This document shows, one piece after another, positions 1 through 64,000 of a stretch of 64,000 bases of DNA. The DNA comes from Branchiostoma floridae. Its lineage: Eukaryota > Chordata > Leptocardii > Amphioxiformes > Branchiostomatidae. The notes beneath the pieces were generated by a model. The model was given only the letters and a program-made list of their open reading frames with translations. It was not told the DNA's origin and did not search any database. The number at the start of each line of letters is the position of its first letter. Within the stretch, counting starts at the first letter, position 1. The translations under genes and the position numbers were made by a program. Location: contig NC_049983.1 in NCBI RefSeq assembly GCF_000003815.2, forward strand, positions 26,223,003-26,287,002, read 5' to 3'.

Positions 1-559
1 GAACGGTAACTTGCACGGGTATTTGCGCCTGTCCATGGTCCCTAGGATAGAAGTCTTTATTCTAATGAACTGAGTCCGCGGCACCGGTGTATCTGTTTAA
101 CAATGCCTAAACTGCACACATGCACAGACCCTGGGTTGTCATGGATCGTTCAGAGGGGCGGCAGCAAACCTTTTTTCATGTAGGGAGAGCGAAGTATTCC
201 TGACCAAATTTGCAGCATGTTACGCGCAGGAAGTGCGACAATCCTTGGGGGTCTGGGTGCATGCTGCCCCGGATAAAGTTGGGAAAAGTTTGAAATCTTG
301 CTATTTCCCGCATTTTGAGGGATAAATTCTGCTGGTAGCCTAAGTTCAATGTCATTGTTATCTTAGCAAATCAAGGGTTTTGCCCCAAACATATTCTTAC
401 AACGTCCAACGCCGAAGGTTCAAACGTTTCAAGGATCAACTTTCATTAGTATTGATCCTGAAGACGGCAACAGCGGTAGTTGAAATTTGATCCGTTTGTA
501 CTTGTGTTGGAAGAAAGTTTGGCTTTGTACTGTGATAACTAACTACACTAATTACTAAC
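1..559. other. non-coding sequence left of the duplication
   Basis: No coding exon, RNA gene or clear repeat is recognisable here. The sequence is A+T-rich, and similarity to the second tandem copy only begins at about position 560. Confidence 0.4.
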
Positions 560-1608
560 TGCATTAAAGGTCTGCAACTCTTCACGGCTGATTCTGGTGT
601 CAGTTCCAAGCAGAGTTTGGGAAGGTAGAATAGTAACGTTCTGACTTTCCCGCTAAGGCATAATAAAAGGTTCTACACTCAAAATAATTTTGATATAAGA
701 ACAGTCTGTTTATTATGCTTGATGAAATATATTTCAAGAGAAATCACTTGAAACATACGATTTTGTTCCTTGCAAGTCTGGTTTATCCAGGCGTTTCAAA
801 CAAATTTACAACATTTTGACTAGCTCTGAAACTCTTGCTTAAATGCATAATAACCTCGTTAAACCACTTCATTATCGTTAATGAACTTACCAGCAATTAA
901 AAAGCAGGCACATTTGCTGCTAAAAGAAAAAAAAGTGTTGCGATTCTCCTAGTCACCAAGTACAATCAGGTTTCTTAAAGAAATTCTTCCAGAAATGTAA
1001 TCATTAGTAATTCAGAATTACCTATCCACGCCCAAAAGATTCTTTTGGAAACCACGAACTTGTATTTTAAGCCGTCTTCTGTTGATGCACTACTTCTTGG
1101 CCGTGTCTGGATGTTTGTATCCGATCCAGGCAACTGTTATGAGGGAAGATGGTGTGGTTTGTTGACCGGTGCTATTAGGCCTACGTACATTTCCAAGCGA
1201 GCCCGGCCGGGATGTTTAAGGAACGGAGAAGTTAAATGTATGCATAGGAATATACATAAATCATGCTCATGAATCTTATTTTGACATTTCGTGTATTTTG
1301 ATATATTTTACATCAATTTTTTCGCTCCCAAAAGTTGCCCGGCCGGGCCCCAGTTTGGAAATGTGACCTAGGCCTAAGAGAGGACCAATTGCTACCGAAA
1401 TTGTTATAGGGTAAACAAAACGTCTTTTCTCCTCCCAACGCAAAGAACAAATTTTTTTTTGTGTTTCGGCTACACAAAAGTGATTAATAGATGTTTTGTA
1501 ACGTACATTATTCATAGACAGCGATCATAACACTTGAATATAATGACCAAAAAACGGTCTTTAGTCTGAGCTGACTCATTCAGTCCTTTCGATCATCGAG
1601 TCGCATCT

Positions 1609-1825
1609 TTACCACGAACTCAACCTCAAGCAGCTGGCGCTGGTGTCCGCTCCCTCAGGAACTCTCTTCTCGATGAACCTGTAGTTGAAAGAGTAATCAT
1701 CTATATATAAAAACAGTCTGATATTCGGTCCTACATTATCTACTGGAGAAATTGGAACAAATTCGCCTCTATTCCAGATGTCCAATGTATTAAATGGATG
1801 GAACCCCATTGGCACATCTAATATT
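1609..1825 (-). CDS. candidate last exon of NLR copy A
   Basis: If the donor at 2112 is used, joining to the acceptor AACTATAG at 1826 gives an in-frame 72-codon C terminus ending LRLSSW. Copy B keeps the frame open over the same stretch and differs by a 6-nt in-frame insertion. The acceptor has a poor pyrimidine tract and the flanking non-coding DNA is also well conserved, so conservation alone is weak evidence. The alternative is readthrough to 1983. Confidence 0.4.
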
Positions 1826-4800
1826 CTATAGTTTAACCTTATACCGCATCATCTTCACAGTAAAATCTTGTCACCTGTCCTTATGAACACAATCTATAGT
1901 CTCTGTAACGGTGTCTGGCCTGAAGCTAGCGATGTATACATATCTTAAAAGTAGGCTGACATAATGTCATTATATGTACTGTTCAATACTGTTGTTTGTA
2001 TGTGGTTTTATCTCTGTGAGTAGAATAGACTAGTTTAAGTATGAACGGAGATATCATTTGATGGAGGTGTATTTGCGGTAAAATATCAACATTGTGCTCA
2101 TCATGTACGCACCGAAGTGTCCTCAGTGCTGGGTGTTCCTCAGCAGCCTGCACCACAGCCTGGAACCCTGCATGCTCCATGGAGATGTACAATAGGTCCA
2201 GCTCCTCCAGGGCAGGGAGTCTGGGTAGAGCCTCGGCCAGAGCCATGGCAGCGGTGTCAGATAGGTGTGCAGGTGGGGGGTAACCAGACATGTCCAGCCA
2301 GGTCAGTGTCGGCAGTGCGCTGATGAGCTGTGCGACCCTCGCCAGCCCGGCACCTGTTACTTCCCTATTCAACCCGAAGCGCAGCTGCTGTAGTGTGGTG
2401 TTATATTGAGGGGCTGTAGTCAGACTCTTGTCACCAGGTGGGTTATGTTCCATGTCCAAGTTGCTGGGCTGGCAGAGTGTTTCCACCAGTGAGACAATCC
2501 CTGAGTCCCCTATTTCATTCCTGCTCACATCCAACACCTGTAATTGCACCAGGTGAGGCAGAGCTTTGATCAGGGATGGTATTCCCCTGTCACTGATACA
2601 TGTCACGTGGAGGTACAATACCTTCATTCTTATGAGGCGGGGAAGGATATCGGCCAGGTATTCCAGTCCGATGTCTCCTATATCCTGATTCCCACTAATG
2701 TCCAGCTTGATCAGTCTGGATAACTGACACAGTACAGGTACCAGTTTGCGCATGCCCGTGGCGCTGATACCAGTTTCTTCCAGGACCAACACCTGCATCG
2801 TTGTGAAGATGGAGAGGACGGGAATGAGAGATTCCAGCCCGCTGTCACCGATATTATTATCGGTAATATCCAGTTCTTTCAGTCCCGCTAGGTGGCGCAT
2901 GTAGGGAGCCATGGATTTCATGCCCACAGCGGTCATGCCGACAGCCCTAAGACGAAGTACAGTCAGGTGTGGAACACTGGGCAGCCCAAACTGCAGGACT
3001 TCCATCCCTTCATCACCAAGAGCATGGTTACTACTTAGCTCCAGCTCCTCTAACAGAGGTATGTGACAAAACCCCTGCACAAGTACCTGGAGTGATGATG
3101 GTGTTAGTTCCGTGTGTGACAGATCTAGCGCCCTCATACCAGGAACATTCATTAGAACTGAAACCAGCCTGGTTGTCTGATTAGGTGTGCCAAGTTTTAC
3201 ATCGCCCAAAAGTTTCAGGTCCACCTGCAGGCCGAGAATGGGAGAGGCAAAAAGTTGTTGCAAGTACTCGAAATCGTCCTTTTTGCTAAGACTTAGTTTA
3301 ACTTGGAGGTGCGACGACCGGATATGGATAGAAAATATCTGCTGTAAGTACTGCAGTCCTTCTTTACCATTCAGAGTTAGTATAACTTTGTTCTGGATGT
3401 TTGATGACTGGGTAGTTTCCAAGTAACACTTCAGAGCAGCACTTAGTTTGTCATGTCCCCTGAACTGTCCCCAGAAGACCATGATAATGAATGGCAGGGC
3501 TTTACTGACAGCCTGCAGTACGTCCGGCTCTTTTCTTTCATTCAGGATGTCCAGACAGAGCAAAACAAATCGTTCATAATTTTCAGTTGATTTTTCAATC
3601 TCTGACCTAACTGGCATGTGAGACTGATCAAAGTCACTCGGTTGTAAATGTGAAAACTCTTTTCTGCTGATCTTTCCTAGTTCTTCCATCACAGCTTGTG
3701 CCGCCCGTGATCCACAGCCACACGTGAACTTGAGCAGGTTACTGAGTTCATGTGCCTTGTGTACGGAGGTGAGCTGCAACAGTTCAGCAATATCTCCCCC
3801 GCTTTGATTCCCTACAACGTGAGCGACATATCGTCCGGCCAGGAACTCTTGCATCGTCTTGTGGGAAAAGTTCAGCTGCTTCCTTGGATGCCATTTAGAG
3901 GCAGAGACCTCCAAAGTTACCACGCCAAGTTTTACCAGCAGTTCCCAATTAAATGTGTCACTCTCTAGTTGTGCAAGAGCAATCAGAGTCTCATTCCTCA
4001 GCAGCGCCTCTAGCGCAAGCTTTCCGAGCTGCAGTAATGACTCAGCGGCTTTTGTAGGCAGTCCGTCTAGTGGCATGTCCACTCCTTCCCGCTTACAAAA
4101 CTTTCTAAGCAGACATGTCAGCAGGTTGTTGTATAGTCCCGTCATTGTTCCCGTAGAGATCATCTCTTGGTCCTCTTCCCACAGCACACAGATCAACAGT
4201 AGGAAAATTGGTGTACGGACTAAATCAGCAACAATTTGGTTCCAATTCAGAGCTGTTGTAAGCCTTTCTCCTAGTTCAGGGACTTGTATGGTGCTAAAGT
4301 ACTGCCTCACGTATTTCTCCACATGTCTGCGGGTGAAGCCCATGATGCGAACTTGGCAGTTAGGTATGGTGTACTGCTGCACTCCTGCTGAGGGTCGGGA
4401 GGTGATCACGATTGTGCTGTAGGGGTACAACTTGCCAGACAGTAGCTCAGGAATGGCCTGCCCGGCTGCCCTGGCCTCAGGCCGCAGCTCGTCATACCCA
4501 TCTAGGAGGAAAAGAACACGGGACTGATTTCTGTCAAGGATCCCTCCTATGGACTCTATATCAACACCTTTAGTGATGGGAACACACTGGTCGAGCACCA
4601 TCTCCGCTATTGTTTCTCCTTCTCTTACGTCTCTAAGTCTGATCAACAGGACCATGTCGTGCCGTTTGCCCAGCTCTGTTTTCTTTGAAACGGCATCGAG
4701 GGCTTCTTTAGACAGAAACGTTGTCTTCCCCCCTCCGGCTTCACCCTCAATCAGAATGCACCTCGGTGCTGTGGTCAGTCCTGTGATATCCGGATTGAAC

Positions 4801-6352
4801 AAGTCGTCTAGCGAATTGATCTGCTTTATTTCTCCTGACCTGTAATCTCCTTCGGACCTTTTAGGTTGTTTCTCATCTTTTGGCACCAACTCCAACTGGG
4901 TGAAGATATCACCTAGGTTGAGCGTGAAGTTGTCATTCCAGATCAGCGGCTTAAAGGAAGTCAGCTTTAACTCGTAGTACTTCTTCACAGCCTTTCGGAA
5001 CACATCTGGGAGGAACATGGAACTGTTGTTAGACTATCCACTCATATGATAGAGCTGCAAATATGGTTTAGCATTGGTTTACATTACATTGACTTTAAAA
5101 ACGATCGTCGCAAATAGATGTCTGCAACAATGCTGATTAGATTTCGAAACCAGGAGGTTGAAGTTTTTGATGAAAAACGCAATAGAGGTGAAGAAAATCA
5201 CCGCAACATTACGTCAGACGGCACAATACGTATGAGAATCTTTTGGACAAAGACACAGTATCAGAAATCCATACTTATTAAGATATCAGTTTTTTTCTGA
5301 TATAAGGAATGACTCTTACCTTCGATGTCCTGTTGGCTACTTAAGACTTGTGGTGTCTTCAAATCTGAATAGATCGATAATACAAGTATAAGTAGAAATA
5401 GGAAATTTCATTCATTTATCTTTCACTATCGTGTGCTGGCATTTTAAAGCTGAGCTGTAATTTCAAGTTCTCAGAGGCAATAACTATGGAGTTAGTTAAA
5501 TGCATTGGGTACAAATTTTAGATCTGATATAAAGCTTGCCATAATCTTTTGATGTATCATACCATGTAGCTTTATCTCTGAAATGAAATAGAATAGTGTA
5601 AAATAGAACAGCACCTAAAATACGTACAGCTTGTCCAATTGCGGTTTTCAATGGAATGAAAGGTATGCTGATACATACCAGGATATTTGTTCTTTAGACC
5701 GTCCACAGTACTCTGCAGCTCTGCCTCAGACAGAGCCTCCATCAGGACCTCTATGGTGGCTCTCTCTCCGTTACGCTTCAGCCATTCCTCCAACAGGTCC
5801 ATACAGCGGGACTTGTCATCTCGGTTTCTACCGGTAATGTTGTCAATGTCTGACCGCCGAAAATCAAGATGGAAGGCCAGGTCCTTCCAGTCTGAGCTGA
5901 CCTCTTCTTTGATGAAATAGAAGTACTTTCGAACTCCTGTAAAGCAGATTTGAACATAAAGGGATTGTTTTTAAAACTTGCCATCTATACATGTATGATG
6001 AGTTGTGGGATGATCTTAGGTCTTAGGTAGCCATCGACATGACATATCCCAATCACTAAGACTATAAACTGTTTGGACACGGTTTCTATATCTGAAATAT
6101 TTCATTAGAAATAAACTAAGACTTTAAATGCAGATAATAATCACACCGAACTCTTATAAATAAACACTGGCACTAGTATTTGACTAGGTATCTGTTGAAT
6201 ATCTCTACTGTGGAAAAAAGGTATCTCTTTGGATACAGCCAAAATGTCAGTGCATGTTGGAACTTTAGTTTCACATTCTCCAATTGAATCTACCGTACTT
6301 TATGTGTGTTCATTGCCTTACCTGTATCAAAGCCCTGTTGCATCTCAGCCAT
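1609..6352 (-). CDS. Death-NACHT-LRR (NLR-type) immune receptor, copy A
   Basis: Proposed exons, all minus strand: 6322-6352 (ATG, ten residues), 5679-5936 (Death domain), 5320-5364 (linker), 2113-5005 (NACHT-LRR) and possibly 1609-1825. All joins keep frame: three phase-1 joins, then phase 2. The product is about 1147 residues. The Death domain spans about residues 12-97. The NACHT NTPase has Walker A GEAGGGKT (199-206), Walker B LFLLDGYDE (276-284) and a sensor-like TIVITSRPS. A winged-helix signature FSHKTMQEF follows, then ribonuclease-inhibitor-type leucine-rich repeats to the C terminus. In the NLR family such proteins are cytosolic sensors that oligomerise through NACHT and signal through Death partners; the ligand cannot be inferred. 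The 3' end is uncertain: without the last splice, the long exon runs on to a stop at 1983. A paralogue lies at 13397-18001. Confidence 0.85.
2113..5005 (-). CDS. NACHT-LRR exon of NLR copy A
   Basis: A single 2893-nt exon encodes the whole NACHT and LRR portion (about 964 residues). The acceptor reads TTCCTCCCAG before ATGTGTTCC, the same junction as in copy B. Translation from the ATG at 5018 would therefore start inside the intron tail. The donor at 2112 is TTCG/GTGCGT, aligning with TAGA/GTGAGT in copy B. LRR units carry LxxLxLSxN-type cores alternating with GxxxL helices. Relative to copy B this exon has an extra unit of about 30 residues near 3230-3400, an in-frame internal duplication around GLQYLQQIF and FEYLQQLFA. 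No frameshift or internal stop is seen. Confidence 0.9.
5320..5364 (-). CDS. 15-codon linker exon of NLR copy A
   Basis: Acceptor TCTATTCAG at 5365 and donor GAAG/GTAAGAG at 5319 bound a 45-nt open exon encoding DLKTPQVLSSQQDIE. It is phase 1 on both sides, so it can be skipped without changing frame. The matching exon in copy B (16976-17020) has the same length but diverged codons. Confidence 0.7.
5679..5936 (-). CDS. Death-domain exon of NLR copy A
   Basis: This 258-nt phase 1-1 exon encodes a Death-fold domain: WKDLAFHLDF with RRSDIDNI, then CMDLLEEWLKRNGERATIE and ALSEAELQSTVDGL. The W-x2-LA start, the IDxI segment and the LLxxWxxRxGxxAT motif are typical of the family. The acceptor is TTTACAG/GAG and the donor CCTG/GTATGT. 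The exon and its splice sites are conserved in copy B (17310-17567). In this family the domain recruits Death-containing adaptors. Confidence 0.9.
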
Positions 6353-6419
6353 GGTGATCTCTTCAGTTGTTTGACTTGCTTATGTGATCCCCTTGTAGAC
6401 TTTACACGCACTTGTAGAA
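6322..6419 (-). CDS. first coding exon of NLR copy A
   Basis: The start codon at 6352-6350 sits in TCACCATGG, a good initiation context. Coding runs MAEMQQGFDT to the donor ACAG/GTAAGG at 6321. Bases 6353-6419 are 5' UTR preceded by the acceptor TTTCTATTGGCAG. Copy B has the same arrangement (MAERQQGRDT). Confidence 0.8.
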
Positions 6420-9333
6420 CTGCCAATAGAAAGTACAAAAGTTAACGAAATTACATATGTTTCCAGAGATCAGTGATTCCCTACCGTAACCTTAGATAAC
6501 CAGGGAATCACATAGGGCACAGGACACATGACTTCGAATAGCAAAATCATTCTACAGGTACCAGTCGGTGCTTAGCGTCAAAAATTATGAATTAAATGAA
6601 GTGTACTTAATAAAGTGACAGGACCGCTGTGTGAGGGGTATGGATGCGATCTACATCGTGGCCGATCAACCCTCTCTGAACCGTGACAGAGGTAAATTCT
6701 ATTGTCCTATCACGTTGTATACTCCTGACGACATCACACTTCCGGCTTGCGGAAAGTCACTGCAAGTGAATTAGTCATCAGATGGAGGTTGGCGAAAAAA
6801 TAATTCGTGGTTTGTGTTTCCTTTGTGTTTTGGAGCAAAACGTAAAATGTACAAATACGTATACGTTTGTTAAGTTAGACGTCAAGTTCCCAAGTTCTGT
6901 TGCACAAGGCACGAGGCGATCAATATTCATCGACAAATTGGTACCCTTAAGCTACCCTTAGCTTGTGCTTGATTCTAAGTGTTATCTATACCTCATTGTT
7001 CTTTACCGTTTTGATATAAATTGCCATATATAATGGATAAACACAATGAAAGACCACATCTCTATCTCTCCCAAAGGTACCGGGCCGTTTAGGGCAAGCA
7101 GCGCGTAAAAGCAATTATCTTTGATCAGTTCCAATGTGACGAACTTTGGACTGGAGGCGGGGTGATTGTGGCGTATATCAGAACACGAATAAAAAAGGTA
7201 ACCATGTGAAATGTTTATCAGACTTCTGGTAGAGTTTGAATATCGATGATTACAGCGGGATTTTCTGCTAACAACCCCACCAAATGTCATCAAACCTAAA
7301 TTCAGATGGCGATCGATGTTTCTAACATTAAGTAGTTCCTTATCTCAAGTGCAAAGGACCGTGCAACCTGGAGACTTCTGACGGAGAGAAGCAAAGAGCT
7401 AGTCCCTGGCCTAGGCACTTAGGTAGGCAGGCAGACAGGCCACAAAATCAATGAATTACCAACACAGCTAAGACATCCGGGGCTATTCAGATCAAAATAT
7501 TTTGTCACCAGGCTTGTGTCGCGACTATGCGCACGGCACGGCAAATATGACCCTTTGTCCTACTCCTGGCTGGGGAACTTTTGCCCGTTGTCATGGCAAC
7601 AAGATTATGGTTCTCCTTTGAGTGACATGTCTTTGTAACGGCTAGTGTACTTTTTTAATGTCCGGGTGTACGGAGCTAAATTTGTAGAGCAAACAGAAGT
7701 GGAAGCCAAACGTTGAATGAGACCAGTTCACCCGCTCTTTGCGTTACTAACCACAAACATGCAGCATTGATTCTTGTCATTAAAAAGTAGAATTCCGATC
7801 GAATGTTTTAGGAGAAAACTTCACTTTTTCATGAAGTGAACCAAATACATACATATTTCTGCACTCTTTTCTGACGATGGTTGTTTTGATCCTTTGTGCT
7901 CGACCTACGAATCAATGCGATTACCAATATAGCCAACGCATCCGGGGCTTTTCAACCAGAGATATCTCCGTTGCTGCGCATGCCCTGATACGTATGGCGC
8001 TTTGCCCTAGTCTAGGCTGGGGAATGTTTGCCCGTTGTCATGGCAACAAGATTATTGTTCTCATTTGAGTGGCATGTTTTTGTACGGCCAATGTGCACCC
8101 CCCCCCATGTACGCCGCTAAATTTGTAGAGCAAAGAGACGGGAAAAAATGACTGTCAATGAGGTCAGTTTACCGTCTGTCTGTATTATCTATTGCGAGCA
8201 TACATTGAATTCGTCTTTCAAAAAAGTATTAGACACATCACTCCGATCTACTGCGGAAAAAATTATCCTCTTACTAATCCTGTCCCTCAATTCTAACACC
8301 TTAACATGTTTGACTTTTTCAATCGTTTCCGGGGCGCTTCTAATTTTTCATGAATCAAAGACATAGATTGTGCTTAGAAATTGTCTTCTGACGATGGGTT
8401 GTTTCTAGTCCTTTGTGCTTGACTCAAAACGTAAAGCAATTACCAATATAGTCAACACACCGAGGCTTTTCAACCTTAAATATCTCCGTTACCTAGATTA
8501 CGCTAAGGTTAAAACAATTCTGCGCATGCTCTGACAAATATGACTCAAGCCCTACTCCTGACCGGGGACATTTTGCCCGTTGCCACGACAACAAGATTGT
8601 GGTCCTCCTTTGATTGACATGTCTTTGTAACAGCAGTTTACCTTCCCAACCTCCAGGTGTGCAGAGCTAAATTTGTAAAGCAAACAGACTGGGGGAAACC
8701 GACTGGCGGACGTGACCAGTTCGCTGTTTCTGCATGGCTCACACACGCATTCCACTATGGCGACGCTCTCTCTGCGACCAAGCACAGACCCACATTCCAC
8801 TGTGGTGGCGACCTTCATGCGCTCTCGCTGCGACCGAGAGATTGGAAAGAGCGCTAACGAATTCCATAGTTAAAAAAAACACAACTCTCATTTAGCTTTG
8901 TGTGTTTTGTCGTCTCAGCAGACATATTTTATTTAAAATTACAATCGTCAAAAGAAGGGAAAGTGTGTCTAATTTAGGTCACAGCAAGGGCGCAGCTCTA
9001 TCGCCGTATACTGGAATTGGGGTCTAGTTACAATAGAATTTAAATATAATTCAGACGGGTAAAACACGGCAGGCAAACAAGATGGAGTTCATGCGTAATC
9101 TAGAGGGGTTAAAACACCATATCAAAACGGTAGGAGTTATATCTCTAAAAGAAACATGCACATGTAAGTGGTAGCGGTGAACCTTTGTTCACAGCCACCT
9201 GTTACACTTAACCACACAATTATGCGCTTGCTGTCACTTCTAGTACTAACAGTTATGTTCTGATTCAAACCCTGGGTTCTATGCAATAAAACAAGAGTTG
9301 TCATGTTGCCAAGGTGATTTTTAACAGACTTAC
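6420..9333 (-). repeat. repeat-filled 5' intron of NLR copy A
   Basis: No coding exon is seen in this intron. Three diverged direct repeats of about 300-450 bp (roughly 7395-7760, 7870-8190, 8390-8720) share blocks around CCCGTTGTCATGGCAACAAG and GAGCTAAATTTGTAGAGCAA. Each holds an RFX X-box-like palindrome: 7587-7600, 8034-8047 and, imperfect, 8579-8592. Copy B's intron has two such units. Confidence 0.6.
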
Positions 9334-9605
9334 CTCTGGAAATGGGTGGGGTTTTCTTCTCGTCCGAAGTTTTAGTCCCGCTTTTTCAGACCAGCTCAGG
9401 GCTCTTGTTTTTAACTTGACTAAAAGTTCCAGAAATTGTCAGTGAAAACCGTTTCCTATCAGGCCTTTTAAACCTTAACAGCTTCCCTGTCCCTGTGGTG
9501 GTGCGACGGAGCGGTCCGAACAGATAAAACCCGCTAAACTTGAGTTTTACAGGGTTTCAGTCCAGCTGCCCCCAGCCACCGCCATGGTGGGAGGGGACTG
9601 GAACA
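9334..9605 (-). other. non-coding 5' exon of NLR copy A
   Basis: A strong minus-strand donor CCAGAG/GTAAGTCTG ends at 9334. It is conserved exactly in copy B at 20613, downstream of a TATA element at 9629-9638. The proposed exon runs from a start site near 9605, estimated from TATA spacing. It joins the acceptor at 6420 across a 2.9-kb intron. No transcript data were available. Confidence 0.55.
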
Positions 9606-9628
9606 GTCTAAAACTTTTCCAGGGGGTG

Positions 9629-9692
9629 AATTTATAACTTTTTCTTGGCGGAGGCTTACGTCATTAAATGTGACGTCAATGGCGCAGCCAAT
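9629..9692 (-). promoter_or_regulatory. CCAAT/CRE/TATA promoter of NLR copy A
   Basis: Reading the minus strand there is an ATTGG CCAAT box (9688-9692), a perfect palindromic CRE TGACGTCA (9671-9678) and a TATA-like GTTATAAATT (9629-9638), in the correct order and spacing for a start near 9600. The conserved splice donor lies about 270 bp downstream. Copy B keeps the CCAAT and TATA boxes but has a mutated CRE (TGGCGTCA on the minus strand). Confidence 0.65.
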
Positions 9693-10052
9693 CAGAATGC
9701 GCCCAGATGAACCTTAGACCCTGGGGCTCGGGACATGTAATCTCCAAGCAGATGCGCAGCGTCAGCTTGCATTGTAGATTTTATGTGGGGTTGGGTACCT
9801 AATTCAGACGGGGCACTGATTTTTAGTGGACGTCTCACCTTAATATGGGAAATACCTACCAGACGCGACACACTTGCTAGAATGTCTATATTTCACGGAC
9901 CAGCAGTGGACCCGTCCATGGTAAAACATAAAAGAGACGTGTTCATGCCAAACAATGACCTCTATTCGGTTGGGACTGTTTGTATCACGTACCATCTTTG
10001 TTAACCATGGTGAAAAATGGCAGGTGACCAAACCCATTCAAGGACACGGGTG

Positions 10053-10116
10053 AATTTATAACTTTTTCGGCTGAAGCTTAAGTCAATAAATGTGACGTCA
10101 TTGGAATATGACCAAT
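10053..10116 (-). promoter_or_regulatory. second, upstream copy of the CCAAT/CRE/TATA unit
   Basis: About 420 bp upstream of the first unit the same trio recurs: CCAAT (10112-10116), perfect CRE (10093-10100) and GTTATAAATT (10053-10062), with matching flanks. It is an internal tandem duplication of the promoter and could serve as an alternative promoter or enhancer. Confidence 0.55.
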
Positions 10117-10290
10117 CATGGTGTGGCCTGGATGAACCTTAGACTCTGGGGCCGGAACACGCGATCTCCAAGCAGATGTACAGCGTCACCTCGGTTTGTA
10201 CGTTTTATGTGGCGTTTAGTACGCGATTCAGGTGGCGCACTTTTTAAACTGGTCACCTCAATGTGGAAAGGAAATACCAAAGACAAACCT

Positions 10291-11989
10291 GCACAACTGA
10301 TAAAAACGGGTTTATTTGTCGGACCATCCCAGCCGTGCGAAGAATTAAAGAGACGAATTAGTATTGAGCAGTGTGCTCGTACTATTGTTTATTCGGTAAC
10401 GTTAAATTTGCACATCTTAATCTTGTGATCATGCTCCTGTAATTGATAAGAAGAGAAATATTAGAAAATAGATTATTCTAGAGCTCATAACTTATTCGAG
10501 ATTGTATGTCATGTAACATTATGTTGATAGCCCAATTCTGAATGTCACGATTTTATTTGTAAATAGACTGAAGACATTTGTCATCATATGAAAGTTACGG
10601 AAGGGATTTTACTTCAGTCACATAATGCAGTTATTCTGTATAGTCATAATATATAGAAAAAAAGACTGCTTTTAAAAGAATTCCTGCACATTAAGTTTGT
10701 ACAGAATAATGATGGTGCATCTTTAGATATCTCCGGACGAAAGCTGACTTATTTTAGGATGTACAAAATATTAGCCGTAGCCTTTAGAATATAGCAAGTC
10801 CTGTTCTCTGCTGTGTTATGGTAGGGTTGTTTAGAGTGAGGATGAATGTCGGCAGGTAAGAAGATGTCTACTTAAGGCTAAAACAGTTCAGCCAGCTTGG
10901 CCGTTGTGAAACTGTTTCTTCTTTGTACATCACACCGAAAGTGTTTCTTCTTAATAAGATTTCTTAAAAAGAACAAAAGACGAAGGAAGAGTCTCTTACT
11001 TCCACCATAACATTTATTTTATTGCCGTTACCGTCGTCTATCCATAGTCAGTCGACATGCAAAATATTCTCTTCTGATTAAAATTCATCATTTGCAATGC
11101 TTTTTTTCTGAAATAGCAATAGGTTTTTATAAAAACGGCCTAAATGTGCACAGATACATTCGGATGTTATGAAGATAGAAATTGTCCTGATTTAAAACGT
11201 TACTCGTCATAATATGGTACCGTTTATGGTGGACATACTCCTACGTAGTGCCGACAACAACGCCGAATGGAACATTAACTGCGGGGACGTCACATCACCA
11301 ATGGTGCTAGGGCTGCAGTAGGCCAGGAGTAGAGGAGAGCATCCGTGTGAAATATGGAAATCCAGAAGTAGAATTATTAACATGCCTGTTGTAGCTCTTA
11401 AGTATTGGTATAGCAGGACACGGTGCAAAATTGTTGACGTTGACTCTAACACAAATGTTCTTAAATGTCAGTGTTACAATGACTCTATCTTTGTAAGTAT
11501 TTCTTTCAGTTTTTCTATCTTTTAAAATACTACTATTCTAGCTCTTAGAATAAAAGATTTAGGTAAAGGACACAGTAAGACAATAATTATTGTCTATGGT
11601 AGCTCTCTGTTCTTTGTGTTGGGTCAGAGATTGAAAACTTTGCACTGTGTCTATTGTAGCTTTTATTTTAGTACACGCGAACCACTCTCATATCTGTAAT
11701 GCATCATGACCACGTATTACTGTCCACAGTGTCAACAGGCAGCTGACCTGAGTTATTTTTTCTCAGTTGAATGTTGCCGGTGGCCGTTAGAGTAGCTCGG
11801 TGTGACCGTGTGTAGCCTCTAGACGTGTCTCCGCTCTCAGCTTTGGTGGTTCATGAAAAGTGCTGACAATAGGCGTCAGCCTGTACATACAGCCCTTATG
11901 GAGAAGGTGAACACTACTCGATATTTATTGTAGAGATTCCGTTTTTGTATGGCAATCTTGGTATATCTGTGTCTGTATATGGCTATCGG
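10291..11989. other. spacer between the tandem copies
   Basis: This 1.7-kb A+T-rich spacer has no counterpart inside the duplicated unit. Only short unsupported reading frames occur, and no RNA gene or terminal-repeat element was recognised. Confidence 0.4.
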
Positions 11990-12374
11990 TGCATTAAAGG
12001 TCTGCAACACTTCACAGGCGGGTCTTTGTGTTCTCTCCAAGCAGAGGATTGGAAGGTAGAATCGTAACGTTCCTGCTAAGACATTCCCGCCAAGACATAA
12101 TAAAAGGTTCTACACTCAAAATAATTTTTAATGCAAAAACAGTCTGTTTACTATACTTGATGAAATACGTCTACTAGTTCTACTGTTACACCAACCATAA
12201 AAGGCAAGAGAAATCACCTGAAACATACGATTTTGTTCCCAGCAAGTCTGGTTTATCCAGGCGTTTCAAACAAATTCACAACTTTTTGACTAGCACTGAA
12301 ACTGTTTCTTAAATGCATAATAACCCCATTAACACCACTTCATTATCGTTAATGAACTTACCAGCAATTAAAAA

Positions 12375-12680
12375 CTACTCCACTTTTCATTCCACTTTTC
12401 ATTACTTTGATTTTAAGTTGATCCACTGCCTGAATGTGTTATCATTGTTATTATTATTACCATTATTATATTAAGTTATCTTGAGTTATTTGTATTGTAA
12501 ATAGTTGACAGCTGACGATTACTTATGCAAGTTTGACCTTTGAGTTCAATCTTGACTCAGTTGTTGTGATTTTGTGTTATTTTATGTTGGGGTCTCCCGG
12601 CCCCCCAGGAGGTATTGAAAAACGCCAGTAGGCGATGTATTTTCCTGGATAAATAAATAAACTGAAACTGAAACTGAAAA
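12375..12680 (+). mobile_element. 3' end of a non-LTR (CR1/L2-like) retroposon
   Basis: About 300 bp are present in copy B and absent at the homologous point of copy A (about 895-905). The insert ends in CCTGGATAAATAAATAAA followed by a short (CTGAAA)n tail, which is typical of CR1-type LINE 3' ends. The empty site in copy A shows insertion after the tandem duplication, or precise retention of an allele without it. Confidence 0.65.
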
Positions 12681-13396
12681 ACATTTGCTGCTAAAAGAAA
12701 AAAAAAATGTTACGATTAACCTAGTCACAAATTTCTTACAGAAGTTCTTCCAGTAATGTAATTATTACTAATTTAGAATTACATATCCATGCACAAAAGA
12801 TTCTTTTATACGACTTAAGTCATTCGGTTTTGAATACCAAGGTATTTTCAGCCGTCTTCTGTTGATGCAATACATCTTGGCTGTGTTTGGATGTTTGTAT
12901 CCGATCTAAGCAACTGTTAACTTAAGAGGGAAGATGGTGTCATTTGTCGACTGCTGCTTTTAGACCTACGTTACATTTCCAAAGCGGGGCCCGGCCGGGA
13001 TGTTTTAAGAAACGAAAAATTAAAATGTATGCATAGAAATATACATAAATCATGCTCATGAATCTTATTTTGACATTTCGTGTATTTTGATGTATTTTAC
13101 ATCATTTTTTTCGCTCCCAAAAGTTGCCCGGCCGGGCCCCGGTTTGGAAATGTGACCTAGGCCTAAGAGAGGACCAATTGCTACCGAAATTGTTATAGGG
13201 TAAACAAGACGTCTTTTCTCCTCCCAACGCAAAGAACAAACTTTTTTTGTGTTTCGGCTACACAAAAGTGATTAATAGATGTTTTGTAACGTACGTTATT
13301 CATAGACAGCGATCATAACACTTGAATATAATGACCAAAAAACGGTCTTTAGTCTGAGCTGACTCATTCAGTCCTTTCGATCATCGAGTCGCATCT

Positions 13397-16300
13397 TTAC
13401 CACGAACTCAACCTCAAGCAGCTGGCGCTGGTGTCTGCTCCCTCTGGAACTCTCTTCTCGCTGAACCTGTAATTGAAAGAGTAATCATCTATATATAAAA
13501 ACAGTCTGATATTCGGTCCTACAGACACATTATCTACTGGAGAAATTGGAACAAATTCGCCACTATTCCAGATGTCCAATGTATTAAATGGATGGAACCC
13601 CATTGGCACATCTAATATTCTATAGTTTAACCTTATACCGCATCATCTTCACAGTAAAATCGTGTCACCTGTCCTTATGAACACAATCTTTGGTCTCTGT
13701 AACGGTGTCTGCTCTGAAGCTAGCGATGTATACATATCTTAAAAGTAGGCTGTCATAATGTCTTAATATGTACTGTTCAATACTGTTGTTTGTATGTGGT
13801 TTTATCTCTGTGAGTAGAATAGACTAGTTTAATTATGAACGGAGATATAATTTGATGCAGGTGTATTTGCGGTAAAATATCAACATTGTGCTCATCATAT
13901 ACTCACTCTAGTGTCTCCAGTGTTGGGTGTTCCTCAGCAGCCTGCACCACAGCCTGGAACCCTGCAGGCTCCATGGAGATATGCTGCAGGTCCAGCTGCT
14001 CCAGGATAGGGAGTCTGGGTAAAGCCTTAGCTAGATGCATAGCAGCGCTGTTAGGCAGGTGTGCAGGTGTTTCATAGTGACCAGACATGTCCAGCCTGGT
14101 CAGTGCGGGCAGTGCGCTGATGAGCTGTGCGACCCTCGCCAACCCAGCTCCTGTTACTCCCATATTCATGCCGATGTACAGCTCCTGTAGTGTGGTGTTA
14201 TAGCGAGGGGCTGAAATCAGACTCTTGTCATCAGGTGGGTTTTGTGCCATGTCTGAGATGGTGAGATGGCAGAGTGTTTCCATCAGTGAGACAATCCCCG
14301 AGTCCCCAATGTCATTCCAGCTCACATCCAATACCTGTAATTCCAACAGGTGAGGCAGAGCTTTGATCAGGGCTGATATTCCCCTGTCACTGATACCTGT
14401 CTGGCTGAGGTTCAACACCTTCATGGCCGTGAGGCGGGGGAGGATATCAACCAGGCATTCAAACACGGGGTTTCCTATACCCTGATTCTCACTAATGTCC
14501 AGTTTGATCAGTCTGGTTAGCTGACACAGTACAGGGACCAGTTTGCGCATGCCTGTGGCGCTGATATCAGTCCCTGCCAGGACCAACACCTGCATCGCCG
14601 TGAAGACGGAGAGGACGGCAATAAGAGAATCTAGTCCGGTGTCACAGATCTCATTCCAACTTATATCCAGTTCTTCCAGTTCCGCTAGGTGGCGCATGGA
14701 GGGAGCCACGGATTCCATGCCCACAGCGGTCATGCCGACGTCCCTAAGACGGAGTACAGTCAGGCGTGGAACACTGGACAGCCCAGACTGCAGGACTTCC
14801 ATCCCATCATCACCAAGGGCACGGTTGTAACTCAGATCCAGCTCCTCTAACAGAGGTATGTGACTAAACCCCTGCACAAGTACCTGGAGTGATGATGGTG
14901 TTACTTCCGTGTCTGACAGATCTAGCGCCCTCGTACCAGGAACATTCATTAGAACTGAAACCAGCCTGGATGTCTGATCAGGTGTGCCAAGTTTTACATT
15001 GTACCCAAGTTTCAGGTCTAACTGCAGGCCAATAATAGGAGAGACGAACAGCTGTTGTATGTACTGTAAACCGTCGTTTCCACTAAAAGTTAACATTAAT
15101 TTGTCTTGGAGGTGCGATGTCTGAATGTTTTGTAAGTAATACTTCAGAGCATCATTTTGTTTGCAGTGTCCTCGAATGTCCATGATAATTACTGGCAGGG
15201 CTTTACGGACAGCCTGCAGTACGTCCGGCTCTTTTCTTTCATTAAGGATGTCCAAGCAGAGCAAAACAAATTCTTTATAATTTTTAGCTGTTTTTTTAAG
15301 GTCTGACATAAATCGCACGTCAAAGTAGCTTGGACGTAAATGTGAGAACTCTCTGCTACTGAGCCTTCCTAGTTCCTCCATCACAGCTTGTGCCGCCCGT
15401 GAGTCACAGCCACACGTGAACTGAAGAAGGTTACTGAGTTCAAGTGCCTTGTGTACGGAGGTGAGCTGGAGAAGTTCAGCAATATCTCCCCTGCTTTGGT
15501 TCACTACAACATGAGCGACATATCGTCCAGCCATGAACTCTTGCATTGTCTTGTGGGAAAAGTTCAGCTGTTTCTTAGGATGCCACTTAGAGGCAGAGAC
15601 CTCCAAGGAGACCACGCCAAGTTTGACCAGCAGTTCCCAATTGAATGTGTCACTCTCTAATTGTGCAAGATCAACTAGAGTCTCATTACGCAGCAGCGCC
15701 TCTAGCGCTAGCTTGCCGAGCTGCAGTAATGACTCAGCGACTTCTGTAGGCAGTTCGTCTGTTGGTATGGGAACGCCTTCCCGCTTACAATACTTTTTAA
15801 TCAAACATGTCAGCATGTTGTCGTATAGTCCCGTCATGGTTCCCGTAGAGATCATCTCTTGGTCCTCTTCCCACAGCACACAGATCAACAGTAGGAAAAT
15901 TGGTGTATGGACTAAATCGTCAACAATTTGGTTCCCATTCAGAGCTGTTGTAAGCCTTTCTCCTACTTTAGGGATTTCTATGATGCTAAAGTACTGCCTC
16001 ACGTATTTCTCCACATGTCTGCGGGTGAAGCCCATGATGCGAACTTGGCAGTCAGGTATGGTGTACTGCTGCACTCCTGCTGAGGGTCGGGATGTGATCA
16101 CGATTGTGCTGTAGGGGTACAACTTGCCATTCAACAGCTCGGGAATGGCCTGTCCGGCTGCCCTGGCCTCAGGTCGTAGCTCATCATACCCGTCTAGCAG
16201 GAAAAGAACACGGGACTGATTTTTCTCAAGGATTTCGCCGACGGAATCTTTATCGAGGCATTTGATTCTGGGAACACACTGGTCCAAAACCATCTCCTCC

Positions 16301-18001
16301 GTGGTCTCCTCCTCTTTTACGCCCCGGAGTCGGATCAAAAGGAAGAAGTCGTGACGTCTGCCCAGCTCAGTTTTCTGTAAAATTGCATCCAGGGCTTCTT
16401 TAGACATAAACGTGGTCTTCCCCCCTCCGGCTTCACCCTCAATCAGAATGCACCTCGGTGCTGTGGTCAGTCCTGTGATATCCGGATTGAACAAGTCGTC
16501 TAGAGAATTGATCTGCTTTGTTTCTTTTGACCTGTAATCTCCTTCGGACCTTTTAGTTTTTTTCTGATCTTTTGGTACCAACTCCAACTGGGTGAAGATA
16601 TCGCTGAGGTTGAGCGTGAAGTTATCATTCCAGATCAGCGGCTTAAAGGAAGTCAGACTCAGCTCGTAGTACTTCTTCACAGCCTTTCGGAACACATCTG
16701 GGATAAAAATGGAACTGTTGTCAGACTGAATCCACTTATCTAATGGGGCTATGCAAACATTGTCGTACTTACAATCCTTTTCAAATTAATCGTAACAAAA
16801 TGTGCCAATGTCGATTACATTTTTAGGATCAAGATCCTAAAACTTTTTGATGGACAAAGGCAACAGAGGTGAAGAAAAATTATAACAAAATAAATACCTA
16901 TAAAAACGCAGAAATCCAGGCCTACGATCTAAGATATTAATTTCTTCTTTTGCAGATATAACAAACGACTCTAACCTTCTATGTCCAGTTGGCCATGTAT
17001 GGTTTGCTGCGTCGTCAGTGCTAAATAGATTGATGATGCACGCATTAGTAAAGAAAATATGGACATTTTTCAGGTAGTAGAGCTGTAATGTCAAGATCGA
17101 CCATTCCATACAAGCAATGTCTTTACGGCTTTCGTTAAATCCCCTGGATAAACGTAGTTGTTTATTAATAATGAATTAATATAAAATAGGACAGCAACTT
17201 TGTAAATTAGAAAAAATTACAGGCAATAGAAAGATGTATAGTTTTTTCTCATTTACAAAGTTCATCAAATTGCAACTTTCAATGGAATGAAATATAAACT
17301 CGTACATACCAGGATATTTGTTTTTTAGACCGTCCACGGTACTCTGCAGCTCTGCCTCAGACAGAGCCTTCAACAGGACCTCTATGGTGGCTCTCTCTCC
17401 GTTCCGCTTCAGCCACTCCTCCAACAGGTCCATACAGCGGGACTTGTCATCTCGGTTTCTACTGACAATATTGTCAATGTCTGAGCGCCGGAAATCAAGA
17501 TGGAAGGCCAGGTCCTTCCAGTCTGAGCTGACTTCCTCTTTGATGAAATAGAAGTACGTTCGAACTCCTGCAAAGTAACACGAAGGGGTTGTTTTTATCA
17601 TTTGCCATCGATACATGATGAGTTGTGGGAGAATCTAATATTAGGTCTTAGCTATCCGTCTAAATGACATATCCATATTGGTACGGCTTTCCCTGGTTTT
17701 GGACACCATTTTAAGATCTGCAATCTCTTCGGCTCTGCAATATTCTTAGAAGTAATATAAGACATTTTGATTGTAACAGAATTTACGCAAATGTTTGTCC
17801 GTACACAATGGTTCTGAATTGGACTGCCGGATATCTAACAAATAAGTTTGAAGTTATGGAAAGGATGAGCATTTTTTCAAATTCATCGAAATCGTTGGTC
17901 CGGGTAAGCAGTTTTGTTCCAGGTGACAATTGAATGTACTGCAATAGCTTTTACCTGTTCATAGCCTTACCTGTATCGCGGCCCTGTTGCCTCTCAGCCA
18001 T
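13397..18001 (-). CDS. Death-NACHT-LRR (NLR-type) immune receptor, copy B
   Basis: Proposed exons: 17971-18001 (MAERQQGRDT), 17310-17567 (Death), 16976-17020 (linker), 13907-16697 (NACHT-LRR) and possibly 13397-13619. The total is about 1115 residues. Walker A GEAGGGKT, Walker B LFLLDGYDEL and the winged-helix FSHKTMQEF are intact, so the NTPase should be functional. Without the last splice the long exon stops at once (TGA at 13903-13905, inside the donor GTGAGT), so its LRR ends at TLE. Substitutions against copy A cluster in the LRR half and the linker, while the NACHT core is nearly unchanged. That pattern fits ligand-facing divergence, but no rates were computed. Confidence 0.85.
13907..16697 (-). 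CDS. NACHT-LRR exon of NLR copy B
   Basis: This 2791-nt exon is bounded by the acceptor TTTTTATCCCAG and the donor CTAGA/GTGAGT, a close consensus match. It lacks the extra unit of about 30 residues found in copy A between the NACHT-associated helices and the first LRR. The repeats LEELDLSYN, LEELDISWN and LQVLDVSWN show regular ribonuclease-inhibitor-type LRRs. Confidence 0.9.
17310..17567 (-). CDS. Death-domain exon of NLR copy B
   Basis: 258 nt, phase 1-1, acceptor TTTGCAG and donor CCTG/GTATGT. It encodes DWKDLAFHLDF, RRSDIDNIV and LLEEWLKRNGERATIEVLL, only a few residues different from copy A. The 45-nt linker exon follows at 16976-17020 (ALTTQQTIHGQLDIE). Confidence 0.9.
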
Positions 18002-18058
18002 TGCGATCTCTTCAGTTGCTTGACTTGCTTATATGGTCCCCTTGTAGACTTGCAAAAA
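17971..18058 (-). CDS. first coding exon of NLR copy B
   Basis: The ATG at 18001-17999 lies in GCAATGG. Coding ends at the donor ACAG/GTAAGG (17970). The 5' UTR part reaches an acceptor TTTTTATTTGTAG at 18059. The arrangement matches copy A. Confidence 0.8.
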
Positions 18059-20612
18059 CTACAAATAAAAATGCAAATGTTTACGAAATTACATATGTTT
18101 TTTCAGAGTTCACTAATTTTCTATTACAGCCTTGCATTAATGGCTACTCACAAAGGACACATGACCTCGAAATGCAGTAATTCAACAGGTACTGGTCCGT
18201 ACATAGTGTTTAAAAGGTTGAACTCAACGAAGTATACTTGATAAAGTGCTAAAAGTATGAAGTCAATGAAGTCAATACTTCATCAAGTGCAAATTTTCAA
18301 TACATGGTGGGGCCACTGTCTGAGGGGTGAACGAGGCGATCTACAGAGCCCATCAACCCTCTCTGAACCTTGGCTGTGGTAGATTCTGCCTGCCACATTT
18401 GATTCACTCCTGACGTCATCACACTTCCGGAAAGACAGCGCAGTAAATCCAACATTTGCCGAAAATTCAACGAGATCGACCGATAATTCATAGTGTTTCC
18501 TTCGTGTTGGAACAAAGCTCAAATTGTACAACTGAGTATACTTATGTTAACTAAGACGTCAACTTCTCATTCTTTTTTCACAAGTTTTGTTGCACTGTAC
18601 CAGGCACTCGGCGATCAATATTCATACCTTACGCTACCCTCAGCCTTAATTTTCAATGTCATCTAGCTCATTGTTCGAATTCTGTACTTCTTATTAAAAA
18701 CTACAATTCGCTTTATAATGGATAAACACAATGAAACCAGTATGAACATATCTCTATCACTCCCAAAGGCACGGGCCGCTTAGATATGGCAAGCAGACAG
18801 GCACACTTTTCGACCGATTTTCAGTCGCTGATGTTCACTGACGAGCGAGGAGACACTGCTGATTCTGAGTCAACATTTTATTCACACCTTTCCTAGCTCC
18901 CCTAATCTCTAGGGTTTTTCACATGGCTACAGCAGCACGTAGAAGCAGTATTGTGCATGTAACCATGAACTTTGAGTAGTTCAAATATGGCTAACGTTGG
19001 GCCTGGGTGGAGCTATTGCGGCGAATGTTAGAACTCGGTTGTCGATCATTAATAGGACGAATTCCATGCAAAATCATTATCTGATCGGAAGAGCTGATGT
19101 GTTTACAATGGGATTTTCTGCAAATAAAGTCAACTAAATTTCATCGGCCCAAATTCCGATGGCGTATGTTATAACACGGTTGTCGATCATTAATCGGGCG
19201 AAGGCCATGGGAAATGACTATCTGACGTATGGGAGAGTTGGTATGTTTACAGCAGGATTTTCTGCAAAGGCACCAAATTTCGTCAGGCCCAACTTTCTAG
19301 GGCGATATTTCAATGTTTTGAACATTAAGGAGTTTTATTCCCTTTCCTCTTTGCCCTAAGTTAATTACAAACAAGGTCAAGACATCCGGGGCTTTTCAGC
19401 CCAACATATCTTTGTCACCAGGCTGGTATCGAGACTACGTGACTAGTGGAACGTCTCTGCGCATGCCCTAATAAATATGACACTTAGCACTACTCCTGGC
19501 TGGGACCTTTTGACCGTTGTCATGACAATAAGATTATGGTTATCATTTGAGTGGCATGTTTTTATAACGGCTAGTGTACTTTTACACCCTCTAGATGTAC
19601 GGAGCTAAATTTGTAGAGCAAACAGACGGGGAAGACCGACCGGTCAATGAGACCAGTTCACCCTCTTTCTTCATTACTCAGCATAAACATACAATATTTC
19701 AATTCCTGTCATTAAGAAATAGGACTTCAATCTACTGAAGCAATCTTTGTCCTCTTGCCTCTAGCACATCCGAGGATTTTCATCCTAAAACATATCTGTT
19801 ATCTAGATTGTCTTCTGACGATGGGTTGTTTTTTATGATTCAAGCCCTAATCCTGGCCGGGGACATTTTGCCCGTTGCTACGACAACAAGATTATAGTCC
19901 TCCTTTGACTGACATGTCTTTGTACCGGCAGTTTACCTTCCCACCCTCCAGGTGTACAGAGCTAAATTTGTAAAACAAACAGACTGGGGAAAACCGACAG
20001 GCGGACGTGACCAGTTCACTGTTTCTGCATTGTTCACACCCACATTCCACTATGGTGGCGACCTCGCTGCGCTCTCGCTGCGCTCTCGCTGCGACCAAGC
20101 GATTAAAACCGCGTTAACGAATCCCATAATTAAAAGAAAGAAATATTATATGTGTTTTATCGTCTTATCAGGCATAGTCTTACAATTTGAATGAAATTCC
20201 AATTATCAGATAAAGAGTTGTTTTTTTACATTTGTATAAAATTCCGATTATCAGATAAAGAGTAAAACATGTCCAATTTAGGTCGTAGCGAGGTTGCAGC
20301 GCGATCGCCGTGTACAGGAAATGGGCTCTAATTGCAATAGAATTTAGATATAATTCTGACGGGTAAACCACGACAGACAAACAACGTGGGGTTCATACAT
20401 AATCTAGAGGGATTAAAACACCATATCAAAAAGGTAAGAAATGATATCTCGGAAAGAAACTTGCACAAGTTGTAGCGGTGAAATTTTGTATACTACCACC
20501 TGTTACACTTTACGGTGCAATTCTGCGCATGTTGTCATGTCTTGTACTAACAGTAATGTCCCGAGGTTCTATACAATAAAACAAAAGTTCTCATGTTGTC
20601 AAACAGACTTAC
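18059..20612 (-). repeat. repeat-filled 5' intron of NLR copy B
   Basis: Non-coding. Two units homologous to the copy A intron repeats are visible (about 19370-19640 and 19740-20000), with degenerate X-box-like palindromes at 19515-19528 and 19874-19887. A duplicated block near 19020-19300 (GGATTTTCTGCAAA repeats) is also present. Confidence 0.55.
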
Positions 20613-20974
20613 CTCTGGAGACGGGTGTGGTTTTCTTCTCGTCCGAAGTTCTAGTTCCGCTCTTCCAGCCCAGGTGTCGACTCAGGGCTCTTGTTTTTAA
20701 CTTGACAAAAAAGTTCCAGAAATTGTCAGTGAAAAACGTTTCCTGTCGGGCAGTTTAACCCTTATCAGCTTCCCGGTCCCTATGGCGATGTGACGGAGCG
20801 ATCCGAACAGATAAAACCCGCTAAACTTGGGTTTTACAGAGTTTTAGTCCGGCTGCCCCCGGCCACCGCCATGGTGGAAGGGGACTGGAACGGTCTAAAC
20901 CTTTTCCAGGGGGTGAATTTATAACTTTTTTTTGGGCTGAAGTCATCAAATGTGACGCCAATGGCGCAGCCAAT
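20613..20974 (-). promoter_or_regulatory. promoter and non-coding exon of NLR copy B
   Basis: A minus-strand CCAAT box (20970-20974) and TATA-like GTTATAAATT (20917-20926) lie above a proposed 5' UTR exon ending at the donor CCAGAG/GTAAGTCTG (20613). The CRE is mutated here. The second unit upstream keeps a perfect TGACGTCA (21378-21385) and CCAAT (21397-21401) but has a broken TATA (GTTATGAATT). Confidence 0.6.
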
Positions 20975-21265
20975 CAGAATGCGCCCCAGACGAACCTTAG
21001 ACCCTGGGGCTCGGGACAGTAATCTCCGAGCAGATGTGCAGCGTCACCTTGCTTTGTAGATTTTATGCGCCGTTAGGTGCCTTATTCAGGTCGCGCGGTT
21101 TTTTTAACTTGACGCCTCGCCTCACTATGGAAAAGACGTACCAGGCACCACAGATACAATTGCAAGCCATGCTAAAACCCAGCCTTGCTAAAACATGAAA
21201 GAGACGTATTCATCTCAAACAATGACCTCTAGTCGGTTGGAACTGTTTGTATCATGTACCATGTT

Positions 21266-22824
21266 GGTTAACCATGGAGACATGGTGAAAAAAATGGTTC
21301 GCAACAGGAGACCCCACCCCTCCAAGGACACGGGTGAATTCATAACCTTTTTTTGCTGAAACTTAAGTCAACAAATGTGACGTCATTGGGATATGACCAA
21401 TCATGGTGTGGCCTGGATGAACCTTAGACCCTGGGGCTTGGGACATGAAATCTCCAAGCAGACGTGCAGTGTCACCTTGCATTGTAGATTTTATGTGTAT
21501 TAGTCAGGTTGCGCACATTTTAACACATTGCCTCGCCACACGGTTGGAAAATACCAACCAAACGCCACAAAAACACTTGCTAAATTGCTTAAGTGTCTTT
21601 GTTTTACGGACAAGCTATTTGACCAGACATGCTATAACATGAAAGAGACGTGATTATGTCTGGGAACAGTTTGTATCACGTACCATGTTGGTTAACCACA
21701 GAGACATAGTGAAAAATGGCTCTCAACAGGTGACCACACCCATCCAAGGACACGACGTGCTTCTGTTCCATGGCATAAGAACGTTTTACCTTCTATATTT
21801 TGATAATATCGCAATATACTCGTCTGAAATTTGAGTTTAAATCTAATGTTCTTGGAAGTACATAATTCACATTGGCACGACTTTCGTATTTTCGTGGTGA
21901 CTCCATTATATTTCTATAATTGCTCAAAAGATGTCTCCTTTTAATGTGAATATTCTATATATTAGCGAAACTATGAAATAAAAGATATATAGATTTTGTT
22001 GCATACGAATATCGTTCCAAAGGCAATGACGTAGGATGACGGGGCATGGCAAGGGTGACGGGGCATGGCAAGGGTGACGGGGCATGGCAAGGGTGACGCC
22101 ATCTTGACGAAATGTGCAGGTTGCCCCGCTGAAGGTCCTGTCTCCAGCAATGGCCTAGAAGTATATTCGCTGAACACTGTATAATATACATATATTCTAG
22201 ACCAGTTGCACAAAATTACCCATGAGTCCATGAGCCTTTACACGGTAAACATAGGAAGGACCCCAATGACTACATTTTTTTTAAGTACGAGAAATTTTGT
22301 ATTATTCTATCAAAAATTGAAGGTAATTTTTTGCGTGTCCAGTCATTTTCTAAAAATGCAGTACTTTGTTTGAGCTATATTTATATGTGAACAGCATGAA
22401 AACCAAACATGGCAAAAACGAGACAAGAACGTTGAAAAGATGAAATACCTGAAGAATAACGTTAAAATAGAATAAAAAAGGGTTTTGTATTAGACAGCTA
22501 CTTGTACGTTTGGGCCCAGCCATGTCAGAACACTACAAAAAGATCAACGATATCCTCCATTTCATTTAAAATGTTTGCATCAATATTGGGTAACCACGGG
22601 TATTACCATGACAACATGGTGATAAAAATGGCTCACGCAAGGCGACAGGTGACCACACCCGTCCAAGGACACCATGCTACCCACAAAAGGTATGACGGTC
22701 TCGGCGTCATCTGCATAGACGTACGGACATTGACACCGCGGTGTAACCATGGTAATAACCATGGAAGCATGACGAAAACTGATCGTGCTAGGCAATAGGT
22801 GACCACACCCAACCAAGGACACGA
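21266..22824. promoter_or_regulatory. divergent intergenic region with four copies of a shared element
   Basis: Between NLR copy B (minus) and the polycystin-like gene (plus) lie four plus-oriented copies of an element of about 75 bp: 21266-21333, 21690-21754, 22588-22672 and 22741-22824. Common parts are GGTTAACCATGG, GTGAAAAATGGCTC, GGCAACAGGTGACCACACCC and CCAAGGACACG. One copy lies upstream of NLR copy A (10000-10049) and three upstream of the second polycystin-like gene. No function is known to me. Confidence 0.6.
22037..22093. repeat. 19-bp minisatellite, three copies
   Basis: Three head-to-tail copies of TGACGGGGCATGGCAAGGG are followed by a partial unit, within the divergent intergenic region. 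Confidence 0.9.
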
Positions 22825-22886
22825 CGAATTTCTGTACCGACCGAAAACGAGAGGGCCTCGGCGTCACTCGCAGAGACAGACTAACC

Positions 22887-22965
22887 ATGGCCGGACGGGA
22901 CCGCCGGGCCACGAGGAGCCGACTGGTCTCCGCTGGAATCGCCTGTTGGCTGCTGATTGTCACGG
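22887..22965 (+). CDS. signal-peptide exon of polycystin-like gene A
   Basis: The ATG is in ACCATGG. The exon encodes MAGRDRRATRSRLVSAGI and then ACWLLIVTG: a basic n-region and a hydrophobic core, as in a signal peptide or signal anchor. The donor is ACGG/GTAGGG. An almost identical exon starts at 62087, identifying both as gene starts. Confidence 0.75.
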
Positions 22966-25900
22966 GTAGGGAATCTTTTTTTTTTCGTTATTTCCTACTT
23001 CCGCCAATAGTTGTTGCCGAATCTCCGCCTCAATGTCTACCTGCCTGGTGTTGGATGACTAGGTGGCTACGTGGCCAGTGTTCCTTAATAAGTCATTTTC
23101 TAAACTACAAAAGTTCGTGAACTTAATTTTTTGTCGATGATGTCTCAGTAGATATTTTATGAAATGTACTGTATCGCTTATATTGCCTATCCATTGGCCT
23201 TATGCATTGAAAGCCCGTTTGCGCTGATCGCATGGCGATGGATTACGCACGAGATATTTTGTTTGTTTCGCATAACTGTGTTATCGGGGCATTTTAAGGG
23301 ACATGCTTGCATCGTCATTTTCCTTCCCTTGATTGTATAATTAGACCATTAACGCTATTGCGCACATTTTATTTTGATCATTGTTTTTTTTTTGTGACAG
23401 GAAAAAAGGTTATGAGGTCACCTAGCATTACGGTCAAACCAACATTGTATATTCTAGTTTTTTAACTCCAAAACCAAAAATATTTTTCTCAAACATTTTT
23501 CTTCCAGGAGTCTTGGTGATTCTAATTCTGCCATGCTTCAGGGCTCGACCAGTTTCTTGGTCGGAATACGTCCTGTACTAAGCCCATACAAAACACAGAT
23601 TCTTAAGTATTTCTCCTGTTTAGTGTTTTGGGAGACCTATTTACACGACACGATGCAGTGGCGGTTACACTCTGTACCATTGCGGCCTATTTTCGTCATT
23701 GTTGTAACGCTGCGAGTGCCTGGGTGTGTTCTAGTCTGCAGGGACAGCGAGTGTGTGCCCGGGATATGTAGTCATGCAGGCGACTGCTCTTGGATTTCTC
23801 CAAACTTAGAGTGTTAGTGACACGGAGTGACAAGATCACGTTTGTACGGCATCCGTATTGCAGACCTGTATTTGTTTCAAAGTTTCTCAAGAAGTTTGCA
23901 AGTTCACGGGCATTTGCGAGACCCGCACAACTGACGCGCAGTAGAAAGTGGCTGACAAAGGAAGGGGCCTTATTTACTGCACTGTGTGCGTTTTAGGTGA
24001 CTACATGAATTGAGTTCAAATTTTTTTTCTACTACGTGGAATAAAAGCTCCATCTATCGGGAGTGGTATAAGGTGGTCTGAGTGTATGAGTGAACAAATA
24101 TGTCATCTGGGAGATATTAAAAGTTTATATATTTTATCTAGCACACAGTTGTAAACCACGGCCTGAAGAAAATGAATTACTTGCGTCCTAATGTGTCAGG
24201 GGTTGTCCAGAAAGAAACGGAACCTGTCTTATTTCCCTTACCCTAATCCTCCTACCCGTAAAGGGTTTATTTGGGACATATATTCATTGAGTTTCTCCTA
24301 CAGGTGTGTGTACAAGGTAAAATCTTGCGTTCAGAGTACACATAGAAGTTAGGTGGGGCTAACTGTGAAAACAAGAGAGGATATGACGAAAATAGAAGAC
24401 AATGATGCCCACAGCGTTATTGCTACTGTACCTACCTTCAAAAAAGGTTTATTTTGTGTAAAAAAATCATAACTTACTTATCATTTAGATGATGTGCAAC
24501 TACATTTATTGTTAAAGACGAATAAAACCGTGTGAACAAAGGGACCAACCAAACAGAAGGCAAAGATACATAAAACCTCTGAATATTTAATGAGCCACGA
24601 CCTCGGTTTATTGTGCTACGACGTTTGACCAATAACATTATATAGAGATACAATATAGTGTGCTTTGGCCGAAGGACAACATAGTACTTAAGTCGCCATT
24701 CCAAGCAGAAGCAGGGAGAGGCAAAGAGCACGAACAAAAGGACATGTCAATCGGGAAAGGGGGAAATCCCTGACCAAAGCTCGAAAACCGGGGAGCGAGT
24801 CTCCGTGCGCCTCGCTTCCCGCGGACGAAACACAGAATGAGAGCCCCGGTGTGGTGGTGGGAAGTGTGAATGGGCAAGGACGGACACGCGGTGACCACGT
24901 GTGAGGTCAGACAAAGACCGAGGACTGGGTTGTCGTAAATTAATAAAAATGACATCACTGACATTTTTCCACCATGTCAATAATACCAGTACATAAAACC
25001 TCTAAATATTTGATGAGGCATCATCTCGGTTTTTAAAGCGAGTGGTAAACAGTAGCTGTGCCCTGTGACTTTCTGTATCATGTTTCATATACATTCTGGG
25101 AGGCGATAAACCTTACTCTGTACATGTAGGCAAAAATATCCACGAATGCTAATACTGTATAGAACCAATAGTGTAAATGACTTGCTAGACCCAATATGTT
25201 GATTTCTTCATACCTATTGATATCCATGTATGTGTGTTTAGTTGTACTGTAAGTAGTTATTATACATGTAGACCTTACGACAGTCGCTGTACTTTTGTCG
25301 TGTCAATAAAGAATCCCCATATAAACAGTGTCATCAATAGCCGTTGGATACGATACGTATCTATCGGAAAGAAACAAAAGAACACGAAGTAGATTCCAGA
25401 CACATTTTAGGTCAAATTGACAAAGTTTAGATCCTGCACAGAAGGAAAGAATAACGCAAGAAGCTGTTGGTTACTTCAGGCACGGCAACAATTTGTGTAC
25501 AGCGTCTAAGGCCACAGCAACTACCATCTATGGATGGCATCAGCGCGCTCAATAATATTGGACTGAAAAAAGACTTCCCCTTAGGAAATGGTCCAAAAAC
25601 TAAAATGGGAAAGGAGGTCTTTTGGTAGCCTTGTAGGAGTGACACAAAAACGAGGTAGTCAGGTTCGGTGTACGGTGTAGTTTTCAATTGGTCAGAGGTA
25701 CTAATCCCACAAGTGTCATTTTGTGCACTTCTTGAGCATAGGAATAACAGATTTGTCTCTCTACAAAACTGTACGCTTATCACTTCATCAAACCAGCTAT
25801 TTAAGCAGAAAAACAGTAAACTATGCTTGACGTGGAACAGACCAGACCTCTGCCACCGTGCGGACTGCAGTGGTTCTGCACCCAATGTCAGTGCAACCTC

Positions 25901-28900
25901 TGTCACCGCATTTCTATCTTACACTTGGATAAGCCTGTGTCATTTTAAAAAAAACGCCGCATACTTATGTGGACTGTACGGGCTTTTTTATGGAAAGGCT
26001 AGTTCTCCTTTTTTAAGGACACTGCACAGATACAAATCATGAAATTCTGTATGTGATTTTTTTCTATTTTAAATTACACCAACTCATGATCACGGAGAGA
26101 CAGCTTGGTGCATGACATCTTTAATGCTAGTCCAGAGTCTGTACATTTCTGGATGTCAAAGGCCATGGGCATGACCCAGGCGTCAAGAGGATGCTTTAAC
26201 ACAACAATCGAGAACTGAGCTTGTAGGAATAACGTCGAAAGCATGCGTTAACGAGTGAACGAGTTAGGTAACACAAGGTAACGAGGTAAGCAAACTTAAC
26301 TATAACAGGAGTCGAGTGACCTATTCGGCGGAACGAGTCGGTAGACTAACTAGATAAAAACATTTGTGGAAAACGGGCATCTGCCAAGTGCTTGAGAGCT
26401 TGGTGTGAGCCTTTCTGCTCACGAATCTTTTATAACTGCTGACCTAACTAATCTACGAACCTTGATAACTAAGCGAATGTTTGCTACTTCTAAACTAAAA
26501 CTAACTGGTTATGAACAGAGTTAAAGTCGGTTGTCCTGTAATGCGATAATAGGAATCTGCTAGATAATGTGAGTTCTGTTACTGCTTGAAGACCGTTCAA
26601 GGAAGAGTGCGCTGACTCTGTTGAGCTGGGTGGTTGAGAGCGTGCGTTGCAGAGAGTCTTCAGGAGAGTCGGTGTTGCCGGGGTGGACGGGGGATGTCTG
26701 ACTTGACGGTGGCTCTCCTCAGCCGAGTCTGCTGTGATTGGCCAAGGAGAGTCATGTGACCGTGCGTGGTGAAATTCCCCGCTACCTCGCCAGATGGCGC
26801 GGTACCCCCATAATTACACCAACTCATGATCACGGAGAGACAGCTTGGTGCATGACATCTTTAATGCTAGTCCAGAGTCTGTACATTTCTGGATGTCAAA
26901 GGCCAGGCCGAACGGAGTGAGGTGCGCCAAGAAGGAGATGAGAGTATGAGTTGGTGAGCAAGAGTTCTCTGTGGGTGGCAGGGAAGGTAGTCGTCCCGGT
27001 GATGTCGCAGCGTGGCTGGTACTGGGACAAGGCTGCCCTCCACCCTGGTATCTTCAAGTTGGAACTGACGGGAAGACGTAGACCCTGGAAGTTGAGTGTC
27101 CCGGAGTCGTACACTAGCTCGTGAAGTTCAATGGCAGAGCGAGGAGGAAACGGTATAGGCGAAGGCACATCAACAGTCGTGACGGTATTTGCTGAACGAA
27201 TGTCCGCTGTGACGAGACCGACTGAACCAGCTGCAGAGAAGTGCGGGCCTGAGCACGAACAGATGCCGGGAAGTCGTGTTGGCTGTATGCGCAGTCCGGT
27301 ATGTGCGGGGCATGAATGCCGAGACTCCGCGGTGGCATGACTGGTGTGCTGCGGGTGTCGACCGACTGAAGATGCAGGGTGTGGTCTGTCTGGGGACGTT
27401 GCCAGCGTTGCCTTGCTGCGCTCCGTGGCCTCCCCTCTCTGCTGCACGTTCATGACGGGTGTGACGGGCTCCTGACCTTGAGTCTCCATGAGAGAAGTGT
27501 GTTCTAGAAAAAAGGCCGGTTCTAATGCTTAAGTCTGATTGGGAACAGGCAGGTATATAAGGGGACCATGATATGAGGAATAGCACGACGTGAGGTTTCT
27601 CTTCACACGAGGGTCAACACGAAACGTGCCATTGCTCGCGTTCCGCTATCTTTGCACGCTCGCCCCAGGTAAAGGCCCATTACGTGCGCTTCTTCAATTT
27701 TAGCGGTGTTCGCACGTAGCCGTGGCCGGGCATTCACGGCTATATTTTCTCGCCCCGGATGAAGACATTACGTGGGTTTCTTCAATTTTAGTCGTGTCTG
27801 CACGGAGTTCTGGCCGGGGTAACACGGCTAATATGGCTTTATTTCCGCCCCGGCAGACTCGGCACTCAATGCGGACCCATTACGTGCGTTTTTTTTTTCA
27901 ATTTTAGCGGTGTCTGCACGTAGCCATGCCAGGCAACACGGCTACTAGTATATTTTCCCCGACTCGGCACTCAATCCAGACCCCTTACGTGCGCTTCTTC
28001 AATTTTAGCGGTGTCTGCACGGAGCCAGGCCCGGCAACACGGTTATTTTCCCGCCCCGCCAGACTCGGCTCTCAAACCAGGCCCATTACGTACGCTTCTT
28101 CAATTTTAGCGGTGTCTGCACGGAGCCAGGCCCGGCAACACGGTTATTTTCTCGCCCGCCCCGCCAGACTCGGCTCTCAAACCAGACCCATTACGTGCGC
28201 TTCTTCAATTTTAGCGGTGTTTGCACGGAGCCAGGCCCGGCAACACGGTTATTTTCTCGCCCGCCCCGCCAGACTCGGCTCTCAAACCAGGCCCATTACG
28301 TACGCTTCTTCAATTTTAGCGGTGTCTGCACGGAGCCAGGCCCGGCAACACGGTTATTTTCTCGCCCGCCCCGCCAGACTCGGCTCTCAAACCAGACCCA
28401 TTACGTGCGCTTCTTCAATTTTAGCAGTGTTTGCACGGAGCCAGGCCCGGCAACACGGCTTTATTTTCCCTTTCTGACAGCGTGAAGACTCGGCACTCAA
28501 TCTCGGGGGAAGTGAAAGTTGACTTGAAACTGACTATACCCAAGCTCCTGTATGGCTCGTGTTTGACCAAGGAGGTTAAAATGCTTGATTTAACCAAGCA
28601 TATCCAAGCCATGGCGGAGAAGGCACGCCGGTAAATGTTATCATTGCGACGTGAAATCATAAACACAGATCGACACCATTTTGTTTCCTTGTAGAATTAT
28701 CGCACTTAACACATTTTCTTTCCGTTTATTATTATTTCACATTTATATTCCGTATCTTGCCGGTACTCGATTCTGGTAGTGTATCGACATTGTAGTCAAA
28801 GATTTTGTAGCATGTAATCTTGTTTAAAACTGCTTGTAAGGACTCTCCGTAGTGCCCAGGGTGTTTCATTTCTGATAAAATATCTCATAATTTACTTCAT

Positions 28901-31900
28901 ACAGTTAAATCTCGGTAGATAAACTATTGTTTGTGGAACTTGATACGAAAAGTAACGCTTTTGTAGCTATATATCCAGATATTTTCAAAGTACATATTAT
29001 TTTCCCACAACACGCAAAATTGATTGATGATCTCTCTTTGTCACGAGCCCGAGGCATGATCAAAGGCTGCCGCGGGCTGCGCGGGAAAACTTGAATGCAG
29101 CGAACTTGTTCAACTAGGAATTCACACGCTTACGGTACACGAAATCAAAATATTATATCTGATCTCACTCAACAATCGCAGACGAATTCAGCGCTAAACG
29201 CACATGTTACAAGCTAATTCTTACTGGATATAGCGTTTTTGGTCCGGCGATTGAAATGGGCTACGAATTCTAGGTTTTGTTAAAAAGAAGGGAAAACGTG
29301 GTGAAGTGTGGTTTGTTAGCTAGGAAAAACGCAGGGGAGTGTGGTTTGATCGAACGGCTAAATTCCGCTAACAATTATTCTTCCCCTAAACAGTTATTTT
29401 AACCTTCATGAACAACCCTATCGTTTTTTAAGATGTTGGAAAATGCCTTTGAGATGGATATTAAATGAGTTCCTGTTTTTTTCCAATACAGGGTTCTCCC
29501 CAGAATTTTTTAGTATAGTGGAGGGGCTGGCAAAAATAACCCAAACCAACGCGCTGCACTTTCATGAAAATGGGTTCATTTTGCAATGACAGAGGGTGTC
29601 AAATACTACAAGTATAATATACTGTTGTTATTCCTTTGTTGTGAAGTGGCAAAACTACTATTGTTTTGATCATTGCTCATTCACAAGTTTTTGCAGACAA
29701 TGCTGACTGGAAAAGTGATGCCACTTGGTACAAAAATCTGTGAATTGTCATTAATCTTAGCAAAACTAACAAAGAAAATAGTGAAGAAACACACTAAATT
29801 TGAAAAATAGTTTAGTGGAGCTGGCTGAGAGTATAGTGGAGGGCCTCCCTTATTCCACTCTCTGGGGAGAACCCTGCAATATATGCAGGTATATCGAAGC
29901 TCCTTCAGTGGTTTGAAGTGTCGAACAGGAGGTTAATTACTTATAGCCTCTTTGGTCGAAGGAAGAACACTGCCAGCAGTACAATGTGTTGGTCTGAAGT
30001 GTGTGTGTGCGTGTGTGTCGTTCAGTTCTGTTGGCGATATTTTGTTTATCATAACTCTATGTTCGTTTATCCTAACTAGTCTGGTTCCAACTAACACGCA
30101 TCTAGTATATACAATAGCTTATACAATACAGTAACAATACTGTATAGACATTCATAGTATGTAACATAAATGTCAGGTGATTGTTTATCATTTATGTTTA
30201 TGTTTATTTGTAAATACATATTGTGAAGACTAAAAAAGGTCTAGAAACGACGGCAGACTGAATTTAATTGTTCAATGATACATTGATATGAAGCTAACAG
30301 CAAGGAGGTTATGGTACTCAAGCCTGATGTATGGTACGAAATTTACAAACAAGACGGCAATCAGCCAGGACTCCGTCGATGTCGAAGGGTTTTGCCCAAA
30401 TATTTCGTTCGTCACTCTCTTCTCCTTGCCAAATACTTCCAAATAAATTCAAATACTCGTACTGCTATTCGAGATACGATTTCTTGGTAGAGGCTAGTTT
30501 TTTTTGGCAAACTCGGGAGTAAAGTTTGGTTTTCCTTTTAATGTTACGAAACAAACAAAAGCTAAAGATTGGAATACACATCTGTGTCTAGAACGCCACC
30601 TCTCGGATTCAGTACAGGTGCCACTGGTGTACAGTCTATTGTTCACACCTAGCTGCGACATGAATGTCCAAAATGTCCAGCAAAACATCAGCATTAACGT
30701 TTGTAACAACCGATAGTACAGTCGGGTCGTGAAATACCCTACATATCCATCATTTACAGACTATTACTGATTGGGGGGGGGGGCTATGCTGATTTCTCGA
30801 AACTGTTACGTACAGGGCTTCAATTTTTCATTCATTTTCGTTTTATATTTTTTGCTTACTTACGCTCGTAGAACTAGTAACCCATACAATAGACATCCTC
30901 ATTTATTCATCATTGGCACCTATCAACTTACCTTTTGTTATATGTAAGCAGGCCGGTATAAACTGTCGGAGGAAGAGTTCCCCACGCCGTTTTACTTGTG
31001 TGTTGAGATCTATTTATTTGAACGCCTTGTTCTGACGAAGTTTTGTCTGGTTCTTGTTTGCATGAAGATTGAAACTTACCTTCTACTAACTGTGTTCAGA
31101 ACTACTACTTTTACTAACACAAGTTGCGTCTTGAGTGTTGACTTACCTTTCAAATGACATTTGAGGAACAAGAGCAAAAACGAAAAGTCCTTCGAATTCC
31201 TTGCAAGGACAACGTCTGCCAAGGCATGGTTTTAGACAGAAATGGTAGATTGTTTCCGTTTTCCACCTTCGACTAAGGAGATTAGGAATAGTTTTTTCTT
31301 TGTTACTTCTTTCTCAGTAAATCTGGTAGTAGGAACTTTATCATAATTCCTTACACGATTATCTTGGATTCATTCCAAAACGTACGAAGTAACGATTAAA
31401 CAACGTCAAGATACGATAATATATAAAGATAAGCCCCCAAAAGAAAAAAATAGCCTACCACCCATGAAAATAAAGCTGCTTGTCAGTATAAACAATAGAA
31501 CAGATTTAATTGGAAACAACAGCTTGAAACAAAAACAATGGGAAAATTGTCTTAGGTAGATTGAGTTTACGTTCAAGTTGACATTTTTTTAAAAAGATTT
31601 TGTTTACATTTCTTGTTAAAAGTTAGTTGTGTTGGCGCTGGCTCTGCGTAAATAACATTACTTCCGCTACGTAATATTTCTGATACATGTACGTCTAACA
31701 CGTAATATTTCTGATACATGTACGTCTAACAAAAAAAAAACAGTTGTTTATTAACGACACATGTACATGTACAGGCTACGTCGCGACATAGTGTCATTAC
31801 CTCAGTTGAAGCATCAAAGGTAAGTGTATACCAGGGACAGGGTCATAATTTGCCAGCAACTACTTCCAGCCGGGCCGCTATTCCAAACGTCGGAAACACG

Positions 31901-32179
31901 GTACGTCGATAATTTAATCTATAGAAATTCATAAGTAAATTGATACAAATTTGAAAATGAGACATGTATGAAAATAAATGGATCATGCATGTTACTTAGC
32001 TCTTTCCAAGTTCTCTGATCGTGTCTCTAGCGACAACAACAAGTTGGAAATAGAATGCATCGAACGGAGTTCATTCGAATCAGCCAAACCGACATGGATT
32101 TGCATGACATGGAGAACGTTGCCGATGCGTATACTCCGGACATTATAGAATGATTCCCATCACTCTATCCTATCAGCTG

Positions 32180-32270
<91 letters not shown>

Positions 32271-35200
32271 TAGATATATAGAATACAACACGGTGTATTC
32301 CGTATCACCCGAGGTATCAGCCCGACCGCGGGTCGGAACACCCGAAGGCCGGAGGGTGATCCGACCCGCGGGAGGGCTGGGACCGAGGGTGATGCGGAAT
32401 ACATCGTGTTGTATTTTATTTATGTCATACCCACCTGAGAAAACCCATGTTTTGATGCGAAATGCGCCAGAAGTTGAACAAATTTGGTGCCCTCGAACAA
32501 AAATTGTTGCAACAACAATGTTCCAACGTTCGAATTAGGTATTCGAATTGCAAACTGTGCCGTATTCGGCCCGTTCGAAATGGTTTGATTTGATTAATGG
32601 TAGGAAGCCTGTGTGATACGCCTTTCGGAACCTGTGCGATACGGAAAGTATTGCCCGGTCCGGAACACCCGTATCGAACGTAACGTTATATATATAAATT
32701 TATATGCTTGGTACCTTGGTAGGCATCCTTCAATCTTTTCAGATGCTAATAACACAAATAATAAACCAAGGATAAAAAAGAGTTTCATGCAGAATGTGTC
32801 ACTCAAAATTGATCGAGATTACACCTCCAAATTACACATTCAGTAGGTTCTTTTTTTCTACCATTCTACCGGCATCTGAACAATCAAGTCGTGTAGTCGC
32901 AATAGTTACAGAATGGAACATCTCTACCGAACATCAATAGACATTCCAGATGTTTTGTTAAACGTTGACAGGGTACACACTGACATGCAAACCAAAACCA
33001 AGGGGTTTTTACAAACCGGCTGTTTTTCGAGCGTTACACAGACGAGGAGGTAACGTTAATACTAGTATCAAACGAACCGTAAATTCTAAAATGGAGTATT
33101 TCATAATTCAAAATGAAAATTCGTCGCAGGAAATCCAATGGATTGATGTGGTAGTTCGGAAAAATCCCCGAAGAATTCGTGAAAGTTCTTATGTGAAGTG
33201 ACACAACAGCCAGGCGGAACTTACTTTTGTTACGATCGCTTGGATAGAGCCTAATAGTATGTAAAGTAGCTAAATTCCCACTGGATTTAGCTATAAATAT
33301 ATATAATGCAGACAGACCTTAGGAAAATAATGATACATTTCATTTTGTAATCTAAAATGATAATTCGTTCTAGAAATCCAATGCATTGACGTGGTAGTTC
33401 GGAAAAATCCCCGAAGAATGTGACACGACAGTCAGACGGAACTATATAATACGTATTTTTTTGTTAATCCCGCTGAATTTGACGAGACTTTCCACTAGGA
33501 TGTTGTATAGGTAAAATTGAGTGATGCTTATTCCTATATTCGGAGTTTTGTTGGCTGGATGTGAAATGAAACGTAGTTTTCGTTGTACTTCACTTGCCTA
33601 CATTTTACCGCCAACGTTGCAGCCAACAGAAGGTTATAATCTGTCGTTTCTCCCAAGATATGTAATCCTATTAATGTTGTCGACATAGGTTATAACTTGT
33701 ATTATTATTCTCCTGTATCTATTGACTCGGTTTGTCAGACTATTTACAGAAAATGTAACACGATCTTACCATTTTATGTCTCCATTGAGTCCATTCTGTA
33801 TCTTGGAAAATCGAACCACCGAAATAATTCAACAATCTGATAAACTGCACAACAAGACAAATTTCCATTTCCATCCTAATTTTACAGTTTAGGATTATCT
33901 TTAAGAGCCCTCTCTATTTTTAGTCTCCAGGACCATTCTTTCGATATAAAACAATTAGAGAATAGACGACGGTCGCTTTCGCCAGGCATGTCGCCCAAAC
34001 GTGGTGCCGTCTCTTCACTTTGTTGCTCCGCTGATCTCCGCTTGACAAGACACCAGCAGAAGACTATATGCATACTTATCTTCGATAGTCTTAGTTTGGA
34101 ACAACCATTGAAGTTGTTCATTGAAGTTTCCACCTTAGAAATGAAGTAAACACATAGTGGCGTAGGTAGAGTACAGTCGCGAACTTGGGGATCCTCCGTT
34201 ATTTACTTCAACCTTAAATATCACACTAACCTTTGTGTGGAATGGCAGCAACAAAATCATTTCTTTCAGCAAGAATTATGACGAAATCTGTTCATCAATC
34301 TTAACAAATTGCGATACCAATGCGATACCAAGGACGTTATATCCTTGGCGATACTAATAGATTCATTAAACTATACCTGACACCCCTCAAAATCAATAGT
34401 ATCGCCCAGACCCGAGATGCTTTGTACTTGTCGGTTGCCTGGGCAACCCGCGGGTAAGCAGTGCGCATGCGTGCATATTTTATTTAGCAGCGTCCTTGGT
34501 CATTCCGACAACACGCTTGTTTACAGTCAGGCAGTGGATTTACAACTTGCATCACAACTTGTTTAGAGTCAGCCGTTGGGAAGCTGTGGTTTAGTCACAC
34601 ATACTACAAGGTATGAATTCTATTTTATAATGTTTGTCGTTTATTTCTAGCTACGTACGCCGTAAATAAATGGGTTAGATATAGTAGAAAATGGTAAGTG
34701 TCGGCAGAGGATTTCGTCGTATCGTTTGTAAGTTTACTACTCGCTCCTCCAAAGTACCAAACTAGGTCATCAGTTTTCGTCGTAAGTTATTTGTAGATAA
34801 GTATTCATCTACTACTAGCTTGGCATCGCAGAGTTAAAAATGTTTGTTTGCACAAAATATGTTGTTTACGCTGTGCAAATCTTGGGCTCTGTAAATGAGG
34901 AAACGCACGTCGTGCGACTTTCGGTTATAATGAGGAATTGTACGTCCGACCTTGCAAAGCATGGTGCGTTGCAAAATAGAGGCAGATGTTCCAATCTACC
35001 GCTGTAAACTCCTGGTTTTTTAAAGGAAATATACGCATTTCAAGTCAGACGTTCGCGACAAGTCACTCATCGTATCAAAGCGGCCCGTTTTACGCCACCG
35101 CTTCCCGCTCCTTGTGTACATGGATTACGTGCCAACTCGGGTTGCTTTGAGGTCATGCACGTCTCTGTGGACTATTTTAACCGCGAGGTACCTCGGCGCG

Positions 35201-38200
35201 CGCTTGTCGCAATGTCCGCCGCTATGCCCGTCGCTTTTGCGCCCACGAAAATGCGTGTCCGTTCTGTGCGCAAGCGTGCGAAGTCAGCACGGGGCGAGGT
35301 AACGCACGCGTTCGGAGTTTGCGTGAAGTTGCTCAAAACTCGTCAATCGGCACGAAACGTGTTATTCTTCAGGCGCCGCTATCTTTACACGCGTGCGGTT
35401 ACTCACGCAGTACTAAGTCCGCACGCGTGCAAAGATAGCGGCGTCTGAGTAATAGCACATTTCGTGTGGAATGTCGTGTATTGAGGAATTTCACGTCGTG
35501 TTATTCCTCGTTTCGGGTACCCCAAACATAGCTCGAACAGGATGTAAGGCTGGAATCATTGCCGAATTCTGGTTGGGGACTAGAAGTAAAGCTAGAGTGA
35601 TTGTCAAAGTGAAGAACGTCTGACTGTATCACCTAAGTCAGCGTCCAAGTCTGTAGTAAACGACCCGTAAGCTAGTCATGCCCTCGCTGCCGCGTAGGCG
35701 TCGCGTTCAGCTTTGTCGGCGTAGGGGCAATCTTGAGGTGTGTGTTGCAGAGGAACATCGGGTCGAAACTTGTGGCAGTACTTGCACACGTGCTTCGCGT
35801 TGGTGCCAGACGGGCCAAGGTGGTCAGATGCATATGTGCACGTCCCCTGCTGGTAACCGGCACAGGGTGCCCCAGTGTTGTTCGCTTTGCCCTTTACCTT
35901 GACTGTGGGCGAGACGTCGTCGTCGTCCGTCGGTCGGCGCAGGTAGTCACGCTTAAGATCTCTCACCAGTGCTACTGTATGTGGGGAGTCGAGGTCCAGC
36001 AATGCGTGTTCTGCACGACGTAACATGGTGCGGTAGAAGTTTGGGATGCCCTTGAATGTGTAATGTGGAATGTCCAGCATTATGCCCTGCAGAATCTGGG
36101 CTCTGTTGTGGCTCTCACAGGGATCAGTGTCTTTACTGAGGATAATGGCCAGTTCGCCAGCCATGAACTGGTCCCATGTCAATTGGTCGTGTTCCAGCTT
36201 GGAGGACGCCGAAAATACATATTCATGGGGCCAACTGACCTCACGTTTCACTTTATCGTGAGATTTGCGAGACAACCCGCTGCGAAGCCGTCGCTTACCT
36301 CGGTAAGTCTTGTCATCGTCGTCCGACGGTGAAGAGTAGTCCCGCTGCCGCCTGGGTCTCCTGTTGTTATCGCCGTCGAGGTCCCAGCCGAACGTGTCGC
36401 CGGGCGGTGGCTGCCTCGGCTGAGCCCGGACTCGCTCGGCTGACGTGAAAGGATCCTGGAGATAGTTCATGGAACGTATGTCTCGCAGGGACGGGTAGCC
36501 GCGGTTGTGCTCGTACTCGTCTGTATGCGCTGGACGCCTAGCGGGATTCTTCCGAGGAGCCCCCCTCCCATCGTGACCGAATTCTCGCGAGAAGGTGCGT
36601 GGGTCTGCGTCTCGCGAGAAGGCGCGTGGGACTGACGTCATCCGCACGCGGGAGTTGCGAGGAACGTCGTCCTGACGTATGTCCCCGGTTTGGGGAGGGG
36701 GGCTGCGCTGAGTTTTCTTGGGTTTCGTTTGTTGGTCGTGCTCCCGGAGGCGTGCCTCGTTTAACTGGATCCTCTCAATACTCCTCGATACCTCAGCTAG
36801 TTGGTGGTCGATCTCGTCCTCCAGCTCGTCCATCGGCGTAGAGAGAGAACTGACGACCGGTGAAGGACAATCCCGAAGTGAAGCGTGGTCTGGCCATTCG
36901 TATCGGTCATCGAGCTGGTAGTCGCCGAAGCGCACGGGAGGCCTTGTCTTCCTCTTACCGGCGCCTAGCATCGTGAAGGTTGGACTTAGGGGCTTAACGT
37001 ACTGGGAACCGTGTGTATGAGGTTGCACCCGCCGATAAAACGAAAGAAAACCCGGAAAATGCCGGCAGTGACTAGGATGTCTGACTTGACGGTGGCTCTC
37101 CTCAGCCGAGTCTGCTGTGATTGGCCAAGGAGAGTCATGTGACCGTGCGTGGTGAAATTCCCCGCTACCTCGCCAGATGGCGCGGTACCCCCATGACTAA
37201 CGCTAAAATACGTTTTGTTTCAAAGAATAATGTTCAGAGATATACCGACTAAAAGATAAAAAAATAGAATCTATTAACCAATTTCAAACCTCTTCTTCCA
37301 GGAATTGCATCACCAACTTCAGCTGGTAAGTTTTTAAGTGTTTATTGCAACCAACTAACTGATAGAGTGTTATGGCGTGAAGACATAGGGGGACCAACAG
37401 TTGCTTTAACTTATTTCAAAGTCAAGTTCATTATTTGGTAGTTCCGCATCACAAAAGGGTCGGACATGTCTTTCACTGTTATCAGGTGATTATACTAGTG
37501 AAGACGAGGAGAGAAAAAAAAAATTACTGTATAAAAGGTAACCAGAGTGTTATGGCGTGAAGACATAGGGGGACCAGCATGGAAACGCAAGCGTGTTATA
37601 GAAGTTGCTTTAACTCAGTTCAAAGTCAAGTTCATAATTTGGTAGTTCCGCATTACGAAAAGTTGGACTTTCACTGTTATCAGGTGTTCATATTAGTGAA
37701 GACGAGGAGAGAAAAAAGGTAACCAAAGGGGACTGAGTTGGGATTTATCAAGCATGCCAACCGTCTGGTTCGTTATTACTCTGTGACTGGAGGGTAACCT
37801 CCGTCGACAGAGTATTGTAATCGGTCTATGTCTTGAGTGTTCGCACAAAATTGGACTCACCCAGACTTCCTGCAACCTATGATCCACTGTTCACGTGTTC
37901 TATCTGCATAACGTGACGTCACGGCAGCTTGGATTGTTCATACCATGACAAAGACTGGTGCTGTTAAGTTGAAAATTTGGGTGAGTCCAATTTTTGTATC
38001 AGAATTTAAAGTTCAACTAGTTCAAGAAGACAGCGTGTGTTAATACTGTCTATTTGAATTAGTTCAACCAAGAGATTGTCTGGAGGGAAATGGAATATCA
38101 TACCGAGGACCAGTCTCTGCGACCAGATCAGGCCGGACGTGTCAACGCTGGGACTTTCAGTTACCTCATATTCACGACAAGACACCTGCTAATTACCCGT

Positions 38201-41200
38201 TATCCGGACTGGAGGCGAACTCCTGCCGGAATCCTGACGGAATAGACGTAGTTTGGTGCTACACCACGGATCTCTTTTATAGATGGGAGCCTTGTGACAT
38301 ACCAGACTGTGGTAAGGTCTGATTATGTAACCTCACTTCTCAGTTATGATCCCCTCTCATCTGTATTGATTACTACATTTTCCCTCTATATTTCAATGTT
38401 TTAAATGTCTTATAGTATGATCGGTGTATTGTGCGATGTATTTGACCAGGAGTTAATCCTATTCGGGGGGGTTGAGGCCCGCGCCAACGTTCATGTCTAA
38501 GGGTGGGTACCGATACGGGTTACGGTCTGAATAGGGTTAAAGGCATATCTACAATGCTTCAATTGAGTTTCATTTCACAACAATCGAAAGTTCATTTATA
38601 ACTAGTAACTTGGATTGTTTGTACAGACGAATGTGCATCCTCCACGGATAACTGCCACAGTCAGGCAACCTGTACCAACACATTCGGCGGGTTTACCTGT
38701 AACTGTAACAACGGTTACCATGGGAACGGAGTCACCTGTACTGGTAAGAACATTTGGTTGTACATCGGTTGAATATCAGGATTGTGGAGCGCTAATATTT
38801 CTAGTGATTAATTCAGAGCTCAAAGTCTCATAGGTTTAGTTATACTGTATCACCAGTAACTTATGGATTGATTGTATCCACAGACATCAACGAATGTGCA
38901 GATGGCACAGACAACTGCCACGCTCAGGCAACTTGCTCCAACACGGACGGATCGTTCACCTGTGCCTGTAATAGCGGGCACTTTGGGAACGGAGTCACCT
39001 GTACTGGTAAGAACAATTTGTTTTAGAAGTCCAAGTGGAAGGGAAGTGGATGGAGGTTGGGAAACACTAAATGATGGGTTGGTGGGTGGTTTGCGCTTGG
39101 GAAACACTGCATGATGGGAAGGCGCGACTCATTATCAACATCTGATAGAAAGTCAGCTGAAAAATCGATGTTATTTAAGTTTGTCATTTTCACCTTTGCT
39201 AAGTATGCGGCCACTGCCAGGGCGGGGACATCAACTGTGACCGGATGTCGGGTGTCTGCTCAGCTGGGTGTCAGGATGGATGGAAAACACGGCTTTGTAA
39301 AGAAGGTAGTTCATGATTTAATCATGATTGTCTCTTTGCTCCTAATCACATAATGTTCCTCACCAATATCTAGATCCGTTTTCACAAAAGAGAGATATAT
39401 CTCATCCATTCGATTTGCCATTCTTCTCATATTTTAAGGTCGTCCGTAAATACGTTTTTCCAAAGCTGCCTTGTCAACTTAATTCTCAACAATCAAAATC
39501 AAAACATTATTATGATTGTTAAAGGCATGTGTTGGTATCTGGAGGAGGTGACCAAAAATGGAAGATGATAACTTTTATTCTAATCGTCTCTCCTACATTC
39601 TGTCCTACTAATGCAGCTTTTGATCCTCCAATGAACCTGACCGTCTCTGACGTCACGGATGAAGGGTTCAAGGTCACATGGCTTCCATCCCCTGACCCAG
39701 ACCTTCAGGGATACCGTGTCGTGGTGTCAAAGTTAGATATGACGACAGCTGTCAATCAGAGCACAGTTCAGACATGGCTTCAGGTGGCGGGACTGACACT
39801 GGAAACTGATTACATCATCAGCGTGAGGGTGTTGGTCCTGTCCGAAGGGCTCTGGTCACAAAGCAATGTGACAACAACCGAAGCAACCACGAGTAAGGAG
39901 TGACTAGTTACTGATTACCACTGACCTTATCAGTCAGATGGATATTCCTTCATAGCTTTGCCTTGGCATTTTCTGGTGATGTAGTTTCTAGTCATGGCTG
40001 CAATTGGCAACAGCTATCGATCGTTTCTTACCTTTTGAGGAATGTTTTAGAAACAAATGGTCTATTGAAACTTTTTAATTGAAATTTTGAAGCGTACTCC
40101 TACCTATCCCCACCCGGGTTTTTATCTGTATTGCCTGCAGCACCACACATGTAAACAACAGACAGAATAATTTATTAGTGGGTTCGGTAGTGTTTAGCCT
40201 GATTAAATCTCGCTTATAGCAGCCCGCCAAACATCCGCCGGCCCACTATCAGCTTGATAGAGAATAGCCCTTAGTCAAGGGAACTGGGTTTTCCATATAT
40301 GGATAATGTATGTAATTGCCGGGAGCCCACCAGAGCCTGGCTTTTGGTTGCTATGGACTGGGGTGGGTTGCTATGTGGTGATTGACAGCATCACACCTCT
40401 TATCTGTAGTTGATCTCTCTGATCTGTGCCACTTGTACTGATGGTGGGAACAGAGTTCTACTATTATAAAATGATGTCTTTTTTTAACAACCGCTACACC
40501 GAAGAACTAATGTGAGAATTACCCTTCAATACATAGAATAGCATTCATTTAGGTAGATGTGCCTGTGGCATAACTTTTGATGTGCCAATCATTATAGGAG
40601 GGACATATCATGGTTCTGAGAAGTTTGACCAAGGAGGTTGACAGGCTTCAACTGTCACAACAACATGGCGCATTTTTGTGAACCAACTGTTTTTCTACAG
40701 TTCTCTGCCTATATAGATTTTAAAAAATGTACTTTATGCCAAGCTTTCGTTGCTGGCCACATAAAATCTCACCACCAGGCAAAATAATAGTTCCAGGAAA
40801 GTCTGCGCTCCAAGATTCCTTCAAGTTTCTTGAAATCCCCACAACTGGCACAAGACGTTGTTTTCCAATTAAACACAAACATGCCTCTGCTCCCATGGGT
40901 CCTTCACACAGAGAACCACAGCCCGGCACAGACAATGGGAGAGGCAACTAGCCCGCCCACCGTCTGGGTGGTGGAGACATGCTAATATACTGGTTTCCAC
41001 GGTAATGGGGGCTTGACCAAAATCCTGGCTTGCCATTGGTGTTGGTATTTTCTACAACAGTTCCCCCAGGTTATAGCTAGTGGAGCACAAACTCCGCGGG
41101 GAGGGGCCAGTTAGAGCCCTGGACAGCAGAGTTTGTGTTACACAGACTAGGTAGTGTTCCCTATCCTCGAGTCATGTTGAAAGGTGGAGATATCCCGGCT

Positions 41201-44200
41201 TAATGTTCTAGCTGCATTTCCTCAACGGCAAAACTGTGGATTTGCCTCGCCATTTGAAGTGTACAATCAGCATTAAAAAGTGTAAAGCTTGTGTCTTTCG
41301 AGCCTCGATGTCACAAATTTTGATCGTTCTTTTCTTCAGTAATGAGCTCCTCTACAGACCTGGAGTTCGTTGACGTAACCGAGACGACGTCCATGCTGAG
41401 GTTCACCTGGGTTCCCCCTGATGCGGTCGTGACCGGATACCGCGTCATGTACGGACTGGAGGAGGCGACAGAACAGCTCAGCCCCTCCCCGGGTCCGGGA
41501 GATGTGTCTGCCTTGATGGTGGGGCTCCAGCCAGACACCATGTACAAGGTGGAAATCTTCACTATTGGACGTAGGCGAGAAAGTCTACCGCTAGTTGGGC
41601 ATAATGTAACAGGTGAGAACACAAAACCTTTATTCATAGGCTCAGACTCAAGCGAGTTCAAATAGTTCTATTCAAACTATGGCCGTACCATGAATTACTG
41701 ACCGGGTATGATATAAAGATATAGATCAATTCCTAAAATATTCAGATAATCTAGCTTATATAAAAACTTGTGTGTAAAGTTCGATGCATGTGTTTCAAAC
41801 CAGAACCTTTGCCTCCACTCCTCAGAGCCCGACGAATGTGCGACAGTGAACGGTTGGTGTGACCAGATCTGTACCAACGTCCCAGGCAGCTACAGATGTT
41901 TCTGCCGTCAAGGCTTCGTACTGATGCCAGACGCCCACGGCTGTGGAGGTGGGAAATTGTTTAATTGCAATCCAGACATTTCATGTTAAGAAACCAAGCA
42001 TGCCCCAGGTTTGTGGATGTGGATGTACCTTTTGGAAAGGAAGGAAACGATCGGATTCCAAGCCACTAGGTTGCTATTCTTCGACAACGCAGTGTCTACT
42101 TAACACATGAGTAGTAGGGAACCAGGCCAGCATCGTTCACCAGATTCGACAGAATAGTGATTCCTCCATGTGTTATTCAGTAAGCGGCCTGTAGGCCAAC
42201 TTGAGCTCCTCATGAATCAACGAATGTTCAAACAAACAAACAAACAGTCTTGGTACATGAAAAATACAAAGCACTGATTGATGATGCCAAAATATACGCA
42301 CCTGAAATCGGAGGGTGTCAAAAATTTGATACTGTTTAATCGTGTCATTTCCCCTTTGATCGCTTAGTTTGCGGGCACTGCGAGGGCGGAGACATCAACT
42401 GTGACCGGATGTCGGGTGTCTGCTCGGCTGGGTGTCAGGTTGGATGGAAAACACAGCGCTGCAACGAAGGTTTACTGTTCATCATTATTTATGAAGCAAA
42501 TTCAATGTACTGATTCGTATAGAAAGAAAAACAAAATACCGACACGATATGAACTGTTATCTAATATTGATATACGAATATTTTAATCCTGTCACTTAAA
42601 AGTAGGCAGTGAATTAGTTTCTTGACCACTCATATTCATTCTCTGATCAATGGAAATCAGATGTACTGGAGGAATACAACTACACTGTAGTAACTGATAT
42701 TGAATGACAAGTACCGTCTATATTAATTTTCCATCTACGGATTTCTTTTCACAGCTGTGGAGCCGCCAATCAACCTGGCCGTTTCTGACGTCACGGATAA
42801 AGGGTTCAAGGTCACGTGGTCTCCATTATCTGACCCTGACCTTCATGGATACCGTGTTGTGGTGTCGAAATTAGACATGACGACAGCTGTCAATCAAGAT
42901 ACGGATCAGTCATCATTTCTGGTGTCAGATCTGTCGCCGGATTCAGATTACATCATCAGTGTGACCTCGCTGTTCCTGACGGATGGTTGGAGGTCACAGA
43001 GCGAGACGTCGGTGACACACACATCCACAGGTAGGAAGGACGTAGTTAAAAACCTACAGCAAATCGCAGGAACTGTAATAGCGAAGGACAGCCAATGGTT
43101 TGGTTATAATAATTTTAGACATGGAAAGGACGGAATATAGATATTGCTGTGAAAAATTGTATGTAAATTTCAATATGATGAACGGCAAAATGTACTCTGC
43201 ATGCGCAGAAATACCATACTACGGAAGCTCAGATAGAATTGGATGCAATCCAAATACTGTAAATACATTTAAGTTCGCGGGGATTTAATTTCGCGGTAGC
43301 GGGAAAAAGGACTGTTCGTGGTGGTTTTAAGTTCGCGGTAGCATCATGCACTGTAGTCTGTTAATGCCATGGACAAATGTTCGCGGTGGTTTTAAGTTCG
43401 CGGTGAAGTGGCCACCGCGAAAACCGCAAACATTAAACCACCGCGAACATTTCTGCATTTACAGTACTTTGTAAACTTTATTATCCTGGAATTATGATGA
43501 TGATTTGATTGCACATTTTCAGAGATGAGCTCTTCTACTGACCTGCACTTCGTGGATGTGACCGAGTCAGAGCTGCGGTTCACATGGGTTCCTCCCGATG
43601 CGGTCGTGACCGGATACCGCATCATGTACGGACTGGAGGAGGCCACAGAACACCTCATCTCCTCCCCAGAAAATACGTCTGCTGTCATCCGTGGACTTCA
43701 GGCAGACTCCATGTACAAGGTGGAGATCATCACCATCGGAGTTCAGCGGGAGAGTGCGCCACTAGTGGGATTTAACACGACTGGTGAGCACCATAATGCT
43801 AGTGTTGATATGGGGTATGTTACGTAAACGATTGTCTAGGTAGAGTCTGTTGGCTTCCACTCCCTTCACGATGCACAAAAACTGTTACATGCAGTACTCT
43901 CTACATTCGTGTTTATTACCCCTGTAAGCCGCCACAGTGGTATCAACTACACCGCCTGCTGCTTCCACCAGCCAGACAACTGATTCAGCTGTTTCGACCG
44001 GCCGATCAAGTCGGATGGCCACGTTTTTCGTCAGCCTACTGACTAGGACTACACCGGCACATGTACCTGACACTACATCGGGCCAGGGACCGCTGAATTT
44101 CGGTACGTTACCGCCACAAGGAACGTTGTGCCATGCATGAAGCTGAATACATCGTATCAGGCAAATCATTTACAACTTTGTTGTTGTTACTTGACACAAG

Positions 44201-47200
44201 AAATATTGTCACGCATTTAATCCATTTTTTATTAGAAGGAGAATCCTCGACTGAAAGAGCAACTAGTACGCTCCAATCAACCACCAACGGTATGAGAGTA
44301 CTTGTTTGTCTAGATCAAGTAAAAAGCATTGCTATACTTACAACCGTTGTCGCTAATGTAACGATTCTGCAAAGTGTGGCTTTTGCTGTGTTGTGCCTCG
44401 CATTGCACGTATCAGGATTAATATCGTTTGTTTCTTTCTGTATAGAAAACCAGCAAACCAGCACAACCTTACCTGGAGAACTCGGGACAACACCAGAAGA
44501 TCAGGTTTGCACTTAAATGTTCCTGAAGTTCTGGCAACATTTTATGACAACTTTGAAAGAACGTGGCTAATGTCAAGTGAAGATCAAGGTAAAGAACAGA
44601 AAACGCTTATTGTCTCAAGAACATTACAGGATAAATACTACCCTGGGAGCCAGCCAGGATCGGGCAGCTAGGACAGTTTATTCTTCGGTGGCCCAAGATA
44701 GTCAGGCCCGCCTTCAGACTTAAACTCCCCGGAGCCCTTATGTGAGATCGGCGGGCTGACTGCCTTGGCTCCCCAAACAAAACTCACTAGCTACCCGGCC
44801 CTGGCTGGCTCCCAGGGTAGATAAATACAGGATATATATTGCAGGCTAAATACAGCAAATATTAAGCGCGATCAGGCTATATACTGGGCAATATCTACGG
44901 ATCAGTATAAACAGTTTAACCCAAACATTAAAAATTTGCTGTTTCTCTGTAATGATCATTAGGCACCAGACTATAGTCTAGACAGTATCTACGCAGACGC
45001 CTTCTCCCCCAATCCACAGGACGTGCTTCAGAGGCTGGCACAGGTTAGTCATATTCTGCGCTTTTCCACAAGGGTCATTGCAATTGCCATCGTGCAAGAG
45101 AGGTTGAAGTGAATCAAAACATTGTTACCATTGTTTGTGGGTTATATGAGGCTACAATCAATAGGCCAATATTGTCGGCTCTGTTGTAATGTAAACTTCC
45201 CCTATCACCACATGTTTAGACGAACAAGCTCTATAAACATGTAATTTTCGTTGTTGTATTGTTTGTGTTTTATATATTGTCATAATGCATGAAGTAAACA
45301 ATAAGATAGATATACATTTACAGGACCTGTTGGTTCTCGTTTTTTAACACGACATAAATGATGATAGCAATTGAATGCAAATGTTACTCTTTCTTCGGGG
45401 AATACATATCAATCACATAAGTTGTTAGTTGACAACGTTCAGGTTTCTATTTTTTTCTTGCAATGCGAAGGCTGCCCATGACGGTGTGGGTGCTGTTGGC
45501 TCCGAGAAGCCGACATCAGCTGCCGATGGAAAGTCACAGGTTAGTGACGTTTGGCGATCTTTAAACATAGTTATTGTTATTGTTATTGGCTGGGCCGACT
45601 ACTCACTCTTTGCAGCCAGGGGCTGAATTGCGAGGAGCTTACAATGAGCGGGTCTAAATCGCAAGGGTCCAGAGCGAGCTGCCATTCGGCGCCACTCAGG
45701 TGACCTCAATACGACTGTCGCAAGTGTCTGGAGCGAGCTGCCATTCGGCGCCACTCAGGTGACCTCAATACGACAGTAATTGCCACAGGTGCGGCCAAGG
45801 TACTGTAGGTTTTGGACCACTCACACCGCACCATCGCACCTGTGGCGGGTTCTTTAACCACTCGTTCTCACTGAAATGTCGAAAATGGCATTTTTTTGGT
45901 CGAAAAATAAATCGGCTTTATTTTCAGTGAAAACTACCTGGTTGTTTAGGAAAATTCCTCTTTTAACCACAGCCAAAAAATGGCAATTTATTATTTTCGG
46001 TCCCATTGGTAATACATTACAGGGCAGGTAACAAACGTTACCGGTAACGTTTGTTACAACAGTAAACTTAACCCTGTTTTCTTCTAAAGGACTTACCTTA
46101 TTGACTACATCATTTAGGTACAAGTGGATGTCCCTAGGAACATTTGAAAAGTGGGCAGCTTTTTTACACCAGGTCAAATAGAAAGCTTAGACAGCATCAA
46201 ACGATGGTAACGTTTGTTACAGTCATTTCTGTACAACATTTTGTTAAGCAAGGTGGGATACAAATAACAGTCAACAACCCTTTCTTGTTTCTTTAGGAAG
46301 CCAGAAAAACTGTACAGCGTCACAAAAATGGTCATTTCTAGTCTGATACGTGGATAATAAAACCGTGGCATCCATCGCACTCGTGGTGGTAACGTTTGTT
46401 ACAGAATCTGGCGACAGGCATAAACCACCTCACACAGCCTCCAAGATCAGTGACAGGAGCGATCTGACGTAATCGGGCAGAGGGCCTTGGTAGCTGGTTT
46501 CACCTGCCGAACAATTATTCTGGGAACTGAATTGTTACATTTTTGGCGACTATTTGAATTCTTCGTTTCTTCTCAGGCGACAGCCATTTTTTAGAGTGTG
46601 AAATCCGACCCGTGGCTATAATAACCGTCTAAGCCATCAACCAATACGAATGTTGTTGTGCATCTTTTGTAAAACATTACAGGGATTGTGGAAAAATGAA
46701 GGAACCAGTAATGTTGTCTATAATTTTCTCCATATCAAGCCGTAAAGTCAGGCGACAGCATTTCGACATTTAAATGAGAACGAGCCTAACGTGCCTGGGG
46801 TATGGCTCTCCCCAGACAAGGGACCTCCATTATCGTCCTATCCGAGGGACGGCCCCTAGTCATGTTATTGAAATACTGTCCTATTTTCTGCATTGTAGAC
46901 GGAGCGAACGGAATGAGTAAATGGAATAATCATTACTCATTTTTATTTTCATTTATTTTATTTAACCAGGAATGCACACTCAGGACTAAAGCCCTGTTTT
47001 TCTGGAGAACCTGGGTACACCAAACTTCACACACAGACAAACATTCAATTCGACAAACGTAGCTAATGTTCTTATTGTCCGTTTTTGTGGCAGATGTGCA
47101 GGAGGGCAATCCAAAGATTGGGCTCCGAAACTGTTAGGGCCCAGACGTCGCAACGTGTGCAGATGATCTCTGAGTTAACATCACTTGTCATTATGGCATG

Positions 47201-50200
47201 TCCCGACATCCCACAGGAGAACGCTTTTAAGGTGAGGATAAAAGTCGCAACTGTACCAAGTTTAATAAACTCAGTCTTCCGGATCTTACTTTAGCTGCAT
47301 CTTTTTATATTTGTTTTGTTCTACTGTTTATCTCCTATGCTGGATAATATCTTGCCAAATATACTTTTGGTATTTTTGAGGCAAGAGTTATACTTTTGAA
47401 TAATTCTTATGAATTCCAACAGAACACAGCACTAGACGTTCTGCAGTCCATCAACAGCAAACTGAGCAAACTGGACATGTCTGATCCGTTAACTGTCGAG
47501 TCTGTGGGAGGATGTAAGTATTAGCTAGATCAGGTCTACAGTGTGGGTTATTCTGTGGTATATCTGGTAGCCCGTTCGTATTAACGTTAGTGTCAGAAGA
47601 TTCAAACGTCTTTAAAAGTTTGACTTTGTCTCACAAAGTGTTCTTGATGCAATTCTTACAGCATTATTGAATAAAGCAGCTACAAACATATGCATAGAAT
47701 ATGTCAAAATTTCAACATTTTCTATCCGATCAATGAAAACAGCAAAGACAGAAAAGATCAAAGACATTCTATGTTGAAAATTTTGACGAAATCTTTAAAA
47801 AATCATATACAATAAAACTAAATATTAAAGGCAAGTTGTAATCATTGAATAATTCTTTAGAATTAGAATGTTAATTCTAATGTTCTGTTGTATCAATGCT
47901 CTGGTAGACTCCGTTGTAGTCGTGTAATGCGTATGGCTTGTACACGTGTATAAGCGGTACCTGTTTCTTTGGCAGCTCTGGTAGAGTCCGTCGCTACCCT
48001 TCTTCATGAACCCGAGGGAGATGCAGAAGAGCATGACGGAAATCTCCAGTCCGACCCAGTAGAGGACGATCATGTCTCCCCAGAGGAGCGCGCTAAAAAG
48101 GCGAAACAAGAAAAAGAAAAACAGCGAGAGGAGGTGAAAATTACCCTTCAGTGGAGACTCAAGCTCGGCTTTAGTTTTACCTCCTCAACCCTAACCTCCT
48201 CTACACTTTGTGTTGATTGTATTGAGTTTTTGTCGACTTTATATGCCTACCTACCCGATGCGCTTACCATTGATTTTTTTTCTTTCTGGATCGAATCATC
48301 TATGCTAAATACCACTCGTTATACTGTGAATTTCAGTTTACCAGCTCATCATCCTTTGGACAGTGGCTTGACTCTATTGCGTATGTTTCATTCACTTCCC
48401 GTAAGAATGGGTTGGTAAATCAGTACTGATATAGTATTTCCTTTCCATTTCTTTTTATTATATGTCCACTACTGGTGTCTGCAATACCATGCTTTCTTTC
48501 ACTGTTAGAAGGAAATGATTGTCCAGAAAAGCCACCAGGTCCTGGATGACCTGCTCAACGCCGTTACCGACCCCATGAGACTTGGAGCCCCGCCGGTAAC
48601 TATCAAGAGAAGTGGGGTTACTCTGAAAGCACAGAAGATCCGGGGCTCCATGATTGGGGACCAGGTGGTGCAGACGGAGGATGGGGGAGGAGTCCAGTTC
48701 CCATCACAAACTGCACTTTTCCCGGAACATCCACCTCACAACATCACTGTAAAAGTGAGGATCCTTCCTTCATTCTTTTTGTCCTTCATTCCTCCCTCTC
48801 TCCATCCGCCTCCATCCTTACCGTAGTCCCCTCTTCCTTCATTCCACCTTCCCTCTCTCCCATTTTCGACTCAGTTCAGATAATTAGAATTGAATAGCAT
48901 TTGAATTAGATTTTCCAGGGAAACATGTAAAGTACTGTCATATTGTGAAGGCTATAGTGTAACATTCCTTCTCTTTGGGTTCCATCGAAATCTAAAATGA
49001 TTTTTCTTATTACGGTACTCGTAAAAATACATGCTCAAATCGTCGTGTCACACCCCTACAAGTCAGGGTAAAGTCTCAGTTAAACCCCAGACAAGCAAGC
49101 TGACTGCCATTCACATGTAAAATCAGCTCAGTCTTTACTGCAAGATTGACTTTATTCTCAATAAACCTGAATCATTCAATCATTGTCATGATGTTTTTCT
49201 TTAGCTGACACAGTACCAACAGAACCCATACACCTGGGGGCGTGGGCAATATCAGGCGCGCTCATCTGTTATGGAGCTTTCGTTACACCGAAAAAACTAC
49301 AAACCTTTGGTCTTCAACAACCTCACTGAAGACTTCATAATCACCATTCCGGGCAGGTCCAGAAACACACCAGCGACAAAAACCATCACCTACCCTCTCC
49401 CAGGAAACGGAACATCAAGTTACCATCTACTGAACCTGAACAACACCGCAGAAGGATTCCTGGTCACAATCACCCCGCTGAACTCAAGTGTGGTGTACGG
49501 CGTGTGGGGCAGGTACGGCGGCCGCCCTGATGACCAGAACTACGACGTGTCCATGGAGACGTACGTTCTTTCCGAGGAGTGTTCCCTGATGGAAACTCTG
49601 GGTGGGGATGGAGGCGACAAGACGGAGGCAAGGATGTTCATCAAAGGAGTTGAAGATCCAGTGGACTATTACGTAAAAGTTCAAATTTTAGGTAAGCATT
49701 TCCGTTTTATATTCACAATAAAGACGAGTACCTTTGATGAGTGCGTCAGACGTAGCAGTACGTATGCCAATGCTCTGTGGGGGCATATTTACGTTTTCCT
49801 TATCGACCCTAAACACCAAGTTCTGTGGTGGCACATGCTAGGATATATTTTCTTCATCGACGCTGAATATCGAGAAGATAAGACAGTGGTTATAAAAAAA
49901 ATTATATTTGTAAGTTTAACCTGCAGACACTAATGTTATTGAATGTGCACTAAGTAGGTTTTGTCTTCTCATCAGGACCGACGACCGAGTGCGGCAATAA
50001 TGATCGAAACGACGAAACGAAAGCACACACCAATGACTTCTACGCCTACCAGATTCAATGGGTCCGTCTAAGCTGTGTCTACTGGAGCGAGACCCAGGAA
50101 GCCTGGAGGCCGGACGGATGCACGGTGAGTACAGAAGTTAAATTATTCGATTGCCAAAAGTGGCAGAGGTATGTTGACTTTTTTCTGACGTCTTATCACA

Positions 50201-53200
50201 TATAATTAGGATTGCACGTACGTTATTCTCCGATTAATGACCCAGGTAACATTTTAGAACATGCGAATTAGAATTTCAACATCCTTATTGACAAGACTGT
50301 TACATTTCTATTTACCCTTCAGATTAGCAATCGGTCCACGGTTAACAACATCATCTGCCACTGCAACCATCTGACGGCGTTTGGAAGTGATTTCGCCACA
50401 CCGCCGGACACGGTCGACTTCGGAGTCTTAACGCTTAGTGATCTACGTGACAACGGCGCGGTGTTGACAACCATCTTCGTGGTGGACTGCCTCTTTCTGC
50501 TCACGTTGGTCGTAATGAAGGTTACTGACCTTAGATTGAAGAGGAAGGTACGTTCTTGGTATTATCGAAAATTACATTAACAACAACTGCGTTGTTGTTT
50601 ATTAACTCTTAACATATTTGTCGAAATGTTCCATTCCTTCATAGAAAAGCCCTTCCATCAAACTGGATGACCTGCAGAACGATTTCCGGTACCTCCTCCA
50701 CATTTGGACTGGCACCGCAAAGCATGCCGGGACGGAGTCCACCATTGCCTTCAACTTGGGTGGAGATGAAGCGACTTCCGGAGTGAGAGTGGTCAGCATC
50801 ACGGAGAAGGTCAGGCATTAGCGTTCATTTTATTCCTCAAGAATGTTTTCACTCAGATAGGTAGGTCCTAACAGATCGAATGCTTGTTTCTGTGTAGGTT
50901 TTCAACCAAGGCAGCCAGGTGACGCTGAACTTCAGCACAGCAGAACAGCTGGGTAACGTGGAGCTGCTGCAGCTCATGCACGACAACAGTGGGGAGGGGA
51001 GCCGTGCATCGTGGAACGTGGACAGAGCAACAGTGCAGGATCTCACCACCAAGAAAATGTGGGTTCAGTTTGCTTTGGCTGATTCATCTGAAGTAATGAC
51101 AGTAATGTGTTAGAAAAAAAAGATCTGATAATGTTTAACAAGCTGACCCAAATTCAATTTGTTAAACTTGGTTAAACTGGAAGGTATTCTATTGATCTCA
51201 CTTGAACTTGAAGCTAACAAAGTGACTTTGTTGTACCAATTTTGCAACTGTTACAATACATTGTAGGTTCTATTTCTTCTGCGGTGAGTGGCTGGCAGCC
51301 GACCGCGGAGACGGGCAGGTGGTGAAGACCTTTCCTGTCGCCTCTGAGCAGGACCTGCGATCCTTCGGCTTCCTGTTTCCCGCAAGTCTGCGGAGTAATC
51401 TGGCAGAGGACCACCTCTTTTTGTCCGTCGCTATCATGTCTGAAGGTAAACGTTCGTAAGATTTCATTGGTCTATCTACTGTATAAGGTATTGTCGTGAA
51501 ATAGATATACACTTTCAAAAAGGGTTTTTTTTACAGGTTGGGATTAGATGTCTTTGCGAATGATTGACAGTATGAATTGTTGTCTAATGACAAAGAATAT
51601 TGTATAACAAGATCTTGTGTAATTTTACTCAAGAAAAACATTCTCCCACGGATGGGATATTTATCAAGATAGTCACCTTTTTTGTTTTGGCAAATAGCCC
51701 GTTTTATCAAGGTCTATCTCAAATTCCACTTTTATTAATGACATCATGTTATCATTCCATTACAGGAAGCAAGTTCACGCGCATCGAGAGGCTTGGCTGC
51801 TGCCTGAGTTTCCTCACCTTGTCCATGGTGGCCAGTGCCATGTGGTTGAGCGATGAAAACGCAACCCAAGTTGTGCAGGCCGTCAGCCTGGGGCCGTTCT
51901 CCTTCACCTTGAACACAGTTTACACGGGAATCATGACAAGCATCACCTGCCTTCCCGTCGTCATGGCCATCGTTGTGCTGTTTCAGTACAGCCGACCGAA
52001 CAGCAAGGGCGGTCGTCCGGTCAGGGACGTGGAGACAGCCGGACCAGCTGAGGCACCCAAGCAGCAAGAACCAACCAAGGGCCTGCCACACTGGTGCAAG
52101 TACGTGGCCTGGGCGCTGGTGGTGCTGTCTGCCTTGGGGTCATCTGTCTTCACCGTGCTGTACAGTCTGAAGTGGGGCAGAGACAAGTCCGAGAGGTGGC
52201 TGTCTACGTACTTCATCACCTTCTTGGTGGATATCTTCCTTCTGCAACCAGTGAAGGTGACTAAATCATTCTCATTTCTGGTTAGGAACATATTGGCGTT
52301 AGAATTTGCGTTACGTAAGGTTTCTATCAGTTTTGCATGTTATTAGAGAATCAATCAATGAATGTCATCATTGGCGATAGAAAAAATAAGGGACTTAGTA
52401 TAATCAAATATCCAATAGATCAGGCGATTTATATGCTTTGCACAACACTTCTGCATAACCTCTTCAGAAGGTCGTGCTATGCTACGTAGTGTGTTGTCTC
52501 TTTTTTTAAAAATAATTTCCCGTGTTACCAAAGTGTTAAAGATCAAACACTTTATGTTACAGATATTGGTTCTTGCGATTGTATTTTCATCCATTTTTCA
52601 AAGACATGTCTTGAAGATGATTTTTGAAGACGAGGGGGACACTGTTTTCTTGCAAGACGCGAACGTTGCTTCTCCAACACGGGCTGGGTTTAATAGTGAG
52701 TGATACAAAATCATGTTGTGAAATCATAACATTCATCGCGGCGTTATGACTGGCTCCATTTTGAATTAAAGAACAGCTTACAATCACTGGTGTTCCACTG
52801 TCAGTGTATGTTCCTCAGTGGGTGGGTTTCAGTTCCCCCTAAGGTTTAATGATTTGATTGATTGTTAAATTTTCATAAAAGGTGGCCAATTCCGGGTGAG
52901 GAAGAAAATGGAACGACTTTCTCATGTATCCCTTGCAAACGTCGAGGAAGCGCGACAGAAGCTGAACAGAGACAGAAGAATCAGTAATGTCCTCTGGGAC
53001 ATCTTCCTGTCATGTGCTCGCCTCCTGCTTGCCTTGACTATCATCAACGCGCACTACAACACCAACACGGCCTTCTATCAGACACAGAGCGCAGCAGAAA
53101 ACTTCGTGCAATCTATAGAAGAGGTAAACAGGTCATTGTCGTATTCAAAACGTTTCGTTTGGAAAATATTAAGTTTGTCATCAGCGTCATAAAACAACTA

Positions 53201-56200
53201 CGTACTAGTACGATGACATAGACACATGCGATGACACGTGCTATTTTATCAAAATCTACCCGAGCTTTTGACATGAAATGGAAATAGCACTAAGCATTTT
53301 ACAGCTGCATCATTTGTGTATCAAGCATTATGATTTTAAAAATATGCTTATATCCAATATCTTATCATTTGAAAGGTAACAGACCCCACTGGCCTTTGGT
53401 CATGGCTGGACGAGACCGCTCTGGAGAGCTTCTACCCGGAGACCTCCTACAATGACGACAAGCCCCGCTGGTGGGAGAAGGTCTTCACAGCCGACATGCA
53501 GTCGGTCCTGGTCTCCCCACCCATCCTGATCCAAGTACGAGTAAAGTCAGGTTGGTGAAACCATTGAGACTATAAAGTAAGCATCACTGTCGTGAAATGT
53601 GTTGATTCTGTATCAGTGCTTCCAACTTTTATGACTGCCAGAAACTAAAGTACGTTTGCAGCTTACTTCTCTCACTTTCCATCTCCCGTCATCCTAGGGC
53701 TGTCCAATGTGTCTGCGTCTGAATAGTCATGAAATGCGTTGATCATGTATCAATATTTCCAACTTTTGTGACAAGTAACGGACTGTCGCTTACTTTTCTC
53801 TCTTTCCCTCTCTTGTCATTCTAGGGCTGTGCAATGTGCCTGCGAAAATGCAGTACTTGTTCGATGAATGTACAGCAGCGTATGATGAAAACACAAAGGA
53901 GACCGGAGTGTTTCAGAAGGGGTGGAAAAGAGTCACGAACATGTCGGATGAAGAATCAGAAGCCCCTGGATGGAGCCATCGCCTCAGTGGTTACACTATT
54001 AAGCCCGTTTTTGGTATAAAATCGCACTACTGGGGAGACGGCTTCAGTCTGAGCCTAGGAGAATCAGCAGACGAGATGCGCAGCATCCTAGCAGACCTTA
54101 AAGCCAACCGCTGGATCGACAGGCAGACCAGGGCCGTCATTTTCGAAGTGTTACTCTACAACGGAAACCTGGATATGTTCACATCGGTGACGATGGTGTT
54201 CGAATTCAGTGAGATGTCCGGAGTTTTCTCCCATCGTCACCTGCACACCTTCCGGCTTCATCAACAGCCAGGTACAATCGGGTACATCTACGTCCTGTTG
54301 GAAATCATTTACATCATCATTCTCCTCTACTCACTCTGGAAAGAGACAAAAGCTGTACGCGCAGCCGGCTGGGCCTACCTGAAGAAGCCATGGAACCTCG
54401 TGGAAACTTTTAACTTCATCCTGGCCTTCATTGTCATTGCCTTGTATGCGTCCAATAGGGCTTACAGTTCCAAAGCCATAGCGTCTGCTAAACAAGGGAA
54501 AGGTGGGTTATCTATATTCCACTCATGCAATATCGGACTAATGTCTGTGTAATACTTGGTGATACATTGTAAGGTACAGTTCTTACAATTTACTATGATA
54601 TGTTGTTTTCGTTAAGATCAACTACAATATCTCAAATCGCTGGTAGACATCAGTCTGTTGTATGGATGGTTCCTGTCTTTCCTTGCCTTCTTCAACATCA
54701 TGAAGCTCCTGCGACTGTTGAAGTTCAACCCTTACCTCGCCAAGGTGATATCCGTGTTCCGGGGAATGGCGATGGAGTTCTCGGGCTTTATACTTTACTT
54801 CTTTCTCTGCTTATCTGGATTTGGCATCAGCGGTCATCTCATGTTCGGTACCACCGTAACAGCGTACAGGTTTGTAATTTGTAATGATTATACACGACAA
54901 TAGCTACTGTGCTCCTGATATAACGTCCTTGGTTGGACCGAAGCAGTGAATGAAAACGTAGCCAGTATATACGTATCTACCTGGAAGGAGATCAGGATAA
55001 AACATAATGACAAAGAAACAAATTATCTTTTCAGGGCCATGAGCTTGTCCTACTCGACATTGTTCCAGATGTCCCTTGGACTCTTTGACTACACAGAGCT
55101 TTTTGAGGCGAAACCCATCCTCGGCCCCATCTTCTTTGTAGCATTCATGTGTCTAATCTTCCTGGTGCTGATGAACATCGCCGTGGCGATCATCGACAGT
55201 GCTCTTCCCGATGTGCGGAACCACGTCATGTCAGAAGAGGACCGGTACTTCATCCAAGGGTTATGGGAACGCTTTACGTCCCTGCTTGGGCTTCAGGAGG
55301 CACCAGTCACAGGTAATGGTGTCTATGTAATGTCGTTCGACAGGTGGCCAAAGTAGTTGGGCGGTCTTTTTATAGTTTTGTTTGTTGTATTTGACAAATT
55401 TGTACACCGTTACAGATGTCACCACCATGGATAGGCTCCACGACAGCCTTATTGAGGTTGAGATCCAAGTTGAGAGGCTGTGGATAGAGAGACTGTCGCT
55501 TTTTGGCTGCAGGCGAGTAAGGTTTTTTTACGTAGTGCATGGACTGAATTTTTCCTGTTACAGCATACTTAGTTTTCTTTGAACTGCGGTGTTGTGGTGC
55601 AATATTCTTTCCACGACGTGGCTGGTGGCATACGTAGTCTTAGAACGAATGTAGTTTTGTACGTTGCGCAGAACTGTTAAACCACATTTAGGTGTAACAC
55701 TCCAATTTTTTACGGAGTGCACAAGCTGCGAAGGACCAAACTGTAAAGTTTTGAATCACACCGAGAGGGAGTTCTACTTTTTTCAACAAGTATGGCGGGA
55801 TTCTTAACGTGCCCAAATGACTCTATTCATACACGTCCGGCTTGCGCAACGCCCACCCCAACTCCATGAGTCCCTTACACTCGTTCTCATTGAAATGTCG
55901 AAAATGGCATTTTTTGGGTCGAAAAATAGATCGGCCTTATTTTCAGTGAAAACTACCTGATTGTTTAGGAAAATTCCTCTTTTAACCATTGCCAGAAAAT
56001 GGCAACTTATTATTTTCGGTCCCATTGGTAATACACTACAGGACAGGTAACAAACGTTACCAGTAACGCTAGTTACAACAGTAGACTTTACCCTGTTTTC
56101 TCCGAAAGGACTCACCTTATTGAATACATCATTTAGGTATAAATGGATGTCCCTAGGGACATTTGAAAAGTGGGCAGCTTTTCTACACCAGGTAAAATAG

Positions 56201-57017
56201 AAAGCTTAGACAGCATCGAACAATGGTAACGTTTGTTACAGTTATTTCTGTACAACATTTTGTTAAGCAAGGTGGGATACAAATGACAGTCAACAACCCT
56301 TTCTTGTTTCTTTAGAAAGCCAGAAAAACTGTAAAGCGTCACAAAAATTGTCATTTCTAGTCTTAAACGTGGATAATGTAACCGTGGCAACCATCGTACT
56401 CGTGGTGGTAACGTTTGTTACAGAATCTGGCGACGGGTATAAATCACCTCACACAGCCTCCAAGATCAGTTACAGGAGCGATCTGACGTGATCAGACAGA
56501 GGATCTGGGTAGCTGGTTTCACCTGCCGGACAATCATTCTGTGAACTGAATTGTTACATTTTTGGCTACTATTTGAATTCTTCGTTTCTTCTCAGGCGAC
56601 AGCCATTTTTTAGGGTCTGAAATCCCACCCGTGGCTATAATAATCTTCTTAGCTATAAACCAATACGAATATTGTGGTGCATCTAATGTAAAACATTACA
56701 GGGGTTGTGGAAAAATGAAGGAACCAGTGATGTTGTCTATAATTTGCTGCATATTAAGTCGTAAAGTCAGGCGACAGCATTTTGACATTTAAATGAGAAC
56801 GAGCCCTTACTGAAACTAGCCACACGTTTTTACTGACCTTGGGAACCATTTTATTCTAAAGCAGCAACGATAACCTATTTCCACATGTTAACCTGGCCAC
56901 CACTCCATGTATACCTTAGATCCATTTGGATTCTTCTTGCTGGCTTTGTGTCTAATCTTGTAGGCACGTACAGATGACGGAGCCGACGTTTACCAGACTC
57001 GACAGCTTAACTATTAA
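22887..57017 (+). CDS. polycystin-1-like receptor-channel with kringle/EGF/FN3 ectodomain
   Basis: Thirty-six phase-compatible exons were read: 22887-22965, 37302-37325, 38063-38311, 38627-38743, 38884-39006, 39204-39305, 39617-39892, 41340-41612, 41826-41948, 42368-42469, 42755-43030, 43523-43783, 43929-44102, 44236-44289, 44446-44504, 44963-45043, 45471-45539, 47094-47231, 47423-47513, 47976-48133, 48509-48754, 49205-49691, 49976-50124, 50323-50547, 50645-50809, 50898-51058, 51267-51445, 51766-52256, 52563-52695, 52882-53123, 53376-53550, 53825-54502, 54617-54869, 55035-55312, 55416-55516, 56964-57017. They sum to 6846 nt (2281 residues plus stop). Domain order: signal peptide, kringle, EGF-like, FN3, Ser/Thr linker, GAIN/GPS, TM1, PLAT, ten more TMs with the polycystin domain, cytosolic helix. 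By family knowledge this is a membrane mechano- or chemosensory polycystin-1-type protein. Weakest calls are the small linker exons (44-48 kb) and the last exon. Confidence 0.8.
22966..26071 (+). other. start of the 14.3-kb first intron of polycystin-like gene A
   Basis: No exon recognised. A block containing AAAACCTCTRAATATTT with ATGAG occurs at about 24568 and 24996, and again in the first intron of gene B (about 62893), so the introns are paralogous. The open frame at 25427-25906 on the minus strand has no recognisable domain. Confidence 0.45.
26072..26905 (-). mobile_element. 3' split-repeat end of a DIRS/Ngaro-like retroelement
   Basis: A perfect 94-bp direct repeat (26072-26165 and 26812-26905) flanks a 646-bp block. 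The first 120 bp of that block on the minus strand (26811-26692) is identical to 37194-37075. Read on the minus strand this gives B1-A2-B2, with A1 at 37194-37075 in front of the Gag-like frame. That is the split-direct-repeat layout of Ngaro/PAT tyrosine-recombinase retrotransposons. The 526 bp between matched A2 and B2 are unexplained. Confidence 0.6.
26896..27489 (-). pseudogene. remnant of retroelement ORF2 N terminus
   Basis: This minus-strand frame contains SAIELHELVYDSGTLNFQGL and IPGWRAALSQYQPRCDI. From memory this resembles the region just before the reverse transcriptase of DIRS-like pol proteins. It then runs into the B1 repeat, with the RT, RNase H and recombinase domains missing. 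Assignment rests on position between Gag-like ORF and B1-A2-B2 and on a remembered motif. Confidence 0.45.
27681..28480. repeat. tandem array, about eight units, period 105 bp distally
   Basis: Units share ATTACGTGCGCTTCTTCAAT and GCACGGAGCCAGGCCCGGCA. Proximal units are degenerate (88-110 bp); the last four are spaced exactly 105 bp (28086, 28191, 28296, 28401). They alternate TACGTACGC and TACGTGCGC variants, giving a 210-bp higher-order period. The array lies next to the left inverted repeat, as subterminal arrays often do. Because 105 is divisible by three, an open frame of 183 codons runs through it; this is likely not a gene. Confidence 0.85.
29489..29876. mobile_element. 388-bp MITE with perfect 16-bp terminal inverted repeats
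   Basis: The ends CAGGGTTCTCCCCAGA and TCTGGGGAGAACCCTG are perfect inverted repeats, flanked by CAATA on both sides as a possible short target duplication. The interior has no coding capacity, and the subterminal TATAGTGGAGGG is repeated near both ends in direct orientation. Confidence 0.8.
29877..32180. other. intronic A+T-rich sequence
   Basis: Nothing coding is recognised. A 31-bp unit (GTAATATTTCTGATACATGT core) is duplicated in tandem at about 31670-31730. Confidence 0.4.
32181..32280. repeat. (TA)n and (TAGA)n microsatellite
   Basis: About 40 bp of TA followed by about 50 bp of TAGA repeats, directly adjoining the hairpin element at 32282. Confidence 0.95.
32282..32415. mobile_element. 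134-bp foldback hairpin element
   Basis: The arms 32282-32315 and 32382-32415 are inverted repeats (AATACAACACGGTGTATTCC against AATACAACACGATGTATTCC) with few mismatches. A G+C-rich inner part forms a second pairing (CCGACCGCGGGTCGG type). It has no coding capacity and is probably a small foldback element. Confidence 0.75.
32580..34430. other. intronic sequence with a duplicated block
   Basis: A block containing GTAGTTCGGAAAAATCCCCG is present at about 33098-33220 and again at 33337-33442. No supported exon. Confidence 0.45.
35349..35467. repeat. imperfect hairpin at the right end of the 7.9-kb element
   Basis: The arms 35349-35398 and 35419-35467 pair over about 50 bp with few mismatches (CGCCGCTATCTTT, ACGCGTGCGG), with a 20-nt loop. 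The same sequence as each arm is found once at the left end (about 27620-27665), so the right end carries an extra inverted copy. Confidence 0.75.
35676..37028 (-). CDS. Gag-like ORF1 of a DIRS/Ngaro-type retrotransposon
   Basis: An intact 450-codon frame. The N-terminal half is low-complexity and charged (Pro, Arg, Asp rich). The central part (SWPHEYVFSASSKLEHDQLTW... with QFMAGELAIIL) is a conserved-looking folded segment. A C-terminal Cys/His knuckle follows: CAGYQQGTCTYASDH, KHVCKYC, then H and C. This composition matches Gag proteins of DIRS-order elements. It starts 166 bp after the A1 terminus (37194). It lies on the strand opposite the host gene, in its first intron. Confidence 0.7.
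   Translation of the reverse strand: MQPHTHGSQYVKPLSPTFTMLGAGKRKTRPPVRFGDYQLDDRYEWPDHASLRDCPSPVVSSLSTPMDELEDEIDHQLAEVSRSIERIQLNEARLREHDQQTKPKKTQRSPPPQTGDIRQDDVPRNSRVRMTSVPRAFSRDADPRTFSREFGHDGRGAPRKNPARRPAHTDEYEHNRGYPSLRDIRSMNYLQDPFTSAERVRAQPRQPPPGDTFGWDLDGDNNRRPRRQRDYSSPSDDDDKTYRGKRRLRSGLSRKSHDKVKREVSWPHEYVFSASSKLEHDQLTWDQFMAGELAIILSKDTDPCESHNRAQILQGIMLDIPHYTFKGIPNFYRTMLRRAEHALLDLDSPHTVALVRDLKRDYLRRPTDDDDVSPTVKVKGKANNTGAPCAGYQQGTCTYASDHLGPSGTNAKHVCKYCHKFRPDVPLQHTPQDCPYADKAERDAYAAARA
37075..37194 (-). repeat. A1 terminal repeat of the retroelement (120 bp)
   Basis: Identical over 120 bp to 26692-26811, including GATTGGCCAAGGAGAGTCAT and CGCGGTACCCCCAT at the outer edge. Here it is followed outward by host intron sequence; in the other copy it abuts the 94-bp repeat exactly at the same base. 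That marks it as a true element terminus. It holds a CCAAT box 5' of the Gag-like frame. Confidence 0.75.
37302..37325 (+). CDS. 24-nt microexon of polycystin-like gene A
   Basis: A tiny phase 1-1 exon sits between TCTTCTTCCAG and GTAAGTTTTT and encodes GIASPTSA. The same exon with the same splice sites occurs 0.3 kb before the window end (63669-63692, GISAPTAA), which supports both. Confidence 0.65.
37364..37725. repeat. 180-bp tandem duplication in an intron
   Basis: Two adjacent copies begin AGAGTGTTATGGCGTGAAGA at 37364 and 37544, just after the microexon. The second carries a small insertion and is otherwise similar. Non-coding. Confidence 0.85.
38063..38311 (+). CDS. kringle domain exon
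   Basis: An 83-codon phase 1-1 exon encodes a complete kringle (residues about 35-117). It begins RDCLEGNGISYRGPVSAT and continues with TCQRWDFQLPHIH, NYPLSGLEANSCRNPDG, VWCYTT and RWEPCDIPDC. All six cysteines of the triple-disulphide fold and the YRG, NPDG and WCYTTD signatures are present. Kringles bind proteins or lysine-rich ligands in blood-clotting and receptor proteins. I do not recall one in vertebrate polycystins. Confidence 0.92.
38627..39006 (+). CDS. two calcium-binding-type EGF exons
   Basis: Exons 38627-38743 and 38884-39006 each encode one EGF module, both phase 1-1. The first begins DECASSTDNC and the second DINECADGTDNC; both end in GNGVTCT. Six cysteines each, and DxNEC-type starts as in calcium-binding EGF domains. 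The intron between them is about 140 bp. Confidence 0.9.
39204..39892 (+). CDS. Cys-rich half-EGF exon and first FN3 exon
   Basis: Exon 39204-39305 encodes a 34-residue Cys-rich module (CGHCQGGDINCDRMSGVC, then SAGCQDGW). It resembles the laminin/MEGF-type EGF. Exon 39617-39892 encodes a full FN3 domain (PPMNLTVSDVTDEGFKVTW through YRVVVSKLD). Both are phase 1-1. The pair is repeated at 42368-43030. Confidence 0.85.
39893..41339 (+). other. 1.4-kb intron between FN3 exons
   Basis: No exon or recognised repeat. A G+C-richer stretch around 40930-41160 has short inverted pairs but matches no RNA class I could identify. Confidence 0.4.
41340..41948 (+). CDS. second FN3 exon and third EGF exon
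   Basis: 41340-41612 encodes an FN3 domain of a different subtype (STDLEFVDVTE, TWVPPDAVVTGYRVMYGLEE). 41826-41948 encodes a cbEGF with PDECATVNGWCDQICTNVPG and YRCFCRQGFVL. Acceptors are CTTTTCTTCAG and CTCCTCAG. Confidence 0.88.
42368..43783 (+). CDS. duplicated Cys-rich/FN3/FN3 exon block
   Basis: Exons 42368-42469 (Cys-rich), 42755-43030 (FN3) and 43523-43783 (FN3) are paralogues of 39204-39305, 39617-39892 and 41340-41612. Long stretches are nearly identical in nucleotide sequence, which suggests a recent internal duplication or gene conversion. All are phase 1-1. Confidence 0.88.
43255..43466. mobile_element. 212-bp MITE of the TACTGTAAAT type
   Basis: The termini TACTGTAAATACATTTAAGT and, inverted, TACTGTAAATGCAGAAATGT are followed by TTCGCGG motifs repeated in both orientations. 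The pattern is a widespread animal MITE type (established knowledge) with TA target preference. It lies in the intron between the third and fourth FN3 exons. Confidence 0.85.
43929..44504 (+). CDS. Ser/Thr-rich linker exons
   Basis: Exons 43929-44102, 44236-44289 and 44446-44504 encode about 96 residues rich in Thr, Ser and Pro (TPPAASTSQTTDSAVSTG; TSTLQSTTN; TSTTLPGELGTT). This is a likely O-glycosylated stalk between the FN3 array and the GAIN region. The last exon moves the phase from 1 to 0, where the symmetric block ends. Confidence 0.6.
44639..44819. mobile_element. 181-bp MITE with perfect 9-bp target-site duplication
   Basis: The inverted termini TACCCTGGGAGCCAGCCAGG and CCTGGCTGGCTCCCAGGGTA are perfect over 20 bp. 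The 9-bp direct repeat GATAAATAC flanks the element exactly (44630-44638 and 44820-44828). A 9-bp duplication points to the Mutator-like group. Perfect ends and duplication suggest recent insertion. Confidence 0.92.
44963..50124 (+). CDS. GAIN-region exons leading to the GPS
   Basis: Exons 44963-45043, 45471-45539, 47094-47231, 47423-47513, 47976-48133, 48509-48754, 49205-49691 and 49976-50124 form a continuous frame of about 473 residues. Helical segments (DVLQRLAQ, AIQRLGSETVRAQTSQ, VLDDLLNAVTD) come first. A beta-rich part follows (IRGSMIGDQVVQTEDGGG; DYYVKVQILG) and ends in SCVYWSETQEAWRPDGCT. That is the expected helix-then-beta order of a GAIN domain. Exon 47976-48133 ends in a charged AKKAKQEKEKQREE run with a weak donor (GTGAAA), so its 3' edge is tentative. 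Confidence 0.7.
45661..45775. repeat. 59-bp tandem duplication
   Basis: Two adjacent copies containing GAGCGAGCTGCCATTCGGCG and GGTGACCTCAATACGAC, in the intron after exon 45471-45539, just before a transposon. Confidence 0.85.
45861..46784. mobile_element. 924-bp non-autonomous DNA transposon, copy 1
   Basis: The termini are CTCGTTCTCACTGAAATGTC and, inverted, CTCGTTCTCATTTAAATGTC. A 30-bp perfect palindrome (46028-46057) is built from GTAACAAACGTTACC and its complement. Two further GGTAACGTTTGTTACAG motifs follow (about 46206 and 46387). The copy at 55880-56803 has exactly the same length. Short minus-strand frames are not conserved in frame between copies, so it probably lacks its own transposase. 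Confidence 0.85.
50323..50547 (+). CDS. GPS cleavage motif and first transmembrane segment
   Basis: The exon begins ISNRSTVNNIICHCNHLTAF. The CxCNHLT core is the canonical GPCR proteolysis site, with predicted self-cleavage between Leu1254 and Thr1255 of the model. Next comes a hydrophobic TM1 (VLTTIFVVDCLFLLTLVVM). All GPS cysteines and tryptophans are present across exons 49976-50124 and 50323-50547, so cleavage should be possible. Confidence 0.92.
50645..51445 (+). CDS. PLAT domain exons
   Basis: Three exons (50645-50809, 50898-51058, 51267-51445) encode the PLAT/LH2 domain, about residues 1313-1480. It opens FRYLLHIWTGTAKHAGTEST and carries the hallmark FYFFCGEWLA. In polycystin-1 proteins it is the cytosolic lipid/protein-binding domain right after TM1, the position seen here. 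Confidence 0.9.
51766..53550 (+). CDS. TM2-TM6 exons of polycystin-like gene A
   Basis: 51766-52256 encodes TM2-TM5 (LGCCLSFLTLSMVASAMWL; SITCLPVVMAIVVLFQY; WALVVLSALGSSVFTVLY; YFITFLVDIFLLQP), with a long charged loop between TM3 and TM4. 52563-52695 completes TM5. 52882-53123 has a basic stretch and TM6 (ILWD-type VLWDIFLSCARLLLALTII). 53376-53550 starts the extracellular polycystin domain (WSWLDETALESFYPE). Confidence 0.88.
53625..53835 (+). repeat. duplicated splice acceptor region
   Basis: The acceptor plus first exon bases (TCATTCTAGGGCTGTGCAAT at 53815) has an upstream near-copy (TCATCCTAGGGCTGTCCAAT, about 53690) within a 125-bp tandem repeat. The upstream copy would soon meet a stop (GAATAG), so it acts as a decoy if used. 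Confidence 0.7.
53825..54502 (+). CDS. polycystin (TOP) domain and TM7-TM8 exon
   Basis: A 678-nt exon encodes most of the extracellular tetragonal opening domain (WSHRLSGYTIKPVFG; LKANRWIDRQTRAVIFEVLL; NGNLDMFTSVTMVFEF). Two TMs follow (YIYVLLEIIYIIILLYSLW and FNFILAFIVIALYAS). The motif order matches the PKD channel domain shared by polycystin-1 and TRPP proteins. Confidence 0.92.
54617..55312 (+). CDS. TM9-TM11 and pore-region exons
   Basis: 54617-54869 encodes TM9 and the S4-S5-like linker (FNIMKLLRLLKFNPYLAKV), then TM10 (FSGFILYFFLCLSGFGIS). 55035-55312 encodes the pore-helix region TLFQMSLGLFDY and TM11 (FMCLIFLVLMNIAVAIID). The pore segment lacks an obvious acidic selectivity-filter residue in the usual place, as expected for a polycystin-1-type subunit needing a TRPP partner. 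Confidence 0.9.
55416..57017 (+). CDS. C-terminal exons of polycystin-like gene A
   Basis: 55416-55516 encodes an amphipathic helix (RLHDSLIEVEIQVERLWIER), a likely coiled coil for partner binding. The donor GCGA/GTAAGG joins 56964-57017 (ARTDDGADVYQTRQLNY, stop), with the acceptor CTAATCTTGTAG. An AATAAA lies at 57031-57036, only 14 bp after the stop, so the true 3' end may differ. The intron carries a 924-bp transposon. Confidence 0.55.
55880..56803. mobile_element. 924-bp non-autonomous DNA transposon, copy 2
   Basis: Same element as 45861-46784, inserted independently in the last intron: the outside flanks are unrelated. The flanking 8-mers CCCTTACA and CCCTTACT match at seven positions, consistent with an 8-bp target duplication of hAT type. 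The internal palindrome is degenerate in this copy. Confidence 0.85.
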
Positions 57018-57133
57018 ATTCTTTATCTCAAATAAACTGATAGATTTACTTTTATTTTTCAATTTAAAATGCTACTAAAACATGGCAGGTTAACTTTGTT
57101 GATAATCTTTACAAAGATGTTTACCTGTACAGG

Positions 57134-58081
57134 ATGAAGAATGCGGACCTCCCTACGAAACCTGACTTCGTCCCGCCAGTCAAGAACGTCCTCAAGGACG
57201 GAGCCGAGGAACCTCAAGCCCCAAGAGAAGACCTTCCCGCCATTGTGATACGTCCTGCCTCCCAAAACAACGGCGGGGTGGACGAATCCGGGAACAGCGC
57301 AATGGCGGAGGCGGGTCCAAGTTCAAGTGACTGCTACGAAGAAGAAAATGTCGCTGAAGATAAAGATTTGGCTGTGGTTAAGTCCTCCACACCTCTTTCG
57401 CTTGGAAAGATGCTGACATACAACGACATCCAAGCTGCCCAAAACCTGCTCCACCGCCAATATCCGCCACTCCAAGGGCTGGAAGACCCTGTATTCGGTC
57501 TCTATGAAGTAGGATTTGCCAAGATGACTAGAAAGGGTCTACAAATCCACCACAGTGGTAGAGGTACCATGCACTGGGTGCTGTCGTGTTACACAGACGG
57601 ACAGGTATGCCTGTATGACAGCCTCGGTGTCGCCATGACCAAATCCCTACAGATTCAGCTTTGCCAGTCTTACGCCGCGCTTGCTGACAAGGAATCAAAC
57701 GTCTTGACCGTCTTGGTACCGGAGGTACAGCATCAATGGAATGCCGAAGATTGTGGGCTGTTCGTCATCGCCTGGGCAGTGGATATTGCAGAGGGGCAAG
57801 ACGTGAGCAGGGTTGTGTATGACGACAGGAAGATGAGGAGCCATTTGGAGATGTGCTTTAAAGAAAAGAAACTCACACCGTTTCCACGTCTGACCAGCCG
57901 CAGATGGAGGGTCGGCCCAACCAGTGCACACCAGTTCACACTGGTCTGCCACTGCGAACAAGGAGGGCGTCTGGGAAGGATGGAGAGGTGCAAGGCATGC
58001 CGGAGGATCTTTCACGTCAGCTGCCTGGCAGGCAGCCCTCCCCGTGATGGCACATGGGCTTGTGGAGACTGTGCTGTGTAA
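57134..58081 (+). CDS. ULP1/C48-like cysteine protease with C-terminal PHD finger
   Basis: A single open frame of 315 codons. Residues 1-85 are acidic and low-complexity. Residues about 90-245 fit the Ulp1/SENP fold: His147 in TMHWVL, Asp162 in LYDSLG, an oxyanion-type Gln (199 or 201) and Cys207 in EDCGLF, so the catalytic triad looks intact. A full C4HC3 PHD finger covers Cys272 to Cys313 (CHCEQGG, CKACRRIFHVSC, CGDC). By family such proteases remove SUMO/ubiquitin-like tags, and PHD fingers read histone tails. An acceptor-like CCTGTACAG directly precedes the ATG, so an upstream 5' exon is likely. It lies 116 bp after the polycystin-like stop. The ULP1 plus PHD pairing is also common in transposon-derived genes, so it could be domesticated. 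Confidence 0.75.
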   Translation: MKNADLPTKPDFVPPVKNVLKDGAEEPQAPREDLPAIVIRPASQNNGGVDESGNSAMAEAGPSSSDCYEEENVAEDKDLAVVKSSTPLSLGKMLTYNDIQAAQNLLHRQYPPLQGLEDPVFGLYEVGFAKMTRKGLQIHHSGRGTMHWVLSCYTDGQVCLYDSLGVAMTKSLQIQLCQSYAALADKESNVLTVLVPEVQHQWNAEDCGLFVIAWAVDIAEGQDVSRVVYDDRKMRSHLEMCFKEKKLTPFPRLTSRRWRVGPTSAHQFTLVCHCEQGGRLGRMERCKACRRIFHVSCLAGSPPRDGTWACGDCAV

Positions 58082-58249
58082 AGTACAGTTTTTAGCATAC
58101 GTACAAAGCAAATATTTCCTTTTTTGGCGGAGGGAGACCGCCTAAGTGGTCACATAACCATTGCTGCCCAAGATCCGTTTGTAAAATTGTAAAAATTCTG
58201 AAAATTTGCTCTGCTAAGTATATGTATTATTTACCTTCATCTTTCTTAT

Positions 58250-58284
<35 letters not shown>

Positions 58285-59000
58285 ACACACACACGCACAT
58301 GCACATACAGACAGACAACACACACACACACACACACATGCATGCGTAGTTAATATATATATATATATACACATATACATATGATATGATAGCATAAAAA
58401 TTTAGGTCTGTGTACTTCAAACAATTTACTTAAAATAGGTCGCCCAAATACACCTTGCTGTATGCAGGTATATCATAGATACATATACTATATTAAACAG
58501 CTTTTTGTTATTTGTACTGATTATGTAATTTTGTATTCAGAGAATGGATAAATACCTGGTTACGTATTACGGTAAGCTGTCTTTATGCTTACTGGGTACT
58601 TGAGTTATTTGATATACAGTACTATATTGTATAAGCTTATATTGTGTGTGTTGAAAATCTACAAACCTTCGTCCGTTGAAGTGCAGTAAGAAAAATTTTT
58701 TTACGAAAAAATGATTAAAACTTCGCGAGGGTGTTCATGCTCATTAGTATTTAGTCTTGAATAGGGCTGTTCTATGTTATGATGACCTTTGACAAGTAGA
58801 TTTATACATCGCTTCATGTATATATATATCATATATCATATCTGAATGCTTTGATATATTATGCTCGGTCAATTTATGTCATTCTGTATCAGTCTGAATA
58901 TTTCAATACAATAAGGATAAAGTTGTATAGGCGATTAAAATATAACATGATGTCCAAAAAATCGGACATATAGTTCTAGAGATTTATTTAGAATTATCAT
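58082..59000. other. A+T-rich spacer
   Basis: No coding signal beyond the microsatellite at 58253-58370; no terminal-repeat element seen. Confidence 0.4.
58253..58370. repeat. (CA)n and (TA)n microsatellite
   Basis: Interrupted CA repeats (58253-58338) followed by a short TA run. Confidence 0.95.
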
Positions 59001-59017
59001 GTAGCTGGGGACGTGGG

Positions 59018-59391
59018 CCAATCAGAAGGCCCCATTTCATGCTGGTTATGACGCCGTAACAGATGGAGAATCATCAACAGCCATGCATTAATCATTTCAT
59101 TATTGCACGTGTGCATTAATGACTTTTGAAGTTTGAACCAATCAGAAGGACAGACAAACAGGACGCTGGCCAATCAGAATGAGATATCCAGGAATCGTCC
59201 ATCTGCCAAGATAGGGGAATAAGTCTTGGCATGGCTGGGGGGGTGTAGTGCGTGTTTCTTTGTTCAAAGAAAACATTTGCCGTCTTAAAACAACATTAAA
59301 TTACCTATAATATTTCAGACAATAAAATCTATTTCAAGTCATGTCCAATTTAAACTGCAAATTGAAAATAAAGTTATTTGCATCCCCGCCC
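59018..59391 (+). promoter_or_regulatory. three CCAAT boxes, octamer and GC box
   Basis: CCAATCAGAA occurs three times in plus orientation (59018, 59138, 59170). A perfect octamer ATTTGCAT lies at 59376-59383, directly followed by the GC box CCCCGCCC (59384-59391), 50 bp before an ATG. CCAAT repeats plus octamer is the layout of replication-linked and some housekeeping promoters. Confidence 0.6.
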
Positions 59392-59441
59392 ATTCAAGTT
59401 CAGACGACAATAACACCACGGTCCGCCATTGAGAAGCGACC

Positions 59442-59684
59442 ATGGCGCTGACCAAAATGCTACCTTTCTTCGGGGAAAACGTGTCTGAGTTCCTAGTGAA
59501 CAAGATTCTCAAGAGCTGTGAAGCACAGGGATCCCGGAATGCCTCAGGAAAGCCGGCAGAGATTTACCGCCTGATACGAACGAACTCGATAAACTTGAGA
59601 ATGGGCGAGTGGAGAAATACGGAGCGTGAAACAGTTTGTAACATAATGAATCGACTTTGTTCTTATTTCAAGCCTTGGAACTGA
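59442..59684 (+). CDS. small basic protein of unknown function
   Basis: An 80-codon frame starts in CGACCATGG and ends in a TGA, with AATAAA 60 bp downstream (59744-59749). Together with the upstream CCAAT/octamer/GC elements this looks like a complete intronless gene. The product (MALTKMLPFFGENVSEFL start, YFKPWN end) is basic, with a central ASGKPAEIYRLIRTNS stretch. I do not recognise a domain. It is not a histone, and there is no stem-loop after the stop. Confidence 0.5.
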   Translation: MALTKMLPFFGENVSEFLVNKILKSCEAQGSRNASGKPAEIYRLIRTNSINLRMGEWRNTERETVCNIMNRLCSYFKPWN

Positions 59685-59840
59685 AAGACATTTCACATAC
59701 AAGTTTTATGTTGTTCAAATTCACTGCTCAAATTTATGTACTGAATAAAAGATGTATGTTTTATAAAGGAATTTGTCGCTCCTACCCAACCGGAAACTCT
59801 ACTCCACTCTATTCTTAAATGGGTTAGTGTGGGTAGGCTA

Positions 59841-59998
59841 TATGATAATAGGGTTAATGAGCCGCCTGTTCCTCGGTATATATGGTGTCATAACGCCTGG
59901 TCCTTTGCTATAACCACCGAATAAAACCATAGCAAAGGACCAGGCGTTATGACACCATATACACCTCGGGGCGGGTCATTAACCCTTAATTATCCTAT
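59841..59998. mobile_element. foldback element with perfect 33-bp hairpin arms
   Basis: 59879-59911 and 59929-59961 are perfect inverted repeats (centre CATAACGCCTGGTCCTTTGC) around a 17-nt loop. Weaker pairing extends outward to about 59841 and 59998 (GGGTTAATGA against TCATTAACCC). It lies just 3' of the small gene and could form a long RNA hairpin if transcribed. Confidence 0.85.
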
Positions 59999-60344
59999 CA
60001 AGTACGTTTGTATTGCTGCATGCTGCATGTGTATTTCATTGACACATGGATGTCTCTATAAACTGTATTAGATATTCATAAGCGTTGATTATTTTCATCT
60101 CGAGAATATTTTCATTTTTGAGTCAAAATCTTACGTAGTGTACCTTTGAACACAGGAAAGGACGAAAACTTTGCAAGGCCCGATGCAAGATGTTGGCCTC
60201 CTGATTATTGTACAGAAACCTACTCGTACCCGCATGTAAATTTGTCAATTTTCTTTCATATATAGTCTATTAATTGCTCAAGTAAGTGAAACAGAAGCTT
60301 TTATTTTTATCAAATTCAAGCAGAAGTGGTAAGTATTTGTGAAT

Positions 60345-60374
60345 ATCATCATCATCATCATCATCATCATCATT
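60345..60374. repeat. (CAT)n microsatellite
   Basis: About ten uninterrupted ATC/CAT units. Confidence 0.95.
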
Positions 60375-60851
60375 TTGAATATCAACAGACCATAACCACA
60401 TTTTATTATTTATTGCCTGACTTCTATTCGAAATTAAAGGTTATATGTTTGCGTGCCCAGATATTTTCTTACATTACAGTACTTTGCTTCATCTCTATTC
60501 ATCTATGAACAGTTTTAAACCGCACTGGGCAAAAACGAGACAGCCGCGTCGCAAAGTAAAATACCTGAAGAATTACAGTAGAAGCCAGTTGATTCCAGTT
60601 GATTAAGCACAACGGATTAACGAATACTTTTGTTAACTCCACGGAATCCCAAAATCCCAAACCGGTGCGGTCCAGCTGGATAATTCACATTATTGCACCA
60701 ACCGGTTAAAACACGAAATTCACCGGCAAATAAGCCGTACTCTTAATAAAATAGGTTTTTATTAAACACCAACGTCTAAGTCCAGCTATGTCAGAACATT
60801 AAAATAAAACATTAGTGATGTCCTCCATTTTGAAATGTTTGTAGCTACATC

Positions 60852-61248
60852 GGGTAACCATGGAGATTACCATGGAAACGACTAGTTCTAGGCAAGAGGG
60901 CACAACATACAGCCAAGGACACGATAGTTGCTGCGCTATGACAGAAGAACGTTCTACCTGCTCCTCAGGCATACATAGGGTCTAGGTCATACTTGGGTCA
61001 TACATAGGTCATAGGGTCGGGCATACTTGCAGTCTACTCGTCTGATGCTTGACTTTTTGCTTGACAGCAAGGGAGCGGGCATGTTTGCTGGTACGGGCAC
61101 GTGCGTGACCATTAATAAAAATATACAGTATATTGTCATATATGTTTTCATTTGAAGAATTTGAAGAATTGAGTAGCACGAAAACGAGACAACCACGTTA
61201 TCCCTTCTCATGCTGAGCCTATATCTATATCTATATCTATCTATCTAT

Positions 61249-61310
<62 letters not shown>

Positions 61311-62024
61311 ACTGCACATACGTGATAGCTGTATTTAAGTCCTGAATTTTACGGGGTTTGGTTATTTCTCACCGAAATGCGGCATACCACGGCAAAGCGC
61401 ATCGAAGGGAGAAGTAACACCGAAGAGGTCACGTTTTTACTGATGAAGCGATCAGCTCAGGGAAGAAACGGAAAAAAAACACACTCCAGGCAAGTCTCTG
61501 TTCATCAGCGAGACCGACAAGCTGTGTGCCCAGAGATTAATGATGTTCTCAGTTAGGTTTGACGTGTCTGCATATCAAAAATGGGTAACCATGAGAATTA
61601 CCACAGACATATGGTGAAAAATGACTCGCGCTAGGCAACAGGTGACCACACCCGTCCAAGGACATGATGTTTTTCTGTACAGGCCCTGGGAGCTCACAAG
61701 CAAAAACCCTCCGAAAACACGGTAGGTTTGGAACATTTTGCTATGTAAATTTTTCATTTGCAGGATGTTATAGATTACAAGGGACGGAGTATAGAAATTT
61801 ATAAAAGAACAGGTCGATAACCTTAGAGCGTGGTCCTTTCACTTTCGTCTGGATGCATGCGTATTCAGCAATACTGACTACCACGGTCTTTGCGCCACCT
61901 GCAGAGACGTGCGTACGCACATTGACAGGGCGTAGCCGCGGTGTAACCATGGTAATTACCATGGAAACATGACGAAAATAGCTCTCGCTAGGCAACAGGT
62001 GACGTCAACCAGCCCAGGACACGG
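60852..62024 (+). promoter_or_regulatory. 5' region of polycystin-like gene B with three shared elements
   Basis: This region is paralogous to 22500-22886. It carries copies of the shared element at 60852-60924, 61582-61666 and 61940-62024, the last only about 60 bp from the ATG. Some copies also form palindromes such as GTAACCATGGTAATTACCAT. Confidence 0.6.
61215..61308. repeat. (TATC)n and (TA)n microsatellite
   Basis: Short CTATAT/TATC repeats and about 50 bp of TA, within the 5' region of gene B. Confidence 0.95.
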
Positions 62025-62086
62025 TATTTTTCTCTAACGACCGAAAACCAGACGATCTGGGCGTCACTTGCAGAGACGGACTTACC

Positions 62087-62165
62087 ATGGCCGGACGGGA
62101 CCACCGGGCCACGAGGAGCCGACTGGTCTCCGCTGGAATCGCCTGTTGGCTGCTGATTGTCATAG
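62087..62165 (+). CDS. first exon of polycystin-like gene B (partial gene)
   Basis: 79 nt nearly identical to 22887-22965 (MAGRDHRATRSRLVSAGI, then ACWLLIVIG), with the same ATG context and GTAGGG donor. It marks a tandem paralogue whose body lies beyond the window. Confidence 0.75.
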
Positions 62166-63421
62166 GTAGGGAATATACTATTTTGTTTTCTATATTTACT
62201 CGGGGTAGTCATCTGGTGCTAAATATCTACCTCGACATCTATCTGTCGCGAGATGGGAGGTAGTTATGTCGTAGTGTTTTACAAATTACAGCGCCAACTG
62301 TCAGACCCCTTCCAAAGATCCATTCAGACTAGATGTGTGTACACGTACCGGAATGCCGCACCTGTGGCTGTACAATTGTTTGAGTGCAGTTTCTGAACCT
62401 AGACGCCATGTATATGTGCCTGTGCGTCTACAAACTAAAACACTTTGCTTGGAAGATAGATTATCTAGAAATAAGGCAGGTAAATCGGGTCTGAAAGGTT
62501 ACATATTCGTTCACAAATTCCTACTTGAAATTTAGGTAATCTTGTAGACAAAGTGTTACCTTTTGGCATTGGTTTTAGGTGTTTGGAAGTTTAATGGAGT
62601 TTGTTATTGTTGTTGGTGTTGGTACCGACTGCTGTTTGACTGACTGTGAGAGTTGGTTGTACAATGTTTTCGGAAATCCGGTGTGCTCTATTCTGCGAAA
62701 TGTGGCAGAACGTCTTTGGATTTAATCGCCCACTGGCAACCAGTATAATATTTGTAGCACTGTTGGTGTTTATATTCTAACATGGTAAGGCGTCTCAATA
62801 TTGATTCCATTAGTCATGTGTTAGATCACGTAGATAGAAGTTAGGAGGGGCAAACTGCGCAAAGAAAAGGACCAATCAACCGTAAGGCAAAGATACCTCT
62901 AAATATTTGATGAGCCTGGCGTCGCCTCTTTGTGCGATGAACAAAGACTGACGTTTATCCGAGAGTAACACAACAGTTTTGTAGGTACAACAGACATTGT
63001 CCCCAGGGACTTTCTGCACCAAGCATCGCACAGACGTCGGTAAACCTTGCCAAAGTTAACCGTAATGCTATGGGAATGGTACAGTAGTGCCAATTAGGAC
63101 TCTGATCAAGTCTATCGGATATCTATGTCCTGATGAAGGTAAATGAACATTTAGATAGAGGTCGGCCAGGAAAACATGTCATACTCTAATAAAAATGGCT
63201 TTTTTTTACATTTTTTTAACTTTATTTCACACACCGGACGATTTGTATAACCTTAAAAGTTTATATGCATCTGTATTGTAGGGCAAGAATAAGCAGTGGT
63301 GTATATTTTTTGTTTTGATGTTGACTTACTTGTCATTTACTTTGATTTGTTATTGTATTTACATTTGATTTGTATACTACTATTTGTAACTATGTTGTTG
63401 GTGTTCGTATATTCCATTTTA

Positions 63422-63521
63422 NNNNNNNNNNNNNNNNNNNNNNNNNNNNNNNNNNNNNNNNNNNNNNNNNNNNNNNNNNNNNNNNNNNNNNNNNNNNNNN
63501 NNNNNNNNNNNNNNNNNNNNN
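63422..63521. other. assembly gap of 100 N
   Basis: Exactly 100 N, a conventional unknown-size gap, in the first intron of gene B. Distances across it are not reliable. Confidence 1.
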
Positions 63522-63668
63522 ATCTGTAAAGATATAAATCTTATATTCTCTATCATCCAAAATAGCGGCTACACTTCTGTTTCATTGAACTATAGAATAA
63601 CGTTCAAAGATGGACAAAAAAATGTAAAAGTGAAAAAAAACTGACAACTTTTTAACCTCTTCTTCCAG

Positions 63669-63692
63669 GAATTTCAGCTCCAACAGCAGCCG
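63669..63692 (+). CDS. microexon 2 of polycystin-like gene B
   Basis: 24 nt between CTCTTCTTCCAG and GTAAGTTTTC, phase 1-1, encoding GISAPTAA. It is the counterpart of 37302-37325. Later exons are beyond the window. Confidence 0.65.
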
Positions 63693-64000
63693 GTAAGTTT
63701 TCTTTTTCGTTTGTTACCTAGTTACGAAAAGAGCGTTTTTACATGACGTCATAGGCAGAAAAATATGGAAGCGGACGCAGCTATTTGCAGTGATTTGCAC
63801 CTGTAAATAACGGAGAAAACTTGGGTGTTGCAGTAGAGGTTTGTCACTTCCAAATGGCGTGTGAGTGTGATTTGTTATAATGTATAAATCAGTTCTCAAA
63901 ATCCTGAGAGGCATTTGCTTTTACTGTATCATTTCTTTTTACGACCATAACGAGTTCTTTTAAAATCTGTGGCCAGTTACCTTTTGATTAAGGTAGTAAT

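Follow-up and report, generated by a model that had tools for sequence, protein, structure and literature searches.

An apparently intact polycystin-1-family receptor-channel gene of Branchiostoma floridae with a predicted kringle/EGF/fibronectin outer part

The DNA analyzed here (the window) is a 64,000-nucleotide stretch of the Branchiostoma floridae genome (NCBI RefSeq assembly GCF_000003815.2, contig NC_049983.1, positions 26,223,003 to 26,287,002 of the forward strand), and all positions below are counted from its first nucleotide. Its central feature is a polycystin gene on the plus strand, termed copy A, whose full model runs from 22887 to 57017 and joins 36 exons encoding 2,278 aa with no internal stop and no frameshift. 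From the kringle to the stop codon (38063-57017), the chain comprises 34 exons and 2,244 aa, with a single stop at its end. The exons of copy A were picked by eye for an open frame, which partly accounts for the agreement of their phases; the model is least certain at its last exon and in the exons of the linker. The features of copy A and of the two exons assigned to a second copy (copy B) are as follows.

22887-22965, plus strand: exon 1, signal peptide MAGRDRRATRSRLVSAGIACWLLIVT, ending in phase 1 (signal-peptide/donor scan; copy at 62087)
37302-37325, plus strand: exon 2, 24 nt, phase 1-1, pre-kringle linker (AG/GT sites; copy at 63669-63692)
38063-38311, plus strand: kringle (Pfam PF00051, E=1.1e-25; plasminogen/HGF kringles in the PDB)
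38627-38743, plus strand: EGF 1 (Pfam EGF_3/EGF_CA)
38884-39006, plus strand: EGF 2, calcium-binding type with a DINEC start (Pfam EGF_3/EGF_CA)
39204-39305, plus strand: six-cysteine module 1 (six Cys; 28/33 residues shared with module 2)
39617-39892, plus strand: FN3-1 (Pfam fn3)
41340-41612, plus strand: FN3-2 (Pfam fn3)
41826-41948, plus strand: EGF 3 (Pfam FXa_inhibition/EGF_CA)
42368-42469, plus strand: six-cysteine module 2 (six Cys)
42755-43030, plus strand: FN3-3 (Pfam fn3)
43523-43783, plus strand: FN3-4 (Pfam fn3)
43938-44504, plus strand: Ser/Thr-rich linker, phase 1 in and 0 out, uncertain exons 43938-44102, 44236-44289 and 44446-44504 (open chain)
44963-48754, plus strand: six pre-GPS exons, 44963-45043, 45471-45539, 47094-47231, 47423-47513, 47976-48133 and 48509-48754 (open chain)
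49205-50124, plus strand: GAIN-like region, exons 49205-49691 and 49976-50124 (open chain; the Pfam GPS match starts in the second exon)
50323-50547, plus strand: GPS with intact HL/T cleavage tripeptide (CHCNHLTAFGSD), stalk and TM1 (Pfam GPS; stalk aligned with PKD1 6a70_B)
50645-51445, plus strand: PLAT, exons 50645-50809, 50898-51058 and 51267-51445 (Pfam PLAT)
51766-52695, plus strand: TM2-TM5, exons 51766-52256 and 52563-52695 (hydropathy; first part aligned with PKD1 6a70_B)
52882-54502, plus strand: TM6, polycystin (TOP) domain and TM7-TM8, exons 52882-53123, 53376-53550 and 53825-54502 (Pfam Polycystin_dom; hydropathy)
54617-55312, plus strand: TM9-TM11 and pore, exons 54617-54869 and 55035-55312 (Pfam PKD_channel; pore aligned to PKD2L1 and PKD2)
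55416-55516, plus strand: cytosolic tail exon (open chain)
56964-57017, plus strand: proposed last exon and stop, with AATAAA at 57031-57036 and an alternative at 57089-58081 (sequence)
62087-62165, plus strand: copy B exon 1, MAGRDHRATRSRLVSAGIACWLLIVI (likeness to copy A exon 1)
63669-63692, plus strand: copy B exon 2, 24 nt (likeness to copy A exon 2); the remainder would fall past the window

Read directly from the sequence, the protein has a signal-peptide-like start, a kringle, EGF and FN3 domains, a Ser/Thr-rich linker, a GPS with HL/T, a PLAT domain, a TOP domain, channel homology and 11 hydrophobic segments. An earlier sequence-only reading of this DNA had placed a kringle/EGF/FN3 ectodomain ahead of a polycystin-1 core, which is borne out by Pfam matches above cut-off and by the stop-free 34-exon chain.

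Several other elements lie around and within the gene. Two Death + NACHT + LRR (NLR-type) genes on the minus strand (1986-5970 and 13906-17634) are tandem duplicates, their DNA being about 85-88% alike across most of the NACHT-LRR part. The first intron of copy A contains a minisatellite (27845-28468, six copies of a 105-bp unit) and, on the minus strand, an open frame of 506 codons that matched no Pfam model (35679-37196). A stretch of 120 nt at 37075-37194 is identical to 26692-26811, which suggests copies of a mobile element, and a 0.93 kb repeat present in two introns of the gene (45859-46786 and 55878-56805, 92% identical, same orientation) is probably a mobile element as well. Between copies A and B, a small open frame starting MALTKMLPFFGENVSEFLVNKIL occupies 59442-59684.

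The core of copy A was examined for the traits of the polycystin-1 family. A GPS precedes TM1 (42.7 bits, Pfam cut-off 22.5; CHCNHLTAFG), a PLAT domain follows it (43.3 bits, cut-off 23), a simple Kyte-Doolittle scan produced eleven peaks for the 11 transmembrane segments of the family, and both the TOP domain (Polycystin_dom, 112.4 bits) and the polycystin-2 channel homology (PKD_channel, 98.0 bits) scored above their cut-offs. The REJ module and PKD repeats, a further family trait, gave no Pfam match at E<=1; these modules, known from PKD1 and PKDREJ, do not occur in all polycystin-1 members and are not required of PKD1L3-like members. The GAIN model likewise had no Pfam match at E<=1 in the assembled chain, and a GAIN domain is proposed from its position before the GPS and from the GPS match itself. 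At the pore, LGDFDY of PKD2L1 corresponds to LGLFDY in copy A; with Leu in place of the acidic residue, this pore would suit a partner subunit more than a stand-alone channel. When the window was searched by tblastn with nine core pieces, no second polycystin core was found, the best match elsewhere (E=0.004, 20 residues, 53661-53720) lying within the same gene. This 20-residue piece sits just upstream of the TOP-domain exon, whose beginning it matches at 75% identity, and it appears to be a partial exon duplication within the intron. A viral contig collection yielded no relative of the channel part of copy A.

Downstream of the cytosolic tail, the end of the gene can be drawn in two ways. A small gene finder, described below, favored 57089-58081 as the last exon at five of its six settings. 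This segment is part of a plus-strand ORF directly behind the polycystin gene (57068-58081), which may supply an alternative last exon or be a gene derived from a transposon. The ORF has weak Ulp1-peptidase and PHD-finger matches; as both were below the Pfam cut-off, a Ulp1/PHD-like part of the protein was dropped from the model.

The kringle aligns with all 79 profile positions of PF00051 (1-79 of 79; 90.2 bits, cut-off 34.3), has six cysteines, is free of stops and is followed by a good donor, and its closest solved relatives are the kringles of plasminogen and HGF (these two ranking best), apolipoprotein(a) and prothrombin. No further kringle was found in the window, where the next best match reached only E=1.1. 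The acids of the lysine pocket are the Asp pair at positions 55 and 57 of plasminogen K4, with aromatic and basic partners. The kringle of copy A lacks part of this set: in the alignment to K4 (NPDGIDVVWC here vs NPDADKGPWC), the first Asp is kept and the second is Ile, the other pocket positions being kept or conservatively replaced. Lysine binding therefore appears unlikely, and plasminogen kringle 3, likewise without the second Asp, is not known to bind lysine. Overall, the domain is a standard kringle with a degraded lysine pocket, for which protein binding is plausible. The suggestion that it represents a new ligand class is not supported, given its standard type, the missing lysine-pocket acid and the kringles reported on amphioxus adhesion GPCRs in the available part of a 2008 survey (PMC2246102).

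Whether the kringle exon is always used was considered alongside the gene predictions. Its codon score is weak, and the gene finder recovered just its last 29 nt (2/6 settings) or none of it. This program was trained partly on copy A exons, with exons 11-18 left out and splice-site weights partly set from general knowledge, and therefore only its behavior over the bridge between FN3-4 and the GPS is informative. The six-cysteine exons as drawn were predicted at none of the six settings. Because recovery was partial or absent, the kringle and six-cysteine exons rest on Pfam matches or duplication. The weak codon score and poor recovery, together with the phase symmetry of the exon, would be compatible with a single gene in which the kringle is optional or fading, with transcripts skipping the phase 1-1 exon 38063-38311 and a kringle-free main product. 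However, an exon long out of use should have decayed, and this one is complete, stop-free and equipped with six cysteines and a good donor, which makes predominant skipping unlikely.

All ten ectodomain modules occupy one exon each, with phase 1 at both ends and AG/GT borders. In the assembled chain, Pfam identified EGF_3 in three stretches and fn3 in four (146 bits). The two remaining modules, called half-EGFs in the sequence-only reading, each hold six cysteines in 33 residues and matched no EGF model; scanned alone in frame, neither had a Pfam match above cut-off, and the sole row for each was a beta-defensin model at 14.7 and 16.0 bits, far under the cut-off of 30.7. That name was consequently abandoned. 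The ectodomain would have originated by phase 1-1 exon shuffling and internal duplication of a block of six-cysteine module, FN3 and FN3. As for the phase-consistent chain on which the earlier reading had relied, the chain is indeed open, but its weight as evidence is reduced: every module exon is 1-1, so that the loss or exchange of any one would leave the frame intact, and phase is therefore a poor guide to whether the two halves are one gene.

The bridge between these halves is where two genes would have to meet. The first, for a kringle/EGF/FN3 protein that is either secreted or membrane-bound, would end near 44-46 kb, and the second, polycystin-1-like with a short ectodomain, would start before the GPS. 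The bridge was crossed within one gene at five of six penalty settings of the gene finder, one of which broke the channel half at 52.9 kb; only at the most lax setting, where new genes are almost free, was the locus split here, as in many other places, into ten pieces. Exon 44446-44504 was predicted at 5/6 settings and the linker exons at 43938 and 44236 at 0/6. The last four pre-GPS exons appeared at 6/6 settings, 45471-45539 at 4/6 and 44963-45043 with that start at 0/6, these latter two being the least certain of the six pre-GPS exons, which are probably the first part of the GAIN-like domain. From FN3-4 to the exon at 47094, the coding score exceeded that of every one of 200 dinucleotide shuffles, whichever of the two intron penalties was used. 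A path ending before the GPS scored 19.6 vs 19.3 for the joining path at one setting and 7.9 vs 9.5 at the other; the best joining paths partly differ from the drawn exons, and one of them used 43929-44102, 44236-44289 and 44446-44504.

Two genes would accord with the near-equal score of the terminal path at one setting, with the split at the most lax setting and with the portability of the ten module exons, all in phase 1-1. Conversely, a downstream gene would need a start of its own, and the sole signal-like start listed in 43784-49205 (45463-45539, phase 2) leads to a stop when spliced to the exon at 47094. The window contains no other polycystin core, and the leader exons lie upstream of the kringle with no other recognizable ectodomain exon between them. 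The possibility that the kringle/FN3 exons end in a separate gene before 44963, which the sequence-only reading had named as its own counter-case, is thus answered in part at the DNA level: the coding signal of the bridge and its crossing at 5/6 settings favor one gene, while the end before the GPS scores equally well at one setting. Taken together, we judge two genes to be quite improbable.

Selection on the ectodomain was assessed from its duplicated exon pairs, for which dN/dS was 0.23 (six-cysteine modules 1/2), 0.47 (FN3-1/3), 0.24 (FN3-2/4) and 0.37 (EGF-1/2). The pooled value over these four pairs was 0.34, indicating that the duplicated modules evolved as protein-coding sequence. That copy A is a pseudogene silenced not long ago within a tandem array, as the nearby duplications and the repeats in its introns might suggest, is highly improbable in view of 36 exons free of frameshifts and internal stops and of this dN/dS, part of which dates from before any decay.

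The 5′ end of copy A differs from the gene start at 37302 given in the earlier reading, since a signal-peptide exon lies 14.3 kb upstream at 22887-22965 and both first exons are duplicated at 62087 and 63669. A signal-peptide scan of the upstream region gave eight rows, two of them in phase 1. The segment at 22887-22965, which has a good donor behind its phase-1 end, was chosen as the start only once its copy at 62087 had been seen, and it is accepted as exon 1 because of that copy. Exon 1 of copies A and B is identical at 25 of 27 residues; in DNA, the match extends into the upstream flank (82% identity over 318 nt, E about 1e-86). Exon 2 is 74% alike over 112 columns (E 8e-13). The leader pair is thus present twice in equal order and orientation, for which tandem duplication would be the simplest account, with the first intron of copy A swollen to 14.3 kb by repeats. 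Copy A accordingly appears to head a tandem series of two or more copies, the next of which probably begins inside the window at 62087; the first intron of this next copy contains a run of 100 N (63422-63521). Between 17600 and 38100, the splice thresholds left 19 open phase 1-1 segments, the kringle alone being recognizable among them, and no extra ectodomain exons upstream of the kringle could be recognized by eye. A more speculative extension, which we regard as doubtful, is a tandem array whose members would share a leader (promoter, signal exon and 24-nt exon) and the channel core and differ in their shuffled phase 1-1 cassettes, the kringle being one of these, to yield diversified ligand-gated calcium-channel receptors, e.g., for microbial, gamete or matrix recognition.

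Considering the locus as a whole, we find it likely that it holds one apparently intact polycystin-1-family receptor-channel gene, built by exon shuffling, gated as outlined below and followed by a tandem neighbor. Because copy A keeps the GPS, stalk, TOP domain and channel homology, our best guess is a mechanism of the human type, each step past the sequence being modeled on human PKD1. The protein would cut itself at the GPS, after which the kringle/EGF/FN3 fragment would remain attached. Force, or binding to a partner in the matrix or on a cell surface, would pull this fragment off and expose the stalk (TAFGSDF...). The stalk would then act, via the TOP domain, on a channel assembled with polycystin-2-type subunits. 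The outcome would be altered Ca2+ entry and perhaps G-protein signaling. For human PC1/PC2, the available part of PMC12513491 describes raised Ca2+ permeability upon N-terminal ligand binding and GPS cleavage/stalk exposure. Of the four human PKD1 paralogues, PKD1L1 and PKDREJ are reported as uncleaved at the GPS and without the HL^T/S tripeptide (PMC9672506, available part).

Copy A may serve as an example of a known sensor-channel given a new sensing head through domain shuffling. Current thinking views polycystin-1 as a sensing head with a stalk-gated channel, the question being which parts of its ectodomain matter. With the same core and a smaller, wholly different head, copy A would amount to a head swap made by nature: should cleavage and gating persist in it, the head would be an interchangeable trigger, and should the tandem neighbor have other modules, the locus would exemplify a receptor-channel family that has diversified.

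Compared to known systems, copy A shares with human PKD1 (6a70_B) the GPS/stalk motif TAFGxxxxxPPxxVxF, PLAT, 11 TM segments, TOP domain and channel homology, and the two proteins align from the GPS through PLAT. In contrast, the LRR, WSC, C-type lectin, PKD repeat and REJ modules of PKD1 have no Pfam match at E<=1 in the assembled chain of copy A, ectodomain included, and the kringle/EGF/fibronectin outer part appears to replace the modules of vertebrate polycystin-1. The channel aligns best with polycystin-2 and PKD2L1, then with PKD1L3 (90.9 bits) and only weakly with PKD1 (133 bits for PKD2 vs 33 bits for a second PKD1 stretch over the channel half). Vertebrate members of the PKD1L2/PKD1L3 type have lectin-type ectodomains, unlike copy A. 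They resemble it in the HL/T at the GPS, as in the cleaved paralogues (PMC9672506, available part), and a PKD1L2 gene beside another gene is mentioned for amphioxus in the available text of PMC10199209, which gives no ectodomain for it. PMEL, GPNMB and TMEM130 combine a PKD-type and a “kringle-like” six-Cys domain in one protein; they differ in having a single TM segment and a kringle-like domain unannotated by InterPro Scan, and the accessible part of their description does not mention GPS, PLAT or a channel. In the open-access text available, no description of a kringle combined with a polycystin as in copy A was found, although protein databases may well list it. The kringle on an adhesion-type receptor is itself not new in amphioxus, because the accessible part of the 2008 Branchiostoma floridae survey describes an expansion of ten adhesion GPCR genes, with kringle and somatomedin B domains in sequences from this set (PMC2246102). 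In this receptor family many amphioxus members bear a GPS, and the authors suggested domain shuffling; the kringle is also among the adhesion-GPCR domains listed in the part of PMC12716839 available. These amphioxus receptors have an N-terminal kringle as copy A does, but on a 7TM core, whereas the polycystin core of copy A has 11 TM segments, PLAT and channel homology. With a kringle on an adhesion-type receptor already known in amphioxus from that survey, copy A is surprising in detail and expected in kind.
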